Positions 1 through 64,000 of a stretch of DNA of 64,000 bases are shown here, piece by piece. The stretch covers positions 62,001 to 126,000 of the forward strand of contig NZ_ML133858.1 of assembly GCF_003994255.1 (NCBI RefSeq), read 5' to 3'. Positions within the stretch are counted from its first letter, which is position 1; the number at the start of each line of letters is the position of its first letter. The DNA is from Brachybacterium paraconglomeratum. GTDB lineage: Bacteria > Actinomycetota > Actinomycetes > Actinomycetales > Dermabacteraceae. The position numbers and the translations under genes were made by a program. Under the pieces are notes generated by a model. It had not been told where the DNA came from. It did not search any database and saw nothing but the letters and a program-made list of their open reading frames with translations.

Positions 1-111
1 TCCGCCGGGTACACCGCGCTGTACGCCGATGTGCGGATGCGCGACGAGGCCTGGGACGTGGAGCTCACCCGCCGGGCCCGTGACGCCTGGGCGGCGGACG
101 GGGCCCGATGA
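1..111 (+). CDS. C-terminal fragment of an unidentified protein
   Basis: An open frame enters from the left edge, encodes 36 residues ending in AADGAR, and stops at 109-111. Its TGA overlaps the ATG of the next gene (ATGA), so it is the last part of a translationally coupled upstream gene. Only a charged, helical-looking tail is visible, and the family cannot be identified. In related actinobacteria the gene before a DUF4129/DUF4350/MoxR/DUF58 cluster is often a multi-pass membrane protein, but nothing here tests that. Confidence 0.6.
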   Translation, partial: SAGYTALYADVRMRDEAWDVELTRRARDAWAADGAR

Positions 112-761
112 TCCCGGCCGCACCGCGGCTCGGCCCCGACGAGGCGCGCGAGCGGATCCTCGAGGAGCTCGCGAAGGACGAGTACGACGACTCCCCCGGC
201 TTCGTCGCCTGGCTGCTCGGCGCGATCGAGGACTGGCTGGCGCGCATGGTCGACGGCGTCGACGGGTCCTCGGCCATGCAGACCGTGATCGCGGTGCTGC
301 TGGCGCTGGTCCTCGCCGCGGTCGTGGTGCTGGTGCTGCGGCGCACCGGCCTGCTGCGCCGCAGCCCCGCCCTCGCCGTCGACGCGGCGCTCGACGCCGA
401 GCCGGTGCTCAGCGGGGAGGAGCTGCGCGGCGCCGCCCGCGACGCGATCGACGCGGGACGCACCGACGACGGGACCGTGCTCGCGCTGCGCGCGCTGGTG
501 CGCGACCTCGAGGAGCGCACCCTGCTGGACGTCGCGACCGGCATGACCGCCCACGAGGCCGCGACCCGTGCGGCGCTCACCTTCCCCGACCTGCGGGGCC
601 GGCTCCAGCGCGGGGCGGACGCCTTCGACACGGCCGCCTACTCGGTGCGGAGCGTCGGGGGGAAGCCGGCCGAGGACATGCTGCGCCTGGCCGAGTACAT
701 CGCCGAGACGTCCCCCGACCTCTCCGCGCTCGAGCAGGCCGAGGCGGGGACCCCCGCATGA
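108..761 (+). CDS. DUF4129 domain membrane protein
   Basis: The product is 217 residues. A hydrophilic N-terminus with an amphipathic stretch (about 30-48) precedes one clear membrane helix at about 58-77, flanked by arginines at its C-terminal end. A soluble domain at about 105-200 matches the usual layout of DUF4129 proteins. These are found beside MoxR ATPases and DUF58 proteins in many actinobacteria and may belong to the same envelope complex; the biochemical role is unknown. The start ATG overlaps the preceding stop and the stop overlaps the next ATG by four bases, so it is the second gene of a tight operon. Family assignment rests on length, topology and neighbours rather than a strong motif. 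Confidence 0.75.
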   Translation: MIPAAPRLGPDEARERILEELAKDEYDDSPGFVAWLLGAIEDWLARMVDGVDGSSAMQTVIAVLLALVLAAVVVLVLRRTGLLRRSPALAVDAALDAEPVLSGEELRGAARDAIDAGRTDDGTVLALRALVRDLEERTLLDVATGMTAHEAATRAALTFPDLRGRLQRGADAFDTAAYSVRSVGGKPAEDMLRLAEYIAETSPDLSALEQAEAGTPA

Positions 762-1990
762 GCGCCCCCGCACCGACCGAGCCCGCCGCGCCCCGCGGCG
801 CGGCGGGGACGGACGCCGCCCCGCCGGGAGCGGGCGCTCCCTCCGGCGCCGCGCAGGAGCGGCGCCGGCCCTGGCTCGTCGCCGCCGTCGTCCTCGCGGT
901 GATCGCCGCGGTCCTCGTCTCCGTGGCGCGGGGCCTGTACCGCGACGGCCCGCTCGAGCCCGACGCCCCCACCGGCCAGGGCGCGAAGGCCGTCGTCCAG
1001 GTGCTCGGCGACCTCGGCGTCGAGGTCGAGACGAAGCGGCACACGGCCGACGCCGCCGAGGACCTCCGGGCGGGCGGGACCGTGCTGCTGACCGCGCCGA
1101 AGAGCCTCAGCGGCGAGCAGCTCACGACGCTCGCGGAGGCGCGCGAGGAGGGCGGGGGCCGGCTGATCGTGCTCCGGCCCGACTTCGTCGCCCTCTCGTA
1201 TCTCACCTCCGGCATCACCCCCTCCGGCGCGCTGCGGGAGCAGACGCGGGTCGAGGCGGGCGCGGCCTGCGGGGACCTGTCCCACGGCGCCCGCGTGCTG
1301 GAGGTGCCCGATGAGGAGGACGCCCTGGACGGGCCCGCCTCTCTCTACACCGCGACCGATGCGGTGGCCTCGACGTGCTTCGAGGCGGAGGGCGGCGCGC
1401 TCGTCGCCGAGTCCGACGGGGTGCTCGTGCTCGGCAGCCCCGACCTGCTCACCAACGACGGCGTGGGCCGGGCCGACAACTCCGCGCTCGCGTTGAACGC
1501 CCTGCCCGCCTCCGACGAGCTGACCTGGTACGTCCCCTCGGCGACGGATCCCCAGGGGACCTCCTCGCCGTCGCTCGTCGACCACCTGCCCGAGTGGATC
1601 GGTCCGGTCGCGGCCTGGCTCGTGCTGGCCGCGGTGCTGGGGCTGATCGCGCTGGGCCGACGCCCCGGCCCCGTGGTGGTCGAGCCGCTGCCGGTGACCG
1701 TGCGCCCCCAGGAGCTGGTGCTCGGCCGGGCACGGCTCCTGCAGCAGGCCTCGGCCCGCGATGCGGCGGCCGCCGCCCTGCGCGCCGCCGCCGCGACCCG
1801 CCTCGCCGACCGGCTCGGGCTGCGCCACGAGTCCGCGCTCGACGGGCTCCTGGCGGCGCTGGCCCCGCACGTCGAGGAGTCCCCGGAGCAGCTGCGTGCG
1901 CTCCTCGGCCCCGCCCCCGTCGCCACCGACCGCGACCTCGTGCGCCTCGCCCACGACCTCGACCGTCTCGAGAAGGAGATCGACCGATGA
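758..1990 (+). CDS. DUF4350 domain membrane protein
   Basis: The product is 410 residues. A Pro/Ala-rich cytoplasmic N-terminus is followed by a membrane helix at about 39-57, a long extracytoplasmic region at about 60-278, and a second helix at about 280-300. A cytoplasmic helical tail ends in DRLEKEIDR. The outer region resembles the DUF4350 fold, with a GxGAKAVVQVLGDLG segment and later strands such as GGRLIVLRP and GVLVLGSPDLLTNDG. DUF4350 proteins sit between DUF4129 and MoxR genes; their function is unknown, though a substrate-presenting role beside the MoxR/DUF58 pair is often supposed. The ATG at 758 is chosen because it overlaps the upstream TGA. A much longer in-frame opening exists upstream but would run through the DUF4129 gene. 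Confidence 0.78.
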   Translation: MSAPAPTEPAAPRGAAGTDAAPPGAGAPSGAAQERRRPWLVAAVVLAVIAAVLVSVARGLYRDGPLEPDAPTGQGAKAVVQVLGDLGVEVETKRHTADAAEDLRAGGTVLLTAPKSLSGEQLTTLAEAREEGGGRLIVLRPDFVALSYLTSGITPSGALREQTRVEAGAACGDLSHGARVLEVPDEEDALDGPASLYTATDAVASTCFEAEGGALVAESDGVLVLGSPDLLTNDGVGRADNSALALNALPASDELTWYVPSATDPQGTSSPSLVDHLPEWIGPVAAWLVLAAVLGLIALGRRPGPVVVEPLPVTVRPQELVLGRARLLQQASARDAAAAALRAAAATRLADRLGLRHESALDGLLAALAPHVEESPEQLRALLGPAPVATDRDLVRLAHDLDRLEKEIDR

Positions 1991-3057
1991 CCGACCCCGT
2001 CCCGCCGCGGCCCGACGCCCCCGGCGCCGGCGCGCCCCAGCCCTCCCCCGCCCCGCAGGGCGGCCAGACCGATGCGTCGGCCGTCGCCCCGTCGACCCCC
2101 GCGGTCGACGTCGACACCCGTGCGCAGCTGCAGGGGCTCGCCGCCGAGATCCACAAGGGCGTCGTCGGCCAGGACGCGGCGATCACCAGCCTCGTCGTCG
2201 CCCTGCTGTGCCGCGGGCACGTGCTGCTCGAGGGCGTGCCGGGGGTCGCGAAGACCCTGCTGGTGCGCTCCCTCGCGGAGGCGCTCGACGTGCGGATGCG
2301 CCGCGTGCAGTTCACCCCGGACATGATGCCCGGAGACATCACCGGCTCCCTCGTCTACGACAACACCACCAGCGACCTCGTCTTCCGCGAGGGCCCGGTG
2401 TTCACGAACCTGCTGCTGGCCGACGAGATCAACCGCACGCCCCCGAAGACGCAGTCCGCGCTGCTGGAGGCGATGGAGGAGCGGCAGGTGACGATCGACG
2501 GGGCGAGCCGCCCCCTGCCCGATCCCTTCCTCGTCGTCGCCACGCAGAACCCGATCGAGTTCGACGGCACCTACACCCTGCCCGAGGCGCAGCTGGACCG
2601 CTTCCTGCTGAAGGCTGTGATGCCGCTGCCGGAGCGGGAGGTCGAGGTGGACGTGCTGCGCCGCCACGCCGACGGCTTCGACACCACCGATCTCGCCGCC
2701 ATGGGCCTGCGCGCCGTCGTGGACGTCCCCTCCCTGCATCGCGCCCAGCAGGACGTCGCCCGCGTCGCCGCGGAGGATCCCGTCGTGCAGTACATCGTGG
2801 ACGTGTGCCGGGCGACGCGCCGCTCCCCCAGCTTCACCCTCGGCGTCTCCCCGCGCGGCGCGATCGCGCTGCTGCGCACCGCCCGCGCCTGGGCGTACCT
2901 CTCGGGCCGGGACTTCATCACCCCCGACGACGTGAAGGCCATGGCCCCGGCGACGCTCTCGCACCGGGTGCGGCTGACCACCGAGGCCGAGCTGGAGGGC
3001 ACCCAGGTCGAGGCCGTGCTCGCCGCGACCCTCGCCTCCGTGCCGGTCCCCCGCTGA
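1987..3057 (+). CDS. moxR: MoxR-family AAA+ ATPase
   Basis: The product is 356 residues. About 40 Pro/Ala-rich residues precede the AAA+ core. Walker A (GVPGVAKT, about 83-90), Walker B (LLADEINR, about 142-149), a sensor-1 segment (VVATQNP) and the sensor-2 motif GVSPRGA are all intact, so it should be an active ATPase. MoxR proteins act as chaperone-like ATPases working with VWA or DUF58 partners, here encoded just downstream. The ATG overlaps the preceding stop (ATGA). The next gene follows after seven bases, consistent with one transcript from before the window to the DUF58 gene. The substrate cannot be told from sequence. Confidence 0.93.
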   Translation: MTDPVPPRPDAPGAGAPQPSPAPQGGQTDASAVAPSTPAVDVDTRAQLQGLAAEIHKGVVGQDAAITSLVVALLCRGHVLLEGVPGVAKTLLVRSLAEALDVRMRRVQFTPDMMPGDITGSLVYDNTTSDLVFREGPVFTNLLLADEINRTPPKTQSALLEAMEERQVTIDGASRPLPDPFLVVATQNPIEFDGTYTLPEAQLDRFLLKAVMPLPEREVEVDVLRRHADGFDTTDLAAMGLRAVVDVPSLHRAQQDVARVAAEDPVVQYIVDVCRATRRSPSFTLGVSPRGAIALLRTARAWAYLSGRDFITPDDVKAMAPATLSHRVRLTTEAELEGTQVEAVLAATLASVPVPR

Positions 3058-3064
3058 GCGCCCC

Positions 3065-4363
3065 ATGAGGATCTCGTTCACCCCGCGCGCGGCCCTGGCC
3101 GCGCTGCTCGCGCTGCCCGTGATCGTGCTGTGGCCGCTGTGGTGGGTGGTCCTGATCCTGCTCGCGCTGTGGGCGCTCGTGGTCCTCGCCGATGCGCTGG
3201 CCGCCCCGGCCCCGCAGCGGATCCGGGTGCGTCGCGAGGCGCCGGCGCAGGTGCGTCTGGGCGGCACCGTCCCCGGACGCCTGCTGCTGACGAACACCAC
3301 CGCGCGCCGTGCACGGCTCGAGGTGCGCGACGCCTGGAACCCGACCGCGGGCCTCGCCTCCCAGCACAGCCGCCTCGACCTGCCCGGCCAGGAGCGGCGC
3401 GCGATCGCCCAGTCCTTCACGCCCACGCGGCGCGGCGAGCACAGCTCCCGGCAGCTGCTGATCGGCTCGCTCGGCCCGCTGGGCCTCGCCCGCCGCAGCG
3501 CCCGCGTCCCGGCGCTCGGGCGGATGCTGGCCCTGCACCCCTTCGGCGCCCGCAGGCACCTCCCCTCCCGCGTGCAGCGGCTGCGGGAGATCGAGGGGCT
3601 CGCCGCGATCCACCAGCGCGGCCAGGGCACCGAGTTCGACTCCCTGCGCGACTTCGTGGACGGCGACGACGTCCGCTCGATCGACTGGCGGGCGACCGCG
3701 CGCCGGCGCAGCGTGGTGGTGCGCACCTGGCGGCCCGAGCGGGACCGTCACGTGCTGATCGTGGTGGACACCTCCCGCACCTCCGCCGGACGCCTCGGCG
3801 AGGCGACGAGGCTCGATTCCGCCTTCGACGCGGCGCTGCTGCTGACGGCGCTGGCCGGGCAGGCCGGGGACCGGGTGGACCTGCTGTGCGTGGACCGGAT
3901 CCCGCACGTCTCGGTGCTCGGCTCCACCCGCACCAAGGTGCTCCACGACATGGTCGCCGCGACCGCGGCCGTGGAGCCGGCGCTGGTGGAGACGGACTGG
4001 GAGCGCGCCGCGGCCGCGATCGAGTCCCGCACCCGCCGCGGCTCCCTCGTCGTGCTGATCACGCCGGTGGAGGCGCAGGTGCTCCATTCCGGGCTGCTGC
4101 CGGTCGCGGCGCGCCTGGCCAAGGACCACCCCCTGGTGCTCGCCTCGGTCGCCGATCCCGCGCTCGAGGAGCTCGCCGGAGGGCGCGGCGATCTCGAGAC
4201 CGTGTACCGGGCCGCCGCCGCGGAGCGCGCCCGCTCCGAGCGCGCCGGAGTCTCCCATGCCCTCGAGCGCGTCGGCGCGCACGTCGTCGACGCCCCGCCG
4301 GACCGGGCCCCGCAGGCGCTGGCCGACGCGTATCTCTCCCTCAAGGCCGCCGGCAGGCTCTGA
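3065..4363 (+). CDS. DUF58 domain protein (MoxR partner)
   Basis: The product is 432 residues. Two closely spaced hydrophobic segments fill about residues 10-42, so the protein is membrane-anchored with its main domain probably cytoplasmic. The DUF58 signature FDSLRDFVDGDDVRSIDW (about 193-210) is complete. It is followed by a von Willebrand-A-like stretch with the metal-site motif DTSRTS (about 235-240). DUF58 proteins are the usual partners of MoxR ATPases. This is the last gene of the rightward operon and faces the leftward SpoIIM gene across a 404-base gap containing a strong inverted repeat. Confidence 0.92.
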   Translation: MRISFTPRAALAALLALPVIVLWPLWWVVLILLALWALVVLADALAAPAPQRIRVRREAPAQVRLGGTVPGRLLLTNTTARRARLEVRDAWNPTAGLASQHSRLDLPGQERRAIAQSFTPTRRGEHSSRQLLIGSLGPLGLARRSARVPALGRMLALHPFGARRHLPSRVQRLREIEGLAAIHQRGQGTEFDSLRDFVDGDDVRSIDWRATARRRSVVVRTWRPERDRHVLIVVDTSRTSAGRLGEATRLDSAFDAALLLTALAGQAGDRVDLLCVDRIPHVSVLGSTRTKVLHDMVAATAAVEPALVETDWERAAAAIESRTRRGSLVVLITPVEAQVLHSGLLPVAARLAKDHPLVLASVADPALEELAGGRGDLETVYRAAAAERARSERAGVSHALERVGAHVVDAPPDRAPQALADAYLSLKAAGRL

Positions 4364-4767
4364 CCCGGCCGCTTCCCCGCACCAGGAGCCGCACCCGCCG
4401 TCGTGGTCGTGGTCGTAGTCAGGATGGTCAGCCACGGGCGCTGGGTGTACCAGTACGCCTATATCGTCGTACTGGTACGCCCAGCGCCGGTACATGACCA
4501 TGCCGCTGCCTGGCTCGGGCAGGGCCGCGCTGGCCGAGCCGCTCACGCCGCTCACGTCGTCCCGGCGATATGCCGCGGCCGCCGGCGAGATGGCGGGCCT
4601 CGATTCCGGCACCGCTGCCGAGCTCGACCGCGACGGGCCGGTCATCGGGCGTCGTCCGAAGTGAGGGCCCGGGCTCCTCGAGCAGGCCGCACCGTCGGTG
4701 CTCGGCCCCCAGCCCTGGCCGCCGTCGCAGGGCTCGGCCCTCAGGCGGCGATCACCGGGCTCGGCGC
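4364..4767. other. 404-base gap between convergent genes
   Basis: The gap contains an imperfect 21-bp inverted repeat (4437-4488), a short GTC-rich run (about 4400-4420: gtcgtg, gtcgtg, gtcgta), and a tandem duplication at its right end (4730-4777). A leftward open frame from an ATG near 4656 encodes roughly 70 residues before running antisense into the DUF58 gene. Its product (segments such as AAYRRDDVSGVSGSA and MVMYRRWAYQYDD) resembles nothing I recognise. I do not call it a gene, because it has no clear ribosome site and its later part is just the repeat arms read as codons. No other feature is seen. Confidence 0.6.
4437..4488. terminator. Long hairpin, probable bidirectional terminator
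   Basis: Two 21-base arms (4437-4457 and 4468-4488) pair with one mismatch around a 10-base A/T-containing loop (cctatatcgt). The arms start GGCGCTGGG and end CCCAGCGCC. The hairpin lies between the ends of the DUF58 (+) and SpoIIM (-) genes and could end transcripts from both. There is no T-run, which is common for actinobacterial terminators. It is longer than a typical terminator, so a dispersed intergenic repeat is an alternative. Confidence 0.6.
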
Positions 4768-4777
4768 TCAGGCGGCG
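4730..4777. repeat. Two-copy tandem repeat at the SpoIIM 3' end
   Basis: A 21-base unit (4730-4750) recurs at 4757-4777 with one substitution, separated by atcacc; each copy contains ctcaggcggcg. The right copy carries the SpoIIM stop codon (4768-4770). The left copy places a second TGA 27 bases further on in the same frame. It looks like a local slippage duplication. Confidence 0.75.
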
Positions 4778-5763
4778 GTGGCGACGCGGGAGCCGACGAG
4801 CTCCTCGGAGAGGTCGCCGGAGATCCCGGCGCGATGCGCCTGGCGGCCCCGCACGAGCATGTACGCGAGGAACGCCAGCCAGGCCGCCGCGCCGACCGCG
4901 ATCCGCAGCGCCGGCGGCAGGGAGCTCGGCGTCACGAAGGCCTCGATGAACCCCGCGACCAGCAGCACGGGCACCAGCCCGATCGCGACGGTGACCAGGG
5001 AGCGGGCGGCGTGGGAGAGCGCCCACGGGCGCGGCAGCGGGCCGGGGCGCACCCAGGCCCAGAAGGTGCGCAGACCCGCACCGGCGCCGACGACGATCGC
5101 GGTGATCTCCAGCAGGCCGTGCGGGAGGATGAACACGAAGAAGGTGTCCAGTCCCCCGTAGGCGCCCAGCACCCCCGCCGACAGACCGACGTTCAGTCCG
5201 TTCTGCAGCAGCATGTAGACCGGCCAGAAACCGGTCACCCCCAGCACCACGGACTGCACTGCGATCCACGCGTTGTTCGTCCACACCCGGGCGGCGAAGC
5301 CCGAGGCCTCGCCCTCGAAGTAGTAGGCGACGAAGTCCCGCTGGGCGAGGGCGCGCTGCTGCGCCTCCGGCACCACGAGCTCGCGCGCGGTCGCGTCCAG
5401 GCCGAAGTACAGCCCGGAGACGAGGGAGGAGAGCAGGAAGATCGACGCCGCGAGCGCGACCGTCCAGCGGGCCTGGAACAGCGCCGAGGGGAGGTCCTCC
5501 CAGAAGAAGGTGCGCGCGTGCTTCCACAGCGGGATCCGCGTCCCGGTGATCCGCAGCCGGGCGCGGTGGACCAGGAGGGAGAGCCGGGAGATCAGCGCGG
5601 GATCCGGCACGGTGGAGCGGACCCTGGAGAGGTGGGTGGAGACCTCCTGGTAGAGCGCGAGCAGCTCGTCGATGCCGCCCGCGTCGAGGGTGCGGGCGCG
5701 GGTGAGCTCCTCGAGACGGTCCCACTGCGGCCGGTGCACGGCGATGAAGGCGTCGGTGTCCAC
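4768..5763 (-). CDS. SpoIIM family (stage II sporulation M-like) membrane protein
   Basis: The product is 331 residues. A soluble N-terminal domain (about 1-95, helical, starting MDTDAFIAVHRPQWDRLEEL) precedes about five membrane segments, including WTVALAASIFLLSSLVSG and FFVFILPHGLLEITAIVVGAG. The HGLLE segment is typical of the SpoIIM/DUF95 family. In non-sporulating actinobacteria this protein sits next to MoxR/DUF58 and RDD genes, and its role is unknown. The GTG at 5763 is chosen because a -10-like TACCCT ends six bases upstream and no ribosome site is visible, indicating a leaderless message. It is divergent from the RDD gene and convergent with the DUF58 gene. Confidence 0.88.
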   Translation of the reverse strand: MDTDAFIAVHRPQWDRLEELTRARTLDAGGIDELLALYQEVSTHLSRVRSTVPDPALISRLSLLVHRARLRITGTRIPLWKHARTFFWEDLPSALFQARWTVALAASIFLLSSLVSGLYFGLDATARELVVPEAQQRALAQRDFVAYYFEGEASGFAARVWTNNAWIAVQSVVLGVTGFWPVYMLLQNGLNVGLSAGVLGAYGGLDTFFVFILPHGLLEITAIVVGAGAGLRTFWAWVRPGPLPRPWALSHAARSLVTVAIGLVPVLLVAGFIEAFVTPSSLPPALRIAVGAAAWLAFLAYMLVRGRQAHRAGISGDLSEELVGSRVATAA

Positions 5764-5769
5764 GCAGAC

Positions 5770-5775
5770 AGGGTA
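5770..5775 (-). promoter_or_regulatory. -10 element of the SpoIIM gene (leaderless)
   Basis: TACCCT on the minus strand ends six bases before the GTG start, which places the transcription start at or next to the first base of the codon. Confidence 0.5.
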
Positions 5776-5880
5776 GGCGGCCCCCGTCCCCGTCCACGGC
5801 CGACGAAAGTCGGGGGCGGCCCGGCCGGAAGCCGACGCTCGACGCTGACGGCACCTCCTCGCTCCTGCCAGGATGGGGCC

Positions 5881-6732
5881 ATGGCACTTTCGGGCACTGC
5901 GGCGGCCGTCTCCCCCTCGAGCCGCCGCGACGCGCTGATCACCGGCGATGCGGTCCTGCTCGACCTGCGCACCGCCTCCTTCGCGACCCGCATCGTCTCC
6001 GCCGTGATCGACGGGGTGCTGCAGCTGGCGCTGCTGATCGGGGGGATCCTGTCGATCGCATGGTTCGCGGACCGCGCCGCCCTGGACGACGGCTTCCTCG
6101 CCGCCGGGGTCCTGCTCGCCTCGGTGCTGGCCTATGTCGGCTATCCGGTGCTCAGCGAGCTGCTGCTGCGGGGCCGCTCCGTGGGGCGGCTGGTGATGGG
6201 CACGCGGGTGGTGCGGGACGACGGCGGCCCGGTGCACGTGCGCCAGAGCGTGCTGCGCGCAGTGATGGCGATGTTCGAGATCTGGTCGACCACCGGCGCC
6301 GTGGCGCTGGTCTGCTCCGTGATCGACCGCCGCTCGCGCCGGATCGGGGACCTGCTGGCCGGGACGATGGTGATCCAGGAGCGCATGCGCACTCATCCTC
6401 CGCAGCGCATCGAGGTCCCGCTCTCGCTGCGCGACTGGGCGCAGGCGGCGGACGTGGGCCGGCTCCCGCTGCCGCTGCTGCAGGACATCCGCGCCTTCCT
6501 GCCCCGGGCCGGGCAGATCAACGCCGAGTCGCGCCATCAGCTCTCGCGGGACCTGCTGCGCCGCACGCTGCCGCATGTCGCGCCCGCACCGCCCCCGGGC
6601 ACCCCGCCGGAGGAGTTCCTCGCCGCGGTGCTCGCCGAGCGCTCACGACGGGACGAGATGCGGCTGCGCAGGGCGCAGGAGCGTCAGCAGGAGCTGGCCG
6701 CCGAGGTGCGGGCGGTGCCCTTCTCGGCCTGA
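5881..6732 (+). CDS. RDD family membrane protein
   Basis: The product is 283 residues. The RDD core at about 30-165 has the hallmark charged positions (ASFATRIVSAVIDG; GRSVGRLVMGTRVV; DRRSRRIGDLLAGTMVIQER) around three to four membrane helices. A cytoplasmic tail of about 120 residues, rich in arginine and glutamate, follows and may be coiled. RDD proteins have been linked to ion or small-molecule transport in some bacteria, but the role here is unknown; proximity to SpoIIM is the common arrangement. A weak -10-like CAGGAT lies six bases before the ATG, so the message may be leaderless. It ends head-on with the phosphomannomutase gene, the stop codons being adjacent. Confidence 0.9.
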   Translation: MALSGTAAAVSPSSRRDALITGDAVLLDLRTASFATRIVSAVIDGVLQLALLIGGILSIAWFADRAALDDGFLAAGVLLASVLAYVGYPVLSELLLRGRSVGRLVMGTRVVRDDGGPVHVRQSVLRAVMAMFEIWSTTGAVALVCSVIDRRSRRIGDLLAGTMVIQERMRTHPPQRIEVPLSLRDWAQAADVGRLPLPLLQDIRAFLPRAGQINAESRHQLSRDLLRRTLPHVAPAPPPGTPPEEFLAAVLAERSRRDEMRLRRAQERQQELAAEVRAVPFSA

Positions 6733-8439
6733 TCAGTCGGCCGACGGCGCCTCGGCGCGGCCGGCGATCAGCACCGGGATCCCGCCCTCGACCGCGTGGA
6801 CGCGCCCGCAGTCCGTGCACTGGAGGGCGGCGTCGACGTCGTGCAGCACCCCGCCGCAGTCCGGGCAGCGCAGCGCCGCACGCACCCAGCCGGGCACGTC
6901 GGCGCCGCTCGCCCCGGCCGGCAGCTGCGCGGGAGAGACCTCGGGAGCGTTCGCGGGAACGGCAGCGGGGAAGGTCTCCGGGGTCGGCTCGGCAGAGGCC
7001 GGCTCGGGAGTCGACTCGGCGGCGTCCGCCACGCCGAGCACGAGCGTCCGGATCTGGTCCAGCACCTGCTCCATCGTCGTCCGCTCCTGCGCCTCGACGT
7101 TCAGGCGCAGCAGCGACTCGGTCTGCGAGGAGCGCAGCGAGAGCCACCAGCGCTCGTCCGGGGCGAGGTGCTCGTCCCAGTGGTGCACGGAGAGCCCGTC
7201 GAGCTCGTCGATCCGCGCGGCGGGCAGCGACTCGGCGTGGGCGCGCACCCGGGCGGTGGCCGCGACCGCGTCGTCGACGGGGAAGTTGTGCTCGCCGCTG
7301 CCGGCGTACGGGGAGTGCTCGGCCACCAGAGCGGAGGCGGTGCCGTCGGTCTCCGCGAGCGCGGCGAGGACGTGCAGCGCGGCGAGCATGCCGGAGTCGG
7401 CGAAGAAGAAGTCGCGGAAGTAGTAGTGGGCGGAGTGCTCCACCCCGGCCACCGCTTCCTGCTCGGCCATGATCCGCTTGATGCCGGCGTGGCCCACGGG
7501 GGTCAGCAGCATCTCGCCGCCCGCCGCCGCGATGACCTCGTGCACGTGGCGGGAGGCGACCGCGTTGACGGCCACGCGGGGACGCTCCTCCCCCGCGGCG
7601 CGGGCACGGGCGATCTCGCGCGAGGCGATCAGCGCCCCGATCGCCGAGGGCGGGACCGGGGTGCCGGTCTCGTCCAGCACGACGCAGCGGTCCGCGTCGC
7701 CGTCGAAGGCGAGGCCGAGGTCCGCGCCCTCGCGGCGCACCGCCTCCTGCAGATCACGGAGGTTCTCGGGCCGCAGCGGGTCGGCCGGGTGGTGGGGGAA
7801 GGTGCCGTCGAGTCCGAAGTGCAGCTCGATCAGCTCCACCTGCTCGAGCGGGCCGAGCACGGCGGGGGCGGTGAGGCCTGCCATCGCGTCGGCCGCGTCG
7901 ACCACCACGCGCAGTCGCCGGCCCGCGGGCAGGTCGACCAGGCCGTGGAGGGTGCGGGCGTAGTCCTCGAGGGTGTCGATCCGCTCGGAGCGGCCCTCGC
8001 CGCGCACGGGGATCTCCCCGGCGGCGAGATACGCCTCGGCGCCCCGGCGCACGTCCTCGAGCCCCGAGTCCCGGCCGACGGGCCGCGCGCCGGGCAGGCA
8101 CAGCTTCATCCCGTTGTCGCGGGCGGGGTTGTGGGAGGCGGTGATCATGAGCCCCGCCGCGCGGTGGAGGCCGGAGGCGCAGTACAGCTGGTCGGTGGAG
8201 GACAGGCCGGCGTCGGCGACGATCGCGCCGCGGCGCACGGCGCCCTCGATCACGGCGCGGGACAGCTCCGGGGAGCTCAGGCGCATGTCGTGGGCGACGA
8301 TCAGCTCGGGCTCGGCCAGGACGTCCGCGAAGGCGGCGCCGAGCGCGCGGGCGATCTCGGCCGTGAGCTGCTCGCCGGCGACGCCGCGGATGTCGTTCGC
8401 CTTGACGATGGCGGACAGGTCGTGGGTCGTCTCAGTCAT
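6733..8439 (-). CDS. manB: Phosphomannomutase/phosphoglucomutase with C-terminal Trm112-like zinc domain
   Basis: The product is 568 residues. The four-domain alpha-D-phosphohexomutase fold occupies about 1-460. It has the phosphoserine loop TASHNP (Ser102), the Mg site DGDADR (246-251), the sugar loop GVEHSAHYYFRD and the phosphate loop RSSQTESLLRLNVE. It should interconvert mannose-6-P and mannose-1-P, supplying GDP-mannose for glycans. After a Pro/Ala linker (about 468-515) comes a domain with two CxxC pairs (CPDCGG and CTDCGR, about 527-562) ending EGGIPVLI, as in Trm112p-like proteins. From memory, typical PMMs end near residue 460, so this looks like a fusion. The start overlaps the DUF3499 stop by eight bases; M. 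tuberculosis pmmA has the same neighbour. Confidence 0.92.
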   Translation of the reverse strand: MTETTHDLSAIVKANDIRGVAGEQLTAEIARALGAAFADVLAEPELIVAHDMRLSSPELSRAVIEGAVRRGAIVADAGLSSTDQLYCASGLHRAAGLMITASHNPARDNGMKLCLPGARPVGRDSGLEDVRRGAEAYLAAGEIPVRGEGRSERIDTLEDYARTLHGLVDLPAGRRLRVVVDAADAMAGLTAPAVLGPLEQVELIELHFGLDGTFPHHPADPLRPENLRDLQEAVRREGADLGLAFDGDADRCVVLDETGTPVPPSAIGALIASREIARARAAGEERPRVAVNAVASRHVHEVIAAAGGEMLLTPVGHAGIKRIMAEQEAVAGVEHSAHYYFRDFFFADSGMLAALHVLAALAETDGTASALVAEHSPYAGSGEHNFPVDDAVAATARVRAHAESLPAARIDELDGLSVHHWDEHLAPDERWWLSLRSSQTESLLRLNVEAQERTTMEQVLDQIRTLVLGVADAAESTPEPASAEPTPETFPAAVPANAPEVSPAQLPAGASGADVPGWVRAALRCPDCGGVLHDVDAALQCTDCGRVHAVEGGIPVLIAGRAEAPSAD

Positions 8440-8869
8440 CGCTGTTCCTGATCACGTGGAGGTGGCGGTCGCGCTCGGCAGGACGGCCGGCGGGGCGGCC
8501 GCCGGCGTCGCGGGGGCCGTGGCCTCCTGCGCGCGACGTGCCGCGGGGTGCGCCGTCGGGGGTGCCCGGGCCGGCGCTGCCGACCGGGCCGTGCGGGCCC
8601 TGGCCGGGAGCGGGCGCGGCGGGGCGGCGCACGGCGTCGGCGAGGGCGACGAGGTCGTCGCTGACGTCCTCGCCGCCGGCGACCCGCAGCAGCTCCCAGC
8701 CGCGCGGCGGGGTCATGCGGGCGGCATGCTCGTGGCAGAGGTCGTAGGCATGGGGCTCGCTGAGGCGGGAGAGCGGGCCGAGCACCGCGGTCGAGTCCTG
8801 GTACACGAAGGTCAGGGAGCTGACTGCCGGCTGCGAGCAGGCGGTCCGGGAGCATTCACGAGCTGGCAC
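8432..8869 (-). CDS. DUF3499 family protein
   Basis: The product is 145 residues. The conserved part is the first 60 residues: C6 and C11 (ECSRTACSQPA), a TFVYQDSTAVLGPLS strand region, then DLCHEHAARMTPPRGWELLRV. Three cysteines and nearby histidines suggest a small metal site. The remaining 80 residues are Gly/Pro/Arg-rich and probably disordered. The family is confined to actinobacteria, lies beside pmmA and the zincin-like gene, and has no known function. The GTG at 8869 is seven bases downstream of a clear TACACT -10, implying a leaderless message. It overlaps and is co-transcribed with manB. Confidence 0.88.
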   Translation of the reverse strand: MPARECSRTACSQPAVSSLTFVYQDSTAVLGPLSRLSEPHAYDLCHEHAARMTPPRGWELLRVAGGEDVSDDLVALADAVRRPAAPAPGQGPHGPVGSAGPGTPDGAPRGTSRAGGHGPRDAGGRPAGRPAERDRHLHVIRNSDD

Positions 8870-8876
8870 GCACAGC

Positions 8877-8882
8877 AGTGTA
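8877..8882 (-). promoter_or_regulatory. -10 element of the DUF3499-manB operon (leaderless)
   Basis: TACACT on the minus strand ends seven bases before the GTG of the DUF3499 gene. No Shine-Dalgarno sequence lies between them. Confidence 0.55.
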
Positions 8883-8957
8883 CGCAGGTCGCGGGCCCGG
8901 CGGGCGCGGCGCGCCCGTGGGAGGCGAGGGTGGGGTCCGGCACTGCGGGAGCGGGGC

Positions 8958-8963
8958 TACAGT
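8958..8963 (+). promoter_or_regulatory. -10 element of the zincin-like gene (leaderless)
   Basis: TACAGT ends seven bases before the ATG at 8971, with no ribosome site between. It decides the start of that gene against an in-frame GTG at 8878. Confidence 0.5.
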
Positions 8964-8970
8964 GCACGGC

Positions 8971-9426
8971 ATGGACCTCGAACCCGGCCGTGCCCCCGCC
9001 CCGCGAGGACCGCTCGGCCCGCGTCGCCGCGACCGCCGCGGCCGCGGCCGGCGCTGGGACCTCATCCCCCCGCACCTGCCCGGCCATCGCACGCGCCGGG
9101 AGCGCTTCGACGATCTCGTCGCCGATGCGGGGGCCGCGCTCACCGAGCGGTTCCCCCGGCGTCTCGCGCACCTGCAGGTGCTCGTCGAGGAGGTGCCGTC
9201 GGCGGATCCGGCACCCTGGGAGGAGGCCCAGGTGGTGCTGGGTCGTGCGGTGCCGGGCACCCGCGAGCACCCGCCGCGCGTGGTCGTCTACCGCCGGCCG
9301 CTGGAGACGCGGTGCGTGACCGCGACGGAGCTGGAGATGCTGGTGCGGCAGGTGCTGTCCGAGCAGATCGGCTCGCTGCTCTCGATCGCGCCGGAGGACG
9401 TCGACCCGGAGGCCTGGGACCTCTGA
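8971..9426 (+). CDS. Metallopeptidase-like (zincin_1 family) protein, catalytic motif absent
   Basis: The product is 151 residues. A basic N-terminus (RRRDRRGRGRR) precedes a domain with FDDLVADAGAALTERFP, LQVLVEEVP and VVVYRRPLE strands. This is the layout of the small zincin family of which M. tuberculosis Rv3259 is the syntenic member. Active family members carry HExxH near the C-terminus; the matching helix here reads LEMLVRQVLSEQIGSLLSI, with no histidine pair, so zinc catalysis is unlikely. It lies between DUF3499 and the DUF5719 gene, as in relatives. It may be a structural or regulatory remnant of the family; function is unknown. Confidence 0.75.
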   Translation: MDLEPGRAPAPRGPLGPRRRDRRGRGRRWDLIPPHLPGHRTRRERFDDLVADAGAALTERFPRRLAHLQVLVEEVPSADPAPWEEAQVVLGRAVPGTREHPPRVVVYRRPLETRCVTATELEMLVRQVLSEQIGSLLSIAPEDVDPEAWDL

Positions 9427-9544
9427 GCCGCCGCGCGACCGGCGCGGCGCGCGCACCGTGCGACGCGGACGGCAGCCCGGGCGCACCGCGCGGCGGTCGC
9501 GGACGCGCCGGTGCGGAGCGGCTGTCGCGGGACCGGGAGCGTCC
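9427..9544. other. GC-rich gap between convergent genes
   Basis: The gap separates the stops of the zincin-like and DUF5719 genes. A perfect 10-bp inverted pair (9428-9437 with 9488-9497, ccgccgcgcg) encloses a second partly complementary pair. The segment could fold into a branched terminator, but no single compact hairpin stands out. Confidence 0.3.
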
Positions 9545-11203
9545 TCAGTCGGTGAGGACGACCGGGACGCTGTCGCCGTCGCCCGCATCGGGCAGGACCG
9601 GCAGCGAGGAGAGCAGCACGCCGCCCGCCCCGTCGGACTGGCGCTGCGTCCAGCTCGCGTGGACCGCGCCCGGCACCTCGGGGACGATCGACAGGGCCGC
9701 GGCGCCCTCCCCGCCGAGGCGGAGCTGCTCGTGGGTGAGTGTGCTGGTCGCGCCTGCGGCGAGGTCGACCGCGATCGGCTCCCCGGCCGCCCCGTCGGCG
9801 CCGATCGGGATCACCCGGGCCTCGGTGTCCTCGTCCGCGGTGAGGGTGAGCGCACCGGTCGCGCCCTGCCCCGGCAGGGCGCTGACCGCATGGGTGCCGA
9901 GCGCCGGCGCGGGGGCGACGAGCGTGAAGTCCACCGGTGCGCCGACGGTGTCACCGGGCAGGTCCTCCCCGGTGCGGGCGCTGCGGGTGACGGCGTCGAG
10001 CGGGCCGTCCGCGGAGACCTGCACCGCGTAGGTGCCGTCGGCGAGGCCCTCGACGGCGGTGGGCACCACGGCGCCGGCGGGGACCTCGATCTGCGCGGGC
10101 GATGCCCCTGAGGCGGCGCCGTCCGCGCCCAGGACCTCGACGTCCGCGGTGACGGTGGAGCCCGAGGGGTTCGAGAGCACGAGGGTGGGCGCGGTCCCGG
10201 CGATGTCCACGCCGGGCATGACCAGCTCCTGCGCGGGGGCGGGCAGCGGATCGAGGATCTCGGCGCCGCCGGGGGTCAGCCCGTCCCGCTCGGTGGTCTG
10301 CACGTGCAGGGACAGGGGCGCGCCGAGCACGGAGACGTCCACGCCGACCGCGTCCTCCCCCGGCACCACGGACTCCAGCAGCACCCGCTCCTCGTCGCCC
10401 GGCGCGACGACGACCTGGCTGCGCCCCTCCATCGCCGCCGGCCCGTCGGCGGTGCGCAGCTGGACCGAGGCGGTGGCTGGGCGGTCGGAGGAGTTGGAGA
10501 GCACGAGCACGGAGCTGTCCCCGGTCTGCGTGGAGACGCCGAGGAAGGACGCCTCGGTGGTCGGCTCTGCGCAGCGGGACAGGGACAGGGAGCGGAAGTC
10601 CCCGGACGCGGTCCAGGTGCCCTGGACGGCGTCGGCGACGGGACGACCGCCCTCGGAGGTCTGCGCCGTGACCCGGGGCGCGGTGCGCACGTCCCGCAGG
10701 GTCTGCACCGCGATGCCGAGATCCGTCGAGGCGGCATCGCCGGGAAGCTCCTCGCCCTCGGCGTCCGCGGCCGTGATCGCGGGGGCGGGCACGGCGCCCT
10801 CGGCGTCCTGCCGGGTGCTGGATCCGCTCACCTCGCCGAACAGGACGGAGGACGCGGGCTCGGCCGCGACGCTGCGCAGGGAGACCGACGGGGTGGGCGG
10901 GGTGACCGCGAGCGCGGCGTCGCCGCCCGTCTGCAGCGCCTCGTCGGGCACCTGCAGCGGGCCGTGGCAGGCGAGGCTGCGGGGGCCGGGGCTCGCCGTG
11001 GTCGCGACGTGCTCGGCCGCGGCGGGCTCGCGGTCCGGGGCGACGGCGAGCGCCCCGGCGGCCAGCAGCAGGGGGACGATCGCGGCGACGCCCAGCAGCA
11101 GGCGGGCGGGCCGTCCGTGCGCGGCGCGCACCCGTCCCGCCCCGCGGGCGGTCCCCGTGCGGTCCTCAGCCTCGGTCTCGGCCTCGGAAGCGTGCTCAGC
11201 CAT
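9545..11203 (-). CDS. DUF5719 family secreted/membrane-anchored protein
   Basis: The product is 552 residues. A basic cytoplasmic N-terminus (about 1-33) leads into one membrane helix (about 34-56, LLLGVAAIVPLLLAAGALAV). About 490 extracytoplasmic residues of beta-rich, Ala/Thr/Val-rich sequence follow. Recurrent SNSSDRPATASVQL and LSNPSGSTVTADVEV segments suggest tandem Ig-like modules. This matches DUF5719, an actinobacterial family found immediately after a large glycosyltransferase, as here. A GGAGGAG ribosome site precedes the ATG, and the gene overlaps the preceding stop by eight bases, so the two are translationally coupled. A role in displaying or receiving the glycan made by the neighbour is plausible but unproven. 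Confidence 0.78.
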   Translation of the reverse strand: MAEHASEAETEAEDRTGTARGAGRVRAAHGRPARLLLGVAAIVPLLLAAGALAVAPDREPAAAEHVATTASPGPRSLACHGPLQVPDEALQTGGDAALAVTPPTPSVSLRSVAAEPASSVLFGEVSGSSTRQDAEGAVPAPAITAADAEGEELPGDAASTDLGIAVQTLRDVRTAPRVTAQTSEGGRPVADAVQGTWTASGDFRSLSLSRCAEPTTEASFLGVSTQTGDSSVLVLSNSSDRPATASVQLRTADGPAAMEGRSQVVVAPGDEERVLLESVVPGEDAVGVDVSVLGAPLSLHVQTTERDGLTPGGAEILDPLPAPAQELVMPGVDIAGTAPTLVLSNPSGSTVTADVEVLGADGAASGASPAQIEVPAGAVVPTAVEGLADGTYAVQVSADGPLDAVTRSARTGEDLPGDTVGAPVDFTLVAPAPALGTHAVSALPGQGATGALTLTADEDTEARVIPIGADGAAGEPIAVDLAAGATSTLTHEQLRLGGEGAAALSIVPEVPGAVHASWTQRQSDGAGGVLLSSLPVLPDAGDGDSVPVVLTD

Positions 11204-14200
11204 ACATCTCCTCCGCGGTGCGGGTGCGGACCCGCCAGGGGATCGCGATCAGCGCGGTGGCCGCGGTCGCGCCGTACAGCAGCAGCTGCCAGAGCGGTCG
11301 GGCGGGCTGGTGGCGGTGGATCTCGAGCTCTCCCCCGGCCCCGGCCGGGACGGTGAAGCCCTGCGCCCAGCCGTCGACCTCGACCGCGGCGAGCTCGGTG
11401 CCGTCGAGGCTCGCGCGCCAGTCCGTGTCGTGACGCTCCGAGAGCACGACGGTGCGCTCCTCGTCGGCGGGGGCGATCTCGCCCTCGGCGTCCACGACCC
11501 CGCTGTCCAGGGCGATCGGCTCCTCGCCGCCGGTGACGACGGCGCGCGGCAGGGCGTCGATCACGCGCCAGGTCCCGCCCTCGGAGCCCTCGGTGACCTT
11601 CTCGAGCAGCGGGGAGCTGTCCAGGGTGCTCATCAGCTCGGGTCGGCTCTCGCGGTCCCCGTGGACCACCACGTAGGCGATCGCGGGATCGGCGAGGTCC
11701 GTGCCGTCCTCGGCGCCGCCGGAGAGCATCGCCGCCACGTCCTCGCGCAGCCCGGCGGAGGCGGGATCGTCGTCGACGGGCTGGCCGGCCAGCGCCGCCT
11801 CGACGTGGCGGGCGTCGACGAGCGCGGAGTGCTGGATCACGGTGTCCTCGCCGTGGACCACGAGGCGGGCGGCGACCGCGCCGTCCTCGGCCTGGTCCAG
11901 CACCAGCACCCGGGAGCGGGCCTCGGTGCGGCCCTGGTCGGCGGCGGCCGCGGGGACCTCCCCGCCCTCCACGCGCCCGATCTGCAGCGCGCGGGGAATC
12001 AGCGCCATCCCGCCCACGACGGTGAGCAGGCAGGCCGCCGCGGTGACGGCACCGATCACGGAGGTGAGCAGGCGCCGGAGACGCGAGTCGCGCTCCTGAC
12101 GACGGGCGAGGGTGTCGAAGGTCGCCGCGGCGCCGAGGGAGAGGCAGAGCAGGGCCGCGCTGAGCAGGGCGTGCAGCGGCGGGGTCAGCACCTGCCCCTG
12201 GCCGACGGAGGTCCCGGTGGAGCGGGCCGCCAGCACGGCGAGCGCGCAGACGGCGGCGGCGAGCAGGCTCAGCCGGCCCGCGCGGCCGGCCGCACCGCGC
12301 AGCAGCGGGGAGACCAGGGCGCCGAGCACCACCGGCGCGACCGGCAGCAGCACCAGGAGTCCGGCGGCGCCCTCGCCGAGCATCCCGGCGAGCGGCGCGG
12401 CGAGGTCGGGGGCGACCGGCCACAGTCCCAGCAGGTCCCGGGCGCTCGCCTCGCCCGCCGAGGCGGGCACGCCGACGACGGCCAGGAGGGTGCGGGGATG
12501 GCCGAGGTAGGTGGGCAGGTAGGGCGCGTGGAGCGCGAGCGAGGGCAGCAGCACCCACAGCAGGCGCAGGCGTCGACCGGGCGCGGCGATCGCGACCAGT
12601 GCGAGGGCCGGCGCGACGAGCAGCACCAGCACCGGCTGCACCGCCCCGATCACCAGCAGCAGCAGACCGCCCGCGGCGGCCGCGGAGACGGAGGCCTGGG
12701 AGACCTTGTGGGGCAGGCCGATCGCCCGTCCGATCGCGAGGGCCAGCAGCGGCAGCAGCACGTGCACGGCCAGCAGCGGCCATGCGCCGACGGCGAGGGC
12801 GGTCAGGAGCGAGGGGGCGAGCGCCCACACGCAGGCGAGCACGAGGCGGGCGCCGACCGCGCGGGTGATCGCGCCGGAGGCCCACCAGGCGGCGACCGCC
12901 GCGGCCGGCACCGCGGCGAACACCAGCACCTCGACGAGCAGGGAGCCGCTGCCGGGCAGGTGCCCGAGCAGGCGCACGAGCGGGTCGCCGGGCCCGCGGT
13001 CCCCGAGTCCGCCCGGGACCCAGGTCGACCAGGCCGCGGCCCAGCGGTCGGCGGCGGCCTCCGGCACGGCGCGCAGACCCGCGCCGGCGAGCTCGCCGCG
13101 GCCGAACAGGCTCCGCAGCGAGAACAGGCCCAGGATCGAGGCGCCGAGCACCACCACCGCGGTCCACACGATGTGGCGGCCGTAGTCGGCGTCGTCCAGC
13201 CCGTGCCGGGTCCCGGCGATGCCCCAGGTGGTGCGGCGGATCTGGCGGCGACGGTCGTCGTCGGCGAAGAGACGGGTGCCGACGTCGTCGAGCCAGCGCC
13301 GCAGGCTCGCACCGCGCGGGAGGTAGAGCGGGGCGAGGCGTCGCCGGGGCACGCGGGCGCGCCGGCGGTCGCGGGCGCCGCGGCCGAGGACGCGCCGCAT
13401 CCGCGGCAGGGCGGCGAGGACGGCGCGCAGCTCCATCAGCGCGGTGCGCGGCGCGGTCGCCGCGAGCGCCCCCGCCATCCGCAGGAGGGTCTCGAGCGGG
13501 AGGAGCAGGAGGGTGAGCAGCGCGTGCAGGAGCGGGCGGTGCTTGAGCACCGTGAGCAGGCGCCCGGTGCGCTGGTCCTGGAGTCGCTCGAGGACGGGCC
13601 GGGTGGGATGGGGGTGCAGGATCCGGGCGGCGGACTGCACCGCGACCCGCTCCCCGGAGCGCCACACGCGCTGGCACAGGTCGATCTCCGCCCAGGGGGC
13701 GGGGAGGTCGGGGTCCAGGCCCCCGAGCTCGCGCAGCGTCTGCTCGCGGATCAGCATGCCGGGCAGCGGCACGGCGAGGACGTCCTGGCGCCAGTCGGCC
13801 TGTCCCTGGTCGATCTCGCCGGGGTCCACGCCGGTGATGATGCGCCCGCCGTGGGTCAGGGTGATGCCGACGTCGACCAGGGCGTCCGCGGACTCGGCGG
13901 TCTGCGGGAGGTCGGCGCCCGGCTCGGCATGGCGCACCCGCTTCGCCCCGACCACCGCGGTGGTCGGGGACTGCCGGACGCTCTCGAGCTCGCGCTCGAG
14001 CGCGTCGAGGGCGGGGATCTCGGGGTCCTCGAGGAACCACAGCCAGCGCTCCGCGGGGGCGCCCTCGGCGAGGCCCGCGCGGCGCCCGCTGCGGGGCCCC
14101 GCCTCGCGCAGCCGCACGGGCACGAGGGCGAGCGCCTCCGCGCGCTGGGTGCGCGCGCGCTCGAGGGCGTCGACGTCGACGGCGCGGGCGCGACGGCCGG

Positions 14201-14546
14201 CACGACGCGTGGAGGGCTGCGCGGCCGGCTCCGGGGCGTCGACGGGGCCGAGGGTGCGCTCGTGCTGCGCGGCGAGAGCGTCGAGGACCTCCTCGACGGC
14301 GGCCGCACGGCCGGGGAGCGAGGGATCGGGGCGGGCGGGGACGTCGACGAGACGGTCCACCTCGCCCGAGGCGGTCAGGCTCTCGAGCGCGGCGCGCACG
14401 TCCTCGTCGAGATCGGAGGGTGCGGCGACGACCACCCGGTCCGGGAGTCGGGTCTGGGCGGTCAGTGCTGCGTGGAGCGCATCGTGGGTTCCCGCGGTCG
14501 TCGCCCCGCTCAGCAGGACGACCGCGGTGACTTGGCGCTCGTTCAC
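11196..14546 (-). CDS. Large GT2-family glycosyltransferase with polytopic membrane domain
   Basis: The product is 1116 residues. The N-terminal domain (about 1-300) resembles GT2: a VTAVVLLSG strand, a poorly kept FLEDPEIPALD in the DxD position, and later AEIDLCQRVWRSGERV, similar to the GT2 acceptor/base motif. The rest (about 450-1000) has roughly a dozen membrane helices resembling GT-C or mannosyltransferase membrane halves. An extracytoplasmic piece and a last helix near the end (LLLYGATAATALIAIPW) follow. Such proteins lie between whiB and DUF5719 genes in many actinobacteria, and the acceptor is unknown. The start is a GTG. The diverged DxD region makes the sugar specificity, and even activity, uncertain. 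Confidence 0.8.
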   Translation of the reverse strand: MNERQVTAVVLLSGATTAGTHDALHAALTAQTRLPDRVVVAAPSDLDEDVRAALESLTASGEVDRLVDVPARPDPSLPGRAAAVEEVLDALAAQHERTLGPVDAPEPAAQPSTRRAGRRARAVDVDALERARTQRAEALALVPVRLREAGPRSGRRAGLAEGAPAERWLWFLEDPEIPALDALERELESVRQSPTTAVVGAKRVRHAEPGADLPQTAESADALVDVGITLTHGGRIITGVDPGEIDQGQADWRQDVLAVPLPGMLIREQTLRELGGLDPDLPAPWAEIDLCQRVWRSGERVAVQSAARILHPHPTRPVLERLQDQRTGRLLTVLKHRPLLHALLTLLLLPLETLLRMAGALAATAPRTALMELRAVLAALPRMRRVLGRGARDRRRARVPRRRLAPLYLPRGASLRRWLDDVGTRLFADDDRRRQIRRTTWGIAGTRHGLDDADYGRHIVWTAVVVLGASILGLFSLRSLFGRGELAGAGLRAVPEAAADRWAAAWSTWVPGGLGDRGPGDPLVRLLGHLPGSGSLLVEVLVFAAVPAAAVAAWWASGAITRAVGARLVLACVWALAPSLLTALAVGAWPLLAVHVLLPLLALAIGRAIGLPHKVSQASVSAAAAGGLLLLVIGAVQPVLVLLVAPALALVAIAAPGRRLRLLWVLLPSLALHAPYLPTYLGHPRTLLAVVGVPASAGEASARDLLGLWPVAPDLAAPLAGMLGEGAAGLLVLLPVAPVVLGALVSPLLRGAAGRAGRLSLLAAAVCALAVLAARSTGTSVGQGQVLTPPLHALLSAALLCLSLGAAATFDTLARRQERDSRLRRLLTSVIGAVTAAACLLTVVGGMALIPRALQIGRVEGGEVPAAAADQGRTEARSRVLVLDQAEDGAVAARLVVHGEDTVIQHSALVDARHVEAALAGQPVDDDPASAGLREDVAAMLSGGAEDGTDLADPAIAYVVVHGDRESRPELMSTLDSSPLLEKVTEGSEGGTWRVIDALPRAVVTGGEEPIALDSGVVDAEGEIAPADEERTVVLSERHDTDWRASLDGTELAAVEVDGWAQGFTVPAGAGGELEIHRHQPARPLWQLLLYGATAATALIAIPWRVRTRTAEEMYG

Positions 14547-14558
14547 CGGGTCAGGATG

Positions 14559-14858
14559 TCAGACCACCCGGCGCTTGAGCTTGCGTCGCTCGCGCTCGGA
14601 GAGACCGCCCCAGATGCCGAACCGCTCGTCGTTCTCGAGCGCGTACTCGAGGCACTCGGCGCGCACCTCGCAGGAGACGCACACCTTCTTCGCCTCGCGG
14701 GTCGAGCCGCCCTTCTCGGGGAAGAACGCCTCCGGGTCCGTCTGCGCGCACAGGGCGCGCTCCTGCCAGCTCAGCTCTGCATCGTCGGAGTCCTGCCCGG
14801 CGAGGTCGAGCAGGGACAGCTCTGCACGCGCATCGTCGTCGACTCGTTCCTCGTCCAT
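14559..14858 (-). CDS. whiB: WhiB-family iron-sulfur transcription factor (WhiB2/WhmD type)
   Basis: The product is 99 residues. The [4Fe-4S] ligands are C37, C60, C63 and C69 (ALCAQTDPEAFFPEKGG, then VCVSCEVRAEC), followed by the turn FGIWGGLSERERRKLKRR that contacts DNA and sigma factor. All motifs are intact. Position beside PMM, DUF3499 and cofE matches M. tuberculosis whiB2, a cell-division and development regulator, so this is probably its ortholog. The ATG at 14858 is chosen over an in-frame GTG at 14876 because GGAAGGAG lies eight bases before it. It has a strong-looking promoter with an internal palindrome. Confidence 0.93.
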   Translation of the reverse strand: MDEERVDDDARAELSLLDLAGQDSDDAELSWQERALCAQTDPEAFFPEKGGSTREAKKVCVSCEVRAECLEYALENDERFGIWGGLSERERRKLKRRVV

Positions 14859-14924
14859 GGCCACCACTCCTTCCACTGCTGTGTTGACCTGTCATGACCA
14901 GCGAAGGCCTCTTTCCGCCCCTAA

Positions 14925-14953
14925 AGTACACCGGTGTAGTTATGGTGCGTCAA
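14925..14953 (-). promoter_or_regulatory. whiB promoter (-35 and -10)
   Basis: On the minus strand TTGACG (14953-14948) and TGTACT (14930-14925) are separated by exactly 17 bases. This is close to the housekeeping sigma consensus and the best two-element promoter in the window. The start point would be near 14918, giving an approximately 60-base leader with the GGAAGGAG site. Confidence 0.65.
14927..14938. promoter_or_regulatory. 12-bp palindrome overlapping the whiB -10
   Basis: TACACCGGTGTA is a perfect palindrome covering the upstream part of the -10 element and part of the spacer of the whiB promoter. Binding there would compete with RNA polymerase, so it is a candidate operator, possibly for autoregulation. 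A second short palindrome, GTCATGAC, lies in the leader (14891-14898). Confidence 0.45.
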
Positions 14954-15136
14954 GCGGCGTCGGCGCGTCGCGGAGCACATCACTGCGCGAACGGCCGTGC
15001 ACGACACGGCGGTCGTCGCCCGCCGTTCCGACCGCCACGTCCCGCGCCGCCGTTGCACTTTCCGGGGCGACGCCGCCCCTCCGATCCCTCGTCCCGGCTC
15101 CCCGCCCGCCGCAGGAGCCCGCCCCCGGGAGGCACC

Positions 15137-16252
15137 GTGACCCCCACCCCGTCCCCGTCCGAGCCCGCCGACGCTCCCTCTGTCGCATCCGCCACGAGCG
15201 CTCCCCCGCCGCAGGTCACGGTGCTGCCGCTGACCGGCCTCGGCGAGGTCCGGGAGGGCGCCGACCTCGCCGTCCTGCTCGCCGGGGCGCTCGCCCCGCT
15301 CGCCCCGCGCGAGGGGGACGTGCTGTGCGTCTCGACGAAGATCGTCTCCAAGGCCCTCGGCCTGCGGGTGAGCTCCGAGGAGCGGGACGCGGCGATCGAG
15401 CGGATCGCCGTGCGCACCGTCGCCCGCCGCCTCCACACCCGGGTGGTGACCTCGGTGGTCCAGATCCCCTCGGGCCCGGTCATGGCCGCCGCCGGGGTGG
15501 ACGGCTCGAACGCGCCGGACGGCCCGCTGCTGCTGCCGGAGGACCCCGACGCCTGCGCCCGCGAGCTGCGCGAAGGGCTCGTCGCCCGTCTCGGGGTCTC
15601 GATCGGGGTGGTGCTCACCGACACCTCCTCGCGGATCTGGCGGGTGGGGGTCTCCGACATCGCGCTCGGGGCGGCCGGGGTGACCTCGCTCGAGGACCTG
15701 CGCGGCGGGGTCGATGCCGACGGGCGGCCCCTGAGCGTCACCGTGCGGAACCTCGCCGACGAGCTCGCCGCCGCGGCGGACCTCGTCAAGGGCAAGGCGA
15801 GCGGGATCCCGGCCGCGCTCGTGCGCGGGGTCCCCGGGGCGACGGGCGTCGACGTCCCGGCCCGGGAGCTCTCGCGCACGGGGGCCGACGACTGGTTCCG
15901 CAGGCCGAGCCTGGAGTCGGTGTGGGCGGCCCTCGGCCTCGCCCCGGAGCAGGAGCCGATCGCGCGAATGTCCCCGGAGCCCGCCGAGGAGCGGATAGCC
16001 CGGGCGCTCGAGGTCGCCGCGCTCCCCCGCCCCGGCGCCCCCCCGTTCCTCTCCCGGGCCGCCGCGGTCCGGGACCGCTCAGGCTCGACGCATATCGTGG
16101 TCGAGCGGGCCGATGCCTCCGCCGCCGCGCTCGCCGACGCCGCGACCCTGGCCGAGCGGGTGCGCACCGCGCTCGGCGCCGAGTCCCTCGGCGAGGAGCT
16201 GTCCCAGGTGCCCGTGCTGATCGTCCCCGATCCCGAGGAGAACCCCCGATGA
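15137..16252 (+). CDS. cofE: Coenzyme F420-0:L-glutamate ligase-like protein (CofE family)
   Basis: The product is 371 residues. After about 30 disordered residues the CofE fold runs from VTVLPLTGLGEVREGADLAVLL through VLCVSTKIVSKALG and SNAPDGPLLLPEDPD to VVLTDTSSRIWRVGVSDIALGAAG and DLVKGKASGIPAALVRG. The GTP/metal-binding segments are recognisable. The enzyme adds glutamate to F420-0. In mycobacteria the same position holds fbiB, which has a C-terminal nitroreductase domain. Here only about 90 residues follow the ligase core and no flavin-binding motif is seen, and no fbiA/cofD lies nearby. The GTG at 15137 is preceded by GGGAGG. Confidence 0.85.
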   Translation: MTPTPSPSEPADAPSVASATSAPPPQVTVLPLTGLGEVREGADLAVLLAGALAPLAPREGDVLCVSTKIVSKALGLRVSSEERDAAIERIAVRTVARRLHTRVVTSVVQIPSGPVMAAAGVDGSNAPDGPLLLPEDPDACARELREGLVARLGVSIGVVLTDTSSRIWRVGVSDIALGAAGVTSLEDLRGGVDADGRPLSVTVRNLADELAAAADLVKGKASGIPAALVRGVPGATGVDVPARELSRTGADDWFRRPSLESVWAALGLAPEQEPIARMSPEPAEERIARALEVAALPRPGAPPFLSRAAAVRDRSGSTHIVVERADASAAALADAATLAERVRTALGAESLGEELSQVPVLIVPDPEENPR

Positions 16253-16968
16253 CCTCGTCCCCGACGCCCGACCCCTCGACGACGGGCCGTGCACTGCTCG
16301 CGGCGCTCGAGGCGCTCGGCCCCACGCCGGCGCTCGCCTGGTACAGCGAGGCGTCCCGGATCGAGCTGTCCGGGCACGTGCTCGCCAACTGGGTCATCAA
16401 GGCGATCGGGCATCTGCACGACGAGGTCGCGCTGGAGCACGGCGACACGGTGGTCCTGGACCTCGCCCCGCACTGGAAGCGCCTGGTCCTCGCGCTCGCG
16501 ACCTGGTCCCTCGGTGGCGAGGTCGCGCTGCTGCCGCGGACCGGGGCGGGGGATCCGTCGGCCGACGACGCCGCGGCCGCGCCGCCGGGCGACGGCGAGG
16601 ACCCGCGCGTGGTGGTCACCGACCGTCCGGACTCCGCGCTCGCGGACACGGCCGACGAGGTGCTCGCCGTTCAGGGGGTCTCCCTCGCGCCCCGCTACGA
16701 CGGGGAGCTGCCGCCGCTGGTGCGTGACTGGCTGGTCGAGGTGCGGGGCAGCTCGGACCGGCTCGGCGTGGCGCTGCCCGCCTGGAGCGGCCCCGCCCCC
16801 GCCCCGAGCTCGGGCGGTGCCGCACCGCGACTGCTCGTGGCGGGCGACGGGCTCGAGACGGCGTCCCGCACGCTCGGCGCCTTCCTGGAGGGCGGCGGGA
16901 TCGTCGGCCCCGCGGCGGCGGTCACCCCGGAGCGCGCCGAGGTCGAGGGCGTCACCGACCGGTGCTGA
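16249..16968 (+). CDS. TIGR03089 family protein (truncated AMP-ligase-like)
   Basis: The product is 239 residues. It resembles the N-terminal part of acyl-CoA synthetases (TPALAWYSEASRIELSGHVLANWVIKAIGHL; DTVVLDLAPHWKRLVLALATWSLGGEVALL) but lacks the AMP-binding P-loop and C-terminal domain, as is typical of the actinobacterial TIGR03089 family. No enzymatic activity is known for the family. Its ATG overlaps the cofE stop by four bases, so the two are co-expressed. In M. tuberculosis the syntenic family member is close to cpsA; here the polysaccharide loci begin immediately afterwards. Confidence 0.85.
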   Translation: MTSSPTPDPSTTGRALLAALEALGPTPALAWYSEASRIELSGHVLANWVIKAIGHLHDEVALEHGDTVVLDLAPHWKRLVLALATWSLGGEVALLPRTGAGDPSADDAAAAPPGDGEDPRVVVTDRPDSALADTADEVLAVQGVSLAPRYDGELPPLVRDWLVEVRGSSDRLGVALPAWSGPAPAPSSGGAAPRLLVAGDGLETASRTLGAFLEGGGIVGPAAAVTPERAEVEGVTDRC

Positions 16969-16969
16969 G

Positions 16970-16993
16970 CCGCCGCCCCGGCCGGGGCGGCGG
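16970..16993. terminator. Perfect 24-bp GC palindrome, bidirectional terminator
   Basis: A perfect palindrome of two 12-base halves (ccgccgccccgg and its complement) starts two bases after the TIGR03089 stop and lies ten bases from the leftward wzt stop. It would form a G/C-only hairpin in transcripts from both sides. Confidence 0.65.
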
Positions 16994-17003
16994 CGGGCGG
17001 GGC

Positions 17004-17774
17004 TCAGCTCGCGCGAAGCGTCGCGATGGCCTCGGTGGGGTCGCCGTCGAAGACGGTGCGGCCCTTGCGCAGCACGACGATGCGGGTGCAGAGCTTCTCG
17101 AGCATCTCCAGCTCGTGGGAGACGACGACCATGGTGCGACCGGCCTTCTGCAGCTCCCGGATCCGCTCCAGGCACTTGCGCTGGAAGGGCTCGTCGCCGA
17201 CGGAGAGGATCTCGTCGACCAGGAAGATGTCCGGCTCGGTGTGCACCGCGACGGAGAAGGCCAGGCGGAGGAACATGCCCGAGCTGTAGTACTTCACGTC
17301 GGTGTCGATGAACTCCTCGATCTCGCTGAACGCGACGATCTCGTCGAACCTCGCATCGATCTGCTCGCGGGTCATGCCGAGGATCGCGCCGTTGAGGTAG
17401 ACGTTCTCCCGCCCGGAGAGGTCGGGGTGGAAGCCGGCGCCCACCTCGATCAGGCCGGCGACCCGGCCGCGCAGCAGCACCCGTCCCTGGTCGGGGAAGA
17501 GCACCCCGGAGATCGTCTTCAGCAGGGTCGACTTCCCGGAGCCGTTGAAGCCGATCAGGCCCACGGTCTCCCCCGCGTGGACGGTGAGGTCCACGTCGTC
17601 GAGGGCCAGGAAGGTGTCGGCGAGCTTCTTGCGCTGCAGCGCGGAGAACACCAGCTCCTTCAGGGAGTGGTCGTGGCGCAGCGAGAACTGCTTGGTGACG
17701 TGCTCGATCCGGACCATCTCGCGGTCTGTGGGCCGTGCGGCGGACTCGGGCACGGCGTCGATGTTCGGGCTCAT
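17004..17774 (-). CDS. wzt: Polysaccharide ABC exporter ATPase (Wzt/RfbE type, galactan)
   Basis: The product is 256 residues. It has Walker A GFNGSGKS, a YSSGM signature, Walker B DIFLVDEILSVGD and the switch histidine in VVVSHELEM, i.e. a complete ABC ATPase of the Wzt/RfbB/TagH class. It ends soon after the nucleotide-binding domain, so it lacks the carbohydrate-binding C-terminal domain seen in some Wzt proteins. It follows the permease gene by 13 bases and is the last gene of the glf cluster. By context with Glf and GlfT2 it should power export of lipid-linked galactofuranan, as RfbE/Wzt does in mycobacteria. Confidence 0.92.
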   Translation of the reverse strand: MSPNIDAVPESAARPTDREMVRIEHVTKQFSLRHDHSLKELVFSALQRKKLADTFLALDDVDLTVHAGETVGLIGFNGSGKSTLLKTISGVLFPDQGRVLLRGRVAGLIEVGAGFHPDLSGRENVYLNGAILGMTREQIDARFDEIVAFSEIEEFIDTDVKYYSSGMFLRLAFSVAVHTEPDIFLVDEILSVGDEPFQRKCLERIRELQKAGRTMVVVSHELEMLEKLCTRIVVLRKGRTVFDGDPTEAIATLRAS

Positions 17775-17787
17775 CCTCGTCCTCCCC

Positions 17788-18714
17788 TCACAGTTCCTGG
17801 GCGAAGCGCCGCTTGGAGCGCTCGAAGACGACGGTGCCGATCACGAAGGTGACCACGGCGATGAGCAGACCCGCCCACCACAGGCCGAGCGGCTCGTGCG
17901 GGGACAGCAGCGAGGGGTCGACGGCCACGCGCTCGACGACCTCGGGGCTGTAGCGCCAGAACGCGACGTGGAACAGCTCCACCACGATCGTCAGCGGGTT
18001 CAGCTGGTACAGCCAGAACCAGAACGTGCCGCCGATCGACTCCTCCACCATCGAGACGCGGTACAGCACCGGGGAGAGCCAGGTGGCGACCATGACGATG
18101 AGGTCCACGAAGTTCTCCACGTCGCGGAAGGCCGCGTTCAGCGCCGCGGTGATCATCCCCAGCCCCATCGTGAAGATCAGCAGGATCGCCATGCCGAGCA
18201 CGAAGGCGAGCGCCGCCGTCGGCGAGGGCAGCCAGCCGAACAGCAGCGCGCCCACGATCAGCACCAGCAGCTGCGGCAGGAAGTGCACCAGCGCCACGAT
18301 CATGCTCGACCAGGGGAACAGCTGGCTGGGCAGATAGATCTTCGAGACCAGCGCCTGGTTGCCCGTGATCGAGCGGGTGGCGTTGCCGAAGACCTCGCCG
18401 AAGAGGTTCACCACGACGATGCCGCTGAACAGGTACACCGCGTAGGCCGGGGTGTCGCGCTGGAGCTGCAGGAAGACGCCGAGGGCGATGTAGAAGGTGA
18501 TGAACTGGACCGCGGGCTTCACGTAGCTCCACAGCATCCCCAGCGCGCTGCCGCGGTAGCGGACACGCAGCTCCTTGCGCACCAGCAGGCGCAGCAGGAA
18601 CCGCTCCGTGACCGGGTTCAGCCAGCCGGCGTCCTGTCCGGGCGCGCGCCAGCCCTCGGCCTGCTCGGCCCGGGTGGGGAGCTGGCCCGCCCGCGTGCGG
18701 GGGGCCTCGCTCAC
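17788..18714 (-). CDS. wzm: Polysaccharide ABC exporter permease (Wzm/RfbD type, galactan)
   Basis: The product is 308 residues. A cytoplasmic N-terminus with the conserved RFLLRLLVRKELRVRYRGSALGMLWSYVKP coupling segment leads into six membrane helices typical of ABC-2 polysaccharide exporters. The C-terminus is RSKRRFAQEL. The GTG start overlaps the GlfT2 stop (GTGA), so translation is coupled to the polymerase gene and the exporter should match its product. Partner ATPase: the wzt gene just downstream. Confidence 0.92.
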   Translation of the reverse strand: MSEAPRTRAGQLPTRAEQAEGWRAPGQDAGWLNPVTERFLLRLLVRKELRVRYRGSALGMLWSYVKPAVQFITFYIALGVFLQLQRDTPAYAVYLFSGIVVVNLFGEVFGNATRSITGNQALVSKIYLPSQLFPWSSMIVALVHFLPQLLVLIVGALLFGWLPSPTAALAFVLGMAILLIFTMGLGMITAALNAAFRDVENFVDLIVMVATWLSPVLYRVSMVEESIGGTFWFWLYQLNPLTIVVELFHVAFWRYSPEVVERVAVDPSLLSPHEPLGLWWAGLLIAVVTFVIGTVVFERSKRRFAQEL

Positions 18715-20807
18715 GCCGAGGTGCTCCCGCCGCTCGCGCCGCTGCCGGCCGTGCCCGCGGCGCGGTCCTTCTCGCGCACCGGGGCGGGGTTCTCCGCGAA
18801 GGTCCGCTCCCACTCCTCGAAGGAGGTGATCCGGCCGGCGGACTCGCGGTACTGCGCGGCCAGCTCGTTCCAGCGGCGGTGGAGATCCAGGTGCGCGGTC
18901 AGCGCCTGGGCGAGCTTGTCGCGCACCTGCTTGGGATCGCGCTTGTACCAGGCGACCTGGGTGCCCTCGGCGTTCGAGACCAGCGCGCTGTCGTAGGCGG
19001 ACAGGCGCCACCACTTAGCGTCCAGGTGCGGCACGACCGCCTGCGGGTTCTCGTCCGCGCGGGGCGAGGTGGGCTTCAGCAGCTGCTTGGCCAGCGTCTT
19101 CGCCGTCCACACCGGGAGCATGAAGCGGCGCGGCTCGGTGAAGGGGCGGCCCTTGCGCGGGGGCTTGTCGACGTGGACGGGCGGGTAGGAGTCCTGGTCC
19201 TTCTTCGCGCTCGCGTCGGCGAAGTCGGAGGCCATGGCCCGGATCTCGGGCAGCTTCGTGCCGATCGAGGGGTGGAGCGCGTCGGGGCCCTCGAGCACGT
19301 CGCGCTGGGCCATCAGGCGCCCCGCCTCGGTGTAGTACTGCATCGAGATGAGGTGCTTGACGTCCATGAACTGCGACTCGCGCACCACACGACCGCCGCG
19401 GGGGTAGGGCGAGTGCAGCAGCGCGGTGATGATGCGGTTGCGCTCGTGGAAGTAGGCCTGCCAGCCCACCAGGTCGTCCTTGTCCACCCAGCTCATGTGC
19501 CACACGCCCGCGCCGGGCAGGGACACGGTCGGGTAGCCCGCCTTCTTGGCGCGCAGCCCGTACTCGGCGTCGTCCCACTTGATGAACACCGGCAGGCTCA
19601 GCCCGATCGCGCGCACCGTCTCGGTGGGGATCAGGCAGGACCACCAGCCGTTGTAGTCCACGTCGGCGCGGCGGTGGAGCCACGGGGTGGAGCGCAGCGG
19701 CTCGGCGGAGAAGTCGTGGCCCAGCTGGCCCTCGGTGTTCGCCAGCGCCGGCTGGATCCGCCAGGGGTTCACGACCTCGCCGAAGGTGTGCAGCACGCTG
19801 CGGTTGTTGAGGTCGAACATGTGGGCGCCGACGAGGGTGGGCCGGGTGGCGAAGTCCGCGAAGGTCACCAGGCGCACGAGCGTCTCGGGCTCGAGCACGA
19901 TGTCGTCGTCGCAGTTGATCACGTAGGTGGAGGTGCCGTTGGTGGACGCCTCGTACATGCCGCGGGAGAAGCCGCCGGAGCCGCCGATGTTGCCCTGCTC
20001 GATGATGCGCAGCTGCTCGCCGAGCTCCGCCTGGAGCGGGGCGAGGTCCTCGGGGTGGTCGCCGAGGCGGTCCGCGCCCTGGTCCACGATGTACATCACG
20101 TCGAGCTTCTCGCGCAGGTCGGGGTTCTCCGCGACGGTGGCGATGTTGTCGAGCACGTAGTCGACCTTGTTCATCGTCGTCATGGCGATGGAGAAGGTGC
20201 CGTCGGTGCGGGCGAGGTCCGCGTCGGCCGTCCACTCGGCGCCGATGATGGTGAGGTCCTCGGCGCCGGCGTAGGCGTCGAACCAGTACCAGCCGCCGTC
20301 GCCGAAGGCGGTCAGCGGCAGCTCGAAGACGGTCTCGCCGCTGCCGGTGACGCTCACCGAGTCGTGGCGCTGCAGGCTGCCGCGCGCCGTGGAGCGCATG
20401 ACGACCAGGGTGCCGGAGCCGGCGGTGCGCACCACGAGCCGCAGCGCGCGCACCGGGGTCCAGCGCCGCCAGTAGCTGGCGGGGAAGGCGTTGAAGTAGG
20501 TGCCGAAGGACCGCATGGACTGCGCGGGGATCCGCACGGAGCGGCGGTCGCTGAGCTCGCTGACGTCGACGGAGGCCGCGCTCGCGGCGGGCTGGCCAGG
20601 GGCTCCCGCGTCGGACGAGTCGCCGCCGCCGAGGCCGAAGGCGCTGCCGCTCGCGCCGGAGCGCGCGTCGGAGGCCTCGATGTACAGCGGGGCGATGTCG
20701 GGGGACGCCTCGGTGGGCAGGATCAGGCGCTGCAGCACGCGCTGCGGCGCGGTCGTCTCGGGCGCGGCGTTCTCGGGGGTTGCCGTGGCGGCAGGGGTGG
20801 CGTTCAT
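18711..20807 (-). CDS. glfT2: GlfT2-like polymerising galactofuranosyltransferase
   Basis: The product is 698 residues. An N-terminal beta-sandwich-like domain (about 85-205) precedes a GT-A domain with the metal motif INCDDDIVLEPE (DDD near 300), FIKWDDAEYGLRAKKAGY (WDD near 410) and a catalytic-region histidine in GVWHMSW (about 435). A helical C-terminal region follows. This is the architecture of mycobacterial GlfT2, which polymerises galactofuranose from UDP-Galf with alternating linkages. The ATG at 20807 has a GAGGAG site. The first 85 residues are Ala/Gly-rich and longer than I recall for GlfT2. Upstream neighbour: glf, which makes the donor. Confidence 0.9.
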   Translation of the reverse strand: MNATPAATATPENAAPETTAPQRVLQRLILPTEASPDIAPLYIEASDARSGASGSAFGLGGGDSSDAGAPGQPAASAASVDVSELSDRRSVRIPAQSMRSFGTYFNAFPASYWRRWTPVRALRLVVRTAGSGTLVVMRSTARGSLQRHDSVSVTGSGETVFELPLTAFGDGGWYWFDAYAGAEDLTIIGAEWTADADLARTDGTFSIAMTTMNKVDYVLDNIATVAENPDLREKLDVMYIVDQGADRLGDHPEDLAPLQAELGEQLRIIEQGNIGGSGGFSRGMYEASTNGTSTYVINCDDDIVLEPETLVRLVTFADFATRPTLVGAHMFDLNNRSVLHTFGEVVNPWRIQPALANTEGQLGHDFSAEPLRSTPWLHRRADVDYNGWWSCLIPTETVRAIGLSLPVFIKWDDAEYGLRAKKAGYPTVSLPGAGVWHMSWVDKDDLVGWQAYFHERNRIITALLHSPYPRGGRVVRESQFMDVKHLISMQYYTEAGRLMAQRDVLEGPDALHPSIGTKLPEIRAMASDFADASAKKDQDSYPPVHVDKPPRKGRPFTEPRRFMLPVWTAKTLAKQLLKPTSPRADENPQAVVPHLDAKWWRLSAYDSALVSNAEGTQVAWYKRDPKQVRDKLAQALTAHLDLHRRWNELAAQYRESAGRITSFEEWERTFAENPAPVREKDRAAGTAGSGASGGSTSA

Positions 20808-20858
20808 GGTGCTCCTCGTCGGCGGTCGTCTCGGGCCCCGCACTGCGGGGCGGTCGGG

Positions 20859-22127
<1,269 letters not shown>

Positions 22128-23078
22128 TCATGCGGTGCGGCCGTCGTGCTCGACGAAGCGCCGGTAGGCCAGGCGGCGCGCCCATCCCGGGGCGAGACGA
22201 TAGACGCCCCGCTCCCCCAGGTTGCGCAGGAAGCCGGTGGGGGTGGTCACGCGGTCCATCACGAAGCGGCGCTGCAGGCGCAGGTCGCTCGCGAAGAGCC
22301 GCCAGCCGCCGCGACGGGCGAAGAGGTGCTCGTCCACGCGGTAGTCCACGAGCACGTCCGGGAGGTTCGCCATCCGCGCCCCGCCCAGCATCATCCGCTC
22401 CCAGAGCCAGTAGTCCTCCAGCAGGGGCAGGTCGCGGTAGCCGCCGACGGCGAGCACCGTGGAGCGGCGCAGCACCATCGTGGGGTGGTGGAAGGGGCTG
22501 TGCCGCGGGAGATAGGCGGTGATCTCGGCATGGGTCAGGGGCCGTGTGCGCAGCGGCCCGCGGCCGGGGGCGACGCGGTCGCTGAACTCGCGCATCGCCC
22601 CGCCCAGGAGGTCGAGGCGGTCGCGCCGCATCCGCGGGATCTGGAGGGCGAAGCGCTCGGGGCGGCACAGGTCGTCGGCGTCGGCCCGGGCGACGAGCTC
22701 GTACGGGGAGGCCTCGAGGCCGTCCTGGAGCGCGGCCGCGACCCCGCGATGGGCGCTGTGGCGCAGCACGGTCGCCGGGCCGTGGTCGCCGGCCTCCACC
22801 CGCTCCACCAGCGCCTCCAGCGGGGCGGGGAGCGGCCCGTCGACCGTGAGGATCAGCAGGTCGGGGCGGAGCTGCTGCGACTCGGTGGCGGAGACGATCG
22901 CCTGCCGGACCCGGTCCGGCCGGTCCTTCGCCCACAGCGGCATGAGCACCGCGAAGGGCTCGGCGCCCTCGGCCCTGCCCCCGGGGCGGGCGGGCGCCTC
23001 GTCCTCGGCGCGGACGACGGGCGGCTCCTCTCCCCCGCGGCCGCCGACGGGCGGGGCGGGCCGTGCGGGATCGGTCAC
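22128..23078 (-). CDS. GT2 family glycosyltransferase
   Basis: The product is 316 residues. A disordered Pro/Gly-rich head (about 1-35) precedes a GT-A domain: FAVLMPLWAKDRPDRVRQAI, the metal-binding ARADADDLCRPERF, then YRDLPLLEDYWLWERMM as the acceptor/base region. The closest general class is the rhamnosyl/galactosyl-type GT2 found in wall-polymer loci. It probably adds an early sugar to the lipid-linked primer of the galactan. The GTG overlaps the preceding stop by four bases. Confidence 0.85.
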   Translation of the reverse strand: MTDPARPAPPVGGRGGEEPPVVRAEDEAPARPGGRAEGAEPFAVLMPLWAKDRPDRVRQAIVSATESQQLRPDLLILTVDGPLPAPLEALVERVEAGDHGPATVLRHSAHRGVAAALQDGLEASPYELVARADADDLCRPERFALQIPRMRRDRLDLLGGAMREFSDRVAPGRGPLRTRPLTHAEITAYLPRHSPFHHPTMVLRRSTVLAVGGYRDLPLLEDYWLWERMMLGGARMANLPDVLVDYRVDEHLFARRGGWRLFASDLRLQRRFVMDRVTTPTGFLRNLGERGVYRLAPGWARRLAYRRFVEHDGRTA

Positions 23079-24103
23079 CGGCCGGCCGCCCGTTCGATCG
23101 CGCGCACGTCCGCGGCGGCCTCGCCGTCCGCGGCGAGCACCGCCGCGGAGGGGCGAGGGCCACGACGCAGCGCCGCGAGCACGCCGCGCAGGCCCACCCC
23201 GGCCACGTCGCCGCGGTGGCGGGCGAGCACGCCGAGCCAGCCGAGCGCGGTGCGCCCGCCGTGCAGCACCCGCTCGAGGGGGCTGAAGGAGTCGGTGCGC
23301 AGCAGCGCCCACAGGCGGTTGCGCACGTCGTAGTAGAAGCGGCTGCCGGGGCTCGTCTGCGCGTTGCCGAAGCGGGCGGTGCGGTGCTCGACGACGGAGG
23401 ACGGCACCTGCAGGCCGCGGCCGTGGCGCAGCAGGCGCCCGGTGTGCTCGAAGTCGTCGGACCAGATGAAGTAGTCCGCGTGGGGCAGGCCGAGGCGGCG
23501 CACGTCCTGACCGTTCAGCAGCGCGGAGACGTAGCTGGCGGTGCGGATGGGGCGGCCGCCGGCGCGGGCGGCGTCGCGCTTCTCGCGGGAGCTCGCGCCG
23601 AGGCGGGTGCGCTGGGTGTTCATCGGGTGGTCGCGGCCGTCGGTCCACACCGCGCGGGAGCTCAGCACGCTCAGCCGCACCGGCGAGCTGCCGAGGGCCT
23701 CCAGCAGCGCGGCGAGCGCGCCCGGCCGCGGCACCGTGTCGTCGTCCATCACCCACACCCAGTCCGCGTCGTGGCGCACGAGCGCGCGGGCGATCCCGGC
23801 GGCGAAGCCGCCCGCTCCACCGACGTTGCGGTGCAGGTGGACCACGTCGGCGCCGAGCGGGTGCTCGTCGGCCACGCGGCCGCTGGCGTCGGTGGAGGCG
23901 TTGTCGATCACGACGACCGCATCGGGCCGGCGGTCCTGCGCGGCGAGGCCGTCGAGGCACTGGGCGAGCAGCTGCTCGCGGTTGTAGGTGACGACCACGG
24001 CGACGACGCGCTCGCTGAGCGCCTCGGGGTGGGCGGCGGCCTCGACGTGGCCGGGCCGGCCGACGGTCGGACGGGTCTCGTCCGCGGGTGCGGTGTCGCT
24101 CAC
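23075..24103 (-). CDS. GT2 glycosyltransferase, GlfT1-like
   Basis: The product is 342 residues. VVAVVVTYNREQLLAQCLDGL opens a GT-A fold with DNASTDASG, the metal motif WVMDDDTVPRPGA and the acceptor motif ADYFIWSDDFEHTGRLLRHG. The FIWSDDFEHTGRL segment is like GlfT1 and WbbL-family enzymes. In mycobacteria GlfT1 adds the first galactofuranose residues before GlfT2 extends, which fits this locus, but rhamnosyl transfer cannot be excluded. GTG start with AGGAGG upstream. It is the first gene of a leftward group with the next GT2, divergent from the LCP gene. Confidence 0.83.
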   Translation of the reverse strand: MSDTAPADETRPTVGRPGHVEAAAHPEALSERVVAVVVTYNREQLLAQCLDGLAAQDRRPDAVVVIDNASTDASGRVADEHPLGADVVHLHRNVGGAGGFAAGIARALVRHDADWVWVMDDDTVPRPGALAALLEALGSSPVRLSVLSSRAVWTDGRDHPMNTQRTRLGASSREKRDAARAGGRPIRTASYVSALLNGQDVRRLGLPHADYFIWSDDFEHTGRLLRHGRGLQVPSSVVEHRTARFGNAQTSPGSRFYYDVRNRLWALLRTDSFSPLERVLHGGRTALGWLGVLARHRGDVAGVGLRGVLAALRRGPRPSAAVLAADGEAAADVRAIERAAGR

Positions 24104-24275
24104 TGCGCCTCCTGCTGGGGGTTCCGTGTCGCCTGCGCGGCGCGACCCCAGTGTACGGAGGCGCCGCCTCCTCTCCGCGACGTCCGGGGGACGGAGCTGT
24201 GAAGGTTCTCGGGAGGTTCTCCGAATCCTGGCCCGCTCCCCCGTGCCCCTCGGGCGAGTCGGACGCCGCGCCCGC

Positions 24276-24281
24276 TACTCT
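24276..24281 (+). promoter_or_regulatory. -10 element for the LCP gene
   Basis: TACTCT in the 284-base divergent gap would start an approximately 100-base leader before the LCP GTG. I see no good -35. The rest of this gap shows no other clear feature. Confidence 0.35.
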
Positions 24282-24387
24282 GGCGAGCGCCGCAGGCCCG
24301 GAGCACCCCACCGAGCACTCTCCCCATGCCCGGATCCGATCTGCCGCAGACCGCCGGGACAGGGTCCCGGCCGGGAAGGAGACCGCT

Positions 24388-25719
24388 GTGAGCGACCAGC
24401 ATCCGCCCCGCTCCCCGCGTCCGGGCGGGCCCCGCCGTCCCAGCGGGCACCGGGCCCGTGCCGGAGGCAGCGCCCGTGCGGTGCCGCGCCGCACCGACGG
24501 TGCCCCCGCTCCGCGCCCCCGGGGCGATAGCCAGGGGCCCCACCGCTCCTCCGGACACGCAGGCCAGGCTGGCGGCTCCGGTCGAAGGGGCGACGCCGCA
24601 GGTCCTGCGCCGACCCGTCCCCTGCCGCGCGTCGAGGGGTCCGCGGGCGCGGGCGGTCCCGGGGAGCGTCCAGAGGACGCGCGCGCCGGAGCGTGGGGCG
24701 AGGAGCCGCAGCCCGGGCACGACGGCCGCGGACACGGCGGCCCTGCCGGGCCCGGCGGTCCGCCGCGCACCCGACGTCGCCGCTCCCGGATCCCGCGCCC
24801 GATGCGGCTCGGCGCGACCCTCGCGGTGCTGCTGCTGGTGATCGTGCTGGGCTGGGGCGCGGGGCTCACCCTCTGGGCGAACAGCCGGATCGAGCACGTC
24901 GACGCGCTGTCCGAGGCGGAGAACACGCCCGGGACCACCTATCTCATCGCCGGCTCCGACAAGCGCGACGGCGAGGCCGTGAACGCCGACGGCACCGAGG
25001 GCGCCCGCACCGACACGATCATGCTCCTGCACAAGGCGCGGGGCGGGAAGAGCTACCTGATCTCCCTGCCGCGCGACACGCTCGTGGACATCCCCGGGCA
25101 CGGCGGGTACAAGCTCAACGCCGCCTACTCCTTCGGCGGCGCTCCCCTGCTGGTCGAGACCGTCGAGGAGTTCACGGGGCTGACCATCGACCACTACGTC
25201 GAGATCGGCTTCGACGGCGTCTCGCAGGTGGTCGACGCGGTCGGCCACGTGAACCTGTGCATCGACCAGGACGTGGACGACGAGAAGTCGGGGCTGAAGA
25301 TGACGGAGGGCTGCCATGACGTGGGCGGCGAGCAGGCCCTCGCCTTCGTGCGCGCCCGCTACTTCGACCCGACCGCGGACATCGGACGCCAAGCCCGCCA
25401 GCAGCAGTTCGTCTCCGCGCTGATGGACCGCGCCACCTCCCCCGCGGTGCTGCTGAACCCGATCACGCAGGTGCGTCTCGCGGGCGCCGGCTCCGGCGCG
25501 CTGACCACCAGCGACGGCACCGGCATCGTGGACGTGGGCCGGATGGCGCTGGCCGCCCGCTCCGCGATGGGCTCGGGCTCGCTGTCGATCCCGATCGAGG
25601 ATCCCGAGTACCAGACCAACAACTCCGGCGTCGCGATCCTCACCGACGACGAGGACATCAAGGCGTTCTTCGAGTCGGTGGCCGACGGCACGGCCGAGCC
25701 CGAGCCGGCGGAGGGGTGA
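24388..25719 (+). CDS. LCP (LytR-CpsA-Psr) family cell-wall glycopolymer ligase
   Basis: The product is 443 residues. A long cytoplasmic head (about 1-140, Gly/Pro/Arg-rich, disordered) precedes a single membrane helix (about 147-167). The outer LCP domain has the family signatures: TDTIMLLHKARGGKSYLISLPRD, YKLNAAYSFGG, and FVRARYFDPTADIGRQARQQQF with the arginines that bind polyprenyl pyrophosphate. LCP enzymes move wall polymers from a polyprenyl carrier to peptidoglycan. Its place between the galactan and Pse loci makes either polymer a candidate. GTG start with GGAAGGAG. The syntenic mycobacterial gene is of the CpsA type. Confidence 0.92.
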   Translation: MSDQHPPRSPRPGGPRRPSGHRARAGGSARAVPRRTDGAPAPRPRGDSQGPHRSSGHAGQAGGSGRRGDAAGPAPTRPLPRVEGSAGAGGPGERPEDARAGAWGEEPQPGHDGRGHGGPAGPGGPPRTRRRRSRIPRPMRLGATLAVLLLVIVLGWGAGLTLWANSRIEHVDALSEAENTPGTTYLIAGSDKRDGEAVNADGTEGARTDTIMLLHKARGGKSYLISLPRDTLVDIPGHGGYKLNAAYSFGGAPLLVETVEEFTGLTIDHYVEIGFDGVSQVVDAVGHVNLCIDQDVDDEKSGLKMTEGCHDVGGEQALAFVRARYFDPTADIGRQARQQQFVSALMDRATSPAVLLNPITQVRLAGAGSGALTTSDGTGIVDVGRMALAARSAMGSGSLSIPIEDPEYQTNNSGVAILTDDEDIKAFFESVADGTAEPEPAEG

Positions 25720-25755
25720 GTCGAGGGCGCGTGCGAGAGCGCCCTGCACGACGAG

Positions 25756-25790
25756 GAGCGGCCGACGTCCCGAGGGGACGACGGCCGCTC
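25756..25790. terminator. Hairpin terminator after the LCP gene
   Basis: Arms of 15 bases (25756-25770 and 25776-25790, gagcggccg at the base) pair with one mismatch around cgagg, followed by ccctt on the plus strand. It lies between the convergent LCP and GT2 genes. Confidence 0.65.
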
Positions 25791-25841
25791 CCTTGTCATG
25801 GGTCCGTGCGGACCGGGGCCGCGCCCCGTGGGGCGCCCGGC

Positions 25842-26549
25842 TCAGCGGAAGAGCATGTCGATGACGATGTTCACCGAGTTCAGCACCGACTGGCCCTTCG
25901 AACGGGAGTAGTCGGTGTAGAGGATGTGCACCGGGTGCTCGGCGACGGTGAGGTCGTGGCGGCCGATCTCCTCGACGAGCTCGGAGGCGTGCGCCATCCG
26001 GTTCTGCTCGATGGTGATCTTCTCGCACGCCTCGCGGCCCAGGACCCGCAGCCCGTTGTGGGCGTCGGTGAGCTTCACCCCGGAGGTCAGGTTCGAGTAC
26101 CAGACCGCCCCGCGCAGCACCATGCGCTTGATCAGGCCGGGCTTGGTGCGGGCGTCGAGGAAGCGGGAGCCGAGCACGATGTCCACGCCCTCCGCATCCC
26201 GCTTGAGGATCATCTCCGCGGCGTCGTCGACCTGGTGCTGCCCGTCGGCGTCGAAGGTCACGATCTGCCGCATCTGCGGGTCGCGCAGCGCGTAGTCGAT
26301 GCCGGTCTTCAGCGCCGCGCCCTGGCCCATGTTGTAGGGGTGGCGCACCACGGCGGCCCCGGCCTCCTCGGCGATCCGGGCCGAGCCGTCCGCGCTGCCG
26401 TCGTCCACGCAGACCACGAGCGGGTAGCGGGAGCGCAGGTCACGGATCACGTCGCCGATGACGACGCCCTCGTTGAACAGCGGCACGACGAACCAGGTGC
26501 AGTCGGCCCCGGGCGCGTTCGTGGCGCGCGAGGGGTCAGGGCTGTCCAT
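25842..26549 (-). CDS. GT2 family polyprenyl-phosphate sugar synthase-like (PpgS/Dpm1 type)
   Basis: The product is 235 residues. A minimal soluble GT-A domain has VVPLFNEGVVIGDVIRDL, VCVDDGSADGSA, the DxD site TFDADGQHQVDD and LGSRFLD, typical of dolichol/polyprenyl-phosphate mannose synthase-like enzymes. It has no membrane domain of its own. The divergent DUF2304 protein may supply the membrane partner: in M. tuberculosis the PpgS-type enzyme Rv3631 is paired with the small membrane protein Rv3632. It would make a polyprenyl-phosphate sugar used as a donor outside the membrane. ATG with GAGGAGAACC upstream; it shares a compact divergent promoter with DUF2304. Confidence 0.85.
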   Translation of the reverse strand: MDSPDPSRATNAPGADCTWFVVPLFNEGVVIGDVIRDLRSRYPLVVCVDDGSADGSARIAEEAGAAVVRHPYNMGQGAALKTGIDYALRDPQMRQIVTFDADGQHQVDDAAEMILKRDAEGVDIVLGSRFLDARTKPGLIKRMVLRGAVWYSNLTSGVKLTDAHNGLRVLGREACEKITIEQNRMAHASELVEEIGRHDLTVAEHPVHILYTDYSRSKGQSVLNSVNIVIDMLFR

Positions 26550-26603
26550 GGGTTCTCCTCGTGTGACGGAGCATTCGGCGGCCGGGAGGCGCACGCCCGA
26601 GGA

Positions 26604-26612
26604 GGATACCCT
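26604..26612. promoter_or_regulatory. Overlapping divergent -10 elements
   Basis: On the plus strand TACCCT (26607-26612) ends six bases before the leaderless GTG of the DUF2304 gene. On the minus strand TATCCT (26609-26604) would start the GT2 message near 26597. The two hexamers overlap by three base pairs, so one melted region could serve both directions. Confidence 0.5.
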
Positions 26613-26618
26613 GTTGCG

Positions 26619-27038
26619 GTGGACACTCTGCTCGAAGCGCTCGGCCCCGCCCTCGGGGTGAGCGGGCGCACCTTCATCATCCAGCTGCTGCTGGTGGCGG
26701 GGATCGTGGCGATCGTCGCGTGGCTCTTCGTCAAGCGCGGCGCGAAGCAGCTCGCCGTCCGGCGCCTGCTCGTCATCGCCTTCGCCGTCTTCGCGGCGCT
26801 GACCGTGCTGTTCCCCACGATGCTCACGCGCGTGGCGCACATGGTCGGGGTGGGGCGCGGCGCCGATCTGCTGCTGTATGCGACGGTCCTGGTGCTGCTG
26901 GGCTTCCTGGCCCTCCAGGAGGCGCGGACGAAGAACGCCGAGAAGCGCACCACCTATCTGGCCCGACGGCTCTCCCTCGACGAGGCGGAGCCGGCCGAGC
27001 AGTACCGGGAGCGCTCCCTGCGCGAGCACGACGGATGA
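26619..27038 (+). CDS. DUF2304 family membrane protein
   Basis: The product is 139 residues. It has three membrane helices (TFIIQLLLVAGIVAIVAWLFV, LLVIAFAVFAALTVLFP, LLLYATVLVLLGFLAL) followed by a charged tail rich in Arg/Glu. DUF2304 proteins accompany GT2 polyprenyl-phosphate sugar synthases and are thought to anchor or stimulate them; such a GT2 is divergently encoded here. The GTG at 26619 lies six bases after TACCCT, indicating a leaderless start. The stop overlaps the next ATG (ATGA). Confidence 0.82.
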   Translation: MDTLLEALGPALGVSGRTFIIQLLLVAGIVAIVAWLFVKRGAKQLAVRRLLVIAFAVFAALTVLFPTMLTRVAHMVGVGRGADLLLYATVLVLLGFLALQEARTKNAEKRTTYLARRLSLDEAEPAEQYRERSLREHDG

Positions 27039-29059
27039 CGGGCGCTGCGAGCCTCCTCCTCGTCGTCCTGATCGTCCTCGCCGCCGCGTACGTCCCCGGC
27101 TATCTCGCCGTCCGCGCGCTGGCCGGGTCCCGCCTGATCGCCCTCGCGTTCGCGCCGGCGATCGGGACCGCGGTGGCCGGGATCGGCGCGATCATCGCCT
27201 CCCTGGCGGGGGTGGCCTGGACGCTGCTCCCCTTCGCGGTCCTCTCCGCGCTGCTGGTGCTCCTCGCCCACCTCCTCGCCCGGCGCGGGGTGCGTCTCCC
27301 CTCGACGGTGCTCGACGGCCCGCTGCTCGCCCCGCGCCCGCTCGCGGCGCACCTGGGCTGGGCCGGTGCCCTCGTCGCGGGGCTCGCGGTCGCGGTGGTC
27401 CCGATCGCGCGGCAGGCCGGCGGTGCCGGCGCCGTGCTGGAGCGCTACGACACGCTCTACCACCTCACCGCGCTGACCCACATCCGCGAGACCGGCGACG
27501 GCTCGAGCCTCACCCTGAACGCGGTGACCAGCAGCACCCGGGCCCCGTCCTCCTATCCCGCGGCCTTCCACGACCTGGCCGCGCTGGTGCCCGGTGTCGA
27601 CATCCCGATCGTGCTGAACGGCTCCGTGCTCTCCCTCGCGGTGGTGCCGTGGGTGGTGGGCCTCGCTCTGCTGGCGCGGACCCTGTTCCCGCAGGTGCGG
27701 TGGGCGCCGCCCGCCGTCGCGCTGGTCGCCGCGGTGGTCCCCGCGAGCCCGCTGGACCTGTGGATCCATCTCTCCCCCGTCCCGAACCTCACCGGCTTCG
27801 CCACCATGACCGGGGCGCTCGCGGGCGCGGTCGCGCTCTGGCACGCCCTGACCGGCCCGGTGCGCGCCCGGGCGGGCCTCGACGAGAACGCCTCGGTCTC
27901 CGTCCTGCAGCCGGCGTCCTCCCCTGCCGGGCACGATGCGTCGGACGTCCCCGATGACGCGGCCCCGGTGCGGCCTGCGGTCGGGGCGGCGCTCGGGGTG
28001 GTGGGCGTCTCCGGGATCGGCCTCACGCTCATGCAGCCGAACGTCGGGGTGATGGCGCTGATCCTGATCGCGGTGCTGACGATCGTGACGGGGCTTCCCC
28101 TGCGGCACACCCGCCGGCGCCTCCTCGCCGTGCCGGTCCTCGCGCTGCTGCCCGTCGCGGTGCTGACCTACACGCCGCTGGGCGCCCGGGTGACGGGCTT
28201 CTCCGGCGGTCTGCAGGTGCCGTGGTGGTCGGCGCTGGGCGAGGTGGGCCTCGGCCTGCTGACGGTGTGGCCGATGGCGCTGGGGACGGTGATCGCGGTG
28301 CTGTGGTGGCCGGGCCTGGTCTCCACGCTGCGCGGGCCGCTGCGCTGGCTGCCCGTGGCCTGGATCGTGGTCGCCGTGATGTACCTCGACGCCGCGGTCG
28401 ACTCGCCGCTGAACCTCTCGGTGCTCTTCTTCCGCGGCCAGGACCGGATCGCGATCCCGCTCGCGATGCTGTCCGCGCTGCTGGTGGTGCCGGGGTTGCA
28501 GGCCTGGGCGCGCCTTCTGCGGCGCTCCCTGCCGCTGGGCGGGCCGACCGTCCGCGGCCGCGCCGTGGTCGCGGTGCTGGTCGTGCTCGCGACCCTCGCG
28601 GCCCTCGGCTCGGTCCCGCCGCGGCTGGACAACGCCGAGAAGAACCTCGCCGCGGAGTATCCCGGGCGGGGCCGCTTCCTCCAGGCCGACGAGCTCGAGG
28701 CCTTCGCCCGCATCGCCCCGGAGCTGGACCCGGACAGGTCGATCCTGGCCAGCCCGTACTCGGGCGCGGCGCACATGTACTCGCTGCACGGGCTGAACGT
28801 CCATCTGCCCGTCGCGGGCACGGCGCTGACCGACCAGGACCGCGCCGCGATCGCGGCGGTCCCCTACGCCGACCGGTGGACCTGGCGCTGCCGGACCCTC
28901 GCGGACGCGGGGATCGGCTACATCTACCAGGAGCGGCAGCCCTACCAGTACGACCCCGCCTTCAGCGCGATCGAGCAGGGCGGGGAGTCCCTCGGCACCG
29001 TCCTGTTCGAGACGGACCACTCGCGGCTGATCCGGATCGAGTGCGATCCGGCGCTGTGA
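27035..29059 (+). CDS. DUF6541-type polytopic membrane protein
   Basis: The product is 674 residues. About 13-14 membrane helices occupy residues 1-535. An extracytoplasmic C-terminal domain of about 130 residues follows (from LDNAEKNLAAEYPGRGRF to LIRIECDPAL). The large first outer loop contains LERYDTLYHLTALTHIRETGDGSS, with acidic and histidine residues placed as in GT-C enzymes that use polyprenyl-phosphate sugars. Together with the GT2/DUF2304 pair this suggests a transferase that decorates the wall polymer outside the cell. The family has no proven function. It is coupled to DUF2304 by a four-base overlap. Confidence 0.72.
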   Translation: MTGAASLLLVVLIVLAAAYVPGYLAVRALAGSRLIALAFAPAIGTAVAGIGAIIASLAGVAWTLLPFAVLSALLVLLAHLLARRGVRLPSTVLDGPLLAPRPLAAHLGWAGALVAGLAVAVVPIARQAGGAGAVLERYDTLYHLTALTHIRETGDGSSLTLNAVTSSTRAPSSYPAAFHDLAALVPGVDIPIVLNGSVLSLAVVPWVVGLALLARTLFPQVRWAPPAVALVAAVVPASPLDLWIHLSPVPNLTGFATMTGALAGAVALWHALTGPVRARAGLDENASVSVLQPASSPAGHDASDVPDDAAPVRPAVGAALGVVGVSGIGLTLMQPNVGVMALILIAVLTIVTGLPLRHTRRRLLAVPVLALLPVAVLTYTPLGARVTGFSGGLQVPWWSALGEVGLGLLTVWPMALGTVIAVLWWPGLVSTLRGPLRWLPVAWIVVAVMYLDAAVDSPLNLSVLFFRGQDRIAIPLAMLSALLVVPGLQAWARLLRRSLPLGGPTVRGRAVVAVLVVLATLAALGSVPPRLDNAEKNLAAEYPGRGRFLQADELEAFARIAPELDPDRSILASPYSGAAHMYSLHGLNVHLPVAGTALTDQDRAAIAAVPYADRWTWRCRTLADAGIGYIYQERQPYQYDPAFSAIEQGGESLGTVLFETDHSRLIRIECDPAL

Positions 29060-29138
29060 CCCCGCCCGGTCGCTGATCCCGGCGAAGCGCTGCCCTGCGG
29101 GGCGGCCCTGCGCCGCCCCGCTCCCCCGCACGGACGGC

Positions 29139-29175
29139 GAGAGGGCGCCACGGCTCGCAGCCGTGGCACCCTCTC
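29139..29175. terminator. Hairpin terminator between convergent genes
   Basis: Arms of 17 bases (29139-29155 and 29159-29175; gagaggg at the base, ccacggct at the tip) pair with one mismatch around cgc. The hairpin lies between the ends of the DUF6541 and pseC genes. Confidence 0.75.
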
Positions 29176-29199
29176 CGCGTCGTCAGGGCCTCCGTGAGG

Positions 29200-30327
29200 T
29201 CAGCCGGCGACGACCTTCCGGGTCACCTCGATGACACGCTCGACGTCATGGTCGGTCAGGCCAGGGAACATCGGCAGCGAGATCTCGCGGCGGTAGTAGT
29301 CCTCCGCCACGGGGCACATCCCGCGCTGGTAGCCGAGGTCCTCGAAGACCGGGTGCCAGTAGGCGGGGATGTAGTTGACCTGCACCCCGATGCCCTGCTC
29401 GCGCATGGCCTCGAAGATGGCGCGGCGCCGCTCGGCGGGGACGCGCAGCGGGTAGAGGTGCCAGGCGGGCGCCGCCCCCTCGGGCACGCCCGGGATGTCG
29501 ACACCCTCGAGGTCGCCGAGCGCCTCGTCATAGGCCTTCTTCACCTCGGCACGGCGGGCCACGAACGCATCGAGGCGCGCGAGCTGGCTGGTGCCGAGCG
29601 CGCAGAGCACGTCCGGCAGGCGGTAGTTCAGCCCGAAGCTGTGGACCTCCTGGTGCCAGGGGCCCTCGTCGGGATAGCGCTGCACCGCCTTGTCGCGCAC
29701 CAGGCCGTGGTTCTTGAACGCCCGGGCGCGGGCGGCGAGGTCCGCGTCGGCCGTCACGACCGCACCGCCCTCGGCGGTGGTGAGGTTCTTCGTGGGGAAG
29801 AACGAGTAGGTCGTGAGGTCGGCGAGGGAGCCCACCGGCGCGCCGTCCTGGGTAGAGCCGATGGAGTGCGCGGCGTCCTCGAGGAACAGCGCGCCCTGCC
29901 GGGAGGCGATCTCGCGCAGGGCCGTGCCGTCGACCGGCACGCCGGCGTAGTCGACGCCCGCGATGACCTTGGTCCGCTCGGTGACCGCGGCCTCGACGGC
30001 GGCGGGGTCGAGGTTGCCGGTGGCCGGGTCGACGTCCGCGAACACGATCTTCGCACCGTGCAGGGCGGCGCCCGCGGCGGTCGCGACGAAGGTCAGCGGG
30101 GTCGTGACGACCTCGTCGCCGGGCTCGATGCCGGCGGCGGCGTAGGCGACGTGCAGCGCCGCGGTGCCGGAGGTGACCGAGACCGCGTGCTCCACGCCCG
30201 CGCGCTCCGCGATCGCCGCCTCGAACCGGTCGACCTCGGGGCCCGTGGTCAGCCAGTCGCTGCGCAGCGCCGCCTCGACGGCCGCGATGTCGTCGGGCTC
30301 GATGGACTGACGTCCGTACGGCAGCAC
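29200..30327 (-). CDS. pseC: UDP-4-amino-4,6-dideoxy-N-acetyl-beta-L-altrosamine transaminase (PseC)
   Basis: The product is 375 residues. It is a DegT/DnrJ/EryC1 PLP aminotransferase starting LPYGRQSIEPDDIAAVEAAL. It has VTSGTAALHVA, LEDAAHSIGS and the PLP lysine in FFPTKNLTTAEGGA (Lys180), then FGLNYRLPDVLCALG. The opening and the NYIPAYWHPVFEDLGY tail are characteristic of PseC. It transaminates the 4-keto sugar made by PseB. The GTG start lies one base after the pseB stop, so the two form a tight pair. Glutamate is the usual amino donor of the family. Confidence 0.92.
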   Translation of the reverse strand: MLPYGRQSIEPDDIAAVEAALRSDWLTTGPEVDRFEAAIAERAGVEHAVSVTSGTAALHVAYAAAGIEPGDEVVTTPLTFVATAAGAALHGAKIVFADVDPATGNLDPAAVEAAVTERTKVIAGVDYAGVPVDGTALREIASRQGALFLEDAAHSIGSTQDGAPVGSLADLTTYSFFPTKNLTTAEGGAVVTADADLAARARAFKNHGLVRDKAVQRYPDEGPWHQEVHSFGLNYRLPDVLCALGTSQLARLDAFVARRAEVKKAYDEALGDLEGVDIPGVPEGAAPAWHLYPLRVPAERRRAIFEAMREQGIGVQVNYIPAYWHPVFEDLGYQRGMCPVAEDYYRREISLPMFPGLTDHDVERVIEVTRKVVAG

Positions 30328-30328
30328 C

Positions 30329-31318
30329 TCAGATCCCTCCCTCGATGATGTCCGCGATCTCCTGCTGGGTGTACCACTGGTCGTTGGAGTCCGAGCGGAA
30401 GAAGAACCCGGGCTCGACCGGCACGGCGCCCTCGGGGGCCTTGTAGCCCCAGGTCGCGAGGTCGGGCTGGATGATGAAGTACTTGCCGTCCTCGATGATG
30501 ACCGCGCGGCGGCCCTCCTCGGGGCTGATCATCTCCTCGTGGAGCTTCTCGCCGGGACGCAGGCCCACGTCGACCATCTCGGCGCCGGGCACGACGGCCT
30601 GGGCGAGGTCGGTGACCTTCATGGAGGGGATGCGCGGCACGAGCAGCTCGCCGCCCTGCATGAGCTCGAAGGTGTCGATGACCATCTGCACGGCCTGCGG
30701 CAGGGTGATGAAGAAGCGGGTGCAGGTCATGTCCGTGATCGGCAGCGGCTTGCCCTCCTCGCCGAGGCGGCGGAAGAAGGGGATGACCGAGCCGCGCGAG
30801 CCCATCACGTTGCCGTAGCGCACCACGGCGAAGCGGGTGTCGTAGCTGGCGGCGTAGTGGTTGCCCGTGATGAAGAGCTTGTCGGCGGTGAGCTTGGTGG
30901 CGCCGTAGAGGTTGATCGGGCTGGAGGCCTTGTCGGTGGACAGGGCCACGACCTTCTTCACGCCGGCGTCGATGGACGCCTCGATGACGTTCTGGCTGCC
31001 GAGGATGTTGGTCTTGACGAACTCGAAGGGGTTGTACTCCGCGGTGTCGACCTGCTTGAGCGCGGCGGCGTGGACGACGTAGTCCACGTCCTTCAGCGCA
31101 CGGGCGAGGCGGCGCTCGTCGCGGATGTCACCGATGAACCAGCGCAGGCGGGGGTCGTTGCCGAACTGGTTGCGGACCTCGTACTGCTTCAACTCGTCCC
31201 GCGAGAAGACGACGACCCGTCGCGGGTTGTGGTTGTCGAGCACTTCACGCAGGAAGGCCTTGCCGAAGGAGCCGGTCCCACCGGTGATGAGGATGGAGGC
31301 ACCGTTGAGGAGCGACAT
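30329..31318 (-). CDS. pseB: UDP-N-acetylglucosamine 4,6-dehydratase (inverting), PseB
   Basis: The product is 329 residues. This extended SDR has LITGGTGSFGKAF (about 9-21) for NADP, then STDKASSPINLYGATKLTADKLF with Tyr138 and Lys142, and VVRYGNVMGSRGSVIPFF. LRPGEKLHEEMISPEEGRR is typical of PseB/FlaA1. It performs the first pseudaminic acid step, 4,6-dehydration with C5 epimerisation of UDP-GlcNAc. The ATG at 31318 has an AAAGAGA site. The leader is about 50 bases from the palindromic promoter shared with the divergent cytidylyltransferase gene. Confidence 0.94.
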   Translation of the reverse strand: MSLLNGASILITGGTGSFGKAFLREVLDNHNPRRVVVFSRDELKQYEVRNQFGNDPRLRWFIGDIRDERRLARALKDVDYVVHAAALKQVDTAEYNPFEFVKTNILGSQNVIEASIDAGVKKVVALSTDKASSPINLYGATKLTADKLFITGNHYAASYDTRFAVVRYGNVMGSRGSVIPFFRRLGEEGKPLPITDMTCTRFFITLPQAVQMVIDTFELMQGGELLVPRIPSMKVTDLAQAVVPGAEMVDVGLRPGEKLHEEMISPEEGRRAVIIEDGKYFIIQPDLATWGYKAPEGAVPVEPGFFFRSDSNDQWYTQQEIADIIEGGI

Positions 31319-31372
31319 GCAGATCTCTTTCGTCGACGGGGTTGGGGCGGCACCCGGGCGACCCGGGACGCG

Positions 31373-31389
31373 CGTGCCATTATGGCACG
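31373..31389. promoter_or_regulatory. Palindromic divergent promoter of pseB and pseF
   Basis: Perfect 8-bp arms (CGTGCCAT and ATGGCACG) flank a single T. The centre gives CATTAT on the plus strand (31378-31383), six bases before the leaderless pseF GTG. It also gives CATAAT on the minus strand (31384-31379), which would start pseB mRNA near 31371. It can be read as one symmetric -10 region serving both directions, or as an operator. Confidence 0.55.
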
Positions 31390-32127
31390 GTGACCGATAC
31401 ACGAACCGTCGCAGTGATCCAAGCTCGTACAGGCTCCTCCCGCCTCCCCGGGAAGGTGCTCCGGCCGCTCGGCGGCCGACCGGTCCTGGGGTGGATGGTG
31501 CGGGCCGCCCGCGCCGCCTCGGGCGTCGAGGACGTGGTGGTGGCGACGTCCACCGCACCCGGGGACGACGCCGTCGCCGAGCTCGGCGAGGAGCTGGGCG
31601 TGCAGGTGGTCCGCGGCAGCGAGGACGACGTCCTCTCCCGCTTCGTGCTCGCCCTGGAGGAGACCGGGGCCGATGCGGTGGTGCGCCTGACCGCGGACTG
31701 CCCGCTGGCGGACCCCTCGCTGATCTCCGCCGTGGTGGGGATGTGGAAGGCCGATCCCTCGCTGGACTACACGGCGACCACGCTGGTGCGCACGCTGCCC
31801 CGCGGCCTGGACGTCGAGCTCGCCTCGCGGGACGCGCTGCTGACGGCCGATGCGGAGGCCGAGAGCTTCCACCGCACGCACGTCACCTCCTATCTCTACG
31901 ACTCCAAGCGCTACTTCCGCACCATGGGCCTGGTCGTCCAGCCGGCCGCGAACGACCTGCGGGTGACCCTGGACACCGTCGAGGACGGCGAGATGCTCGA
32001 CGCCGTCGTCGCCGAGCTCGGGGATCGCGCCCCGGCGTGGCACGAGGTGGTGGACCTGCTGCGCTCGCGCCCCGACATCACGCGGATCAACGCGGGCGTG
32101 CGCCAGAAGAAGCTGGCCGACGGATGA
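31390..32127 (+). CDS. pseF: SpsF-type cytidylyltransferase, probable CMP-pseudaminic acid synthase
   Basis: The product is 245 residues. VAVIQARTGSSRLPGKVLRPL is the nucleotide-binding loop of the COG1861/SpsF nucleotidyltransferases. VVRLTADCPLADPSLI supplies the metal-binding DCP, and RVTLDTVEDGEML is a late family motif. Classical PseF belongs to the related CMP-NeuAc synthetase family, but this is the only nucleotidyltransferase in the locus and is coupled to pseG-pseH, so activation of Pse with CTP is the most economical role. The GTG at 31390 is supported by the -10 six bases upstream. The stop overlaps the next ATG by four bases. Confidence 0.8.
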   Translation: MTDTRTVAVIQARTGSSRLPGKVLRPLGGRPVLGWMVRAARAASGVEDVVVATSTAPGDDAVAELGEELGVQVVRGSEDDVLSRFVLALEETGADAVVRLTADCPLADPSLISAVVGMWKADPSLDYTATTLVRTLPRGLDVELASRDALLTADAEAESFHRTHVTSYLYDSKRYFRTMGLVVQPAANDLRVTLDTVEDGEMLDAVVAELGDRAPAWHEVVDLLRSRPDITRINAGVRQKKLADG

Positions 32128-33623
32128 CCCACGTCGCGATCCGGTGCGACGCGACCCCGTCGGGAGGCATCGGCCACCTGGTGCGGGCGCTCTCCGTCGC
32201 CGACGCCGCCCGCGCCGCCGGGCACACCGTGGTGGTCGCCGGCTCGATCGAGGCGCCTCTCGCCCGGCACCTGTTGGCCGAGTCCGGTCTCGAGGTGACC
32301 GCGGCGCCCGAGGACCTCGGGATCCTCGCCGCCGAGCAGGGCGCGAGCGTCGTCCACGTCGACGACTACACGATCGGGGCCGACGCCCGGGACCAGGTGC
32401 GCGCCGGCGGCGCGCTGCTGTCCTCGATGGAGGACGGCGCCTTCGGCCGCCGCCCCGCCGACGTCGTCGTCGACTCCACGATCCGCGCCGAGCGGATCGG
32501 CCGCCCCGAGGACGGCAGCGGCGAGGTGCTCCTCGGCATCGCCTACGCCCCGATGCGCGCCGAGGTGCGCGCCGCGCGGGAGAAGCGTGTCGACGAGGAC
32601 CACGACGTCAGCCGCGGCGCCCGGGTGCTGATCGTCATGGGCGGCACCGACGCGACCGGCGCCGCCGGGACCCTCGCCGCCGTCTGCGCCGCCGCCGAGG
32701 GCGTCGCGCACGTGAGCGTCATCGCGCCCGAGCACGGCTGGGACGCGGTCCGGGCCGAGGCCGGGGAGGACGTCGAGCTGCTCGCCCCCTCCCCCGCCTT
32801 CCTCGAGCGGGCGAGCGCGGCGGACCTCGTCGTCAGCGCCGCGGGCACCACCGCCTGGGAGCTGGCCTGCATCGGCGTGCCGAGCCTGCTGGTCGCGGTG
32901 GTGGAGAACCAGCGCGCCGGCTACGAGGCAGCCCTCGCCGAGCGCATCGCCCGCGGGCTCGGCACCCTCGAGCAGGTGCGCGCCGACCGCTCCGCGGCGA
33001 CCGCGGAGGTGGAGCGGGCGATCTCGGACCTGCGCGCGATGCGCAGCTGGACCCCGGTGGGCCGGGAGAAGGTCGACGGCCACGGCGCGGAGCGGATCGT
33101 CGCCGCCTGGGACGCGGCGCTCGCGCGACGGATCGGGACGGCGGAGGCGCCGGTCGCGGCGCGGCCCGCGACCCCGTCGGACTCGCCCCTGCTGCTGCGC
33201 TGGCGCAACGACCCGGAGACCCGGAAGGTCTCCCGCGACTCCGATCCGGTGCCGTGGGAGTCCCACTCCGGCTGGTACGCGCGGACGCTGGAGAACCCGT
33301 CCCGCGAGCTGTACGTCGTCGAGCGGGGCGGCGCGCCCGTCGGCACCGTGCGCTTCGACGCGCTGGAGGGCGCGTCGGCGGGCGAGGAGTGGGAGGTGTC
33401 CATCACCCTCGCCCCCGAGGCGCGCGGTCACGGGCTCTCCCGGCCGGTGCTCGCCGCCGGCGAGGCGGCCTTCGGGGCGCGTCACCCCGGCGCCGTCGTC
33501 GTCGCCGCGATCCTTCCCGACAACCTGCCGTCCCAGCGGCTGTTCGCCGGGGCCGGCTACGTGCTCGATCCGGATCGCGACGACGGCGAGTTCGACGTGC
33601 TGGTCAGACGAGATCCCAGCTGA
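32124..33623 (+). CDS. PseG-PseH fusion: UDP-sugar hydrolase plus N-acetyltransferase
   Basis: The product is 499 residues. Residues 1 to about 335 are PseG: IRCDATPSGGIGHLVRALSVADAA with the catalytic-type GIGH motif, HVDDYTIG, LIVMGGTDATGA and VVSAAGTTAWELACIGVP. From about 345 a GNAT domain follows (SPLLLRWRNDPETRKVSRD, GTVRFD, EWEVSITLAPEARGHGLSRPVL, LPDNLPSQRLFAGAGY), matching PseH. PseH acetylates the 4-amino group and PseG then removes UDP, so two consecutive steps are fused. ATG overlaps the preceding stop. The last 20 bases overlap antisense with the end of pseI. Confidence 0.9.
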   Translation: MTHVAIRCDATPSGGIGHLVRALSVADAARAAGHTVVVAGSIEAPLARHLLAESGLEVTAAPEDLGILAAEQGASVVHVDDYTIGADARDQVRAGGALLSSMEDGAFGRRPADVVVDSTIRAERIGRPEDGSGEVLLGIAYAPMRAEVRAAREKRVDEDHDVSRGARVLIVMGGTDATGAAGTLAAVCAAAEGVAHVSVIAPEHGWDAVRAEAGEDVELLAPSPAFLERASAADLVVSAAGTTAWELACIGVPSLLVAVVENQRAGYEAALAERIARGLGTLEQVRADRSAATAEVERAISDLRAMRSWTPVGREKVDGHGAERIVAAWDAALARRIGTAEAPVAARPATPSDSPLLLRWRNDPETRKVSRDSDPVPWESHSGWYARTLENPSRELYVVERGGAPVGTVRFDALEGASAGEEWEVSITLAPEARGHGLSRPVLAAGEAAFGARHPGAVVVAAILPDNLPSQRLFAGAGYVLDPDRDDGEFDVLVRRDPS

Positions 33624-34677
33624 GCGGCGTCCCGCGCTCGACGTCCTTCGCGAAGGTGCGGCCGAGGACCACGTCGAGAAAGCGCGGCTCGAGGCCGCCC
33701 GCGGGGCGGATCGAGCGGACGTTCTCCGCGGTGATCTCCTCGCCGGCGCGCACGTCCTTCACCACGAACAGCGAGCGGCGCAGGCGCTGGGACTCGGCCT
33801 CGGACTTCGTCGGGCCGACGTGCACCTCGCCGAGCGCGAGCCAGGCGGCGTAGGACTCGTCGACCAGGGCCTTCAGCTCCTCAGGCTCGAGGGAGAAGTC
33901 GGAGTCGACGCCGCCGTCGGCGCGGCGCAGCGTGACGTGCTTCTCGAGGATCGCGGCGCCGAAGGCGACGGCCGCGACGCTCACGCCGATGCCCTTGGTG
34001 TGGTCGGAGAGGCCGCCGACGACCTTCCAGGTGTCGGCGAGCACCGGGATGGTGCGCAGGTTCGACGCCTCGGCGGTCGCCGGGTAGGAGGAAGTGCAGC
34101 CGAGCACGGCGATCTGGTCGTTGCCCTCGGCGCGGAGGGTCTTGACGGCGAGGTCCACGTCGCCGGCGTCGGCGGCGCCGGTGGAGAGGATCACCGGCTT
34201 GCCGGTGCGGGCCACCTTGCGCAGCAGCGGGATGTCGCCGATCTCGAGCGACGCGATCTTGTAGACCTCGGCGCCGAGGTCCTCCAGCAGGTCGACGGCC
34301 GTGTCGTCGAAGGGGCTGGAGAACGGGATCATGCCGTGCTCGCGGGCGCGGGCGAAGATCGCCTCGTGCCACTCCCACGGGGTGTGCGCCTCCTGGTAGA
34401 GGCTGTAGAGGTTCCGTCCGCCCCACAGGCCGTGGCTGTCGGTGATGCGGAAGGCGGGGCCGTCGGCGTCGATGGTGATCGTGTCCGCCGTGTAGGTCTG
34501 GAGCTTGATCGCCGGGGCGCCGGTCTCCGCGATCGCGTCGACGATCGCGAGGGCGCGGCCGAGGTCGCCGTTGTGGTTGCCGGACATCTCCGCCGCGACG
34601 AAGGGGGCATGGGCCTCGCCGACCTGGAGGTCGCCGATCTGCAGTGACTTGGGGGTACCGTTCTGGCTGAAGGACAT
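33604..34677 (-). CDS. pseI: Pseudaminic acid synthase (PseI)
   Basis: The product is 357 residues. A NeuB-type barrel (about 20-285) has FVAAEMSGNHNGDLGRALAI, APAIKLQTYTADTITID, and LWGGRNLYSLYQEAHTPWEWH, the last being diagnostic of PseI rather than NeuB or LegI. It then has KIASLEIGDIPLL and LSDHTKG. A C-terminal SAF/antifreeze-like domain (about 293-357) follows. It condenses 6-deoxy-AltdiNAc with phosphoenolpyruvate to give pseudaminic acid. TACGAT six bases before the ATG implies a leaderless message of its own. It is convergent with and overlaps pseGH. Confidence 0.95.
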   Translation of the reverse strand: MSFSQNGTPKSLQIGDLQVGEAHAPFVAAEMSGNHNGDLGRALAIVDAIAETGAPAIKLQTYTADTITIDADGPAFRITDSHGLWGGRNLYSLYQEAHTPWEWHEAIFARAREHGMIPFSSPFDDTAVDLLEDLGAEVYKIASLEIGDIPLLRKVARTGKPVILSTGAADAGDVDLAVKTLRAEGNDQIAVLGCTSSYPATAEASNLRTIPVLADTWKVVGGLSDHTKGIGVSVAAVAFGAAILEKHVTLRRADGGVDSDFSLEPEELKALVDESYAAWLALGEVHVGPTKSEAESQRLRRSLFVVKDVRAGEEITAENVRSIRPAGGLEPRFLDVVLGRTFAKDVERGTPLSWDLV

Positions 34678-34683
34678 GCGCCG

Positions 34684-34689
34684 ATCGTA
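34684..34689 (-). promoter_or_regulatory. -10 element of pseI (leaderless)
   Basis: TACGAT on the minus strand ends six bases before the pseI ATG. It allows pseI to be transcribed separately from the upstream glycosyltransferase genes. Confidence 0.5.
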
Positions 34690-34715
34690 CCGGAGCAGGT
34701 GGCGGCGCCCGCCCG

Positions 34716-36914
34716 TCAGCCGTGCCGCGCGCTGCGGGCGAGACGCTCCAACCGGGTCCGGCAGTCCGCCAGGACGAGGTCGACGCACTCCTGATAGGGG
34801 GCGGTGAAGTCGATCCAGGGCGGGGCGATGATCGTCGAGTTGCGCGAGAGCTGGTCGACGGAGGTCCTGCCTCCCCCGGTGCGGTAGAGGTAGTTCTCCG
34901 GCGAGAAGCCCAGCAGCCAGGTCGGCGTGCCGACGGCGGCGGCGAGCTCCATCGGGACCGTGCTGATGCCGATCACGAGGTCCATGGAGGCGACGTGCGC
35001 CGCGAGCCCCTCGAGGTCGTCGAAGAGGTCGACGTCCTGGATCTGCCGGATCCCGTGCTCCTCCAGGTACGCCCTCTCCACGTCGTCGGTCGCGTGCTGG
35101 ATCGACCAGAACTCGACCCCGTCCACGTCCAGCAGCGGGGTGAGCTGCTCGAGGCCGATGTACATCATCCGCCGGGTGCCGCCGGAGAAGTGGCTCCTCC
35201 ACACCAGGCCCACCTTGAGCCTCCCCTCGGCGCGCGGCACGGCCCGGGCTGGGTCCGGGACGAGATAGGCGCCGGTGTCCTGGCGCGGGAGCACGCCGGC
35301 GAAGCGGTTGAAGGTGAGGTTCTGGCCGTAGGTGACGTGGTCGGCGGCCTCGACGTAGGGGTCGCAGTGGGCGGGCAGGTGGCTGGCGAGGATGAAGTCG
35401 CTGTACCGGCCGTCGTAGACGGGGTTCAGGTGGCCGCGGATCCGACGGGCGACGTCGACGAACTCGATCGTGGGGAAGCTCCGCTCGAGCAGGGTCCGCA
35501 GCCGCGGGTCGCAGGTGGCGGTGACCCGGTAGCGCGCGGCGAGCTCGCCGAGGTGCTGCGCGCCGCGGATCTCGTCGCCCACGCCGTCGTCGGTGATGAG
35601 GAAGAGGGAGGAGCCGGGATCCTCGGGCAGCGGCGCGGCGTTCAGGAACCTCTCACCGAGGTCGCGCTCGAGGATCCGCCACGGCGGCGCGGTGCGGCGC
35701 ACGCTCCAGGCCTTCAGGTACTGGCCCGTGAGCATGAGGGTGGTCCCCTGGTCTCGGTCGCCGCGGCGGATCCCGGCGCGACCGGCGCTGGCGCTGCCGT
35801 AGCCGATCTCGTTGCGCAGGTCGATGACGGTGCGGTCGCCGTCCAGGCGGGCGTAGACGAGCCGGAGCCCGGTCGCCGCGACGGTGTAGGTCGGGTCCTC
35901 GACGAGGACGGAGTGGAGCAGGTCCGCGGCGTCGCGGTGCTCGCCCTGCTCCATCGCGATCAGCCCGCGGCCGCAGCGGGCGCCGAGCATCGTCTCCGGC
36001 ACGCCGCGGAGGGTGGGGACCAGGGCGTCGAGCTCGGGCAGGAGGTCCTTCACGGTGAGCACGCGCAGGAGGGAGTCGCGGGTGTGCACGTCCATGGCGT
36101 CGAAGCGAGAGGTCGTCGCCTCGAGGCACGCCTCGTAGAAGTCCTGGTGCGCGGGGCTCTGCCCCCGCAGGTCGTGGGCGAGGGCGAGCACGCCCGGCAT
36201 GCCGCGGTGCTCGGCGGGGACGGCGTCGAGGTCCGGGACGAGGGCGCCCGAGTCGAAGCGCAGCGCGGCCTCGGCGACGGCGCGGTCGCGCAGCCCGTGC
36301 TCGGACAGCTGCCGCTCGACGAGGGTGCGGGCGGTGTCAGCGTGCCCGTGGGTGACGAGGTCGTGGACGTAGCGCAGGTTGTCCTTCCAGCGGAAGGGGT
36401 CCTCGTCCCCGTCGGCGAAGAAGTCTCTCACGTCGATCTTCTCGAACGCGGCCGTGCGGAGGCGGAACTCGCGGAAGCGCAGGTCCCGGAGGGTGGCGCC
36501 GGGGGCGCGGGAGCTGCCCTCGAAGGTGCGCAGCGTGCGGAGCGCCGCCACCTTCTCGGCGGCGGGGAGCCCCGAGAGCTGGATCCACTCGGCGAGCCTC
36601 ACGCGCTGGGCCGGGGTGAGGTCCCGATCGGCGAGGGAGCCGAGATGCGGGGCCAGGAGCAGATCGGCGCGCAGCCCCTCCTGGCCGCTGAGCAGGGTGA
36701 CGCCGACGAAGCACTCGTCCAGCAGGTCCAGCCCGTCCGTGTCGATCCCGTCCAGCAGCGCGGCGGCGGAGCGGAAGTTCCTCATCCGTGCGAGATGGCG
36801 AGCCCCGGTCAGGACAATGTCCAGGTCGGTCCCCGGGTCGTTCGCCGCGACGAGCGCGCGGCGCTCCGAGAGATCGAGCAGCGGTCTCACGACACGTGTG
36901 AGCTTGCGGAGCAC
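34716..36914 (-). CDS. TPR-like helical protein with C-terminal GT-B glycosyltransferase domain
   Basis: The product is 732 residues. About 1-420 is an all-helical repeat region (TPR-like, for example GLIAMEQGEHRDAADLLHSVLVEDP). From about 430 a GT-B-like domain follows: LFLITDDGVGDEIRGAQHLGELAARY, VTATCDPRLRTLLERSFP, LKVGLVWRSHFSGG and MDLVIGISTVPMELAAAVGTPTWLL. The latter pattern resembles the heptosyltransferase/TPR-GT class. Lying between the giant glycosyltransferases and pseI, it probably acts in the same polymer, but donor and acceptor are unknown. GTG start, weak AGGTGG site. A TAGGAT -10 lies within the preceding 111-base gap. Confidence 0.72.
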   Translation of the reverse strand: MLRKLTRVVRPLLDLSERRALVAANDPGTDLDIVLTGARHLARMRNFRSAAALLDGIDTDGLDLLDECFVGVTLLSGQEGLRADLLLAPHLGSLADRDLTPAQRVRLAEWIQLSGLPAAEKVAALRTLRTFEGSSRAPGATLRDLRFREFRLRTAAFEKIDVRDFFADGDEDPFRWKDNLRYVHDLVTHGHADTARTLVERQLSEHGLRDRAVAEAALRFDSGALVPDLDAVPAEHRGMPGVLALAHDLRGQSPAHQDFYEACLEATTSRFDAMDVHTRDSLLRVLTVKDLLPELDALVPTLRGVPETMLGARCGRGLIAMEQGEHRDAADLLHSVLVEDPTYTVAATGLRLVYARLDGDRTVIDLRNEIGYGSASAGRAGIRRGDRDQGTTLMLTGQYLKAWSVRRTAPPWRILERDLGERFLNAAPLPEDPGSSLFLITDDGVGDEIRGAQHLGELAARYRVTATCDPRLRTLLERSFPTIEFVDVARRIRGHLNPVYDGRYSDFILASHLPAHCDPYVEAADHVTYGQNLTFNRFAGVLPRQDTGAYLVPDPARAVPRAEGRLKVGLVWRSHFSGGTRRMMYIGLEQLTPLLDVDGVEFWSIQHATDDVERAYLEEHGIRQIQDVDLFDDLEGLAAHVASMDLVIGISTVPMELAAAVGTPTWLLGFSPENYLYRTGGGRTSVDQLSRNSTIIAPPWIDFTAPYQECVDLVLADCRTRLERLARSARHG

Positions 36915-36965
36915 GGCACCACCTGGGATTCGGGTCGAGCACCGGTCGGCTCGTCACTGAGCCTG

Positions 36966-36971
36966 ATCCTA
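36966..36971 (-). promoter_or_regulatory. -10 element for the TPR-glycosyltransferase gene
   Basis: TAGGAT on the minus strand would give an approximately 45-base leader to the GTG at 36914. It suggests an internal promoter in the leftward glycosyltransferase cluster. Confidence 0.35.
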
Positions 36972-37025
36972 TCCGGGTGATCCGCGCGTCACCTGCGAGA
37001 TCGGAGGCCCGGCCGGAGCCGCCCC

Positions 37026-40000
37026 TCAGGCGGTCCCGAAGATGTCGTGCCGGCTGGCGGGGACCTCGTAGGGGACGAGGTCGTGCGGCGCGGTCGCGAG
37101 GCGGAACAGGCCCGACTCGACGTCCTGCAGGGTCTCCTCGTGGCCCGGCACCGGGATCACGAAGGTCGGGCAGCCGAGCGCCGCGGACTCCCACAGCGAG
37201 GTGGAGAACGTCCCGACCGCCATCGCGGAGCGCGTGATGGTGGTCAGCGTGTCCTCCTCGGCGATGTCCACGGCCTCCTCGAGGCCGGCGGCGGCGAGCT
37301 CGCGCCCGATGATGGTCCGCTGCGCGGGATGCGGGGCGATCACGACACGCATCTCCGGCCGCTCGCGGACGAGCTCCTGCACGAAGGCGAGGATCCGCCG
37401 CAGCACCCGCGGCTGGGAGACCACGCAGACGTCCCAGCGCTTCTCCTCGGTCGAGGGGCTCTCGATCGCAGCGGTGAGCTCCTCCTGCTGGCGGGGCACC
37501 ACCACGTGCTCGTCGTAGACGTTGGTGCGCTCGGCCCAGAAGTCCGACCAGGCGTAGAAGCGGGACGCACCGTAGCGGGGCTTCTGCCCGAACCAGAACG
37601 ACGGAGCGTACCGGCTGGTCAGCGCGTACTGGATGTCCGAGACCCGCGCCCCCGAGCGGGCGGCCGCCGCACCGATTCCCGCCCACCAGTGGCTCGAGGC
37701 GATCAGCACCTCCTCCGGCTGCACCCGCTCGAACACGGGCGTGAAGAACTCCCGCTCCGCGAGGAACTTCACCAGACGGTTACGCAGGTGGTCACCGAGA
37801 TCGACGCGAATACCCAGCGCCTCGGTCAGCGCGGCCTCGTACGGGCGCGCATCCACCTCAGGCACACGCATGTGGGACCAGCGTCGCCGCCAGTCCTCCT
37901 TCCACTGCGTGAACTCCGCGAAGGGGTAGACCATGTTCGTCTCGTCCACGTCCGGATACCCTTCGGCCCCGGGCTGCACTACGAACAGCGTCTCGTCGTC
38001 GACGAACGGGGCAGTGCGGTAGCCGCTCTGGCCGCGCCGTGCGTAGTCGAACACGACCCGCTCGGCCCGAGGTGCCGTCGACAGACGCTTGCTGCCCGGG
38101 TACACGTCCAGGACCACGCCGCCGACGGCGGGCGCCGCGCCCCACAGCCCGGCGGCCTCGGCCAGCTGGATCACGAGCGCCGAGCGTCCGAGCTCCCACA
38201 GGTGCACACCGTCTGGCGTCGAGATGTCGAAAAGCCCGTGCTCCCTCTCCGCCGCGCACAGGCGCTCGAACATCTCGCCGTAGGACCACGGCGGCGCGAT
38301 CCGTCGGCGCGACGCCCCGTCCCGCAGATCCACCCAGTCGTACTCGCCCCTCAGCCACACGGTGGGGCTCTCGGCGGTGCCGGTGTTGCGCAGCTGCACC
38401 CCTCCGGCCCGGTTGACCGGCGTGCCGAAGCTGTCCACGCCGGAGGTGACCGGGTACCACGGATGGCGCGGGATCTCGCGTCGGGTCGGAGCTCCCGGTG
38501 CTCGGGACAGGCCGGAGAGGATGCGCATCGTCGAGGCCGCGGCACTCGGGCCGATGTCCAGCAGCGGGGCGAGGATCGAGCGGGCATCGACGGGCCCGGC
38601 GGCGGTCTCGTCCTCGACGTCGAGATCCGCGGACCGGCCGAGCGGCACCTCGCCCTCGGTCGGGTTCGCCGAGGGCTGCGAGAGCGTCGCCCCCTCGGCG
38701 CCGGCGAGCTCGCGCCGGGCCCGGATCCGGGTGCCGACCGTGCCGGCGACGTCGCGCACCTTCCACACGACGTCCCGCGGGGCCCGCACGGCGAGATGGG
38801 CCAGCGCAGTCGGGGCGTGCAGCGGCAACGTCCCGCCCGAGGTCCCGAAGACGGTGTCCTGCGCCGCGGGCCGTCCGGCGCCGTAGCGGGCGTCGCGGCG
38901 CAGGTGCGCGAGCACGACGAGCTCGTGCTGGGCGGTGGTGCTGGCGAGATAGTGCCGGTCCCCGGAGCCGGGGGCGGTGGTGTACGAGATCACCACGGGG
39001 GCGGAGGCCTCGAACTCGATCCGGGTCGTGCCGCGCTGGGTCCGCACCTTGGCGGCCCGGGTCTGGACGCCGTCGTCGACCTGGACGTCGTGCAGCCCGA
39101 CGGGCGAGGTCACGGTGAGCTGGTGGAGGCGACCGCCGCGGGTGCGGCGCGCACGATGCTCGATCTCCCCGGTCCCGATCGGCTCCTGCCCGTCGGTGGT
39201 GAACACGCTCGCGAGGTCGAGCGGCGCGTCGTGGGGGCCGAAGAACTCGCGGTACTGCTCGACGACGGCCGAGGGGGCGAACCGCTCGTCGTAGCGCTCC
39301 CGCGCGCGTCGTCCGAAGCGCTCCCGCAGCTCCGCGTCCGCGGCGACCTCGCCGAGCCGTGCCGCGAGCTGCTCGACGTCGCCGAGGGGGACGATGTACC
39401 CGCTGGCGCCGTCCTCGATCGCCTCGCGCGGGCCGAAGTCGAAGTCGTAGGAGACGGTGGGGCGTCCCTGGTACATCGCCTCCAGCAGCGGGTACGGGAA
39501 GCCCTCGGAGAGCGAGGACATCAGCACGATGTCCGCGGTGGAGTAGACGTCGTGCTCGGTGCCGAAGCCGGGCATGTGCACGCGGCCCCGGAGGTCGAGG
39601 GAGTCCACGAGCTCGCGGACGGCGACGTAGTAGGGGTTGTTGCGGTTGATGTTCCCCCACAGCGTGAGGTGGACGGACTCGTCCTCGATCAGAGACAGCG
39701 CCCGCACCGCGTCGAGCTGGTTCTTGCGGTGCTGGAAGGAGGCGGGCAGGGCGATGTTCACGCCCTCGTGCTCGACGCGCTGGATCGCCCCGGGACCCTC
39801 CCCGGGGAAGTTCGGGATGAACACCACGTCCTCGTCGGCGAAGGTCGGGATGAACTGCTGGCGCAGTCCGTCGGCGACCGTCTGCAGACGGTCGATGACG
39901 TCGCGGGACGCCATCAGCGGGTCCCAGAGCTCGGCATGGTGGAGGTAGTCGCCGTGGATCTGCAGGACGGTGCGGGGGCGGCGCGCGTCCCCGCCGAGCG

Positions 40001-40382
40001 CGTGCTGGAAGGCGAGGGCCTGCACCGGGGCGGTGAACACGATCGTGTCCTCCTCCGTGAGCGCGTCGTTGAGCTCCCGGAGGGCGGCCAGCTCGTTGGC
40101 CGTGAACTCGTAGTGCAGCGCGCCGAGGTCGCCGGCGAGCTCGGGGTGCGCGTTGCGGTGCAGCAGACGGCCGCCGTCGGCCGGCAGCGCACGCAGCGTG
40201 TAGGCGGGGACCTCGAGGTCCAGCGGCCACACCGGGAGCATCCGGTTGGCGACGTCGCCGGTGCCGAGGAAGCCCAGCACCGCCACCGCGTATCCCGCCG
40301 CACTCAGCCCGTTGCCCAGCTGGACGACGGACTTGTGGTAGCCGGTGGGTCCGGCGACCTCGTTGGTGCAGATCACGATCAT
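37026..40382 (-). CDS. Giant two-domain glycosyltransferase A (GT4 plus C-terminal GT-B-like domain)
   Basis: The product is 1118 residues. Residues 1 to about 385 form a GT4 enzyme, opening ICTNEVAGPTGYHKSVVQL with the donor-site ExxxxxxxE segment SLSEGFPYPLLEAMYQGRP. A beta-rich linking region runs to about 630. From about 635 a second large domain has WSYGEMFERLCAAEREHGLF, EEVLIASSHWWAGIGAAAARSGARVSD, WSDFWAERTNVYDEH, VVIAPHPAQ (His1018) and FSTSLWESAALGCPTFV, a GT-B-like arrangement with an HP motif. HP motifs mark CMP-sugar transferases such as sialyl- and Kdo-transferases, so a CMP-Pse transferase is inferred. It could add two sugars alternately. It is a paralogue of gene B (41455-44994). 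Confidence 0.75.
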   Translation of the reverse strand: MIVICTNEVAGPTGYHKSVVQLGNGLSAAGYAVAVLGFLGTGDVANRMLPVWPLDLEVPAYTLRALPADGGRLLHRNAHPELAGDLGALHYEFTANELAALRELNDALTEEDTIVFTAPVQALAFQHALGGDARRPRTVLQIHGDYLHHAELWDPLMASRDVIDRLQTVADGLRQQFIPTFADEDVVFIPNFPGEGPGAIQRVEHEGVNIALPASFQHRKNQLDAVRALSLIEDESVHLTLWGNINRNNPYYVAVRELVDSLDLRGRVHMPGFGTEHDVYSTADIVLMSSLSEGFPYPLLEAMYQGRPTVSYDFDFGPREAIEDGASGYIVPLGDVEQLAARLGEVAADAELRERFGRRARERYDERFAPSAVVEQYREFFGPHDAPLDLASVFTTDGQEPIGTGEIEHRARRTRGGRLHQLTVTSPVGLHDVQVDDGVQTRAAKVRTQRGTTRIEFEASAPVVISYTTAPGSGDRHYLASTTAQHELVVLAHLRRDARYGAGRPAAQDTVFGTSGGTLPLHAPTALAHLAVRAPRDVVWKVRDVAGTVGTRIRARRELAGAEGATLSQPSANPTEGEVPLGRSADLDVEDETAAGPVDARSILAPLLDIGPSAAASTMRILSGLSRAPGAPTRREIPRHPWYPVTSGVDSFGTPVNRAGGVQLRNTGTAESPTVWLRGEYDWVDLRDGASRRRIAPPWSYGEMFERLCAAEREHGLFDISTPDGVHLWELGRSALVIQLAEAAGLWGAAPAVGGVVLDVYPGSKRLSTAPRAERVVFDYARRGQSGYRTAPFVDDETLFVVQPGAEGYPDVDETNMVYPFAEFTQWKEDWRRRWSHMRVPEVDARPYEAALTEALGIRVDLGDHLRNRLVKFLAEREFFTPVFERVQPEEVLIASSHWWAGIGAAAARSGARVSDIQYALTSRYAPSFWFGQKPRYGASRFYAWSDFWAERTNVYDEHVVVPRQQEELTAAIESPSTEEKRWDVCVVSQPRVLRRILAFVQELVRERPEMRVVIAPHPAQRTIIGRELAAAGLEEAVDIAEEDTLTTITRSAMAVGTFSTSLWESAALGCPTFVIPVPGHEETLQDVESGLFRLATAPHDLVPYEVPASRHDIFGTA
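37032..38482 (-). repeat. Duplicated C-terminal coding segment, copy 1
   Basis: This segment encodes the C-terminal domain of giant glycosyltransferase A and is closely similar at DNA level to 41458-42906, with long runs identical by eye. Protein identity over the last approximately 330 residues looks near 90%, against roughly 60% for the N-terminal halves. This suggests recent duplication or gene conversion limited to this domain. Confidence 0.8.
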
Positions 40383-40435
40383 TCGGGCGACAACCTTCCT
40401 CAGGTCACGGGGTCAGGAGAGAGTGCTCCACGGGG

Positions 40436-41449
40436 TCACCGTGCGGGGACGAGCGGCTCCGGCAGGAGGGCGTCGCGCGCGGGGAGGCGCGGGAGCCGGC
40501 CGGGCAGGTGGCTGAGCGGGTGGCGCAGGAACACCAGCGGGGACTGGCCGGAGCCGGCGTCCTGCGCGCCCTCGGTCCGCTCCACGAGGCCGAGCACGGC
40601 GCCCGCCTTCCGCAGCGGGGCACCGCCCCAGTAGCTGAGGAACGGACCGGCGGTGCTGCGGTCCCAGCCGAGCGCCGCCCGCAGCGCCGCCGGGGACAGC
40701 AGGTGCTCGTGGCCGAGCTCCGCCAGGGCGACGGCGCGCCGGGTCGCGTCCTCGGCGGTGTCGTCGTGGAACTCGGGCCACAGCTCGCGCGTGCGACGGG
40801 AGACCTCGGTGCCGAGGGAGCCGATGGCGAGGTCGCCGCCGTAGATCGCGGTGGGCGTGCCCTCGGCGGCGGCGTAGACCACTGCGGTGGAGAGCTGGTT
40901 GGACACGACGCGCCGCGCCCCGCGGACGAGGCGGAGGATCCGGCCGAGGAACTGCGGGTCGCGCCGCTCCCCCGCGCTGACGACGCGGTGGCCGTGCTCG
41001 CTCCAGACCTGCACCTTCTCGGGGCGGTCGAGGTCCTCGGGGTGGAGGCAGACGAGCGAGGGGCCGTCGCGCTCGGCGAGCTCGCGGGCGAGGTCCGCGT
41101 CGTCGTGCTGGAGCTTGACGAGGCGGGTGTCGTGGACGGGGAAGGCGACGGTCGCCCCGAGATCGGCGACGGTCTCGTCGGCCGTCAGCGCGCTGAGGTA
41201 CAGGAAGGGCGCCCCGATCGGCGTGGTGAGGAAGGGGTCCTCGGCGGGGTCCCAGCCCCGCGCCCGGTGGCTCCACACCAGACGGCGCGCGGTGCGGGGA
41301 AGGCGCGCGAAGTCGGAGAAGTGCACTAGCGAGGGCGAGCGGACGGTCCAGCCGTGCTGGAGGAGCCCGTGGAGGTGGCGGACGGAGTCGAGCCCCGCGT
41401 GGAGGGCGAGGGCGGCGCTGTGCCCGTAGTAGTGGTTCTGGATGTCCAT
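40436..41449 (-). CDS. Putative glycosyltransferase between the giant paralogues
   Basis: The product is 337 residues with no membrane segment, opening MDIQNHYYGHSAALALHAGL. Visible features are VCLHPEDLDRPEKVQVWSEHGH with a possible HP motif (His136), then FLGRILRLVRGARRVVSNQLSTAVVYAAAEGTPTAIYGGDL. The latter resembles the C-terminal donor half of GT-B and capsule-type transferases. I do not recognise the family. It lies five bases after gene B and 53 before gene A, so it is co-expressed with both and probably acts on the same polymer. Confidence 0.6.
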   Translation of the reverse strand: MDIQNHYYGHSAALALHAGLDSVRHLHGLLQHGWTVRSPSLVHFSDFARLPRTARRLVWSHRARGWDPAEDPFLTTPIGAPFLYLSALTADETVADLGATVAFPVHDTRLVKLQHDDADLARELAERDGPSLVCLHPEDLDRPEKVQVWSEHGHRVVSAGERRDPQFLGRILRLVRGARRVVSNQLSTAVVYAAAEGTPTAIYGGDLAIGSLGTEVSRRTRELWPEFHDDTAEDATRRAVALAELGHEHLLSPAALRAALGWDRSTAGPFLSYWGGAPLRKAGAVLGLVERTEGAQDAGSGQSPLVFLRHPLSHLPGRLPRLPARDALLPEPLVPAR

Positions 41450-41454
41450 GGGGC

Positions 41455-44400
41455 TCAGCCGAAGATGTCGTGTCGGGAGGCGGGGACCTCGTAGGGGACG
41501 AGGTCGTGCGGGGTGCGCGCGAGGCGGAACAGGCCCGACTCGACGTCCTGCAGGGTCTCCTCGAAGCCGGGCACCTCGATGACGTAGGTCGGGCAGCCCA
41601 GCGCCGCGGACTCCCACAGCGAGGTGGAGAACGTCCCGACCGCCATGACGGAGCGCGTGATGGTGGTCAGCGTGTCCTCCTCGGCGATGTCGACCGACTC
41701 CTCGAGCCCGCTCGCGGCGAGCTCCTGTCCGATGATCTCGCGCTGCGCGGGATGCGGGGCGATCACGACACGCAGCTCGGGGCGCTCCGCCACCAGCTCC
41801 TGCACGAAGGTCAGGATCCGTCGCAGCACCCTCGGCTGCGAGATGACGCAGACGTCCCAGCGCTTCTCCTCCGTGCTGGGGGCCTCGATCGCGGCGGTCA
41901 GCTCGGGCTGCTGCCGGGGGACGACGACGTGCTCGTCGTAGACGTTGGTGCGCTCGGCCCAGAAGTCCGACCAGGCGTAGAAGCGGGTGGCGCCGTAGTG
42001 CGGCTTCTGCCCGAACCAGAACGAGGGGGCGTAGTGGCTGGTCAGCGCGTACTGGATGTCGGAGACCCGCGCCCCCGAGCGAGCGGCGGCGGCGCCGATG
42101 CCGGCCCACCAGTGGCTGGAGGCGATCAGCACCTCCTCCGGCTGCACGCGCTCGAACACGGGCGTGAAGAACTCCCGCTCCGCGAGGAACTTCGCGAGGC
42201 GGTTGCGCAGGTGATCGCCCAGGTCGATGCGGATCCCGAGCGCCTGGGTGAGCGCGGCCTCGAAGGGGCGCGCATCGACCTCGGGCACGCGGAGGTGGGA
42301 CCAGCGCTGACGCCAGTCCTTCTTCCACTGCGTGAACTCCGCGAACGGGTAGACCATGTTCGTCTCGTCCACGTCCGGATAGCCGTCGGCGCCGGGCTGG
42401 ACGACGAACAGCGTCCTGTCGTTCACGAAGGGGGCGGTGCGGTAGCCGCTCTGGCCGCGTCGCACGTAGTCGAAGACGACGGTGTCCGCGGACGGCGCGG
42501 TGGTGAGCCGCTTGCCGCCGGTGTAGACGTCCTGGACGGTGCCCTGCGCGGCGGCGAGGGGTCCCCACAGGCCGGCGGCCTCGGCCAGCTGGATCACCAG
42601 CGCCGAGCGTCCGAGCTCCCACAGGTGCACGCCGTCGGCCGTGGTGATGTCGAACAGCCCGTGCTCGCGCTCGGCGGCGCAGAACCGCTCGAACATCTCG
42701 CCGTAGGACCAGGGCGGGGTGATCCGGCGGCGGGAGGCGCCGTCGCGCAGCTCGAGCCAGTCGTACTCGCCCTGGATGCGGACCGTGGGCCGCTTCTCAG
42801 TGCCGGCGTTGGTCACCTGGACGCCGCCGCCGGAGTTGATCGGGGCGCCGAAGGAGTCGACGCCGCCGGTGACAGGGAACCAGGGGTGGCGGGGGATCTC
42901 GCGGTGGGTCGGCGCGGGCTCGGTGACCGCGACCGCCTTGACGAGCATCGAGGCGGCGGTGGAGGCGTAGGTCCTCGCGACCCGGCCGACGGAGCCCATC
43001 GCCTGGACGGGGAGCCCCACGGCCCTGCCGAGGCCGCCGAGGGCTCCCGCGGCGCCGCCGCTCGAGCCGGCGGGGGCCGACGGGGCCGACGGGGCGCCCG
43101 CTGATGCGTCGGGGGTCGACAGGTCGGCCTGCGCGTCGGGGTCCGATAGGGCGGCCGGTGCGTCGGCGGCAGCCGGCGGCACCTCGGTCGACGGGGCCCC
43201 GGCATCGGGCCCGGGCTGCGCCTCGGCCGACGGCTCGGAAGCGGACGTCGACCCCGTCTCGGCCTCCTGCGCGGTGCGCTCGGGCGCCCCGTCGGCAGGC
43301 GGCGTCTCGTCGCCCGAGGGCTTCGCGCCGCGGAGCGTGGGCAGGGAGGGCATGAGCTGGCGCAGCTTCCACGTCACGGCGTCGACGCCCTGGGCCCCGA
43401 ACTCGGCCAGGTCCGACGGGGTGGTGCGCCAGGAGACGTGCTTGGCCCCGCCGCGCGAGGCGAGGAGCGTGTCGGCGACCGGCGGCGTGCCGTCGCCGTA
43501 GTCGGCGTCGCGGCGCAGCCGGGGCAGCACGGGGAGCGTCCCGCCGTTCGCGGGGCCGGCGAGGTAATGGCGGTCGGTGCCGCCGGGGATCGTGCTGAAG
43601 GAGACGACGCCGCGGCTCCCGACGGGGAACTCGATCACGGTGGCCCCGCCCACGCGGCGCACCGCGGGGCGGAGGATGCGTTCGCCGTCGTCCACCTGGA
43701 CGTCGTGCAGGGCCGTGGCGGAGCGCACGGTGACCTGGTGCGTCCGGCGCAGGCCGGAGCGCGTGACGCGGTGGCTGATCGCGCCCGCGGGCACGGGCTC
43801 CTCGCCGTCGGTCGAGAACACGGCCGAGAGGTCGAGGGAGCGGCCAGGGGGCGGACCGATCACGGCGCCGTACTTCGCCACGACCGCCTCGGCGGAGAAG
43901 CGCTCGTCGAAGATCTCGCGGGCGCGTCGGCCGAAGCGCTCGCGCAGCTGTGCGTCCGCGACCAGCTCGTCGAGCCGGGCGACGAGGGCGTCCACGTCGC
44001 CGACGGGGACGATGAATCCGCTGCTGCCGTCCTCGACCGCATCCCGCGGCCCGAACTCGTAGTCGTAGGTGACGGTGGGCAGACGGTGGTAGGCGGCCTC
44101 GAGGAGCGGGTACCCGAACCCCTCGGACAGCGAGGTCATCAGCACGATGTCGGCGCTGGAGTAGACGTCCTGCTCGGTGCCGAAGCCCGGGATCGACACC
44201 CGGTCCCGCAGCCCGAGCGAGTCGATCAGCTCGTTCACCGCGATGAAGTACGGGTTCAGAGGGCTGATGTTGCCCCACAGGGTCAGGCGCACCGAGTCGT
44301 CCTCGAGCCGGGAGAGGGCCCGGATCGCGTCGAGCTGGTTCTTGCGGTGCTGGAACGAGGCCGGCAGCACGATCTCGACGCCGGTCCGGGGCTTGCGCAC

Positions 44401-44994
44401 CACCTGCGCGGGATGGTGGATGTTGGGGATGCACACCACGTCCGCGGCGTCGAAGCGCGAGGCGAACTGCTCGTTCAGCCCCTCGGCGACGGTCTGGACC
44501 CGGTCGATCACCTCCCGCGCCTCGTCCACCAGCGCCCAGAGCTCGTCGTGGTGGCGGTAGTCGCCGTGCACCTGCAGCAGGGTGCGGGGGCGCCGCTCCT
44601 GACCGGCGAGGGCGCGTTGGAAGGCGAGGGCCTGGACCGGGGTCGTGAAGATCACGGTGTCCTCGGCGGTGAGCTCCTCGTTGAGCTGGCGCAGGGCCGC
44701 GAGCTGATCGGCGGTGAAGGCGTACGGCGTCGCGTAGACGCGCCCGGCGAGGACCGGATGGACGTTCGCGGCGAGCAGCCGGCCGCCCTCGGCGGGCAGG
44801 GTCTGGAGCGCATAGGCGGGGACCCCGGGATCCAGCGGCCAGCGCGGCATGGCGAGCTCGGCGCCGTCCCCCGCCCCCAGGAAGCTCAGGACTGCGAGCG
44901 GATATCCCCCACGATGCAGGGCGTTCGCGGTCTCCACCACGGACTTGTGGTAGCCGGTGGGGCCGGACAGCTCGTTGACGCAGATCAGGATCAT
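41455..44994 (-). CDS. Giant two-domain glycosyltransferase B (paralogue of A)
   Basis: The product is 1179 residues with the same plan as gene A. A GT4 domain (1 to about 390; ICVNELSGPTGYHKSVVET, SLSEGFGYPLLEAAYHRLP) and a beta-rich middle are followed by an Ala/Pro/Ser/Asp-rich disordered linker (about 558-655) that is much longer than in A. The C-terminal domain runs from about 697, with SSHWWAGIGAAAARSGARVSD, VVIAPHPAQ (His1081) and FSTSLWESAALGCPTYV. Both catalytic halves look intact. The two paralogues could add similar sugars in different linkages or to different acceptors. The start is an ATG at 44994. It lies downstream of the GT2 gene in the same direction. Confidence 0.75.
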   Translation of the reverse strand: MILICVNELSGPTGYHKSVVETANALHRGGYPLAVLSFLGAGDGAELAMPRWPLDPGVPAYALQTLPAEGGRLLAANVHPVLAGRVYATPYAFTADQLAALRQLNEELTAEDTVIFTTPVQALAFQRALAGQERRPRTLLQVHGDYRHHDELWALVDEAREVIDRVQTVAEGLNEQFASRFDAADVVCIPNIHHPAQVVRKPRTGVEIVLPASFQHRKNQLDAIRALSRLEDDSVRLTLWGNISPLNPYFIAVNELIDSLGLRDRVSIPGFGTEQDVYSSADIVLMTSLSEGFGYPLLEAAYHRLPTVTYDYEFGPRDAVEDGSSGFIVPVGDVDALVARLDELVADAQLRERFGRRAREIFDERFSAEAVVAKYGAVIGPPPGRSLDLSAVFSTDGEEPVPAGAISHRVTRSGLRRTHQVTVRSATALHDVQVDDGERILRPAVRRVGGATVIEFPVGSRGVVSFSTIPGGTDRHYLAGPANGGTLPVLPRLRRDADYGDGTPPVADTLLASRGGAKHVSWRTTPSDLAEFGAQGVDAVTWKLRQLMPSLPTLRGAKPSGDETPPADGAPERTAQEAETGSTSASEPSAEAQPGPDAGAPSTEVPPAAADAPAALSDPDAQADLSTPDASAGAPSAPSAPAGSSGGAAGALGGLGRAVGLPVQAMGSVGRVARTYASTAASMLVKAVAVTEPAPTHREIPRHPWFPVTGGVDSFGAPINSGGGVQVTNAGTEKRPTVRIQGEYDWLELRDGASRRRITPPWSYGEMFERFCAAEREHGLFDITTADGVHLWELGRSALVIQLAEAAGLWGPLAAAQGTVQDVYTGGKRLTTAPSADTVVFDYVRRGQSGYRTAPFVNDRTLFVVQPGADGYPDVDETNMVYPFAEFTQWKKDWRQRWSHLRVPEVDARPFEAALTQALGIRIDLGDHLRNRLAKFLAEREFFTPVFERVQPEEVLIASSHWWAGIGAAAARSGARVSDIQYALTSHYAPSFWFGQKPHYGATRFYAWSDFWAERTNVYDEHVVVPRQQPELTAAIEAPSTEEKRWDVCVISQPRVLRRILTFVQELVAERPELRVVIAPHPAQREIIGQELAASGLEESVDIAEEDTLTTITRSVMAVGTFSTSLWESAALGCPTYVIEVPGFEETLQDVESGLFRLARTPHDLVPYEVPASRHDIFG
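41458..42906 (-). repeat. Duplicated C-terminal coding segment, copy 2
   Basis: Partner of 37032-38482: same orientation, about 1.45 kb, starting with the EIPRHPW segment and running to the RHDIFG end in the protein. It ends close to the stop codon; copy 1 has two extra residues (TA). Confidence 0.8.
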
Positions 44995-45023
44995 GGTCCG
45001 CGCAGTCTATCCACGGGCCCCGC

Positions 45024-45818
45024 TCAGATCCGGTTCTTGCGAAGCGCCGCGAGCGCCCCGGTGACCAAGTGCACCGCTGCGCTCGGGACGGACAGCCGCT
45101 CCTGGCGGCGCAGCACCTGCCACACGGCGCGGATCGCACGGGTGCGGTCGGAGGAGTGCGAGTCCGCCTGCGCGGCGCGGTAGAGCGCCAGCGGCTCGTC
45201 GATCCCGGCGGCGGTGCCGCCCTCGCGCAGGATGCTCAGCCACAGCGCGTAGTCCTCGGCCCCGGGGACGTCCGGCATCGTCACCGGTCCCGTGCGCTCG
45301 AGGTCGACCACGGCGGTGAGGTTGCCGATGACGTTGCGGCGCAGCAGACCCTCGCGGGTGAGCTGCGTGGGGACGTGCACGATGCGGCCCTCGGACTCGA
45401 AATCCGCGCCGGTGCCGGCGAAGTCGGCCGACACACGGTGGTAGCCGCAGTACAGAAGTGACGCACCGCTCGTCCGGGCGAGATCGAGCTGCCGCTGCAG
45501 CTTCTCGGGGAGCCACAGGTCGTCCGCATCGCAGAAGGCGAGGAAACGCCCGGTGCCGCTGGCGATGCCCGAGTTTCGGGCCGCGGCCGGGCCGCCGCTG
45601 CGCTCCCGGCGGATGATCCGCACCCGCGCATCTCCCTCCGCGAGCTCCTCGGCGATGCGCACGGTGTCGTCCGTGGAGGCGTCGTCGACCACCACCAGCT
45701 CGAGGGAGCGGAAGGTCTGATCGAGTACGCTTGTCACCGATTGACGCAGGGTCCGCGCACCGTTGAACACCGGCATCACGACCGTCACCAGCGGAAGCGG
45801 ATCCTTTGCGGTAGTCAC
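45024..45818 (-). CDS. GT2 family glycosyltransferase
   Basis: The product is 264 residues: a compact GT-A domain with VTVVMPVFNGARTLRQSVTSVLDQ, VVVDDASTDDT, the metal motif FCDADDLWLPEKL and PGAEDYALWLSIL as the base/acceptor motif. No membrane segment. It is first in the leftward glycosyltransferase cluster and divergent from the second ABC exporter, so it may start the Pse-polymer repeat or its primer. The GTG at 45818 is eight bases after a consensus-like TATGAT -10, indicating a leaderless or near-leaderless message. Confidence 0.88.
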   Translation of the reverse strand: MTTAKDPLPLVTVVMPVFNGARTLRQSVTSVLDQTFRSLELVVVDDASTDDTVRIAEELAEGDARVRIIRRERSGGPAAARNSGIASGTGRFLAFCDADDLWLPEKLQRQLDLARTSGASLLYCGYHRVSADFAGTGADFESEGRIVHVPTQLTREGLLRRNVIGNLTAVVDLERTGPVTMPDVPGAEDYALWLSILREGGTAAGIDEPLALYRAAQADSHSSDRTRAIRAVWQVLRRQERLSVPSAAVHLVTGALAALRKNRI

Positions 45819-45826
45819 GACGCACG

Positions 45827-45832
45827 ATCATA
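45827..45832 (-). promoter_or_regulatory. -10 element of the leftward glycosyltransferase cluster
   Basis: TATGAT, the closest -10 to consensus in the window, lies on the minus strand eight bases before the GT2 GTG. It probably drives the 45818-37026 gene group. Confidence 0.6.
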
Positions 45833-45888
45833 CCGACGCCCGAGGACGGCCCAGCCCGCCGCGCCCGTCCGGCTAGAGGAGAACGAAC

Positions 45889-46815
45889 TTGGCAGATCAG
45901 AAGGCGGAGGTACCGCTCGCTCCGCGCCTGACATCCGCGGAGTCAGAAGCGCTCGCCGCGCGGGCGGGACTGGACGAGATGGGGGTCCGGCCCCCGCTGG
46001 GCCGCTACATCAAGCAGGTCTGGCAGCGGCGGTCGTTCATCTGGAACCTCTCCGCGTCCCGCGCGTACTCCCGCAACCAGGGCTCGTACCTGGGTCAGGC
46101 CTGGGCGATCCTGCGCCCCGTGCTCGACGCGGCCGTGTACGTGATCATCTTCGGCTTCCTGTTCCACTCCAGCGCGCCCGGCATCGAGAACCGCGCGGCG
46201 TTCATCACCATCGGCACCTTCACCTACTCCCTGTTCCAGACCTCGGTGATGTCGGGCCTGAACTCGGTGCCCACCAACCTGCAGCTGATCAGGTCGCACA
46301 AGTTCCCGCGCGCGGTCGTGCCGCTCGCGACGGTGATGACCGAGACCGTGCTGTTCGCCCCGATCCTGGTGGCGATGACGGCGGTCGTGCTGGTGACCGG
46401 CGTGCTGCCGGGCATGGGCGTGGTCGTGCCGACCTGGTCGTGGCTGACGCTCCCCTTCGCGGCCGTGCTGCTCGCGGTGTTCTCCGCCGGCGTGGCCATG
46501 TTCTTCGCGCGCCTGGGCGCGCGCGCCCCGGACATCGCCAACGCCATGCCCTTCATCCTGACGCTGGGTCGCTACGCCTCCGGCGCCATGTTCCTGATCT
46601 CGGCCATGGTCCCCGACGAGCTCTGGCTGAAGCCGCTCCTGCTGCACCAGCCGGTCGCGATCTACCTGGAGCTGTTCCGTGCGGCGTTCGGCAACGAGCC
46701 GCTGATCCCGATGACAGCGGGCCTCTGGCTCGAGGCCACCGCATGGGCGGTGGGCGTCTTCGCCATCGGATTCCTGTACTTCTGGCGCGCAGAGGAGACC
46801 TACGGTCGTGACTGA
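45889..46815 (+). CDS. Second polysaccharide ABC exporter permease (Wzm/TagG type)
   Basis: The product is 308 residues. A cytoplasmic head leads to the coupling segment LSASRAYSRNQGSYLGQAWAILRPVLDAAVYVIIFGFLF and six membrane helices of an ABC-2 polysaccharide/teichoic acid exporter. The TTG at 45889 is chosen because AGAGGAGA stands seven bases upstream. It is divergent from the GT2 gene and overlaps the ATPase gene by eight bases. It is only distantly similar to the galactan Wzm in this window. Its position next to the giant glycosyltransferases and Pse genes makes their product the likely substrate. Confidence 0.9.
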   Translation: MADQKAEVPLAPRLTSAESEALAARAGLDEMGVRPPLGRYIKQVWQRRSFIWNLSASRAYSRNQGSYLGQAWAILRPVLDAAVYVIIFGFLFHSSAPGIENRAAFITIGTFTYSLFQTSVMSGLNSVPTNLQLIRSHKFPRAVVPLATVMTETVLFAPILVAMTAVVLVTGVLPGMGVVVPTWSWLTLPFAAVLLAVFSAGVAMFFARLGARAPDIANAMPFILTLGRYASGAMFLISAMVPDELWLKPLLLHQPVAIYLELFRAAFGNEPLIPMTAGLWLEATAWAVGVFAIGFLYFWRAEETYGRD

Positions 46816-47671
46816 GGACATCGATTTCGAGATCGACCCCGAGAACCTCCCGGACCGCGTGGACCGCGACAAGCCGCTGGGCGCGCCGTCGGTGGTGGTC
46901 GACGACCTGCACATCACCTACCGCGTGTTCGGCGCCCGCCGCAGCGGGACCACCAAGCAGCGCGCCTCGCTGTGGGACAAGATGGTCAGCCTCGGCCGCC
47001 CCGACACCGGCCCGATCACCGAGGTGCCCGCCGTGCGCGGCGTGTCCTTCGTGGCCCATCACGGCGAGTCCATCGGCATCCTGGGCACCAACGGCTCCGG
47101 CAAGTCGACCCTGCTGCGGGCCGTGGCGGGGCTGCTGCCGCCGTCCTCGGGCCGGGTGTTCACCTCCGCCGAGCCGGAGCTGCTGGGCGTGAACGCGGCG
47201 ATGCTCCCCCGGCTCACGGGCGAGCGCAACATCATGATCGGCGGTCTCGCCCTCGGGCTGAGCACCAAGGAGGTCAAGGAGAACATCCCGGGCGTGGCGG
47301 ACTTCGCCGAGCTCGGCGACTTCCTGTACCTGCCGATGACGTCCTACTCCTCCGGCATGGCCTCGCGCCTGCGGTTCGCGATCTCGACGATCCGCACCCC
47401 CGAGATCCTCATGATCGATGAGGCCCTCGCCACCGGCGACGCCTCGTTCCGCAAGAAGAGCACCGCCCGGATCGAGGAGATCCGCGGCCAGGCCGGCACC
47501 GTGTTCTTCGTGTCGCACTCGCTCGCCTCCGTGCGGGCGATGTGCACGCGCGCGCTCTGGATCGACAAGGGCGTGCTGGTGGCCGACGGCGACGTCGACG
47601 AGGTCGCGGACCTCTACCACGCCTACGTGGAGGGCCGCACCGACGCCTCCTCCGGCGCGAAGCTGAAGTAG
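46808..47671 (+). CDS. Second polysaccharide ABC exporter ATPase (Wzt/TagH type)
   Basis: The product is 287 residues. An N-terminal extension precedes VVVDDLHITYRVFG. The ABC motifs are Walker A GTNGSGKS, signature SYSSGM, Walker B EILMIDEALATGD and switch VSHSL. It ends just after the nucleotide-binding domain, without a carbohydrate-binding domain. It works with the permease encoded by the overlapping gene (GTG start, eight-base overlap). The pair would export an undecaprenyl-linked polymer across the membrane. A perfect hairpin terminator follows. Confidence 0.92.
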   Translation: MTEDIDFEIDPENLPDRVDRDKPLGAPSVVVDDLHITYRVFGARRSGTTKQRASLWDKMVSLGRPDTGPITEVPAVRGVSFVAHHGESIGILGTNGSGKSTLLRAVAGLLPPSSGRVFTSAEPELLGVNAAMLPRLTGERNIMIGGLALGLSTKEVKENIPGVADFAELGDFLYLPMTSYSSGMASRLRFAISTIRTPEILMIDEALATGDASFRKKSTARIEEIRGQAGTVFFVSHSLASVRAMCTRALWIDKGVLVADGDVDEVADLYHAYVEGRTDASSGAKLK

Positions 47672-47706
47672 GGCCGACGGGCACAGCCCCCACGGGGCAT
47701 CACCTG

Positions 47707-47748
47707 CGAACGGCGGGCCGGGCTATCTCTCGCCCGGCCCGCCGTTCG
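47707..47748. terminator. Perfect 17-bp hairpin terminator
   Basis: Arms 47707-47723 and 47732-47748 (cgaacggcgggccgggc and its exact complement) enclose an 8-base loop, tatctctc. The hairpin lies between the convergent exporter ATPase and purE genes. Confidence 0.8.
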
Positions 47749-47780
47749 TCGTGGGTCCGCCGGTCAGCGGCCCGCGGAGT

Positions 47781-48302
47781 TCACCGCGACGCCCGCAGCG
47801 CCTCGCCCTTGGCCATCGCCAGGCCGCGCAGCTCCTCCTGGAACTCCACCATCCGCTCGCGCAGCTGCGCCGCGTGCTCGTCGCCGCCGGCGGAGAGGAT
47901 CCGTGCGGCGAGCAGCCCGGCGTTGCGGGCCCCGCCGATGGACACGGTCGCGACCGGCACCCCGGCCGGCATCTGCACGATGGAGAGCAGGGAGTCCATG
48001 CCGTCGAGGTGCTTCAGCGGCACCGGCACGCCGATCACGGGCAGCGGGGTGAGGGAGGCGAGCATGCCGGGGAGGTGGGCGGCGCCGCCGGCGCCGGCGA
48101 TCAGCACACGCAGCCCGCGCTCGGCGGCGCCGCGTCCGTAGGCGACCATGTCCTCGGGCATGCGGTGGGCGGAGACCACGTCGACCTCCACCTCGATCCC
48201 GAACTCGGCGAGCGCCTCCTCCGCGGCCCGCATCACGGGGTAGTCGGAGTCGGAGCCCATCACGATCCCGACCAGGGGGCGGGGTGCGGCGTCGGCGGTC
48301 AT
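47781..48302 (-). CDS. purE: N5-carboxyaminoimidazole ribonucleotide mutase (PurE)
   Basis: The product is 173 residues. [48 protein letters not shown] and the [16 protein letters not shown] tail are full class I PurE signatures. The catalytic His in SAHR is present. It rearranges N5-CAIR to CAIR in purine synthesis. Its ATG overlaps the purK stop by four bases, so the two pathway partners are coupled. Confidence 0.96.
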
Positions 48303-49528
48303 CGGGGGTCTCCCTCGGGGGTGGGGGCGGTGGGCGCGGCGCCCGCGTCGGGGCCGTCGATGATGAGTCGCTCGGCGCGGTGGGCGCGGGCGAGGAGGTC
48401 CTCGGCGTCGTCCCCGAGCAGGGTGACGTGGCCGATCTTCCGGCCGGGGCGCACCGACTTGCCGTACAGGTGGACCTTCAGTTGCGGCTCCTCGTCGAGG
48501 GCCGCGGCGGTGCCGGGGGCGAGGTCCTCGGCGCTGCCGCCGAGGAGGTTGACCATCACGGCCACGGGGGCGAGCGGCGCGGTCGCGCCGAGCGGCAGGT
48601 CGGCGACGGCGCGGAGGTGCTGCTCGAACTGGCCGGTGACGGCGCCGTCCATGGACCAGTGGCCGGTGTTGTGGGGGCGCATGGCGAGCTCGTTGACGAG
48701 CACTCGCCCGTCGGCCGTCTCGAAGAGCTCCACGGCGAGCATCCCGGTGACGCCGAGGTCCTCGGCGATCGCGAGGGCGAGGGTCTGGATGCGCTGCTGG
48801 GCGGCGTCGTCGAGGCCGGGCGCGGGGGCGACGACCTCGTAGCAGACCCCGTCCTTCTGGAGCGACTGCACCACGGGATAGGCACTCGCCTCTCCCCCGG
48901 GCCGGCGCGCGACCTGGGCTGAGAGCTCGCGGGTGAAGGGGACGAGCTCCTCGGCGAGCAGCTCGCCGTGGGTCCCGAGCCAGTCCTCGGCCTCCTCGGC
49001 GGCCTCGACGATCCGCACCCCGTGGGCGTCGTAGCCGCCGCGCGGCGTCTTCACCACGAGCCGGCCGCCGGCCTCGGCGAGCGCCTGCTCGAGCGCGGCG
49101 AGGCTCCCGATCCGCCACCAGCGGGGGCAGGGGTGCCCGAGCGCGGTGAGCCGCTCGCGCATGACGAGCTTGTCCTGGGCGTGGACGAGGGCGCCGGGTC
49201 CGGGGCGCACGGCGGCGAGCCCCTCCCCCGCGATCCCCTCGAGGATCGCGGTGGGCACGTGCTCGTGGTCGAAGGTGAGCGCGTCGACGCCGTCGGCGAG
49301 GCCGCGCACCGCCTGCTCGTCGTCGTGCCGGCCCAGCCGCACGGTCGCGGCGACGGCGGCGGCGCTCTCCTCCGGAGCGGTCGCGAGCACCTCGAGGTCG
49401 AGGCCCAGCTCGATCGCGGGGCCGAGCATCATGCGGGCCAGCTGACCTGCTCCGACCACCCCGATCCGACGGGCGGGAGCTTCCTCGAAAGCGGCGGGCT
49501 GAGCGGGGCGGGGCGGGGTCGAAGACAC
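48299..49528 (-). CDS. purK: N5-carboxyaminoimidazole ribonucleotide synthase (PurK)
   Basis: The product is 409 residues. It is an ATP-grasp protein opening [22 protein letters not shown], with [15 protein letters not shown] and [30 protein letters not shown], the last highly characteristic of PurK. It carboxylates AIR at N5 using ATP and bicarbonate, feeding PurE. The GTG at 49528 is preferred because TACACT ends seven bases upstream (leaderless). An in-frame start about 30 codons earlier would lie inside the histidine kinase gene. Confidence 0.94.
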
Positions 49529-49535
49529 GGCCGCC

Positions 49536-49541
49536 AGTGTA
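49536..49541 (-). promoter_or_regulatory. -10 element of purK-purE (leaderless)
   Basis: TACACT on the minus strand, seven bases before the purK GTG, overlaps the first bases after the upstream kinase gene stop. Confidence 0.55.
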
Positions 49542-49547
49542 CTGAGG

Positions 49548-50996
49548 TCAGCCACGGGGCCGGGGGCGGCGCCGCACCACGGACCCCTGCGGGAGGGAGT
49601 CGAGATCGTCGCCGCCGGCGGCATGGCGGCCGACGGAGACGCCGCTGGGGGTCATGTCCGCGCGCTGGCCGCGGGGACGTCGCCCGGCCTTCTCACGGCG
49701 GCCCGACTCTCCGCCGGACTGCGCCCCGTGATCGTCCCCCGGCTCCTCGCCGGGAGCGGAGATCAGGAAGACGCCGAAGGTGGCGGGGTTCTCGGTGAGC
49801 AGCTCGAGGCGGCCGCCGTCGTCCTCGACGAGGGTGCGGGCGAGCGCGAGCCCGACCCCGGTGCCGCCCGAGGAGCGGCCGGAGACCGAGCGCTCGAAGA
49901 TCCGTGCGCCGAGCTCGGGGTCGATGCCGCCACCCTCGTCGGTGACCTCCACGACGGTGGAGTGGTCGTTGCGCCGCACCTTCAGGGAGGTGCGCCCGCC
50001 GCCGTGGGTGAGCGCGTTCTCGATGAGGGTGGCGATGACCTGGGTGAGCGGCCCGGTCGAGCCCCACACGGCGGCGCTGCGCGGCACCTGGATGTGCAGC
50101 TCGCGGCCGGCGCGGCGGTAGGCCGGGGACCATTCCTCGCTCTGCTGGGTGAGCACGGTGCCGAGCTCGACCACGCCGGGGGTGCGTCGCTGGGAGGAGC
50201 GGGGAGCGTTGATGAGGTCGTGGACCACCTCGGTGAGGCGGTCGATCTGCTCGAGCGAGATCCGGGCCTCGTCGCGCACCCACTCCTCGGTGCTGGTCGC
50301 GAGGATCTCGTCCAGCCGCATCGAGAGCGCGGTCAGCGGGGTGCGCAGCTGGTGGGAGGCGTCGGAGGCGAGGCGGGACTCGGCCTCGAGGCGCTCGTTG
50401 AGCATCGCGCCGGAGCGGGCGAGCTCGATCGCGACCTCGTCGATCTCCGCGATGCCGGAGGGCTGCCAGGGGCCGCGGGCGCGGCCGGAGCCCATCTCCT
50501 CGGCGCGCCGGGCCAGACGGGCCAGCGGCAGGGAGATCCGCTGCGCCTGCCACAGCGCGACCGAGACGCCGATCGAGAGGGCCGACAGGCCCGCGACGGT
50601 GATCAGCACCCAGGCGCTCGCGGTGTGGGCCCGCACGTCGGACTGCGGGATGAACACGGTGATCAGCTGCCCCGAGGCACCGGTGGTGCTCCGCTTGACC
50701 GGGTCGTCGCCGGGAGGATCACCGGCCGTGGTGGTCTCCCCCTCGTACACCACGGTGACGGCGATGTTGAGATCGGTCTGCTCGTCGACCCGTCGCTGCA
50801 GGAGCGCCTCGTCGATGGTCCCGTCCTCCTGGAGGCGGGTCTCGGTGTCGATGCGCACCCGGTCCAGGATCAGGTTCGCCTGGTTGGCGATGTTCTGGTT
50901 CGCCAGCTGCAGCCACGAGATGCCCAGCGGGATGCCGAGCATCAGCACGACGAGGACCACCGTGATGATGGTGGCCTGCAGCACGCGCTGCCGCAC
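49548..50996 (-). CDS. Two-component sensor histidine kinase
   Basis: The product is 482 residues. Membrane helices at about 8-29 and 127-150 enclose an approximately 95-residue outer sensor domain. A HAMP linker (about 150-203) and a HisKA domain with SDASHQLRTPL (His215) follow. The ATPase domain has IENALTHGGG (N box), DEGGGIDPEL (G1) and SSGGTGVGLALARTL (G2). About 60 disordered basic residues follow the catalytic domain. It pairs with the response regulator three bases upstream. The extracellular signal is unknown. Confidence 0.93.
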   Translation of the reverse strand: MRQRVLQATIITVVLVVLMLGIPLGISWLQLANQNIANQANLILDRVRIDTETRLQEDGTIDEALLQRRVDEQTDLNIAVTVVYEGETTTAGDPPGDDPVKRSTTGASGQLITVFIPQSDVRAHTASAWVLITVAGLSALSIGVSVALWQAQRISLPLARLARRAEEMGSGRARGPWQPSGIAEIDEVAIELARSGAMLNERLEAESRLASDASHQLRTPLTALSMRLDEILATSTEEWVRDEARISLEQIDRLTEVVHDLINAPRSSQRRTPGVVELGTVLTQQSEEWSPAYRRAGRELHIQVPRSAAVWGSTGPLTQVIATLIENALTHGGGRTSLKVRRNDHSTVVEVTDEGGGIDPELGARIFERSVSGRSSGGTGVGLALARTLVEDDGGRLELLTENPATFGVFLISAPGEEPGDDHGAQSGGESGRREKAGRRPRGQRADMTPSGVSVGRHAAGGDDLDSLPQGSVVRRRPRPRG

Positions 50997-50999
50997 GGG

Positions 51000-51695
51000 T
51001 CAGCTCTCCGTGCCGGTCTCGAAGCGGAAGCCGACTCCCCTCACCGTGGTGATCCGCCGGGGGTCCGTGGCGTCGTCACCCAGCTTGCGGCGCAGCCACG
51101 AGATGTGCATGTCGAGGGTCTTGGTGGAGCCCCACCACTCCGCACCCCAAACCTCGCGCATGAGGTCGTCGCGGGTGACGACGCTGCCGGACTCGCGCAC
51201 GAGCACGGTGAGCAGGTCGTACTCCTTCGCGGAGAGGCTGAGCTCCTCCCCGTCGGCGTAGGCGCGACGGGCGGAGACGTCGAGGGTGACGCCGTTGACG
51301 TCGTAGTTGTCGCCGGACTCCTCGGTCGCCTGCGAGCGCCGCATGAGGGCGCGGATCCGCGCCTGCAGCTCGCCGAGGCGGAAGGGCTTGGTGACGTAGT
51401 CGTCGGCTCCCGCGTCCAGGCCCACCACCGCGTCGACCTCGTCGGCGCGGGCGGTGAGGATCAGGATCGGCGACTCGAGCCCGCCCTTGCGCAGGCGCCG
51501 GGCGACCTCGAGGCCGTCGAGATCGGGCAGGCCCAGGTCCAGGATGACCAGGTCGATCGGGTCCGGTCCGGCGGCGATCCCGAGCGCGTCCATCCCTCGG
51601 GAGGCGCGCGTGACGGTGTATCCCTCCCGGTCCAGGGCCCGGGAGAGCGGTTCAGCGATGGCCGAGTCGTCCTCGACGAGAAGCAGTCGTGTCAC
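51000..51695 (-). CDS. OmpR/PhoB-family response regulator
   Basis: The product is 231 residues. The receiver domain has LLVEDDSAIAE, the phospho-acceptor in VILDLGLPDLDG (Asp53) and the switch lysine in DYVTKPFRLGEL. A winged-helix DNA-binding domain ends with KTLDMHISWLRRKLGDD and VRGVGFRFE. The start is placed at GTG 51695, seven bases after TACTAT. The ATG three codons upstream lies inside that -10 element and would not be on the message. It is transcribed with the kinase gene. Confidence 0.93.
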   Translation of the reverse strand: MTRLLLVEDDSAIAEPLSRALDREGYTVTRASRGMDALGIAAGPDPIDLVILDLGLPDLDGLEVARRLRKGGLESPILILTARADEVDAVVGLDAGADDYVTKPFRLGELQARIRALMRRSQATEESGDNYDVNGVTLDVSARRAYADGEELSLSAKEYDLLTVLVRESGSVVTRDDLMREVWGAEWWGSTKTLDMHISWLRRKLGDDATDPRRITTVRGVGFRFETGTES

Positions 51696-51702
51696 GTCAG
51701 CC

Positions 51703-51708
51703 ATAGTA
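51703..51708 (-). promoter_or_regulatory. -10 element of the two-component operon (leaderless)
   Basis: TACTAT on the minus strand overlaps the upstream ATG candidate and leaves seven bases to the GTG, which decides the start of the response regulator. Confidence 0.55.
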
Positions 51709-51717
51709 CGTCCCGCC

Positions 51718-52929
51718 TCAGAGCCCGAGGTCCAGGGGTGCGGAGCCGTCGCGGCTCATCTCCTGCACCCGGACCGTGCCGATGCCGTGGAGGTCGACCT
51801 CCTCGCCCTCCCCGAGGGCGAAGCCGCCGGGCAGCGCCTGCGTGATCGCGGAGGCGGTGTCGGCGTCCACGAGCACCGCCCCCGGCCGGGCGACGGACTC
51901 CATCCGGGCGGCGAGGTTCACGGTGGGTCCGAACACGTCCCCGTAGCGGGAGAACATCGAGCCCCAGGAGAGGCCGACCCGCACGGGCGGGAGGTCGGGA
52001 TCGGCGCCGATGATCTCGGAGAGGCTGACCGCGATCTGGGCGCCGTCCTCCGGCGTGTCGGCCAGGAACATGATCTCGTCGCCGACGGTCTTGACCACGC
52101 GCCCGCCGCCGACGGAGATGATGTCGCGGCTGAGCGACTCGAAGCGGCCGACCATGGCGGCGAGCTGCGTGCCGGGCATGTCCTGGGCCAGGCGCGTGAA
52201 CTGGACGAGGTCCGCGAAGCCGACGGCCCGGTGCAGGGGGAACAGCTCGTCGGTGTCGCGGTGGAGCACCTCGCTGCCGGCGCGGGCGGCGTAGGCGGCG
52301 AGCTGGCGCCGGAAGGTGAACATGACCTGGGACTCGAAGGTCTCCAGCAGCTCGGGGATCTCGTCGAGCATCTGCTGGCGGGCCCGGGCGTCGTCGAGGC
52401 CGTCGGCGTGCTTGGCCTCGTCGACCAGCGCCTCGGTGATCCACATCGCGAGGCGTCCCATGTGGAAGCCCATGCCGCGGGAGATGCTCGCAAAGGCGCG
52501 CTCGGAGAGCACCCCGTCCTCGACGATCGCGGCGAGGTCGCCGATCGCCTGGGCGTCCTCGTCGGTGAACACCACGGTGTCCTCGTCCACGGGGGTGAAG
52601 CCGAGGGAGCGCCAGTACACGGAGGTGAGGCGCTCGGCGATCCCGTGCTGCTCGGCGAGGTCCCGGCGCGAGTACTTGCGCGGCCCCTGCAGGAGCACCT
52701 TCTCGAGCGCTCCGACGCTGCGGCGCACGGAGGAGAAGCGGCGGTTGAGGTCGAGGATCTCCTGCTCGTCGAGGGCGGTGAGCTCCGCGTCCTCCGCGGA
52801 GAGGTCCGGGAGCTCCTGGGTCTGCGTCGACGCCACGTCGACGGTCCCGGTGGGGAGGCGGGTCTCGCGGGCGTCGTCCGCACCCTCGAGCGCCTCGCGC
52901 TCCCCTCGCTCGTCCATCCCGTCGGTCAC
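51718..52929 (-). CDS. Class III adenylate/guanylate cyclase
   Basis: The product is 403 residues, soluble. A helical N-terminal regulatory half (about 60-210) precedes the cyclase domain. It has the first metal aspartate in GFADLVQFTRL, the second in VVKTVGDEIMFLAD, and the transition-state Asn/Arg in GPTVNLAARMES, so it looks catalytically competent. It should make cAMP (or cGMP). The regulatory part resembles actinobacterial cyclases with an N-terminal adaptor-like domain and no recognised sensor. The GTG at 52929 has a GAGGGA site; an ATG four codons later is an alternative. Confidence 0.88.
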   Translation of the reverse strand: MTDGMDERGEREALEGADDARETRLPTGTVDVASTQTQELPDLSAEDAELTALDEQEILDLNRRFSSVRRSVGALEKVLLQGPRKYSRRDLAEQHGIAERLTSVYWRSLGFTPVDEDTVVFTDEDAQAIGDLAAIVEDGVLSERAFASISRGMGFHMGRLAMWITEALVDEAKHADGLDDARARQQMLDEIPELLETFESQVMFTFRRQLAAYAARAGSEVLHRDTDELFPLHRAVGFADLVQFTRLAQDMPGTQLAAMVGRFESLSRDIISVGGGRVVKTVGDEIMFLADTPEDGAQIAVSLSEIIGADPDLPPVRVGLSWGSMFSRYGDVFGPTVNLAARMESVARPGAVLVDADTASAITQALPGGFALGEGEEVDLHGIGTVRVQEMSRDGSAPLDLGL

Positions 52930-53026
52930 AGCGCGGTCCCTCGCTTCCGATTGCCCGGCTTCTCCATGCCTGCTCCTGCTCGTGTGCTCGTGGTCGGTGT
53001 GGTGGGGTCGTGCCCCGGCCGCGGGG

Positions 53027-53902
53027 TCAGGGCGCCGCGGGCCGCAGGTGCCGCACGTCGCCGACGTCGACGGCGATCCGCCCCTCCCCGTCCGCGCGGT
53101 CGAGCACGAGTCGCCCGTGCTCGTCGACGTCCAGGACGGCGCCGCGCAGGGTGGGCGGGGCGTCCGCTCCCGCTGCGGCCTCCCCCAGCGGGTCGACCCT
53201 CACCGTCCGCCCCAATGTGAGGCAGGTCATAGTGTAGCGGTCCCGGGTGCCCGCCGCGTCGCCGTCCCCCTGGGCGGACTCGAGCGCGGCGAGCTCCTCG
53301 CCGAGCGCGGCGACGAGCGCCTCCTCGAGCGCCACCCGCAGTCCCCGGTCCTCCGCCGGGCCGACGTCGGGGCGGAGGCCGGCCTCCCCGCGCAGCCAGG
53401 CGGCGCCCGGCACCGGCTCGCCGTCGCCGTCGAGGACCGGGCCGCGGAGGTTCAGGCCGATGCCGAGCAGCAGGTCCTCGGCGCCGCGCGCCTCGACGAG
53501 GATCCCGCCGAGCTTGCGGCCGTCGGCCGTGTGGAGGTCGTTGGGCCATTTCAGGCCGATCCGCTGCTCGCCGGCGGCGGCGGGCACCACCTGCTCGAGG
53601 GCGGCCACGGCGGCGAGCCCTGCGGCGAGCGGGAACCAGCCACGATCGGCGGGGCCGAGGGAGGTGCGATGGGCCCAGGTGAGGGCGAGGCTCGCGCCGT
53701 CCGGGCTCGCGAAGGCGCGGCCGAGGCGGCCCCGCCCGGAGGTCTGCCGCGTCGCGGTGACGGCGAAGGGCGGCGCATCCCCGGCGCGCAGGAGCGCGGA
53801 GGCCTCGTCCTGGGTCGAGCGGACCGCGCCGAGGCGGTGGATCCGCGGCGACGCGGTGCCCGTCCCCTCCGCGGAGGTGTCGGGCAGTGCCGGGACGTCC
53901 AT
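53027..53902 (-). CDS. birA: Biotin-[acetyl-CoA-carboxylase] ligase (BirA)
   Basis: The product is 291 residues. It has the biotinyl-5'-AMP binding loop SGRGRLGR, then IGLKWPNDLHTADGRKLGGILVEA and LLGIGLNL. There is no N-terminal helix-turn-helix, so it is a monofunctional ligase rather than a repressor. It biotinylates the carrier domain of the AccA protein encoded downstream. The ATG at 53902 is chosen because AGGAGGAGG lies immediately upstream; a longer start (53944) lacks such a site. The promoter may overlap that of divergent accD. Confidence 0.93.
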   Translation of the reverse strand: MDVPALPDTSAEGTGTASPRIHRLGAVRSTQDEASALLRAGDAPPFAVTATRQTSGRGRLGRAFASPDGASLALTWAHRTSLGPADRGWFPLAAGLAAVAALEQVVPAAAGEQRIGLKWPNDLHTADGRKLGGILVEARGAEDLLLGIGLNLRGPVLDGDGEPVPGAAWLRGEAGLRPDVGPAEDRGLRVALEEALVAALGEELAALESAQGDGDAAGTRDRYTMTCLTLGRTVRVDPLGEAAAGADAPPTLRGAVLDVDEHGRLVLDRADGEGRIAVDVGDVRHLRPAAP

Positions 53903-54044
53903 GCGCTCCTCCTCCTGCGAGACCTGCGTGACGGATCGCTCCATCGTCGCGCCGCCCACTGCATCGTTCCTGGGAGCGGCGTGGACGGTTGCTCCGCGCC
54001 GGGCGCGGCGCCCCGGCCGGGGTCGGCCGCCGTCGGACCTGCGT

Positions 54045-54054
54045 AGCGTAGTAT
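54045..54054. promoter_or_regulatory. Overlapping divergent -10 elements of birA and accD
   Basis: TAGTAT (54049-54054, plus) would start accD mRNA near 54061 with an approximately 50-base leader. TACGCT (54050-54045, minus) could start birA mRNA near 54038. They overlap by two base pairs, the third such divergent arrangement in the window. Confidence 0.4.
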
Positions 54055-54112
54055 CCCGGTGTTCGAATCCCCCACAGCTTCAGGCGGCCGCAGGGCCGTC
54101 GCAGGAGGTCCC

Positions 54113-55702
54113 GTGACCGACGCCCCGCGGCCGCTCACCACCGCACAGCGACTCGAGGACCTGCGCGAGCGGGATGCCGCGGCGGTCTCCGCCGCGGACG
54201 ACCTCGCCGTCCAGAAGCAGCATGCGCGGGGCAAGAAGACCGCCCGCGAGCGGATCGCGGACCTCCTGGACGACGGCTCGTTCGTGGAGACCGACCGCTT
54301 CGTGCGCCATCAGGCCAGCAGCTTCGGCATCGACGCCAAGCGCCCCGACGGCGACGGCATCGTCACCGGCTACGGCACCATCGACGGCCGCCAGGTGTGC
54401 GTGTACTCGCAGGACTTCACCGTCTTCGGCGGCTCGCTCGGCGAGGCCCACGGCCGCAAGATCCAGAAGGTCCAGGACCTCGCCCTGCGCACGGGCGTGC
54501 CGATCATCGGGATCCTCGACGGCGGCGGCGCCCGCATCCAGGAGGGCGTCGCGTCGCTGGCGATGTTCGCCGGGATCTTCAAGCGCAACACCCGCGCCTC
54601 GGGCGTCATCCCGCAGATCTCCCTGATCATGGGCCCGGCCGCGGGCGGCGCCGTGTACTCCCCCGCGCTGACCGACATCATCGTGATGGTCGAGAAGACC
54701 TCCCACATGTTCATCACCGGCCCCGATGTGATCCGCACGGTCACCGGCGAGGACGTCGGCTTCGAGGAGCTCGGCGGGGCGCGCACCCACTCCAGCCGCT
54801 CGGGCGTGGCCCATTACATGGCGCCGGACGAGGCCGAGGCGATCGAGTACGTCAAGGACCTGCTCAGCTACCTGCCGGCCAACACCCTCACCACCGCCCC
54901 GGCCTTCCCGGTGCAGGTCGAGGAGAGCCCGAACGCGGCGGACGCCGCGCTCGACTCCCTGGTGCCGGACTCCCCCAACCAGCCCTACGACATGCTCACG
55001 GTGCTGCGCACGGTGCTCGACGACGAGGAGTTCCTCGAGGTGCAGCCGCTGTTCGCGCGCAACGTGGTGGTGGGCTTCGGCCGCGTCGAGGGGCACAGCG
55101 TCGGCATCATCGCCAACCAGCCCTCGCACCTGGCCGGCACCCTTGACATCGACGCCTCCGAGAAGGCGGCCCGCTTCGTGCGCCTGTGCGACGCGAACAA
55201 CATCCCGGTGCTGACCTTCGTGGACGTGCCCGGCTTCCTGCCCGGCACCGACCAGGAGTACGGCGGCATCATCCGTCGCGGCGCCAAGCTGCTGTACGCC
55301 TACGCCGAGGCGACGGTGCCGCTGATCACCGTGATCACCCGCAAGGCCTACGGCGGCGCCTACATCGTGATGGGCTCCAAGGAGCTCGGCGCGGACATCA
55401 ACCTCGCCTGGCCCACCGCGCAGATCGCGGTGATGGGCTCCCAGGGCGCGGTCAACATCCTCCACCGCGGCGACCTGAAGCGAGTCGCCGAGGAGGGCGG
55501 GGACGTCGCCGCCGAGCGTCGGCGCTACGAGGCCGAGTACGAGGAGCAGTTCGCGACCCCGTACACCGCGGCCGAGCGCGGCTGGATCGACGGGGTCATC
55601 CGCCCGGCCGAGACCCGCGTCGAGATCACCCGGGCGCTGCGCGCGCTGCGCACCAAGCGCGACTCGCTGCCCACCAAGAAGCACGGGAACATCCCGCTGT
55701 GA
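54113..55702 (+). CDS. accD: Acyl-CoA carboxylase carboxyltransferase (beta) subunit, AccD5/PccB type
   Basis: The product is 529 residues. The crotonase-fold halves are complete: [57 protein letters not shown] and the oxyanion regions [15 protein letters not shown] and [19 protein letters not shown]. It ends TKKHGNIPL, as usual. It transfers carboxyl from biotin to acetyl- or propionyl-CoA. The GTG at 54113 with AGGAGG five bases upstream is chosen over an earlier GTG at 54059. It overlaps accE by four bases. Confidence 0.95.
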
Positions 55703-56010
55703 CCGCCGGGACGAGGACCGCCGCAGACGCGGCCGGGGCCGCGCAGGGCGCCGGGGCGTCCGGCGGCGCCGCCGTCGCCCCGTCCGACGTGCGCCTGGTC
55801 GCGGGCCGGCTCGCGCCCGACGAGCTCGCCGCGATCGCCGTGGTCGTCTCCGCGATGAGCGTCACCAGCCGGCTCGAGGCCGAGGAGCGCTCCCTGGCCG
55901 ACGGCATCGGCGGGGCGAGCGCCTGGAGCTCCCCGGTGCACACCCATGTCGGCGGCCACACCGAGCGGCTGCGCCCCTCCAGCACCTGCTGGACCTTCAC
56001 CGACCGCTGA
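55699..56010 (+). CDS. accE: Acyl-CoA carboxylase epsilon subunit
   Basis: The product is 103 residues. A disordered Ala/Gly head precedes [23 protein letters not shown], the recognisable core of the actinobacterial epsilon subunit that bridges the alpha and beta subunits of acyl-CoA carboxylases. A short aromatic tail follows (STCWTFTDR). The GTG overlaps the accD stop, the arrangement seen for accD5-accE5. Confidence 0.85.
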
Positions 56011-56081
56011 CCCGGCGACCCCGCCGGTCGGCCCGGAGCGCCGCCCTGTCGGCCCCGGCCCGGGAGGCCCGCCGAACGACC

Positions 56082-56087
56082 TAGACT
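56082..56087 (+). promoter_or_regulatory. -10 element of the DUF885 gene (leaderless)
   Basis: TAGACT ends seven bases before the ATG at 56095, with no ribosome site between. Confidence 0.5.
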
Positions 56088-56094
56088 GCGGCAC

Positions 56095-57780
56095 ATGTCC
56101 TCCCCGACCCCGGCCCGCACCCCCTCCGCCCTGGACGCGCTCGCCGACCGCTACGTCGACGACCTCGCCGCGCAAGACCCCTTCCTCGCCACGGAGCTCG
56201 GCATCGCCGGGCACGACGGCGAGGTCACCGACTACTCCCCCGCCGCGGTCGCCGCACGGGAGGACCTCGCCCGCGATCTGCTCGCCGCGATCGCCGAGGT
56301 GCCCGACGCCGATGACGTCGACGCCGTCACCCGCGCCGCCCTCTCCGAGCGGCTCGGCCTCGACCTCGAGCGCGCCGAGCAGCACCTGGACATCGCCGCC
56401 GTCAACAACCTCGCCTCGGTGCTGCAGTCCCGCGACGTGCTCGACCAGATGCCCACCGACACCGCCGAGGACTGGGAGGTGCTCGCCGCGCGGATGGCCG
56501 GCTTCCCCCGTGCGCTCGGCAGCTGGGCCGAGTCCCTGCGCGAGGCCGCGGCCGCCGGCACCGTCTCGGCGCGCCGCCAGCTGCTGCTGGGCGCGGAGCA
56601 GGCGCGCGGCTACGCGGCCGACGGCGGCTTCTTCGACGCCTTCGCGGGCGAGGCCGTCGGCACCGAGGCGCAGAAGGCGCAGGTGCGCGCGTCGGCCGAG
56701 CAGGCCCGCACCGCCTATCGCGAGATCGCGGGCGTGCTCGAGTCCCTGGTGCCGCAGGCACCGGAGGCCGACGCTGTGGGCCGGGACGCCTACCAGCTCC
56801 ACTCCCGCACCTTCCTCGGCACCGAGATCGACCTCGAGGAGACCTACGCCTGGGGCGTGGAGGAGCTGCGCGCGATCATCGCCGAGCAGGAGCAGGTCGC
56901 CGCGCGGCTGAACGAGCGCTACGCCACCGGCGGCGGCACCTCCGTCGCCGCCGCGAGGCAGGCGCTCAGCGCCGACCCGGCCCGGCTCCTGCACGGCACC
57001 GACGCCCTGCAGGAGTGGATGCAGCAGCTCTCCGACTCCGCGATCCGCGACCTCGCCGGCACCCACTTCGACATCCCCGAGCCGCTGCACCGCCTCGAGT
57101 GCCGCATCGCCCGCACCGGCTCCGGCGGCATCTACTACACCGGCCCCAGCGAGGACCTCACCAGGCCCGGCCGCATGTGGTGGGACGTCCCGGCCGGGAC
57201 CGAGGAGTTCCGCACCTGGGAGCAGACCACGACCGTCTACCACGAGGGCGTGCCCGGCCATCACCTGCAGGTGGGCATCCAGACCCTCCAGGCGACCACC
57301 CTGAACCGCTGGCGCGCGATGCTGTGCTGGGTCTCCGGGCACGGCGAGGGCTGGGCGCTGTACGCCGAGCGGCTGATGGAGCAGCTGGGCTATCTCGAGG
57401 ACGACGGCGACCGGATGGGCATGCTGGACGCCCAGCGCCTGCGCGCCGGGCGCGTGGTGCTCGACATCGGCCTGCATCTGGGCCTCGCGATGCCGACCGG
57501 CCTGCCGGGCGCCGACGGCGGCGCCTGGGACGAGCGCACCGCCTGGGAGTTCATGACCGAGAACTGGGGCGTGGAGGAGGCCGAGCGCCGCTTCGAGCTG
57601 AACCGCTATCTGGGCTGGCCCGGCCAGGCCCCCTCCTACAAGCTCGGCCAGCGCACCTGGGAGCAGCTGCGCGAGCGCGCCACCGCGGCCGACTCCTCCC
57701 CCGCAGCGGTGCGGGACTTCCACCGCCGCGCGCTCGAGCTGGGCAGCCTGCCCCTGTCGGTGCTGGAGGGTGCACTGTGA
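56095..57780 (+). CDS. DUF885 family metallopeptidase
   Basis: The product is 561 residues, cytoplasmic (no signal peptide). It has the catalytic HEGVPGHHLQ motif (His383) and a later SGHGEGWALYAERLMEQLG, which supplies the glutamate ligand, typical of the DUF885 zinc carboxypeptidase-like family. The C-terminal AWEFMTENWGVEEAERRFELNRYLGWPGQAPSYKLGQ is also conserved. Substrates are probably peptides; none is known. It lies between accE and maf, with its own leaderless promoter, and overlaps maf by four bases. Confidence 0.92.
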   Translation: MSSPTPARTPSALDALADRYVDDLAAQDPFLATELGIAGHDGEVTDYSPAAVAAREDLARDLLAAIAEVPDADDVDAVTRAALSERLGLDLERAEQHLDIAAVNNLASVLQSRDVLDQMPTDTAEDWEVLAARMAGFPRALGSWAESLREAAAAGTVSARRQLLLGAEQARGYAADGGFFDAFAGEAVGTEAQKAQVRASAEQARTAYREIAGVLESLVPQAPEADAVGRDAYQLHSRTFLGTEIDLEETYAWGVEELRAIIAEQEQVAARLNERYATGGGTSVAAARQALSADPARLLHGTDALQEWMQQLSDSAIRDLAGTHFDIPEPLHRLECRIARTGSGGIYYTGPSEDLTRPGRMWWDVPAGTEEFRTWEQTTTVYHEGVPGHHLQVGIQTLQATTLNRWRAMLCWVSGHGEGWALYAERLMEQLGYLEDDGDRMGMLDAQRLRAGRVVLDIGLHLGLAMPTGLPGADGGAWDERTAWEFMTENWGVEEAERRFELNRYLGWPGQAPSYKLGQRTWEQLRERATAADSSPAAVRDFHRRALELGSLPLSVLEGAL

Positions 57781-58601
57781 GCGCCGCCGCGCACGACCCG
57801 TCGGCCGGGGCGGCGAGCGCTCCGAGCGCCGACCCGATGCTCGACCCGTCGGCCGGCGTCGAGGAGCACGAGCCGCTGCTCCTGCTCGCCTCCGCCTCCG
57901 CCGGGCGCCGCGCGACCCTCGCCGCGGCCGGCATCGAGCACCAGACCCTGCCTGTCGACCTCGACGAGGACGGGATCCTCGCCGCGGCGCGCGCGGCCGC
58001 CGGCGATGCACCGCTCGCCCCTGCCGAGGAGGTGCTGCTGCTGGCCCGTGAGAAGGCGCTCGCGGCGACCGCGCGCAGCGAGGGCGGCTACGTGGTGCTC
58101 GGCGGCGACTCGATGCTGGAGATCGACGGCGAGGTCGTCGGCAAGCCCCACGAGCCGGCACGGGCCGCGGAGCGCTGGCGCGCGATGCGGGCACGGACCG
58201 GGGTGCTGCACTCGGGCCACTGGATCGTGGACGACCGCGATCCGGAGGACGGCGGCACCGGGGCGACCTTCGGCGCGACCGCGTCCTGCGCCCTGACCTT
58301 CGCGGACCTCTCCGACGAGGAGATCGATGCCTATGTCGCCACCGGCGAGCCGCTCGGCGTCGCCGGCGGCTTCACGATCGACGGCCGCGGCGGCCCCTTC
58401 GTCGAGTCCGTCGAGGGGGACCCGCACGCGGTGGTGGGGCTCTCGCTGCCGCTGCTGCGCCGTCTGCTCGCCGACATCGGCCTGGGGATCCACGAGCTGT
58501 GGACACCGGTCGACGACGGCTCCGCGGAGGGGTCCGCGCCGGAGGACGATCCCGCGCCCGTCCCCGACGTGCCCGACCGGTCACGGCCTGCCGCTCCCTG
58601 A
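57777..58601 (+). CDS. maf: Maf-family nucleotide pyrophosphatase
   Basis: The product is 274 residues. The core starts LLLLASASAGRRATLAAAGI, with LAREKALAA, GGDSMLEIDGEVVGKPHEPARAAERW and GAFTIDG-like PLGVAGGFTIDGRGGPFVESVEG. Maf proteins hydrolyse non-canonical nucleoside triphosphates. The usual SPRR of the first loop is SAGRR here and the usual ADTVV is GDSMLE, as in the actinobacterial branch next to acyl-CoA carboxylase genes. About 35 disordered residues at each end are extra. GTG overlaps the upstream stop. Confidence 0.88.
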   Translation: MSAAAHDPSAGAASAPSADPMLDPSAGVEEHEPLLLLASASAGRRATLAAAGIEHQTLPVDLDEDGILAAARAAAGDAPLAPAEEVLLLAREKALAATARSEGGYVVLGGDSMLEIDGEVVGKPHEPARAAERWRAMRARTGVLHSGHWIVDDRDPEDGGTGATFGATASCALTFADLSDEEIDAYVATGEPLGVAGGFTIDGRGGPFVESVEGDPHAVVGLSLPLLRRLLADIGLGIHELWTPVDDGSAEGSAPEDDPAPVPDVPDRSRPAAP

Positions 58602-58611
58602 GGGTCCGCGG

Positions 58612-58620
58612 TACTACACT
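58612..58620 (+). promoter_or_regulatory. -10 element for accA
   Basis: TACTAC/TACACT overlap here (58612-58620). The start would be near 58627, giving an approximately 30-base leader with a GGAAGGAA site before the ATG. Confidence 0.4.
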
Positions 58621-58658
58621 CGACCTCTGCTGCACTCCCCGGAAGGAACCTCCGCCTC

Positions 58659-60437
58659 ATGGCCCCTCGACCCGCCAAGCCCCGCCCCCTGTCCACGGTG
58701 CTCATCGCCAACCGTGGGGAGATCGCGGTGCGCGTCGCCCGGGCCTGCAAGGACGCCGGCCTCCGGTCGATCGCCGTGTACGCCGACCCGGACCGCGACG
58801 CGCTGCACACCGTGATCGCCGACGAGGCGTACGCGCTCGGCGGCAGCACCGCGGCGAGCTCCTACCTCGTCGTCGACAAGATCCTGGACATCGCCAAGCG
58901 CTCCGGCGCCGATGCGATCCACCCCGGCTACGGCTTCCTCTCCGAGCGCGCCGACTTCGCCCAGGCCGTGATCGACGCAGGCCTGACCTGGATCGGCCCG
59001 CCGCCCGAGGCGATCGAGAAGCTGGGCGACAAGGTCTCCGCCCGCCACATCGCCCAGAAGGCCGGGGCCCCGCTCGTCGCCGGCACCAAGGACCCGGTCA
59101 AGAACTCCGACGAGGTCGTCGACTTCGCCCGCGAGCACGGCCTGCCGATCGCGATCAAGGCCGCCTTCGGCGGCGGCGGGCGCGGTCTGAAGGTCGCCCG
59201 CGAGGAGTCCGAGGTGCGCGAGCTGTTCGACTCCGCCGTGCGCGAGGCCGTCGCCGCCTTCGGCCGCGGCGAGTGCTTCGTGGAGCAGTTCCTCGACTCG
59301 CCCCGCCACGTCGAGACCCAGTGCCTGGCCGACATGCACGGCAACGTGCAGGTCGTCTCCACCCGTGACTGCTCCCTGCAGCGCCGCCACCAGAAACTCG
59401 TCGAGGAGGCGCCCGCGCCCTTCCTCACCTCCCAGCAGCGCGCCCAGCTGGTCACCTCCTCCAAGGCGATCCTGCGCGAGGCCGGCTACGTCGGCGCCGG
59501 CACCTGCGAGTTCCTCGTCGGCAAGGACGGCACGATCTCCTTCCTCGAGGTCAACACCCGCCTCCAGGTCGAGCACCCCGTGACCGAGGAGGTCGCGGGC
59601 GTGGACCTCGTGCGCGAGCAGCTGCGCATCGCCGCCGGTGAGCAGGTCAGCGAGGAGGATCCCGTCACGCGCGGCCACTCCTTCGAGTTCCGCATCAACG
59701 GCGAGGACCCCGGCCGCGGCTTCATGCCCTCCCCGGGCCGCATCCAGCGCTACGACGTGCCCTCGGGCCCGGGCGTGCGGATCGAGTCGGGCGTGCGCGC
59801 CGGCGACGAGGTCTCCGGCGCCTTCGACTCGATGCTCGCCAAGCTCATCGTCACCGGTGCGACCCGGCAGGAGGCGATCGAGCGCTCCCGCCGCGCCCTG
59901 GCCGAGTTCCGCATCGACGGCATCCCCACCGTGCTGCCCTTCCACCGCGCGGTGATGGAGGACCCGGCCTTCACCCCGGAGGACGCCGAGGAGCCCTTCT
60001 CGGTGCACACCACCTGGATCGAGACCGAGTTCACCGGCGACCTGCCCGCCGCGCCGCTGCCGGCGCAGCCGGAGGAGCCCGAGGACCGCGAAGCCGTGGT
60101 CGTCGAGGTCGACGGGCGCCGCGTCGAGATCAGCCTGCCCGCCTCCCTGCGCGCCCCGCAGGCCGCGGTGCGCCAGCGCCGCAAGCGCCAGCACCGCGGT
60201 GCCGGCGAGGGCGCCGCGGGCGGCAACGGCGTGACCGCGCCGATGCAGGGCACGATCGTCAAGGTCGCCGTCGAGGAGGGCCAGACCGTCGCCGACGGCG
60301 ATGTGCTGGTGGTGCTCGAGGCGATGAAGATGGAGCAGCCCATCACCGCCTCCCGCTCCGGCGTGGTCAAGGGCCTGAACGCCGAGATCGGCGCGACCGT
60401 CTCCGCCGGCGCGGTGCTCTGCTCGATCGAGGACTGA
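58659..60437 (+). CDS. accA: Acyl-CoA carboxylase alpha subunit (biotin carboxylase plus biotin carrier)
   Basis: The product is 592 residues. The biotin carboxylase domain (about 10-450) starts [23 protein letters not shown] and contains the glycine loop [14 protein letters not shown] and [15 protein letters not shown] linker leads to the biotinyl domain with EAMKMEQ (biotinyl Lys557). It is the AccA3-type subunit that carboxylates biotin for AccD subunits, and needs BirA, also encoded here. ATG with GGAAGGAA upstream. Confidence 0.95.
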
Positions 60438-60477
60438 CCCGGCTCGGGCGCCCCCAGCCCGCCCCCTGCACAATTCT

Positions 60478-60532
60478 GCGCTCCGTGCGTGACCTCAGCA
60501 CCGTACAGGCGTCGAGGTCACGCACAGAGCGC
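60478..60532. terminator. 19-bp hairpin between convergent accA and lpdA
   Basis: Arms 60478-60496 and 60514-60532 (gcgctc at the base, tgacctc at the tip) pair with one mismatch around a 17-base loop. It is probably a bidirectional terminator. The long arms and large loop resemble the hairpin at 4437-4488 in style but not in sequence. Confidence 0.6.
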
Positions 60533-60603
60533 TTTCGTGTGCGCGACGCACTGGCTCGGCGGGCCCGGGGCGCATCGTGCGCACGGCGCCCTGATCGCAC
60601 GGA

Positions 60604-62067
60604 TCAGGCACCGCCGGCGAGCACCTTCTGCCGCGCCACCTCGGCGAGGGAGCCGGTCAGCGAGGGATAGACGGTGGAGGTGCCCGCGAGCTGCTCCGCC
60701 GTCAGGCGGTGCGCGACGGCGAGCGTGTAGGGAAGGATCAGCTCGCTCGCCCGCGGCGCGACCACCACGGCGCCGAGCACCGTGTGGGAGTCGGGGCGCA
60801 CCAGCAGCTTCACGAAGCCCTCGTCGATGCCCTGCATCTTCGCGCGCGGGTTCGTCTCCAGGCCCAGCATCAGCACGTCGGCCCGCACCTGGCCGGAGGC
60901 GACCTCCTGCTCGCTCACGCCGACCACCGCGATCTCGGGGCTGGTGAAGATCGCGGAGGAGACCTGCGCGGCGATCAGCGGGGAGACCGCCTCCCCGAGG
61001 GCGTGGTGCATCGCGATCCGGCCCTGCATCGCCGCGACCGAGGCGAGCGGGTACACGCCGGTGCAGTCGCCCGCGGCGTAGATGCCCCGCACGGAGGTGC
61101 GAGAGACCCGGTCGGTCTCGATGTGGCCGCTCTCGCGCACCCGCACCCCCGCGGTGAACAGTCCCAGGTCCGAGGTCCAGGGGACCCCGCCGAGGGCCAT
61201 CAGCGCGTGGCTGCCCTCGATCTCCTCGCCCGAGGTGAGGGTGACGACGACCCCGTCGGCCGTGCGCCGCGCCCCGGCGGCCCGGGAGCGGGAGCGCACG
61301 GTGACGCCGCGGCGCGCGAAGGCGTCCTCGAGCACGTCGGCGGCGTCGGCGTCGGTGCCCGGCAGCACCTTCTCGCGCGAGGAGACGAGGGTGACCTCGC
61401 TGCCGAGGGCACGGTAGGCGCTGGCGAACTCGGCGCCGGTCACGCCCGAGCCGACCACGATCAGGTGCTCGGGGAGCTCCTGCAGCGAGTACAGCTGGGT
61501 CCAGTTCAGGATCCGCTCGCCGTCGAAGGGCGCGGTCTCGAGCTCCCGGGGGCGGGCGCCGACGGCCAGGAGGACCGCGTCGGCCTCGAGCACGCGGGTC
61601 TCCCCGTCGGCGCCGCTCACCTCGACCCGGTCGGGGCCGTCGAGGCGGCCGCGCCCGTCGAGCACCTCGACCCCGGCCGCGACGAGGCTCTGGCGGATGT
61701 CGGCGGACTGGGCGTCGGCGAGTCGGCGCACGCGCGTGTTGACCGCGTCGAGGTCGACGTCGAGGGTCTCAGCCGTGGGGGCGGCGCCGTCGTCGGCGTC
61801 CCGGATCCCGAGCTCCCGGGAGCCGGCGACGAGGTCGAGCACCTCGGCGGTCGCGATGAGGGTCTTGGACGGCACCACGTCGGTGAGCACCGCCGCGCCG
61901 CCCACGCCGCGGTCCGCGACCAGGGTGGTGCGGGCACCCTGGCGGGCCGCCGTGAGCGCGGCCTCGTAGCCGCCGGGCCCTCCGCCGATGATCACCACCT
62001 GCACGTCGTCGGCGCAGCGGGGCACACGGCGGGGGTCGGCGGGGATGGCGGTGCTGGGATCGTCCAC
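60604..62067 (-). CDS. lpdA: NAD(P)H-quinone dehydrogenase (LpdA-type flavoprotein disulfide reductase family)
   Basis: The product is 487 residues. It has FAD motif VVIIGGGPGGYEAALTAARQG, an NAD motif LIVVGSGVTGAEFASAYRALG, a second FAD motif GIYAAGDCTGVYPLASVA and the C-terminal dimerisation domain. In place of the redox CxxxxC the sequence reads GGAAVLTDVVPSKT with no cysteine, so it cannot work as a disulfide reductase. This agrees with the LpdA (Rv3303c) type, which reduces quinones. The GTG at 62067 lies six bases after GATGAT. It is divergent from the PNP gene. Confidence 0.9.
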   Translation of the reverse strand: MDDPSTAIPADPRRVPRCADDVQVVIIGGGPGGYEAALTAARQGARTTLVADRGVGGAAVLTDVVPSKTLIATAEVLDLVAGSRELGIRDADDGAAPTAETLDVDLDAVNTRVRRLADAQSADIRQSLVAAGVEVLDGRGRLDGPDRVEVSGADGETRVLEADAVLLAVGARPRELETAPFDGERILNWTQLYSLQELPEHLIVVGSGVTGAEFASAYRALGSEVTLVSSREKVLPGTDADAADVLEDAFARRGVTVRSRSRAAGARRTADGVVVTLTSGEEIEGSHALMALGGVPWTSDLGLFTAGVRVRESGHIETDRVSRTSVRGIYAAGDCTGVYPLASVAAMQGRIAMHHALGEAVSPLIAAQVSSAIFTSPEIAVVGVSEQEVASGQVRADVLMLGLETNPRAKMQGIDEGFVKLLVRPDSHTVLGAVVVAPRASELILPYTLAVAHRLTAEQLAGTSTVYPSLTGSLAEVARQKVLAGGA

Positions 62068-62073
62068 GCCGCC

Positions 62074-62079
62074 ATCATC
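62074..62079 (-). promoter_or_regulatory. -10 element of lpdA (leaderless)
   Basis: GATGAT on the minus strand lies six bases before the lpdA GTG. It is weaker than the others because the first base is not T. Confidence 0.35.
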
Positions 62080-62153
62080 CCAAGGACCTGTGACGTCGGG
62101 GGCGGTTTCCGGGAGGCCGCCCGAGCGGGCTTCGCACCGCCCGCTCCCTGCGC

Positions 62154-62159
62154 TACCTT
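62154..62159 (+). promoter_or_regulatory. -10 element of the PNP gene (leaderless)
   Basis: TACCTT ends six bases before the ATG at 62166, with no ribosome site between. Confidence 0.45.
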
Positions 62160-62165
62160 CGGTCC

Positions 62166-63035
62166 ATGACTGCATCGAGCACTGATCCGTACCAGCTCGC
62201 CCGCGACGCCGCCGCCGCGATCGCCGAGGCCAGCTCCGTCCCCGCCCACGACCTCGCGCTGGTGCTCGGCTCGGGCTGGGCCGGGGCCGCGGACCTCCTC
62301 GGCGAGACCGTCTGGCAGGCCGACGCGACCTCCATCCCCGGCTTCCGCCCGCCGGCCGTCGCCGGCCATGTCGGCACGCTGCGCTCGATCCGCGTGGAGG
62401 GCACCGGCGCGCGGGCGCTCGTGCTCGGGGCCCGCACCCACTTCTACGAGGGCGCGGGCGTGGACGCGGTCGTGCACGGCGTGCGCACCGCCGCCGCGAC
62501 GGGCGCGCGCACGATGGTGCTGACCAACGGCTGCGGCGGCATCGACCCGTCCTGGCGTCCGGGCACGCCGGTGCTGATCAGCGACCAGATCAACTTCACC
62601 GGTGCGACCCCGCTGGTGGGCGCGAACTTCGTGGACCTCACCGATCTGTACACCCCGGCGCTGCGCGCGATCGCGAGGGAGGTCGACCCCTCCCTCGACG
62701 AGGGCGTGTACATGCAGTTCTCCGGCCCCACCTACGAGACGCCGGCCGAGGTGCAGATGGCGAGGACCATCGGCGCGCACCTGGTCGGGATGTCCACCGC
62801 GCTCGAGGCGATCGCCGCCCGCGAGGCCGGCCTGGACGTGCTGGGCATCTCGCTGGTGACGAACTTCGCCGCGGGCATCTCCGGGGAGGCGCTCAGCCAC
62901 GAGGAGGTGCTCGAGGCGGGCCGGGAGGCCGGTCCGCGCATCTCGCGCCTGCTCGCCGAGACGGTGCGCCGGATCACCGCGGGAGCGGCCGACGGCGCGG
63001 GCGCCCCGGCCGGCGCCGACGGCGGCGCGGCATGA
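62166..63035 (+). CDS. Purine-nucleoside phosphorylase (trimeric class)
   Basis: The product is 289 residues. LALVLGSGWAGAADLL gives the phosphate loop, and RTHFYEG, LTNGCGGIDPSW, MQFSGPTYETPAEVQMA and GMSTALEAIAAREAGLDVLGISLVTNFAAG are the class II PNP signatures with base- and ribose-binding residues. It cleaves guanosine/inosine-type nucleosides phosphorolytically. The C-terminal 20 residues are Ala/Gly-rich. Its stop overlaps the next ATG, coupling it to the phosphohexomutase gene, as for the M. tuberculosis deoD-pmmB pair. Confidence 0.94.
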   Translation: MTASSTDPYQLARDAAAAIAEASSVPAHDLALVLGSGWAGAADLLGETVWQADATSIPGFRPPAVAGHVGTLRSIRVEGTGARALVLGARTHFYEGAGVDAVVHGVRTAAATGARTMVLTNGCGGIDPSWRPGTPVLISDQINFTGATPLVGANFVDLTDLYTPALRAIAREVDPSLDEGVYMQFSGPTYETPAEVQMARTIGAHLVGMSTALEAIAAREAGLDVLGISLVTNFAAGISGEALSHEEVLEAGREAGPRISRLLAETVRRITAGAADGAGAPAGADGGAA

Positions 63036-64000
63036 GCCCCGAGCCCGCTCCTTCCCCCGGCGACGCCGACGACGTGACGACCGCCGGCGAGGCAGGCGCC
63101 GCCGGTCCGGCTGGCGACGCCCCCGGCCCGGACGCCGAGCTGCGCGCCCGGGTCGCCGCCTGGATCGCCGACGACCCCGATCCCGTCACCCGGGCGGCGC
63201 TCGAGAGCCTCCTGGAGCAGGCGGATGCCGGCGATGCCGCGGCCGCCGAGGAGATCCGCGACGCCTTCTCCGGCGACCTGGAGTTCGGCACGGCCGGGCT
63301 GCGCGGCCGCATGGCCCCGGGACCGCACCGGATAAACCTCGCCGTGGTCTCCCGCGCCGCGCGCGGCCTGGCCGACCATCTCACCGGCGACCTCGACCTC
63401 GAGCAGCCTCTGGTCGTGATCGGCTTCGACGCCCGCCACCGCTCCGAGGACTTCGCCCGCGCCTCCGCCGCGATCATGACGGCGGCCGGCTGCCGCGTGC
63501 ATCTGCTGGAGCGGCACGGCCCGACCCCGCTGATCGCCTTCGCCGTCCGCCACCTCGGCGCCGACGCGGGGATCGTGGTCACCGCCTCCCACAACCCGCC
63601 GGCGGACAACGGCTACAAGGTCTACCTCGGCGGCCGCGCCTCCGCCCCCGACGGGCAGGGCGTGCAGATCGTGCCGCCCTCGGACGCGCAGATCGCCGCC
63701 CGCATCGCCGCCGTCGGCCCCGTGCGGGAGATCCCCCGCGCCGAGGGCTGGGCGGTGCTCGGCGAGCAGCTGCGCGAGGACTATCTCGCCGCGATCTGCG
63801 CGCTGCCGGACCCGGAGGGGCCGCGCCAGGTGCGGATCGTGCACACCGCGATGCACGGGGTGGGCACCGAGACGGCGCTCGCGGCCCTGCACCGCACCGG
63901 CTTCGCCGAGGTGCACCCGGTCGCGAAGCAGGCCGATCCGGATCCCGACTTCCCCACCGTCGCCTTCCCGAACCCGGAGGAGCCCGGCGCGATCGACCTC
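63032..64000 (+). CDS. Phosphomannomutase/phosphoglucomutase, PmmB type (cut by window end)
   Basis: The first 323 residues are visible and the frame is open at the right edge. An N-terminal disordered stretch (about 1-35) is followed by EIRDAFSGDLEFGTAGLRGRM, IGFDARHRSEDFARASA and the phosphoserine loop VTASHNPPADNGYKVYLGG (Ser186). FGTAGLRG and the long N-terminus place it in the phosphoglucomutase/phosphopentomutase-like (PmmB, PGM2) branch, not the manB branch at 6733-8439. Next to PNP, a phosphopentomutase role (ribose-1-P to ribose-5-P) is plausible. The metal-binding and C-terminal domains lie outside the window. Confidence 0.9.
   Translation, partial: MSPEPAPSPGDADDVTTAGEAGAAGPAGDAPGPDAELRARVAAWIADDPDPVTRAALESLLEQADAGDAAAAEEIRDAFSGDLEFGTAGLRGRMAPGPHRINLAVVSRAARGLADHLTGDLDLEQPLVVIGFDARHRSEDFARASAAIMTAAGCRVHLLERHGPTPLIAFAVRHLGADAGIVVTASHNPPADNGYKVYLGGRASAPDGQGVQIVPPSDAQIAARIAAVGPVREIPRAEGWAVLGEQLREDYLAAICALPDPEGPRQVRIVHTAMHGVGTETALAALHRTGFAEVHPVAKQADPDPDFPTVAFPNPEEPGAIDL

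Follow-up and report, generated by a model that had tools for sequence, protein, structure and literature searches.

A probable pseudaminic acid polymer locus with its own ABC exporter in Brachybacterium, and a candidate nonulosonic acid transferase family

Nonulosonic acids are best known from the capsules, LPS and flagella of Gram-negative bacteria, and genes for one of them, pseudaminic acid (Pse), in the actinomycete Brachybacterium paraconglomeratum raise the question of what is made with this sugar, and which enzyme puts it in place. Our literature search found neither a report of Pse in Brachybacterium nor a Pse wall-polymer gene cluster for actinomycetes; both are weak negatives, most subscription journals lying outside the search. 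The genes occupy positions 29200-47671 of the window, i.e. the whole stretch of 64,000 nt analysed here, from the 3' end of pseC to the end of wzt. Gene calls based on codon-position GC and reading frames, together with Pfam and NCBIfam searches, confirm the gene set given in a preliminary description of this DNA: Pse genes, four unusual glycosyltransferase-like proteins (here A to D), a GT2 and a wzm/wzt pair (Table 1). The same description had noted the absence of Wzx, Wzy and flagellar genes, and indeed no such domain was found in the 28 likely window genes, a part of the whole, that were scanned with Pfam. No Maf domain occurs among these scanned ORFs, and the Pse unit yielded no enzyme for priming or for a linkage unit.

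Table 1. Genes of the Pse unit and of its left-hand context, with the evidence for each assignment (scores in bits).
Feature	Coordinates	Strand	Evidence
pseC, UDP-4-amino-4,6-dideoxy-N-acetyl-altrosamine transaminase	29200..30327	-	NCBIfam TIGR03588 438.5, cut-off 423.5
pseB, UDP-GlcNAc 4,6-dehydratase (inverting)	30329..31318	-	NCBIfam TIGR03589 463.6, cut-off 407.75
CMP-sugar synthetase, in pseF place	31390..32127	+	Pfam CTP_transf_3 102; TIGR03584 PseF 34.4, cut-off 205.7
pseG-pseH fusion, nucleotide-sugar hydrolase and GNAT acetyltransferase	32124..33623	+	TIGR03590 98.7, cut-off 153.55; TIGR03585 27, cut-off 93.1; Acetyltransf_3
pseI, pseudaminic acid synthase (NeuB and SAF)	33604..34677	-	TIGR03586 454.7, cut-off 340.25; Pfam NeuB, SAF
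A, accessory protein, weakly TPR and GT9-like	34716..36914	-	Weak Pfam matches among homologues
B, giant glycosyltransferase	37026..40382	-	Pfam GT4; tail 87% identical to D tail
C, candidate nonulosonic acid transferase, unnamed family	40436..41449	-	Co-occurrence with PseI
D, giant glycosyltransferase, layout as B	41455..44994	-	Pfam GT4; comparison with B
GT2 glycosyltransferase	45024..45821	-	Pfam Glycos_transf_2 121; 67-78% identical relative in 6/6 sister loci
wzm, ABC exporter permease	45889..46815	+	Pfam ABC2_membrane 41
wzt, ABC exporter ATPase, 287 residues	46808..47671	+	Pfam ABC_tran; P-loop, SSGM, ILMIDE motifs
Galactan-type set: wzt, wzm, GlfT2-like, glf, GT2 (context, outside Pse unit)	17004..24103	-	Pfam
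LytR-CpsA-Psr ligase (context; possible wall attachment)	24088..25719	+	Pfam LytR_cpsA_psr 144
DUF6541 membrane protein, left neighbour of Pse unit	26720..29059	+	Pfam DUF6541

The search in relatives that had been suggested finds the same gene set elsewhere in the genus: out of 38 Brachybacterium genomes, the same seven carry PseI, the C-terminal half of the giant glycosyltransferases and an orthologous Wzm (at least 82% identical; next best 45%), with a Fisher p of 8e-8, uncorrected for kinship. The seven loci have a common core of wzm-wzt-GT2-giant-C-pse genes, with A and the second giant variable. Over the length of the fetched stretches, the window and the six sister loci agree in gene order, and in the five sister stretches long enough to include it, Wzt adjoins Wzm. 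A placement in the family Dermabacteraceae fits as well: sister locus L029 is identical in DNA to L038 of Brachybacterium epidermidis, and L033 to L039 of B. nesterenkovii. Each of these pairs, like L035 and L062, comes from a single genome, so the samples overlap and are not fully independent.

We consider it probable that the locus is a self-contained unit for a Pse polymer. CMP-pseudaminic acid would be made from UDP-GlcNAc by PseB, PseC, PseH, PseG and PseI and then the cytidylyltransferase. In the cytoplasm, the GT2, C and either one or two bifunctional giants would assemble the polymer. C most likely transfers the nonulosonic acid; in each giant, the GT4 half would supply one of two kinds of sugar, and the C-terminal half a residue that both giants add. 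The lipid-linked chain would leave through the unit's own Wzm/Wzt, after which an LCP ligase would probably attach it to the wall. We infer the donors of C and of the giants, the order of addition, the lipid carrier, the wall attachment and the structure of the polymer from the gene content. Manufacture and export of such a polymer had already been proposed in the preliminary description, and this is supported in part: the genus co-inherits a Pse pathway together with dedicated assembly enzymes and an ABC exporter. That the two halves of the giants add alternating residues, as was also proposed there, may or may not hold. The proposal is refined in that the small protein C is now the candidate with the widest support for the nonulosonate transferase.

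The window's copy of C matches no Pfam family at E<=0.1, and no convincing relative was found by sequence in the PDB; among 62 members of its family, three match DUF1937 (best E 0.0066). What is new here is that this family tracks PseI. It was found in all 7 genomes with PseI of an order sample (149 genomes) and in 2 of the 142 others, and in all 27 genomes with PseI of a Micromonosporaceae sample (121 genomes) and in 1 of the 94 others; in 25 of these 27, one contig carries both genes, a copy of C starting at most 30 kb from PseI. Within the genus, the search for C covered the seven loci and, out of the 38 genomes, the ten of the order sample, where it is present in the four with PseI. All these are counts without tree correction, which hold within one family sample but may in principle only mirror kinship.

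Exceptions occur in both directions. Several genomes with C and no PseI carry other NeuB-type genes. Both Arsenicicoccus genomes have C and lack PseI; one of them coincides in contig and coordinates with the order-sample genome G080, so that the exceptions overlap. LegB-, LegC- and NeuB-like genes, below model cut-offs, stand beside C in Humibacter RRB41 and Arthrobacter pascens. In a phylum-wide sample, C is present in 2 of 11 PseI genomes and absent from the other 9, and one of three genomes with C (G445) has no PseI over the cut-off; C is therefore not the only solution for PseI genomes across the phylum. The fetched flanks of 80 C loci contain giants in 6 cases and no nonulosonate gene in 37, and a single plasmid record, from Nonomuraea, has a C relative (31% identity over 72% of the query). 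In our tree the "nonPse" labels were set by hand, and checks covered only L042 and L047 (by NCBIfam) and L046 and L055 (by genome search).

Since the family follows PseI in actinomycete families without giants in the fetched flanks, C is favoured as the candidate nonulosonate transferase with the widest support. A broader reading, which we offer tentatively and hold to be nearly but not quite evenly balanced, is that C founds an unnamed glycosyltransferase family, a main nonulosonic acid transferase (for Pse, and in some cases Leg-type sugars) of the class Actinomycetes in many otherwise different polymer loci; that the coat is changed by swapping a sugar cassette independently of a conserved assembly-export cassette; and that the paired giants combine a common tail with two GT4 heads that can be exchanged for each other. 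The family is unannotated and tracks PseI within several actinomycete groups. If the assignment is true, the Brachybacterium unit and the C family would provide a sequence handle on the enzymes that incorporate Pse into the surface polymers of Gram-positives, and this step would be directly testable with purified protein.

The competing candidates are the giants. In B, a GT4 domain (residues about 1-390) is followed by a middle domain, a linker and the C-terminal half (635-1118), and Pfam GT4 lies in the N-terminal halves of both B and D. The C-terminal halves of the window's giants compare at 87% identity vs 64% for their GT4 halves, and the two giants of L029 (98% vs 79%) and L031 (88% vs 64%) behave likewise, so that tails are more alike in three of five two-giant genomes; L032 (73% vs 79%) has no such tail excess, and the likeness does not hold in L041 either (68% vs 67%). 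The GT4 halves form two sequence classes, which together with tails alike within genomes suggests that GT4 adds variable sugars and the tail a shared one. Such tails would also be expected with one shared donor if the C-terminal halves themselves added Pse and C added another sugar or served as a capping or accessory factor. This reading gains from the presence of the C-terminal halves in exactly the seven PseI genomes of the genus, and from their HP and STS motifs, at columns invariant in ten members, which we take to be those of CMP-dependent GT-B sialyl- and Kdo-transferases; HP and S/T motifs presumably link the tails to KpsC/KpsS and to the polysialyl- and K13 Kdo-transferases. From these enzymes, the K13 Kdo-transferase (PMC12887879) included, the tail differs in having no PDB match by sequence, a further search giving matches at chance level. 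In Pfam it has weak matches alone, Glycos_transf_1 being hit by 4 of the 10 members (best E 0.0032). Compared as profiles, the C-terminal half and C gave no significant match (probability 1.2%), so no relatedness is claimed. We regard transfer of Pse by the tails as unlikely, if a serious rival: three of the seven order-sample PseI genomes have C without the C-terminal half, L042 has a C-terminal half beside LegB/LegC-like genes, and the within-genome likeness fails in the two genomes named above.

With C as the preferred transferase, the next question is where the chain goes. The Pse-unit ABC2 permease and ATPase lie beside glycosyltransferases, with which they are co-inherited in the seven genomes, and in this they resemble Wzm/Wzt (TagGH-type) export. 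They differ in that their scores fall well short of the curated models for teichoic acid, galactan and KpsM export, which places the pair outside those equivalogs; the best NCBIfam match of wzt is the teichoic acid export ATPase, with 195.9 of 538. A galactan-type set and an LCP ligase to the left of the Pse unit (17004-29059) had been missing from the preliminary description. The permease of that set (17788-19014) was considered as the same protein as the Pse-unit Wzm and rejected, being 24% identical. The DUF6541 gene adjoins the Pse unit also in L029, L032, L033 and L043. The LCP gene is present in all eight Pse-less genomes examined, in one as two pieces, and is not specific to Pse genomes.

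Between the window and two sister species, DNA identity is 96-99% over the stretch from pseB to pseI and 69-82% over the assembly genes; the Pse cassette was probably swapped recently. Other polymer genes lie near the same place in Pse-less genomes. An ABC exporter, an apparent exchange of the sugar cassette and alternative polymer genes at a similar place are reminiscent of capsule loci, and the product could then be a loose capsule or exopolysaccharide instead of a wall-linked polymer. This we find doubtful, with an LCP ligase 3.5 kb away and the actinomycete nonulosonate polymer of Streptomyces coelicolor described as a wall glycopolymer (PMC7831098). The latter, a teichulosonic acid of Kdn and galactose (SCO4873-SCO4882; PMC7831098, PMC13011467), is like the proposed product in being a nonulosonic-acid-containing wall glycopolymer of an actinomycete and differs in that its sugar is Kdn; the likeness drawn here concerns the polymer. 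The apparent cassette swap amounts to a natural experiment on the exchange of surface sugars between species.

A dedicated Wzm/Wzt is expected with polysaccharide and not with cytoplasmic protein glycosylation, which argues against the possibility that the unit decorates a secreted or surface protein with Pse, with A as transferase. What speaks for it is the layout of A, whose weak TPR repeats and GT9 likeness recall the TPR and GT-B arrangement of FlmG, the Pse flagellin transferase of Caulobacter, as reported in PMC7591256. The comparison is one of layout, not of sequence: the window's A matches no Pfam family at E<=0.01, its homologues match TPR_19 in four of four cases (best E 0.0038) and Glyco_transf_9 in two of four (best E 0.045), and the PDB yielded nothing usable or weak matches. 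A further difference from FlmG is that A is accessory and that no flagellar domain occurs in the scanned ORFs. The L028 and L029 stretches gave no match to A, and L030 has it in fragments, while the GT2, a giant and C are retained; with A missing or broken in three of seven loci and no Maf domain in the scanned ORFs, no transferase of FlmG or Maf type is conserved with the Pse genes, and protein glycosylation appears improbable. For the same reason A was rejected as a core enzyme.

For the sugar itself, the equivalogs PseB, PseC and PseI occur together, all above their NCBIfam cut-offs, and the "intact motifs" of the preliminary description are firm for these three. They are less so for PseF, PseG and PseH, whose models all score below cut-off; cytidylyltransferase and GNAT domains are present. 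These scores lower the assignment of the three steps, which rests on distant likeness and position, and leave the presence of the other three unaffected. Another bis-amino nonulosonic acid, such as a Leg isomer or the 8-epimer of Pse, could be read from the F, G and H scores but is less probable still than protein glycosylation, as PseB, PseC and PseI exceed their own cut-offs and the closest match of PseB is the dehydratase 2gn4. The sps genes of Bacillus subtilis encode, in a Gram-positive, a UDP-linked nonulosonate route likewise ending in a putative cytidylyltransferase, there for legionaminic acid, whose transfer onto the surface of the forespore requires SpsF; they differ in that Leg is placed on spores and no ABC exporter is described in the available text (PMC7439481). 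For PseB the nearest solved structure, 2gn4, is a UDP-GlcNAc C6 dehydratase (353 bits, with CapE behind at 236), and for the cytidylyltransferase it is the cytidylyltransferase 6oew.

Gene calling from codon-position composition and translation, combined with NCBIfam and Pfam searches, confirmed the gene set previously ascribed to the pseudaminic acid (Pse) unit. Its twelve genes are pseC, pseB, a cytidylyltransferase gene (pseF), a pseG-pseH fusion, pseI, A, B, C, D, a GT2 gene, wzm and wzt, with operon-like overlaps of 4 bases between the cytidylyltransferase gene and pseGH and of 8 bases between wzm and wzt. The Pse enzymes had been described as intact, which is firm for PseB, PseC and PseI, all above the curated NCBIfam cut-offs, and less so for PseF, PseG and PseH, which fall below them. 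The closest solved structure to PseB is the UDP-GlcNAc C6 dehydratase 2gn4, and the GT2 protein belongs to Pfam GT2. The unit is flanked on the right by purE (named from sequence) and purK (Pfam), and on the left by a separate galactan-type set (glf, GlfT2-like, wzm/wzt, GT2) with a LytR-CpsA-Psr (LCP) ligase, so that two polymer ABC exporters neighbour each other. Elsewhere in the same genome (contig C12, locus L037) there is another NeuB-type synthase, which scores under the PseI cut-off and has CBS, NeuB, SAF and AP_endonuc_2 domains; it perhaps represents a second nonulosonic acid system.

Coordinates of the features discussed (L029 and L032, sister loci; L037, second locus of the same genome)
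Feature	Sequence	Coordinates	Length
Pse unit	window	29200-47671	
A	window	34716-36914	732 aa
B (giant)	window	37026-40382	1118 aa
C	window	40436-41449	337 aa
D (giant)	window	41455-44994	1179 aa
Compared C-terminal half of B	window	37026-38480	
Compared C-terminal half of D	window	41455-42903	
Galactan-type set with LCP ligase	window	17004-25719	
High-identity cassette	window	29300-34690	
High-identity cassette	L029	12897-18393	
High-identity cassette	L032	about 1640-5710	
Interrupted second giant	L032	8345-14350	
NeuB-type synthase	L037	10323-12584	753 aa

The Pse unit is inherited as one. PseI above its cut-off, the C-terminal half of the giants and Wzm at 82-100% identity occur in the same 7 of 38 Brachybacterium genomes; some Wzm-like match is present in 37 of the 38, at best 45% identical outside these seven. 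In an order-wide sample of 149 genomes, PseI was found in seven and the giant C-terminal half in four of those, with one weak match outside the PseI genomes. A search of relatives, as the preliminary description had proposed, recovered the gene set in six sister loci (L028-L033). Two of them, L029 and L033, match in DNA the loci of named species, B. epidermidis (L038) and B. nesterenkovii (L039) respectively, which sets the genus as Brachybacterium. As far as these 20-kb stretches reach (L028 stops in pseB, L031 past pseF, L032 within wzm), the order is wzt, wzm, GT2, giant, C, pseI, pseH-pseG, pseF, pseB, pseC. The unit adjoins purE/purK in five of the six stretches and a DUF6541 gene in all three that reach that side. 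L028, L030 and L033 have a single giant, whereas the window, L029, L031 and L032 have two. The 20-kb stretches of L028 and L029 showed no A, and in L030 the gene is fragmented. A and the second giant thus vary among loci, which leaves GT2, one giant, C and the exporter as the minimum common to all. In eight Pse-less genomes, the LCP and GT2 genes precede a DUF6541 gene 41-59% identical to that of the window, and other genes lie beyond it. In L122 and L123, the two inspected, the products of these other genes include GT4 enzymes, an acyltransferase, an ABC protein and proteins of the flippase and UDP-GlcNAc 2-epimerase types. No purE was found in the 20-kb stretches of the Pse-less genomes.

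The earlier reading of a Pse polymer with its own exporter is thus partly supported, by co-inheritance, and can be refined. Most likely, UDP-GlcNAc would be converted to CMP-Pse in the cytoplasm, and a chain would be assembled on lipid by GT2, the giant(s) and C and exported by Wzm/Wzt. Wzt of the O9a type carries an extra carbohydrate-binding domain; the 287-residue Wzt of this unit has no room for one, which makes it unlikely that recognition of a cap determines chain length. An LCP ligase may join the chain to peptidoglycan, although the neighbouring LCP gene is present with or without Pse. In the literature searched there was no report of this Pse polymer system. The closest described kind is the teichulosonic acid of S. 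coelicolor, whose sugars are Kdn and galactose (genes SCO4873-4882; PMC7831098, PMC13011467).

The sugar genes and the remainder of the unit differ in their divergence. DNA identity of pseB, pseF, pseGH and pseI to the window is 97.2-99.4% in L029 and 95.6-98.9% in L032, compared with 69-82% for A, B, C, D, GT2 and wzm (A compared in L032 only, and wzm of L032 over 141 bases only). The high-identity stretch takes in pseC in L029 (96.5%); in L032 pseC is at 83.7%, and identity also drops close to where pseI starts. No jump of comparable size is seen in the other sister loci, though there too the pse genes are more conserved than the remainder, pseB most (93% in L028). Such a pattern would be the expected trace of recent cassette transfer by homologous recombination, and the Pse sugar cassette has probably been swapped recently among sister species.

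The most interesting part of the finding is protein C, a candidate for a new transferase family. The C of the window has no Pfam family match, and comparison of C with the PDB gave nothing convincing. With an alignment of C as the query, named genomes yielded 86 loci, the best 80 of which include members from Brachybacterium, Helcobacillus, Humibacter, Arthrobacter, Pseudonocardia, Nocardioides and Actinoplanes. Among these best 80, the fetched flanks contain a relative of PseI or PseB with Pse-like identity (our thresholds, 55 and 60%) in 33, only a NeuB-like gene in 10 and no such gene in 37. Fifty of the 51 loci among them lacking a nearby PseI match were checked genome-wide, in 48 genomes: 46 have PseI above the cut-off, and the other two, both Arsenicicoccus, have another NeuB. 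In 121 Micromonosporaceae, C occurs in 28 genomes and PseI in 27, all 27 in common; in the 28th, G605, fragments of PseI lie at the ends of two contigs. Of the 27, 25 have a copy of C that begins no more than 30 kb from PseI on one contig, and in 21 the distance is at most 12 kb. C is found in 9 of the 149 genomes of the order sample, namely all seven with PseI and two (G080, G129) with a non-Pse NeuB on the contig carrying C. A phylum sample of 296 has PseI in 11, C in three and both in only two; the link is therefore a feature of the order and Micromonosporaceae samples and does not extend to Pse in general. Humibacter RRB41 and Arthrobacter pascens have LegB-, LegC- and NeuB-like genes close to C, below the LegB and LegC cut-offs, and three changes are needed to place the loci that we labelled non-Pse on the C tree. 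The simplest account is that C is a nonulosonic acid transferase whose donor may be either Pse or, after a switch, a sugar of the Leg type. Some Micromonosporaceae genomes (G551, G591, G605) have five C-family matches, near PseI and far from it; in G605 these are three full matches and two end scraps.

From the N-terminus, the giants B and D have a GT4 domain, a middle domain, then a linker of low complexity and finally a C-terminal half some 480 residues long. Between the two giants of a genome, the C-terminal halves are 87% identical against 64% for the GT4 halves in the window, 98% against 79% in L029 and 88% against 64% in L031; this pattern is absent from L032 (73% against 79%), which has an interrupted second giant, and from Humibacter L041 (68% against 67%). 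Gene conversion is the probable reason why the C-terminal halves are closer in three of the five genomes with two giants. Brachybacterium GT4 halves are of D type in D, in the first giant of L031 and in the single giants of L030 and L033, and of B type in B, in both giants of L029 and of L032, in the second of L031 and in the single giant of L028. From these comparisons the giants may be predicted to add one constant residue along with two sugars that vary. Weak GT-B matches were obtained for the C-terminal half, which also has invariant HP and STS residues of a kind known from CMP-dependent GT-B transferases; this half might therefore be another nonulosonate transferase in its own right. In L032, the gene that splits the second giant between its GT4 half and the remainder encodes Mu-type transposase and integrase domains.
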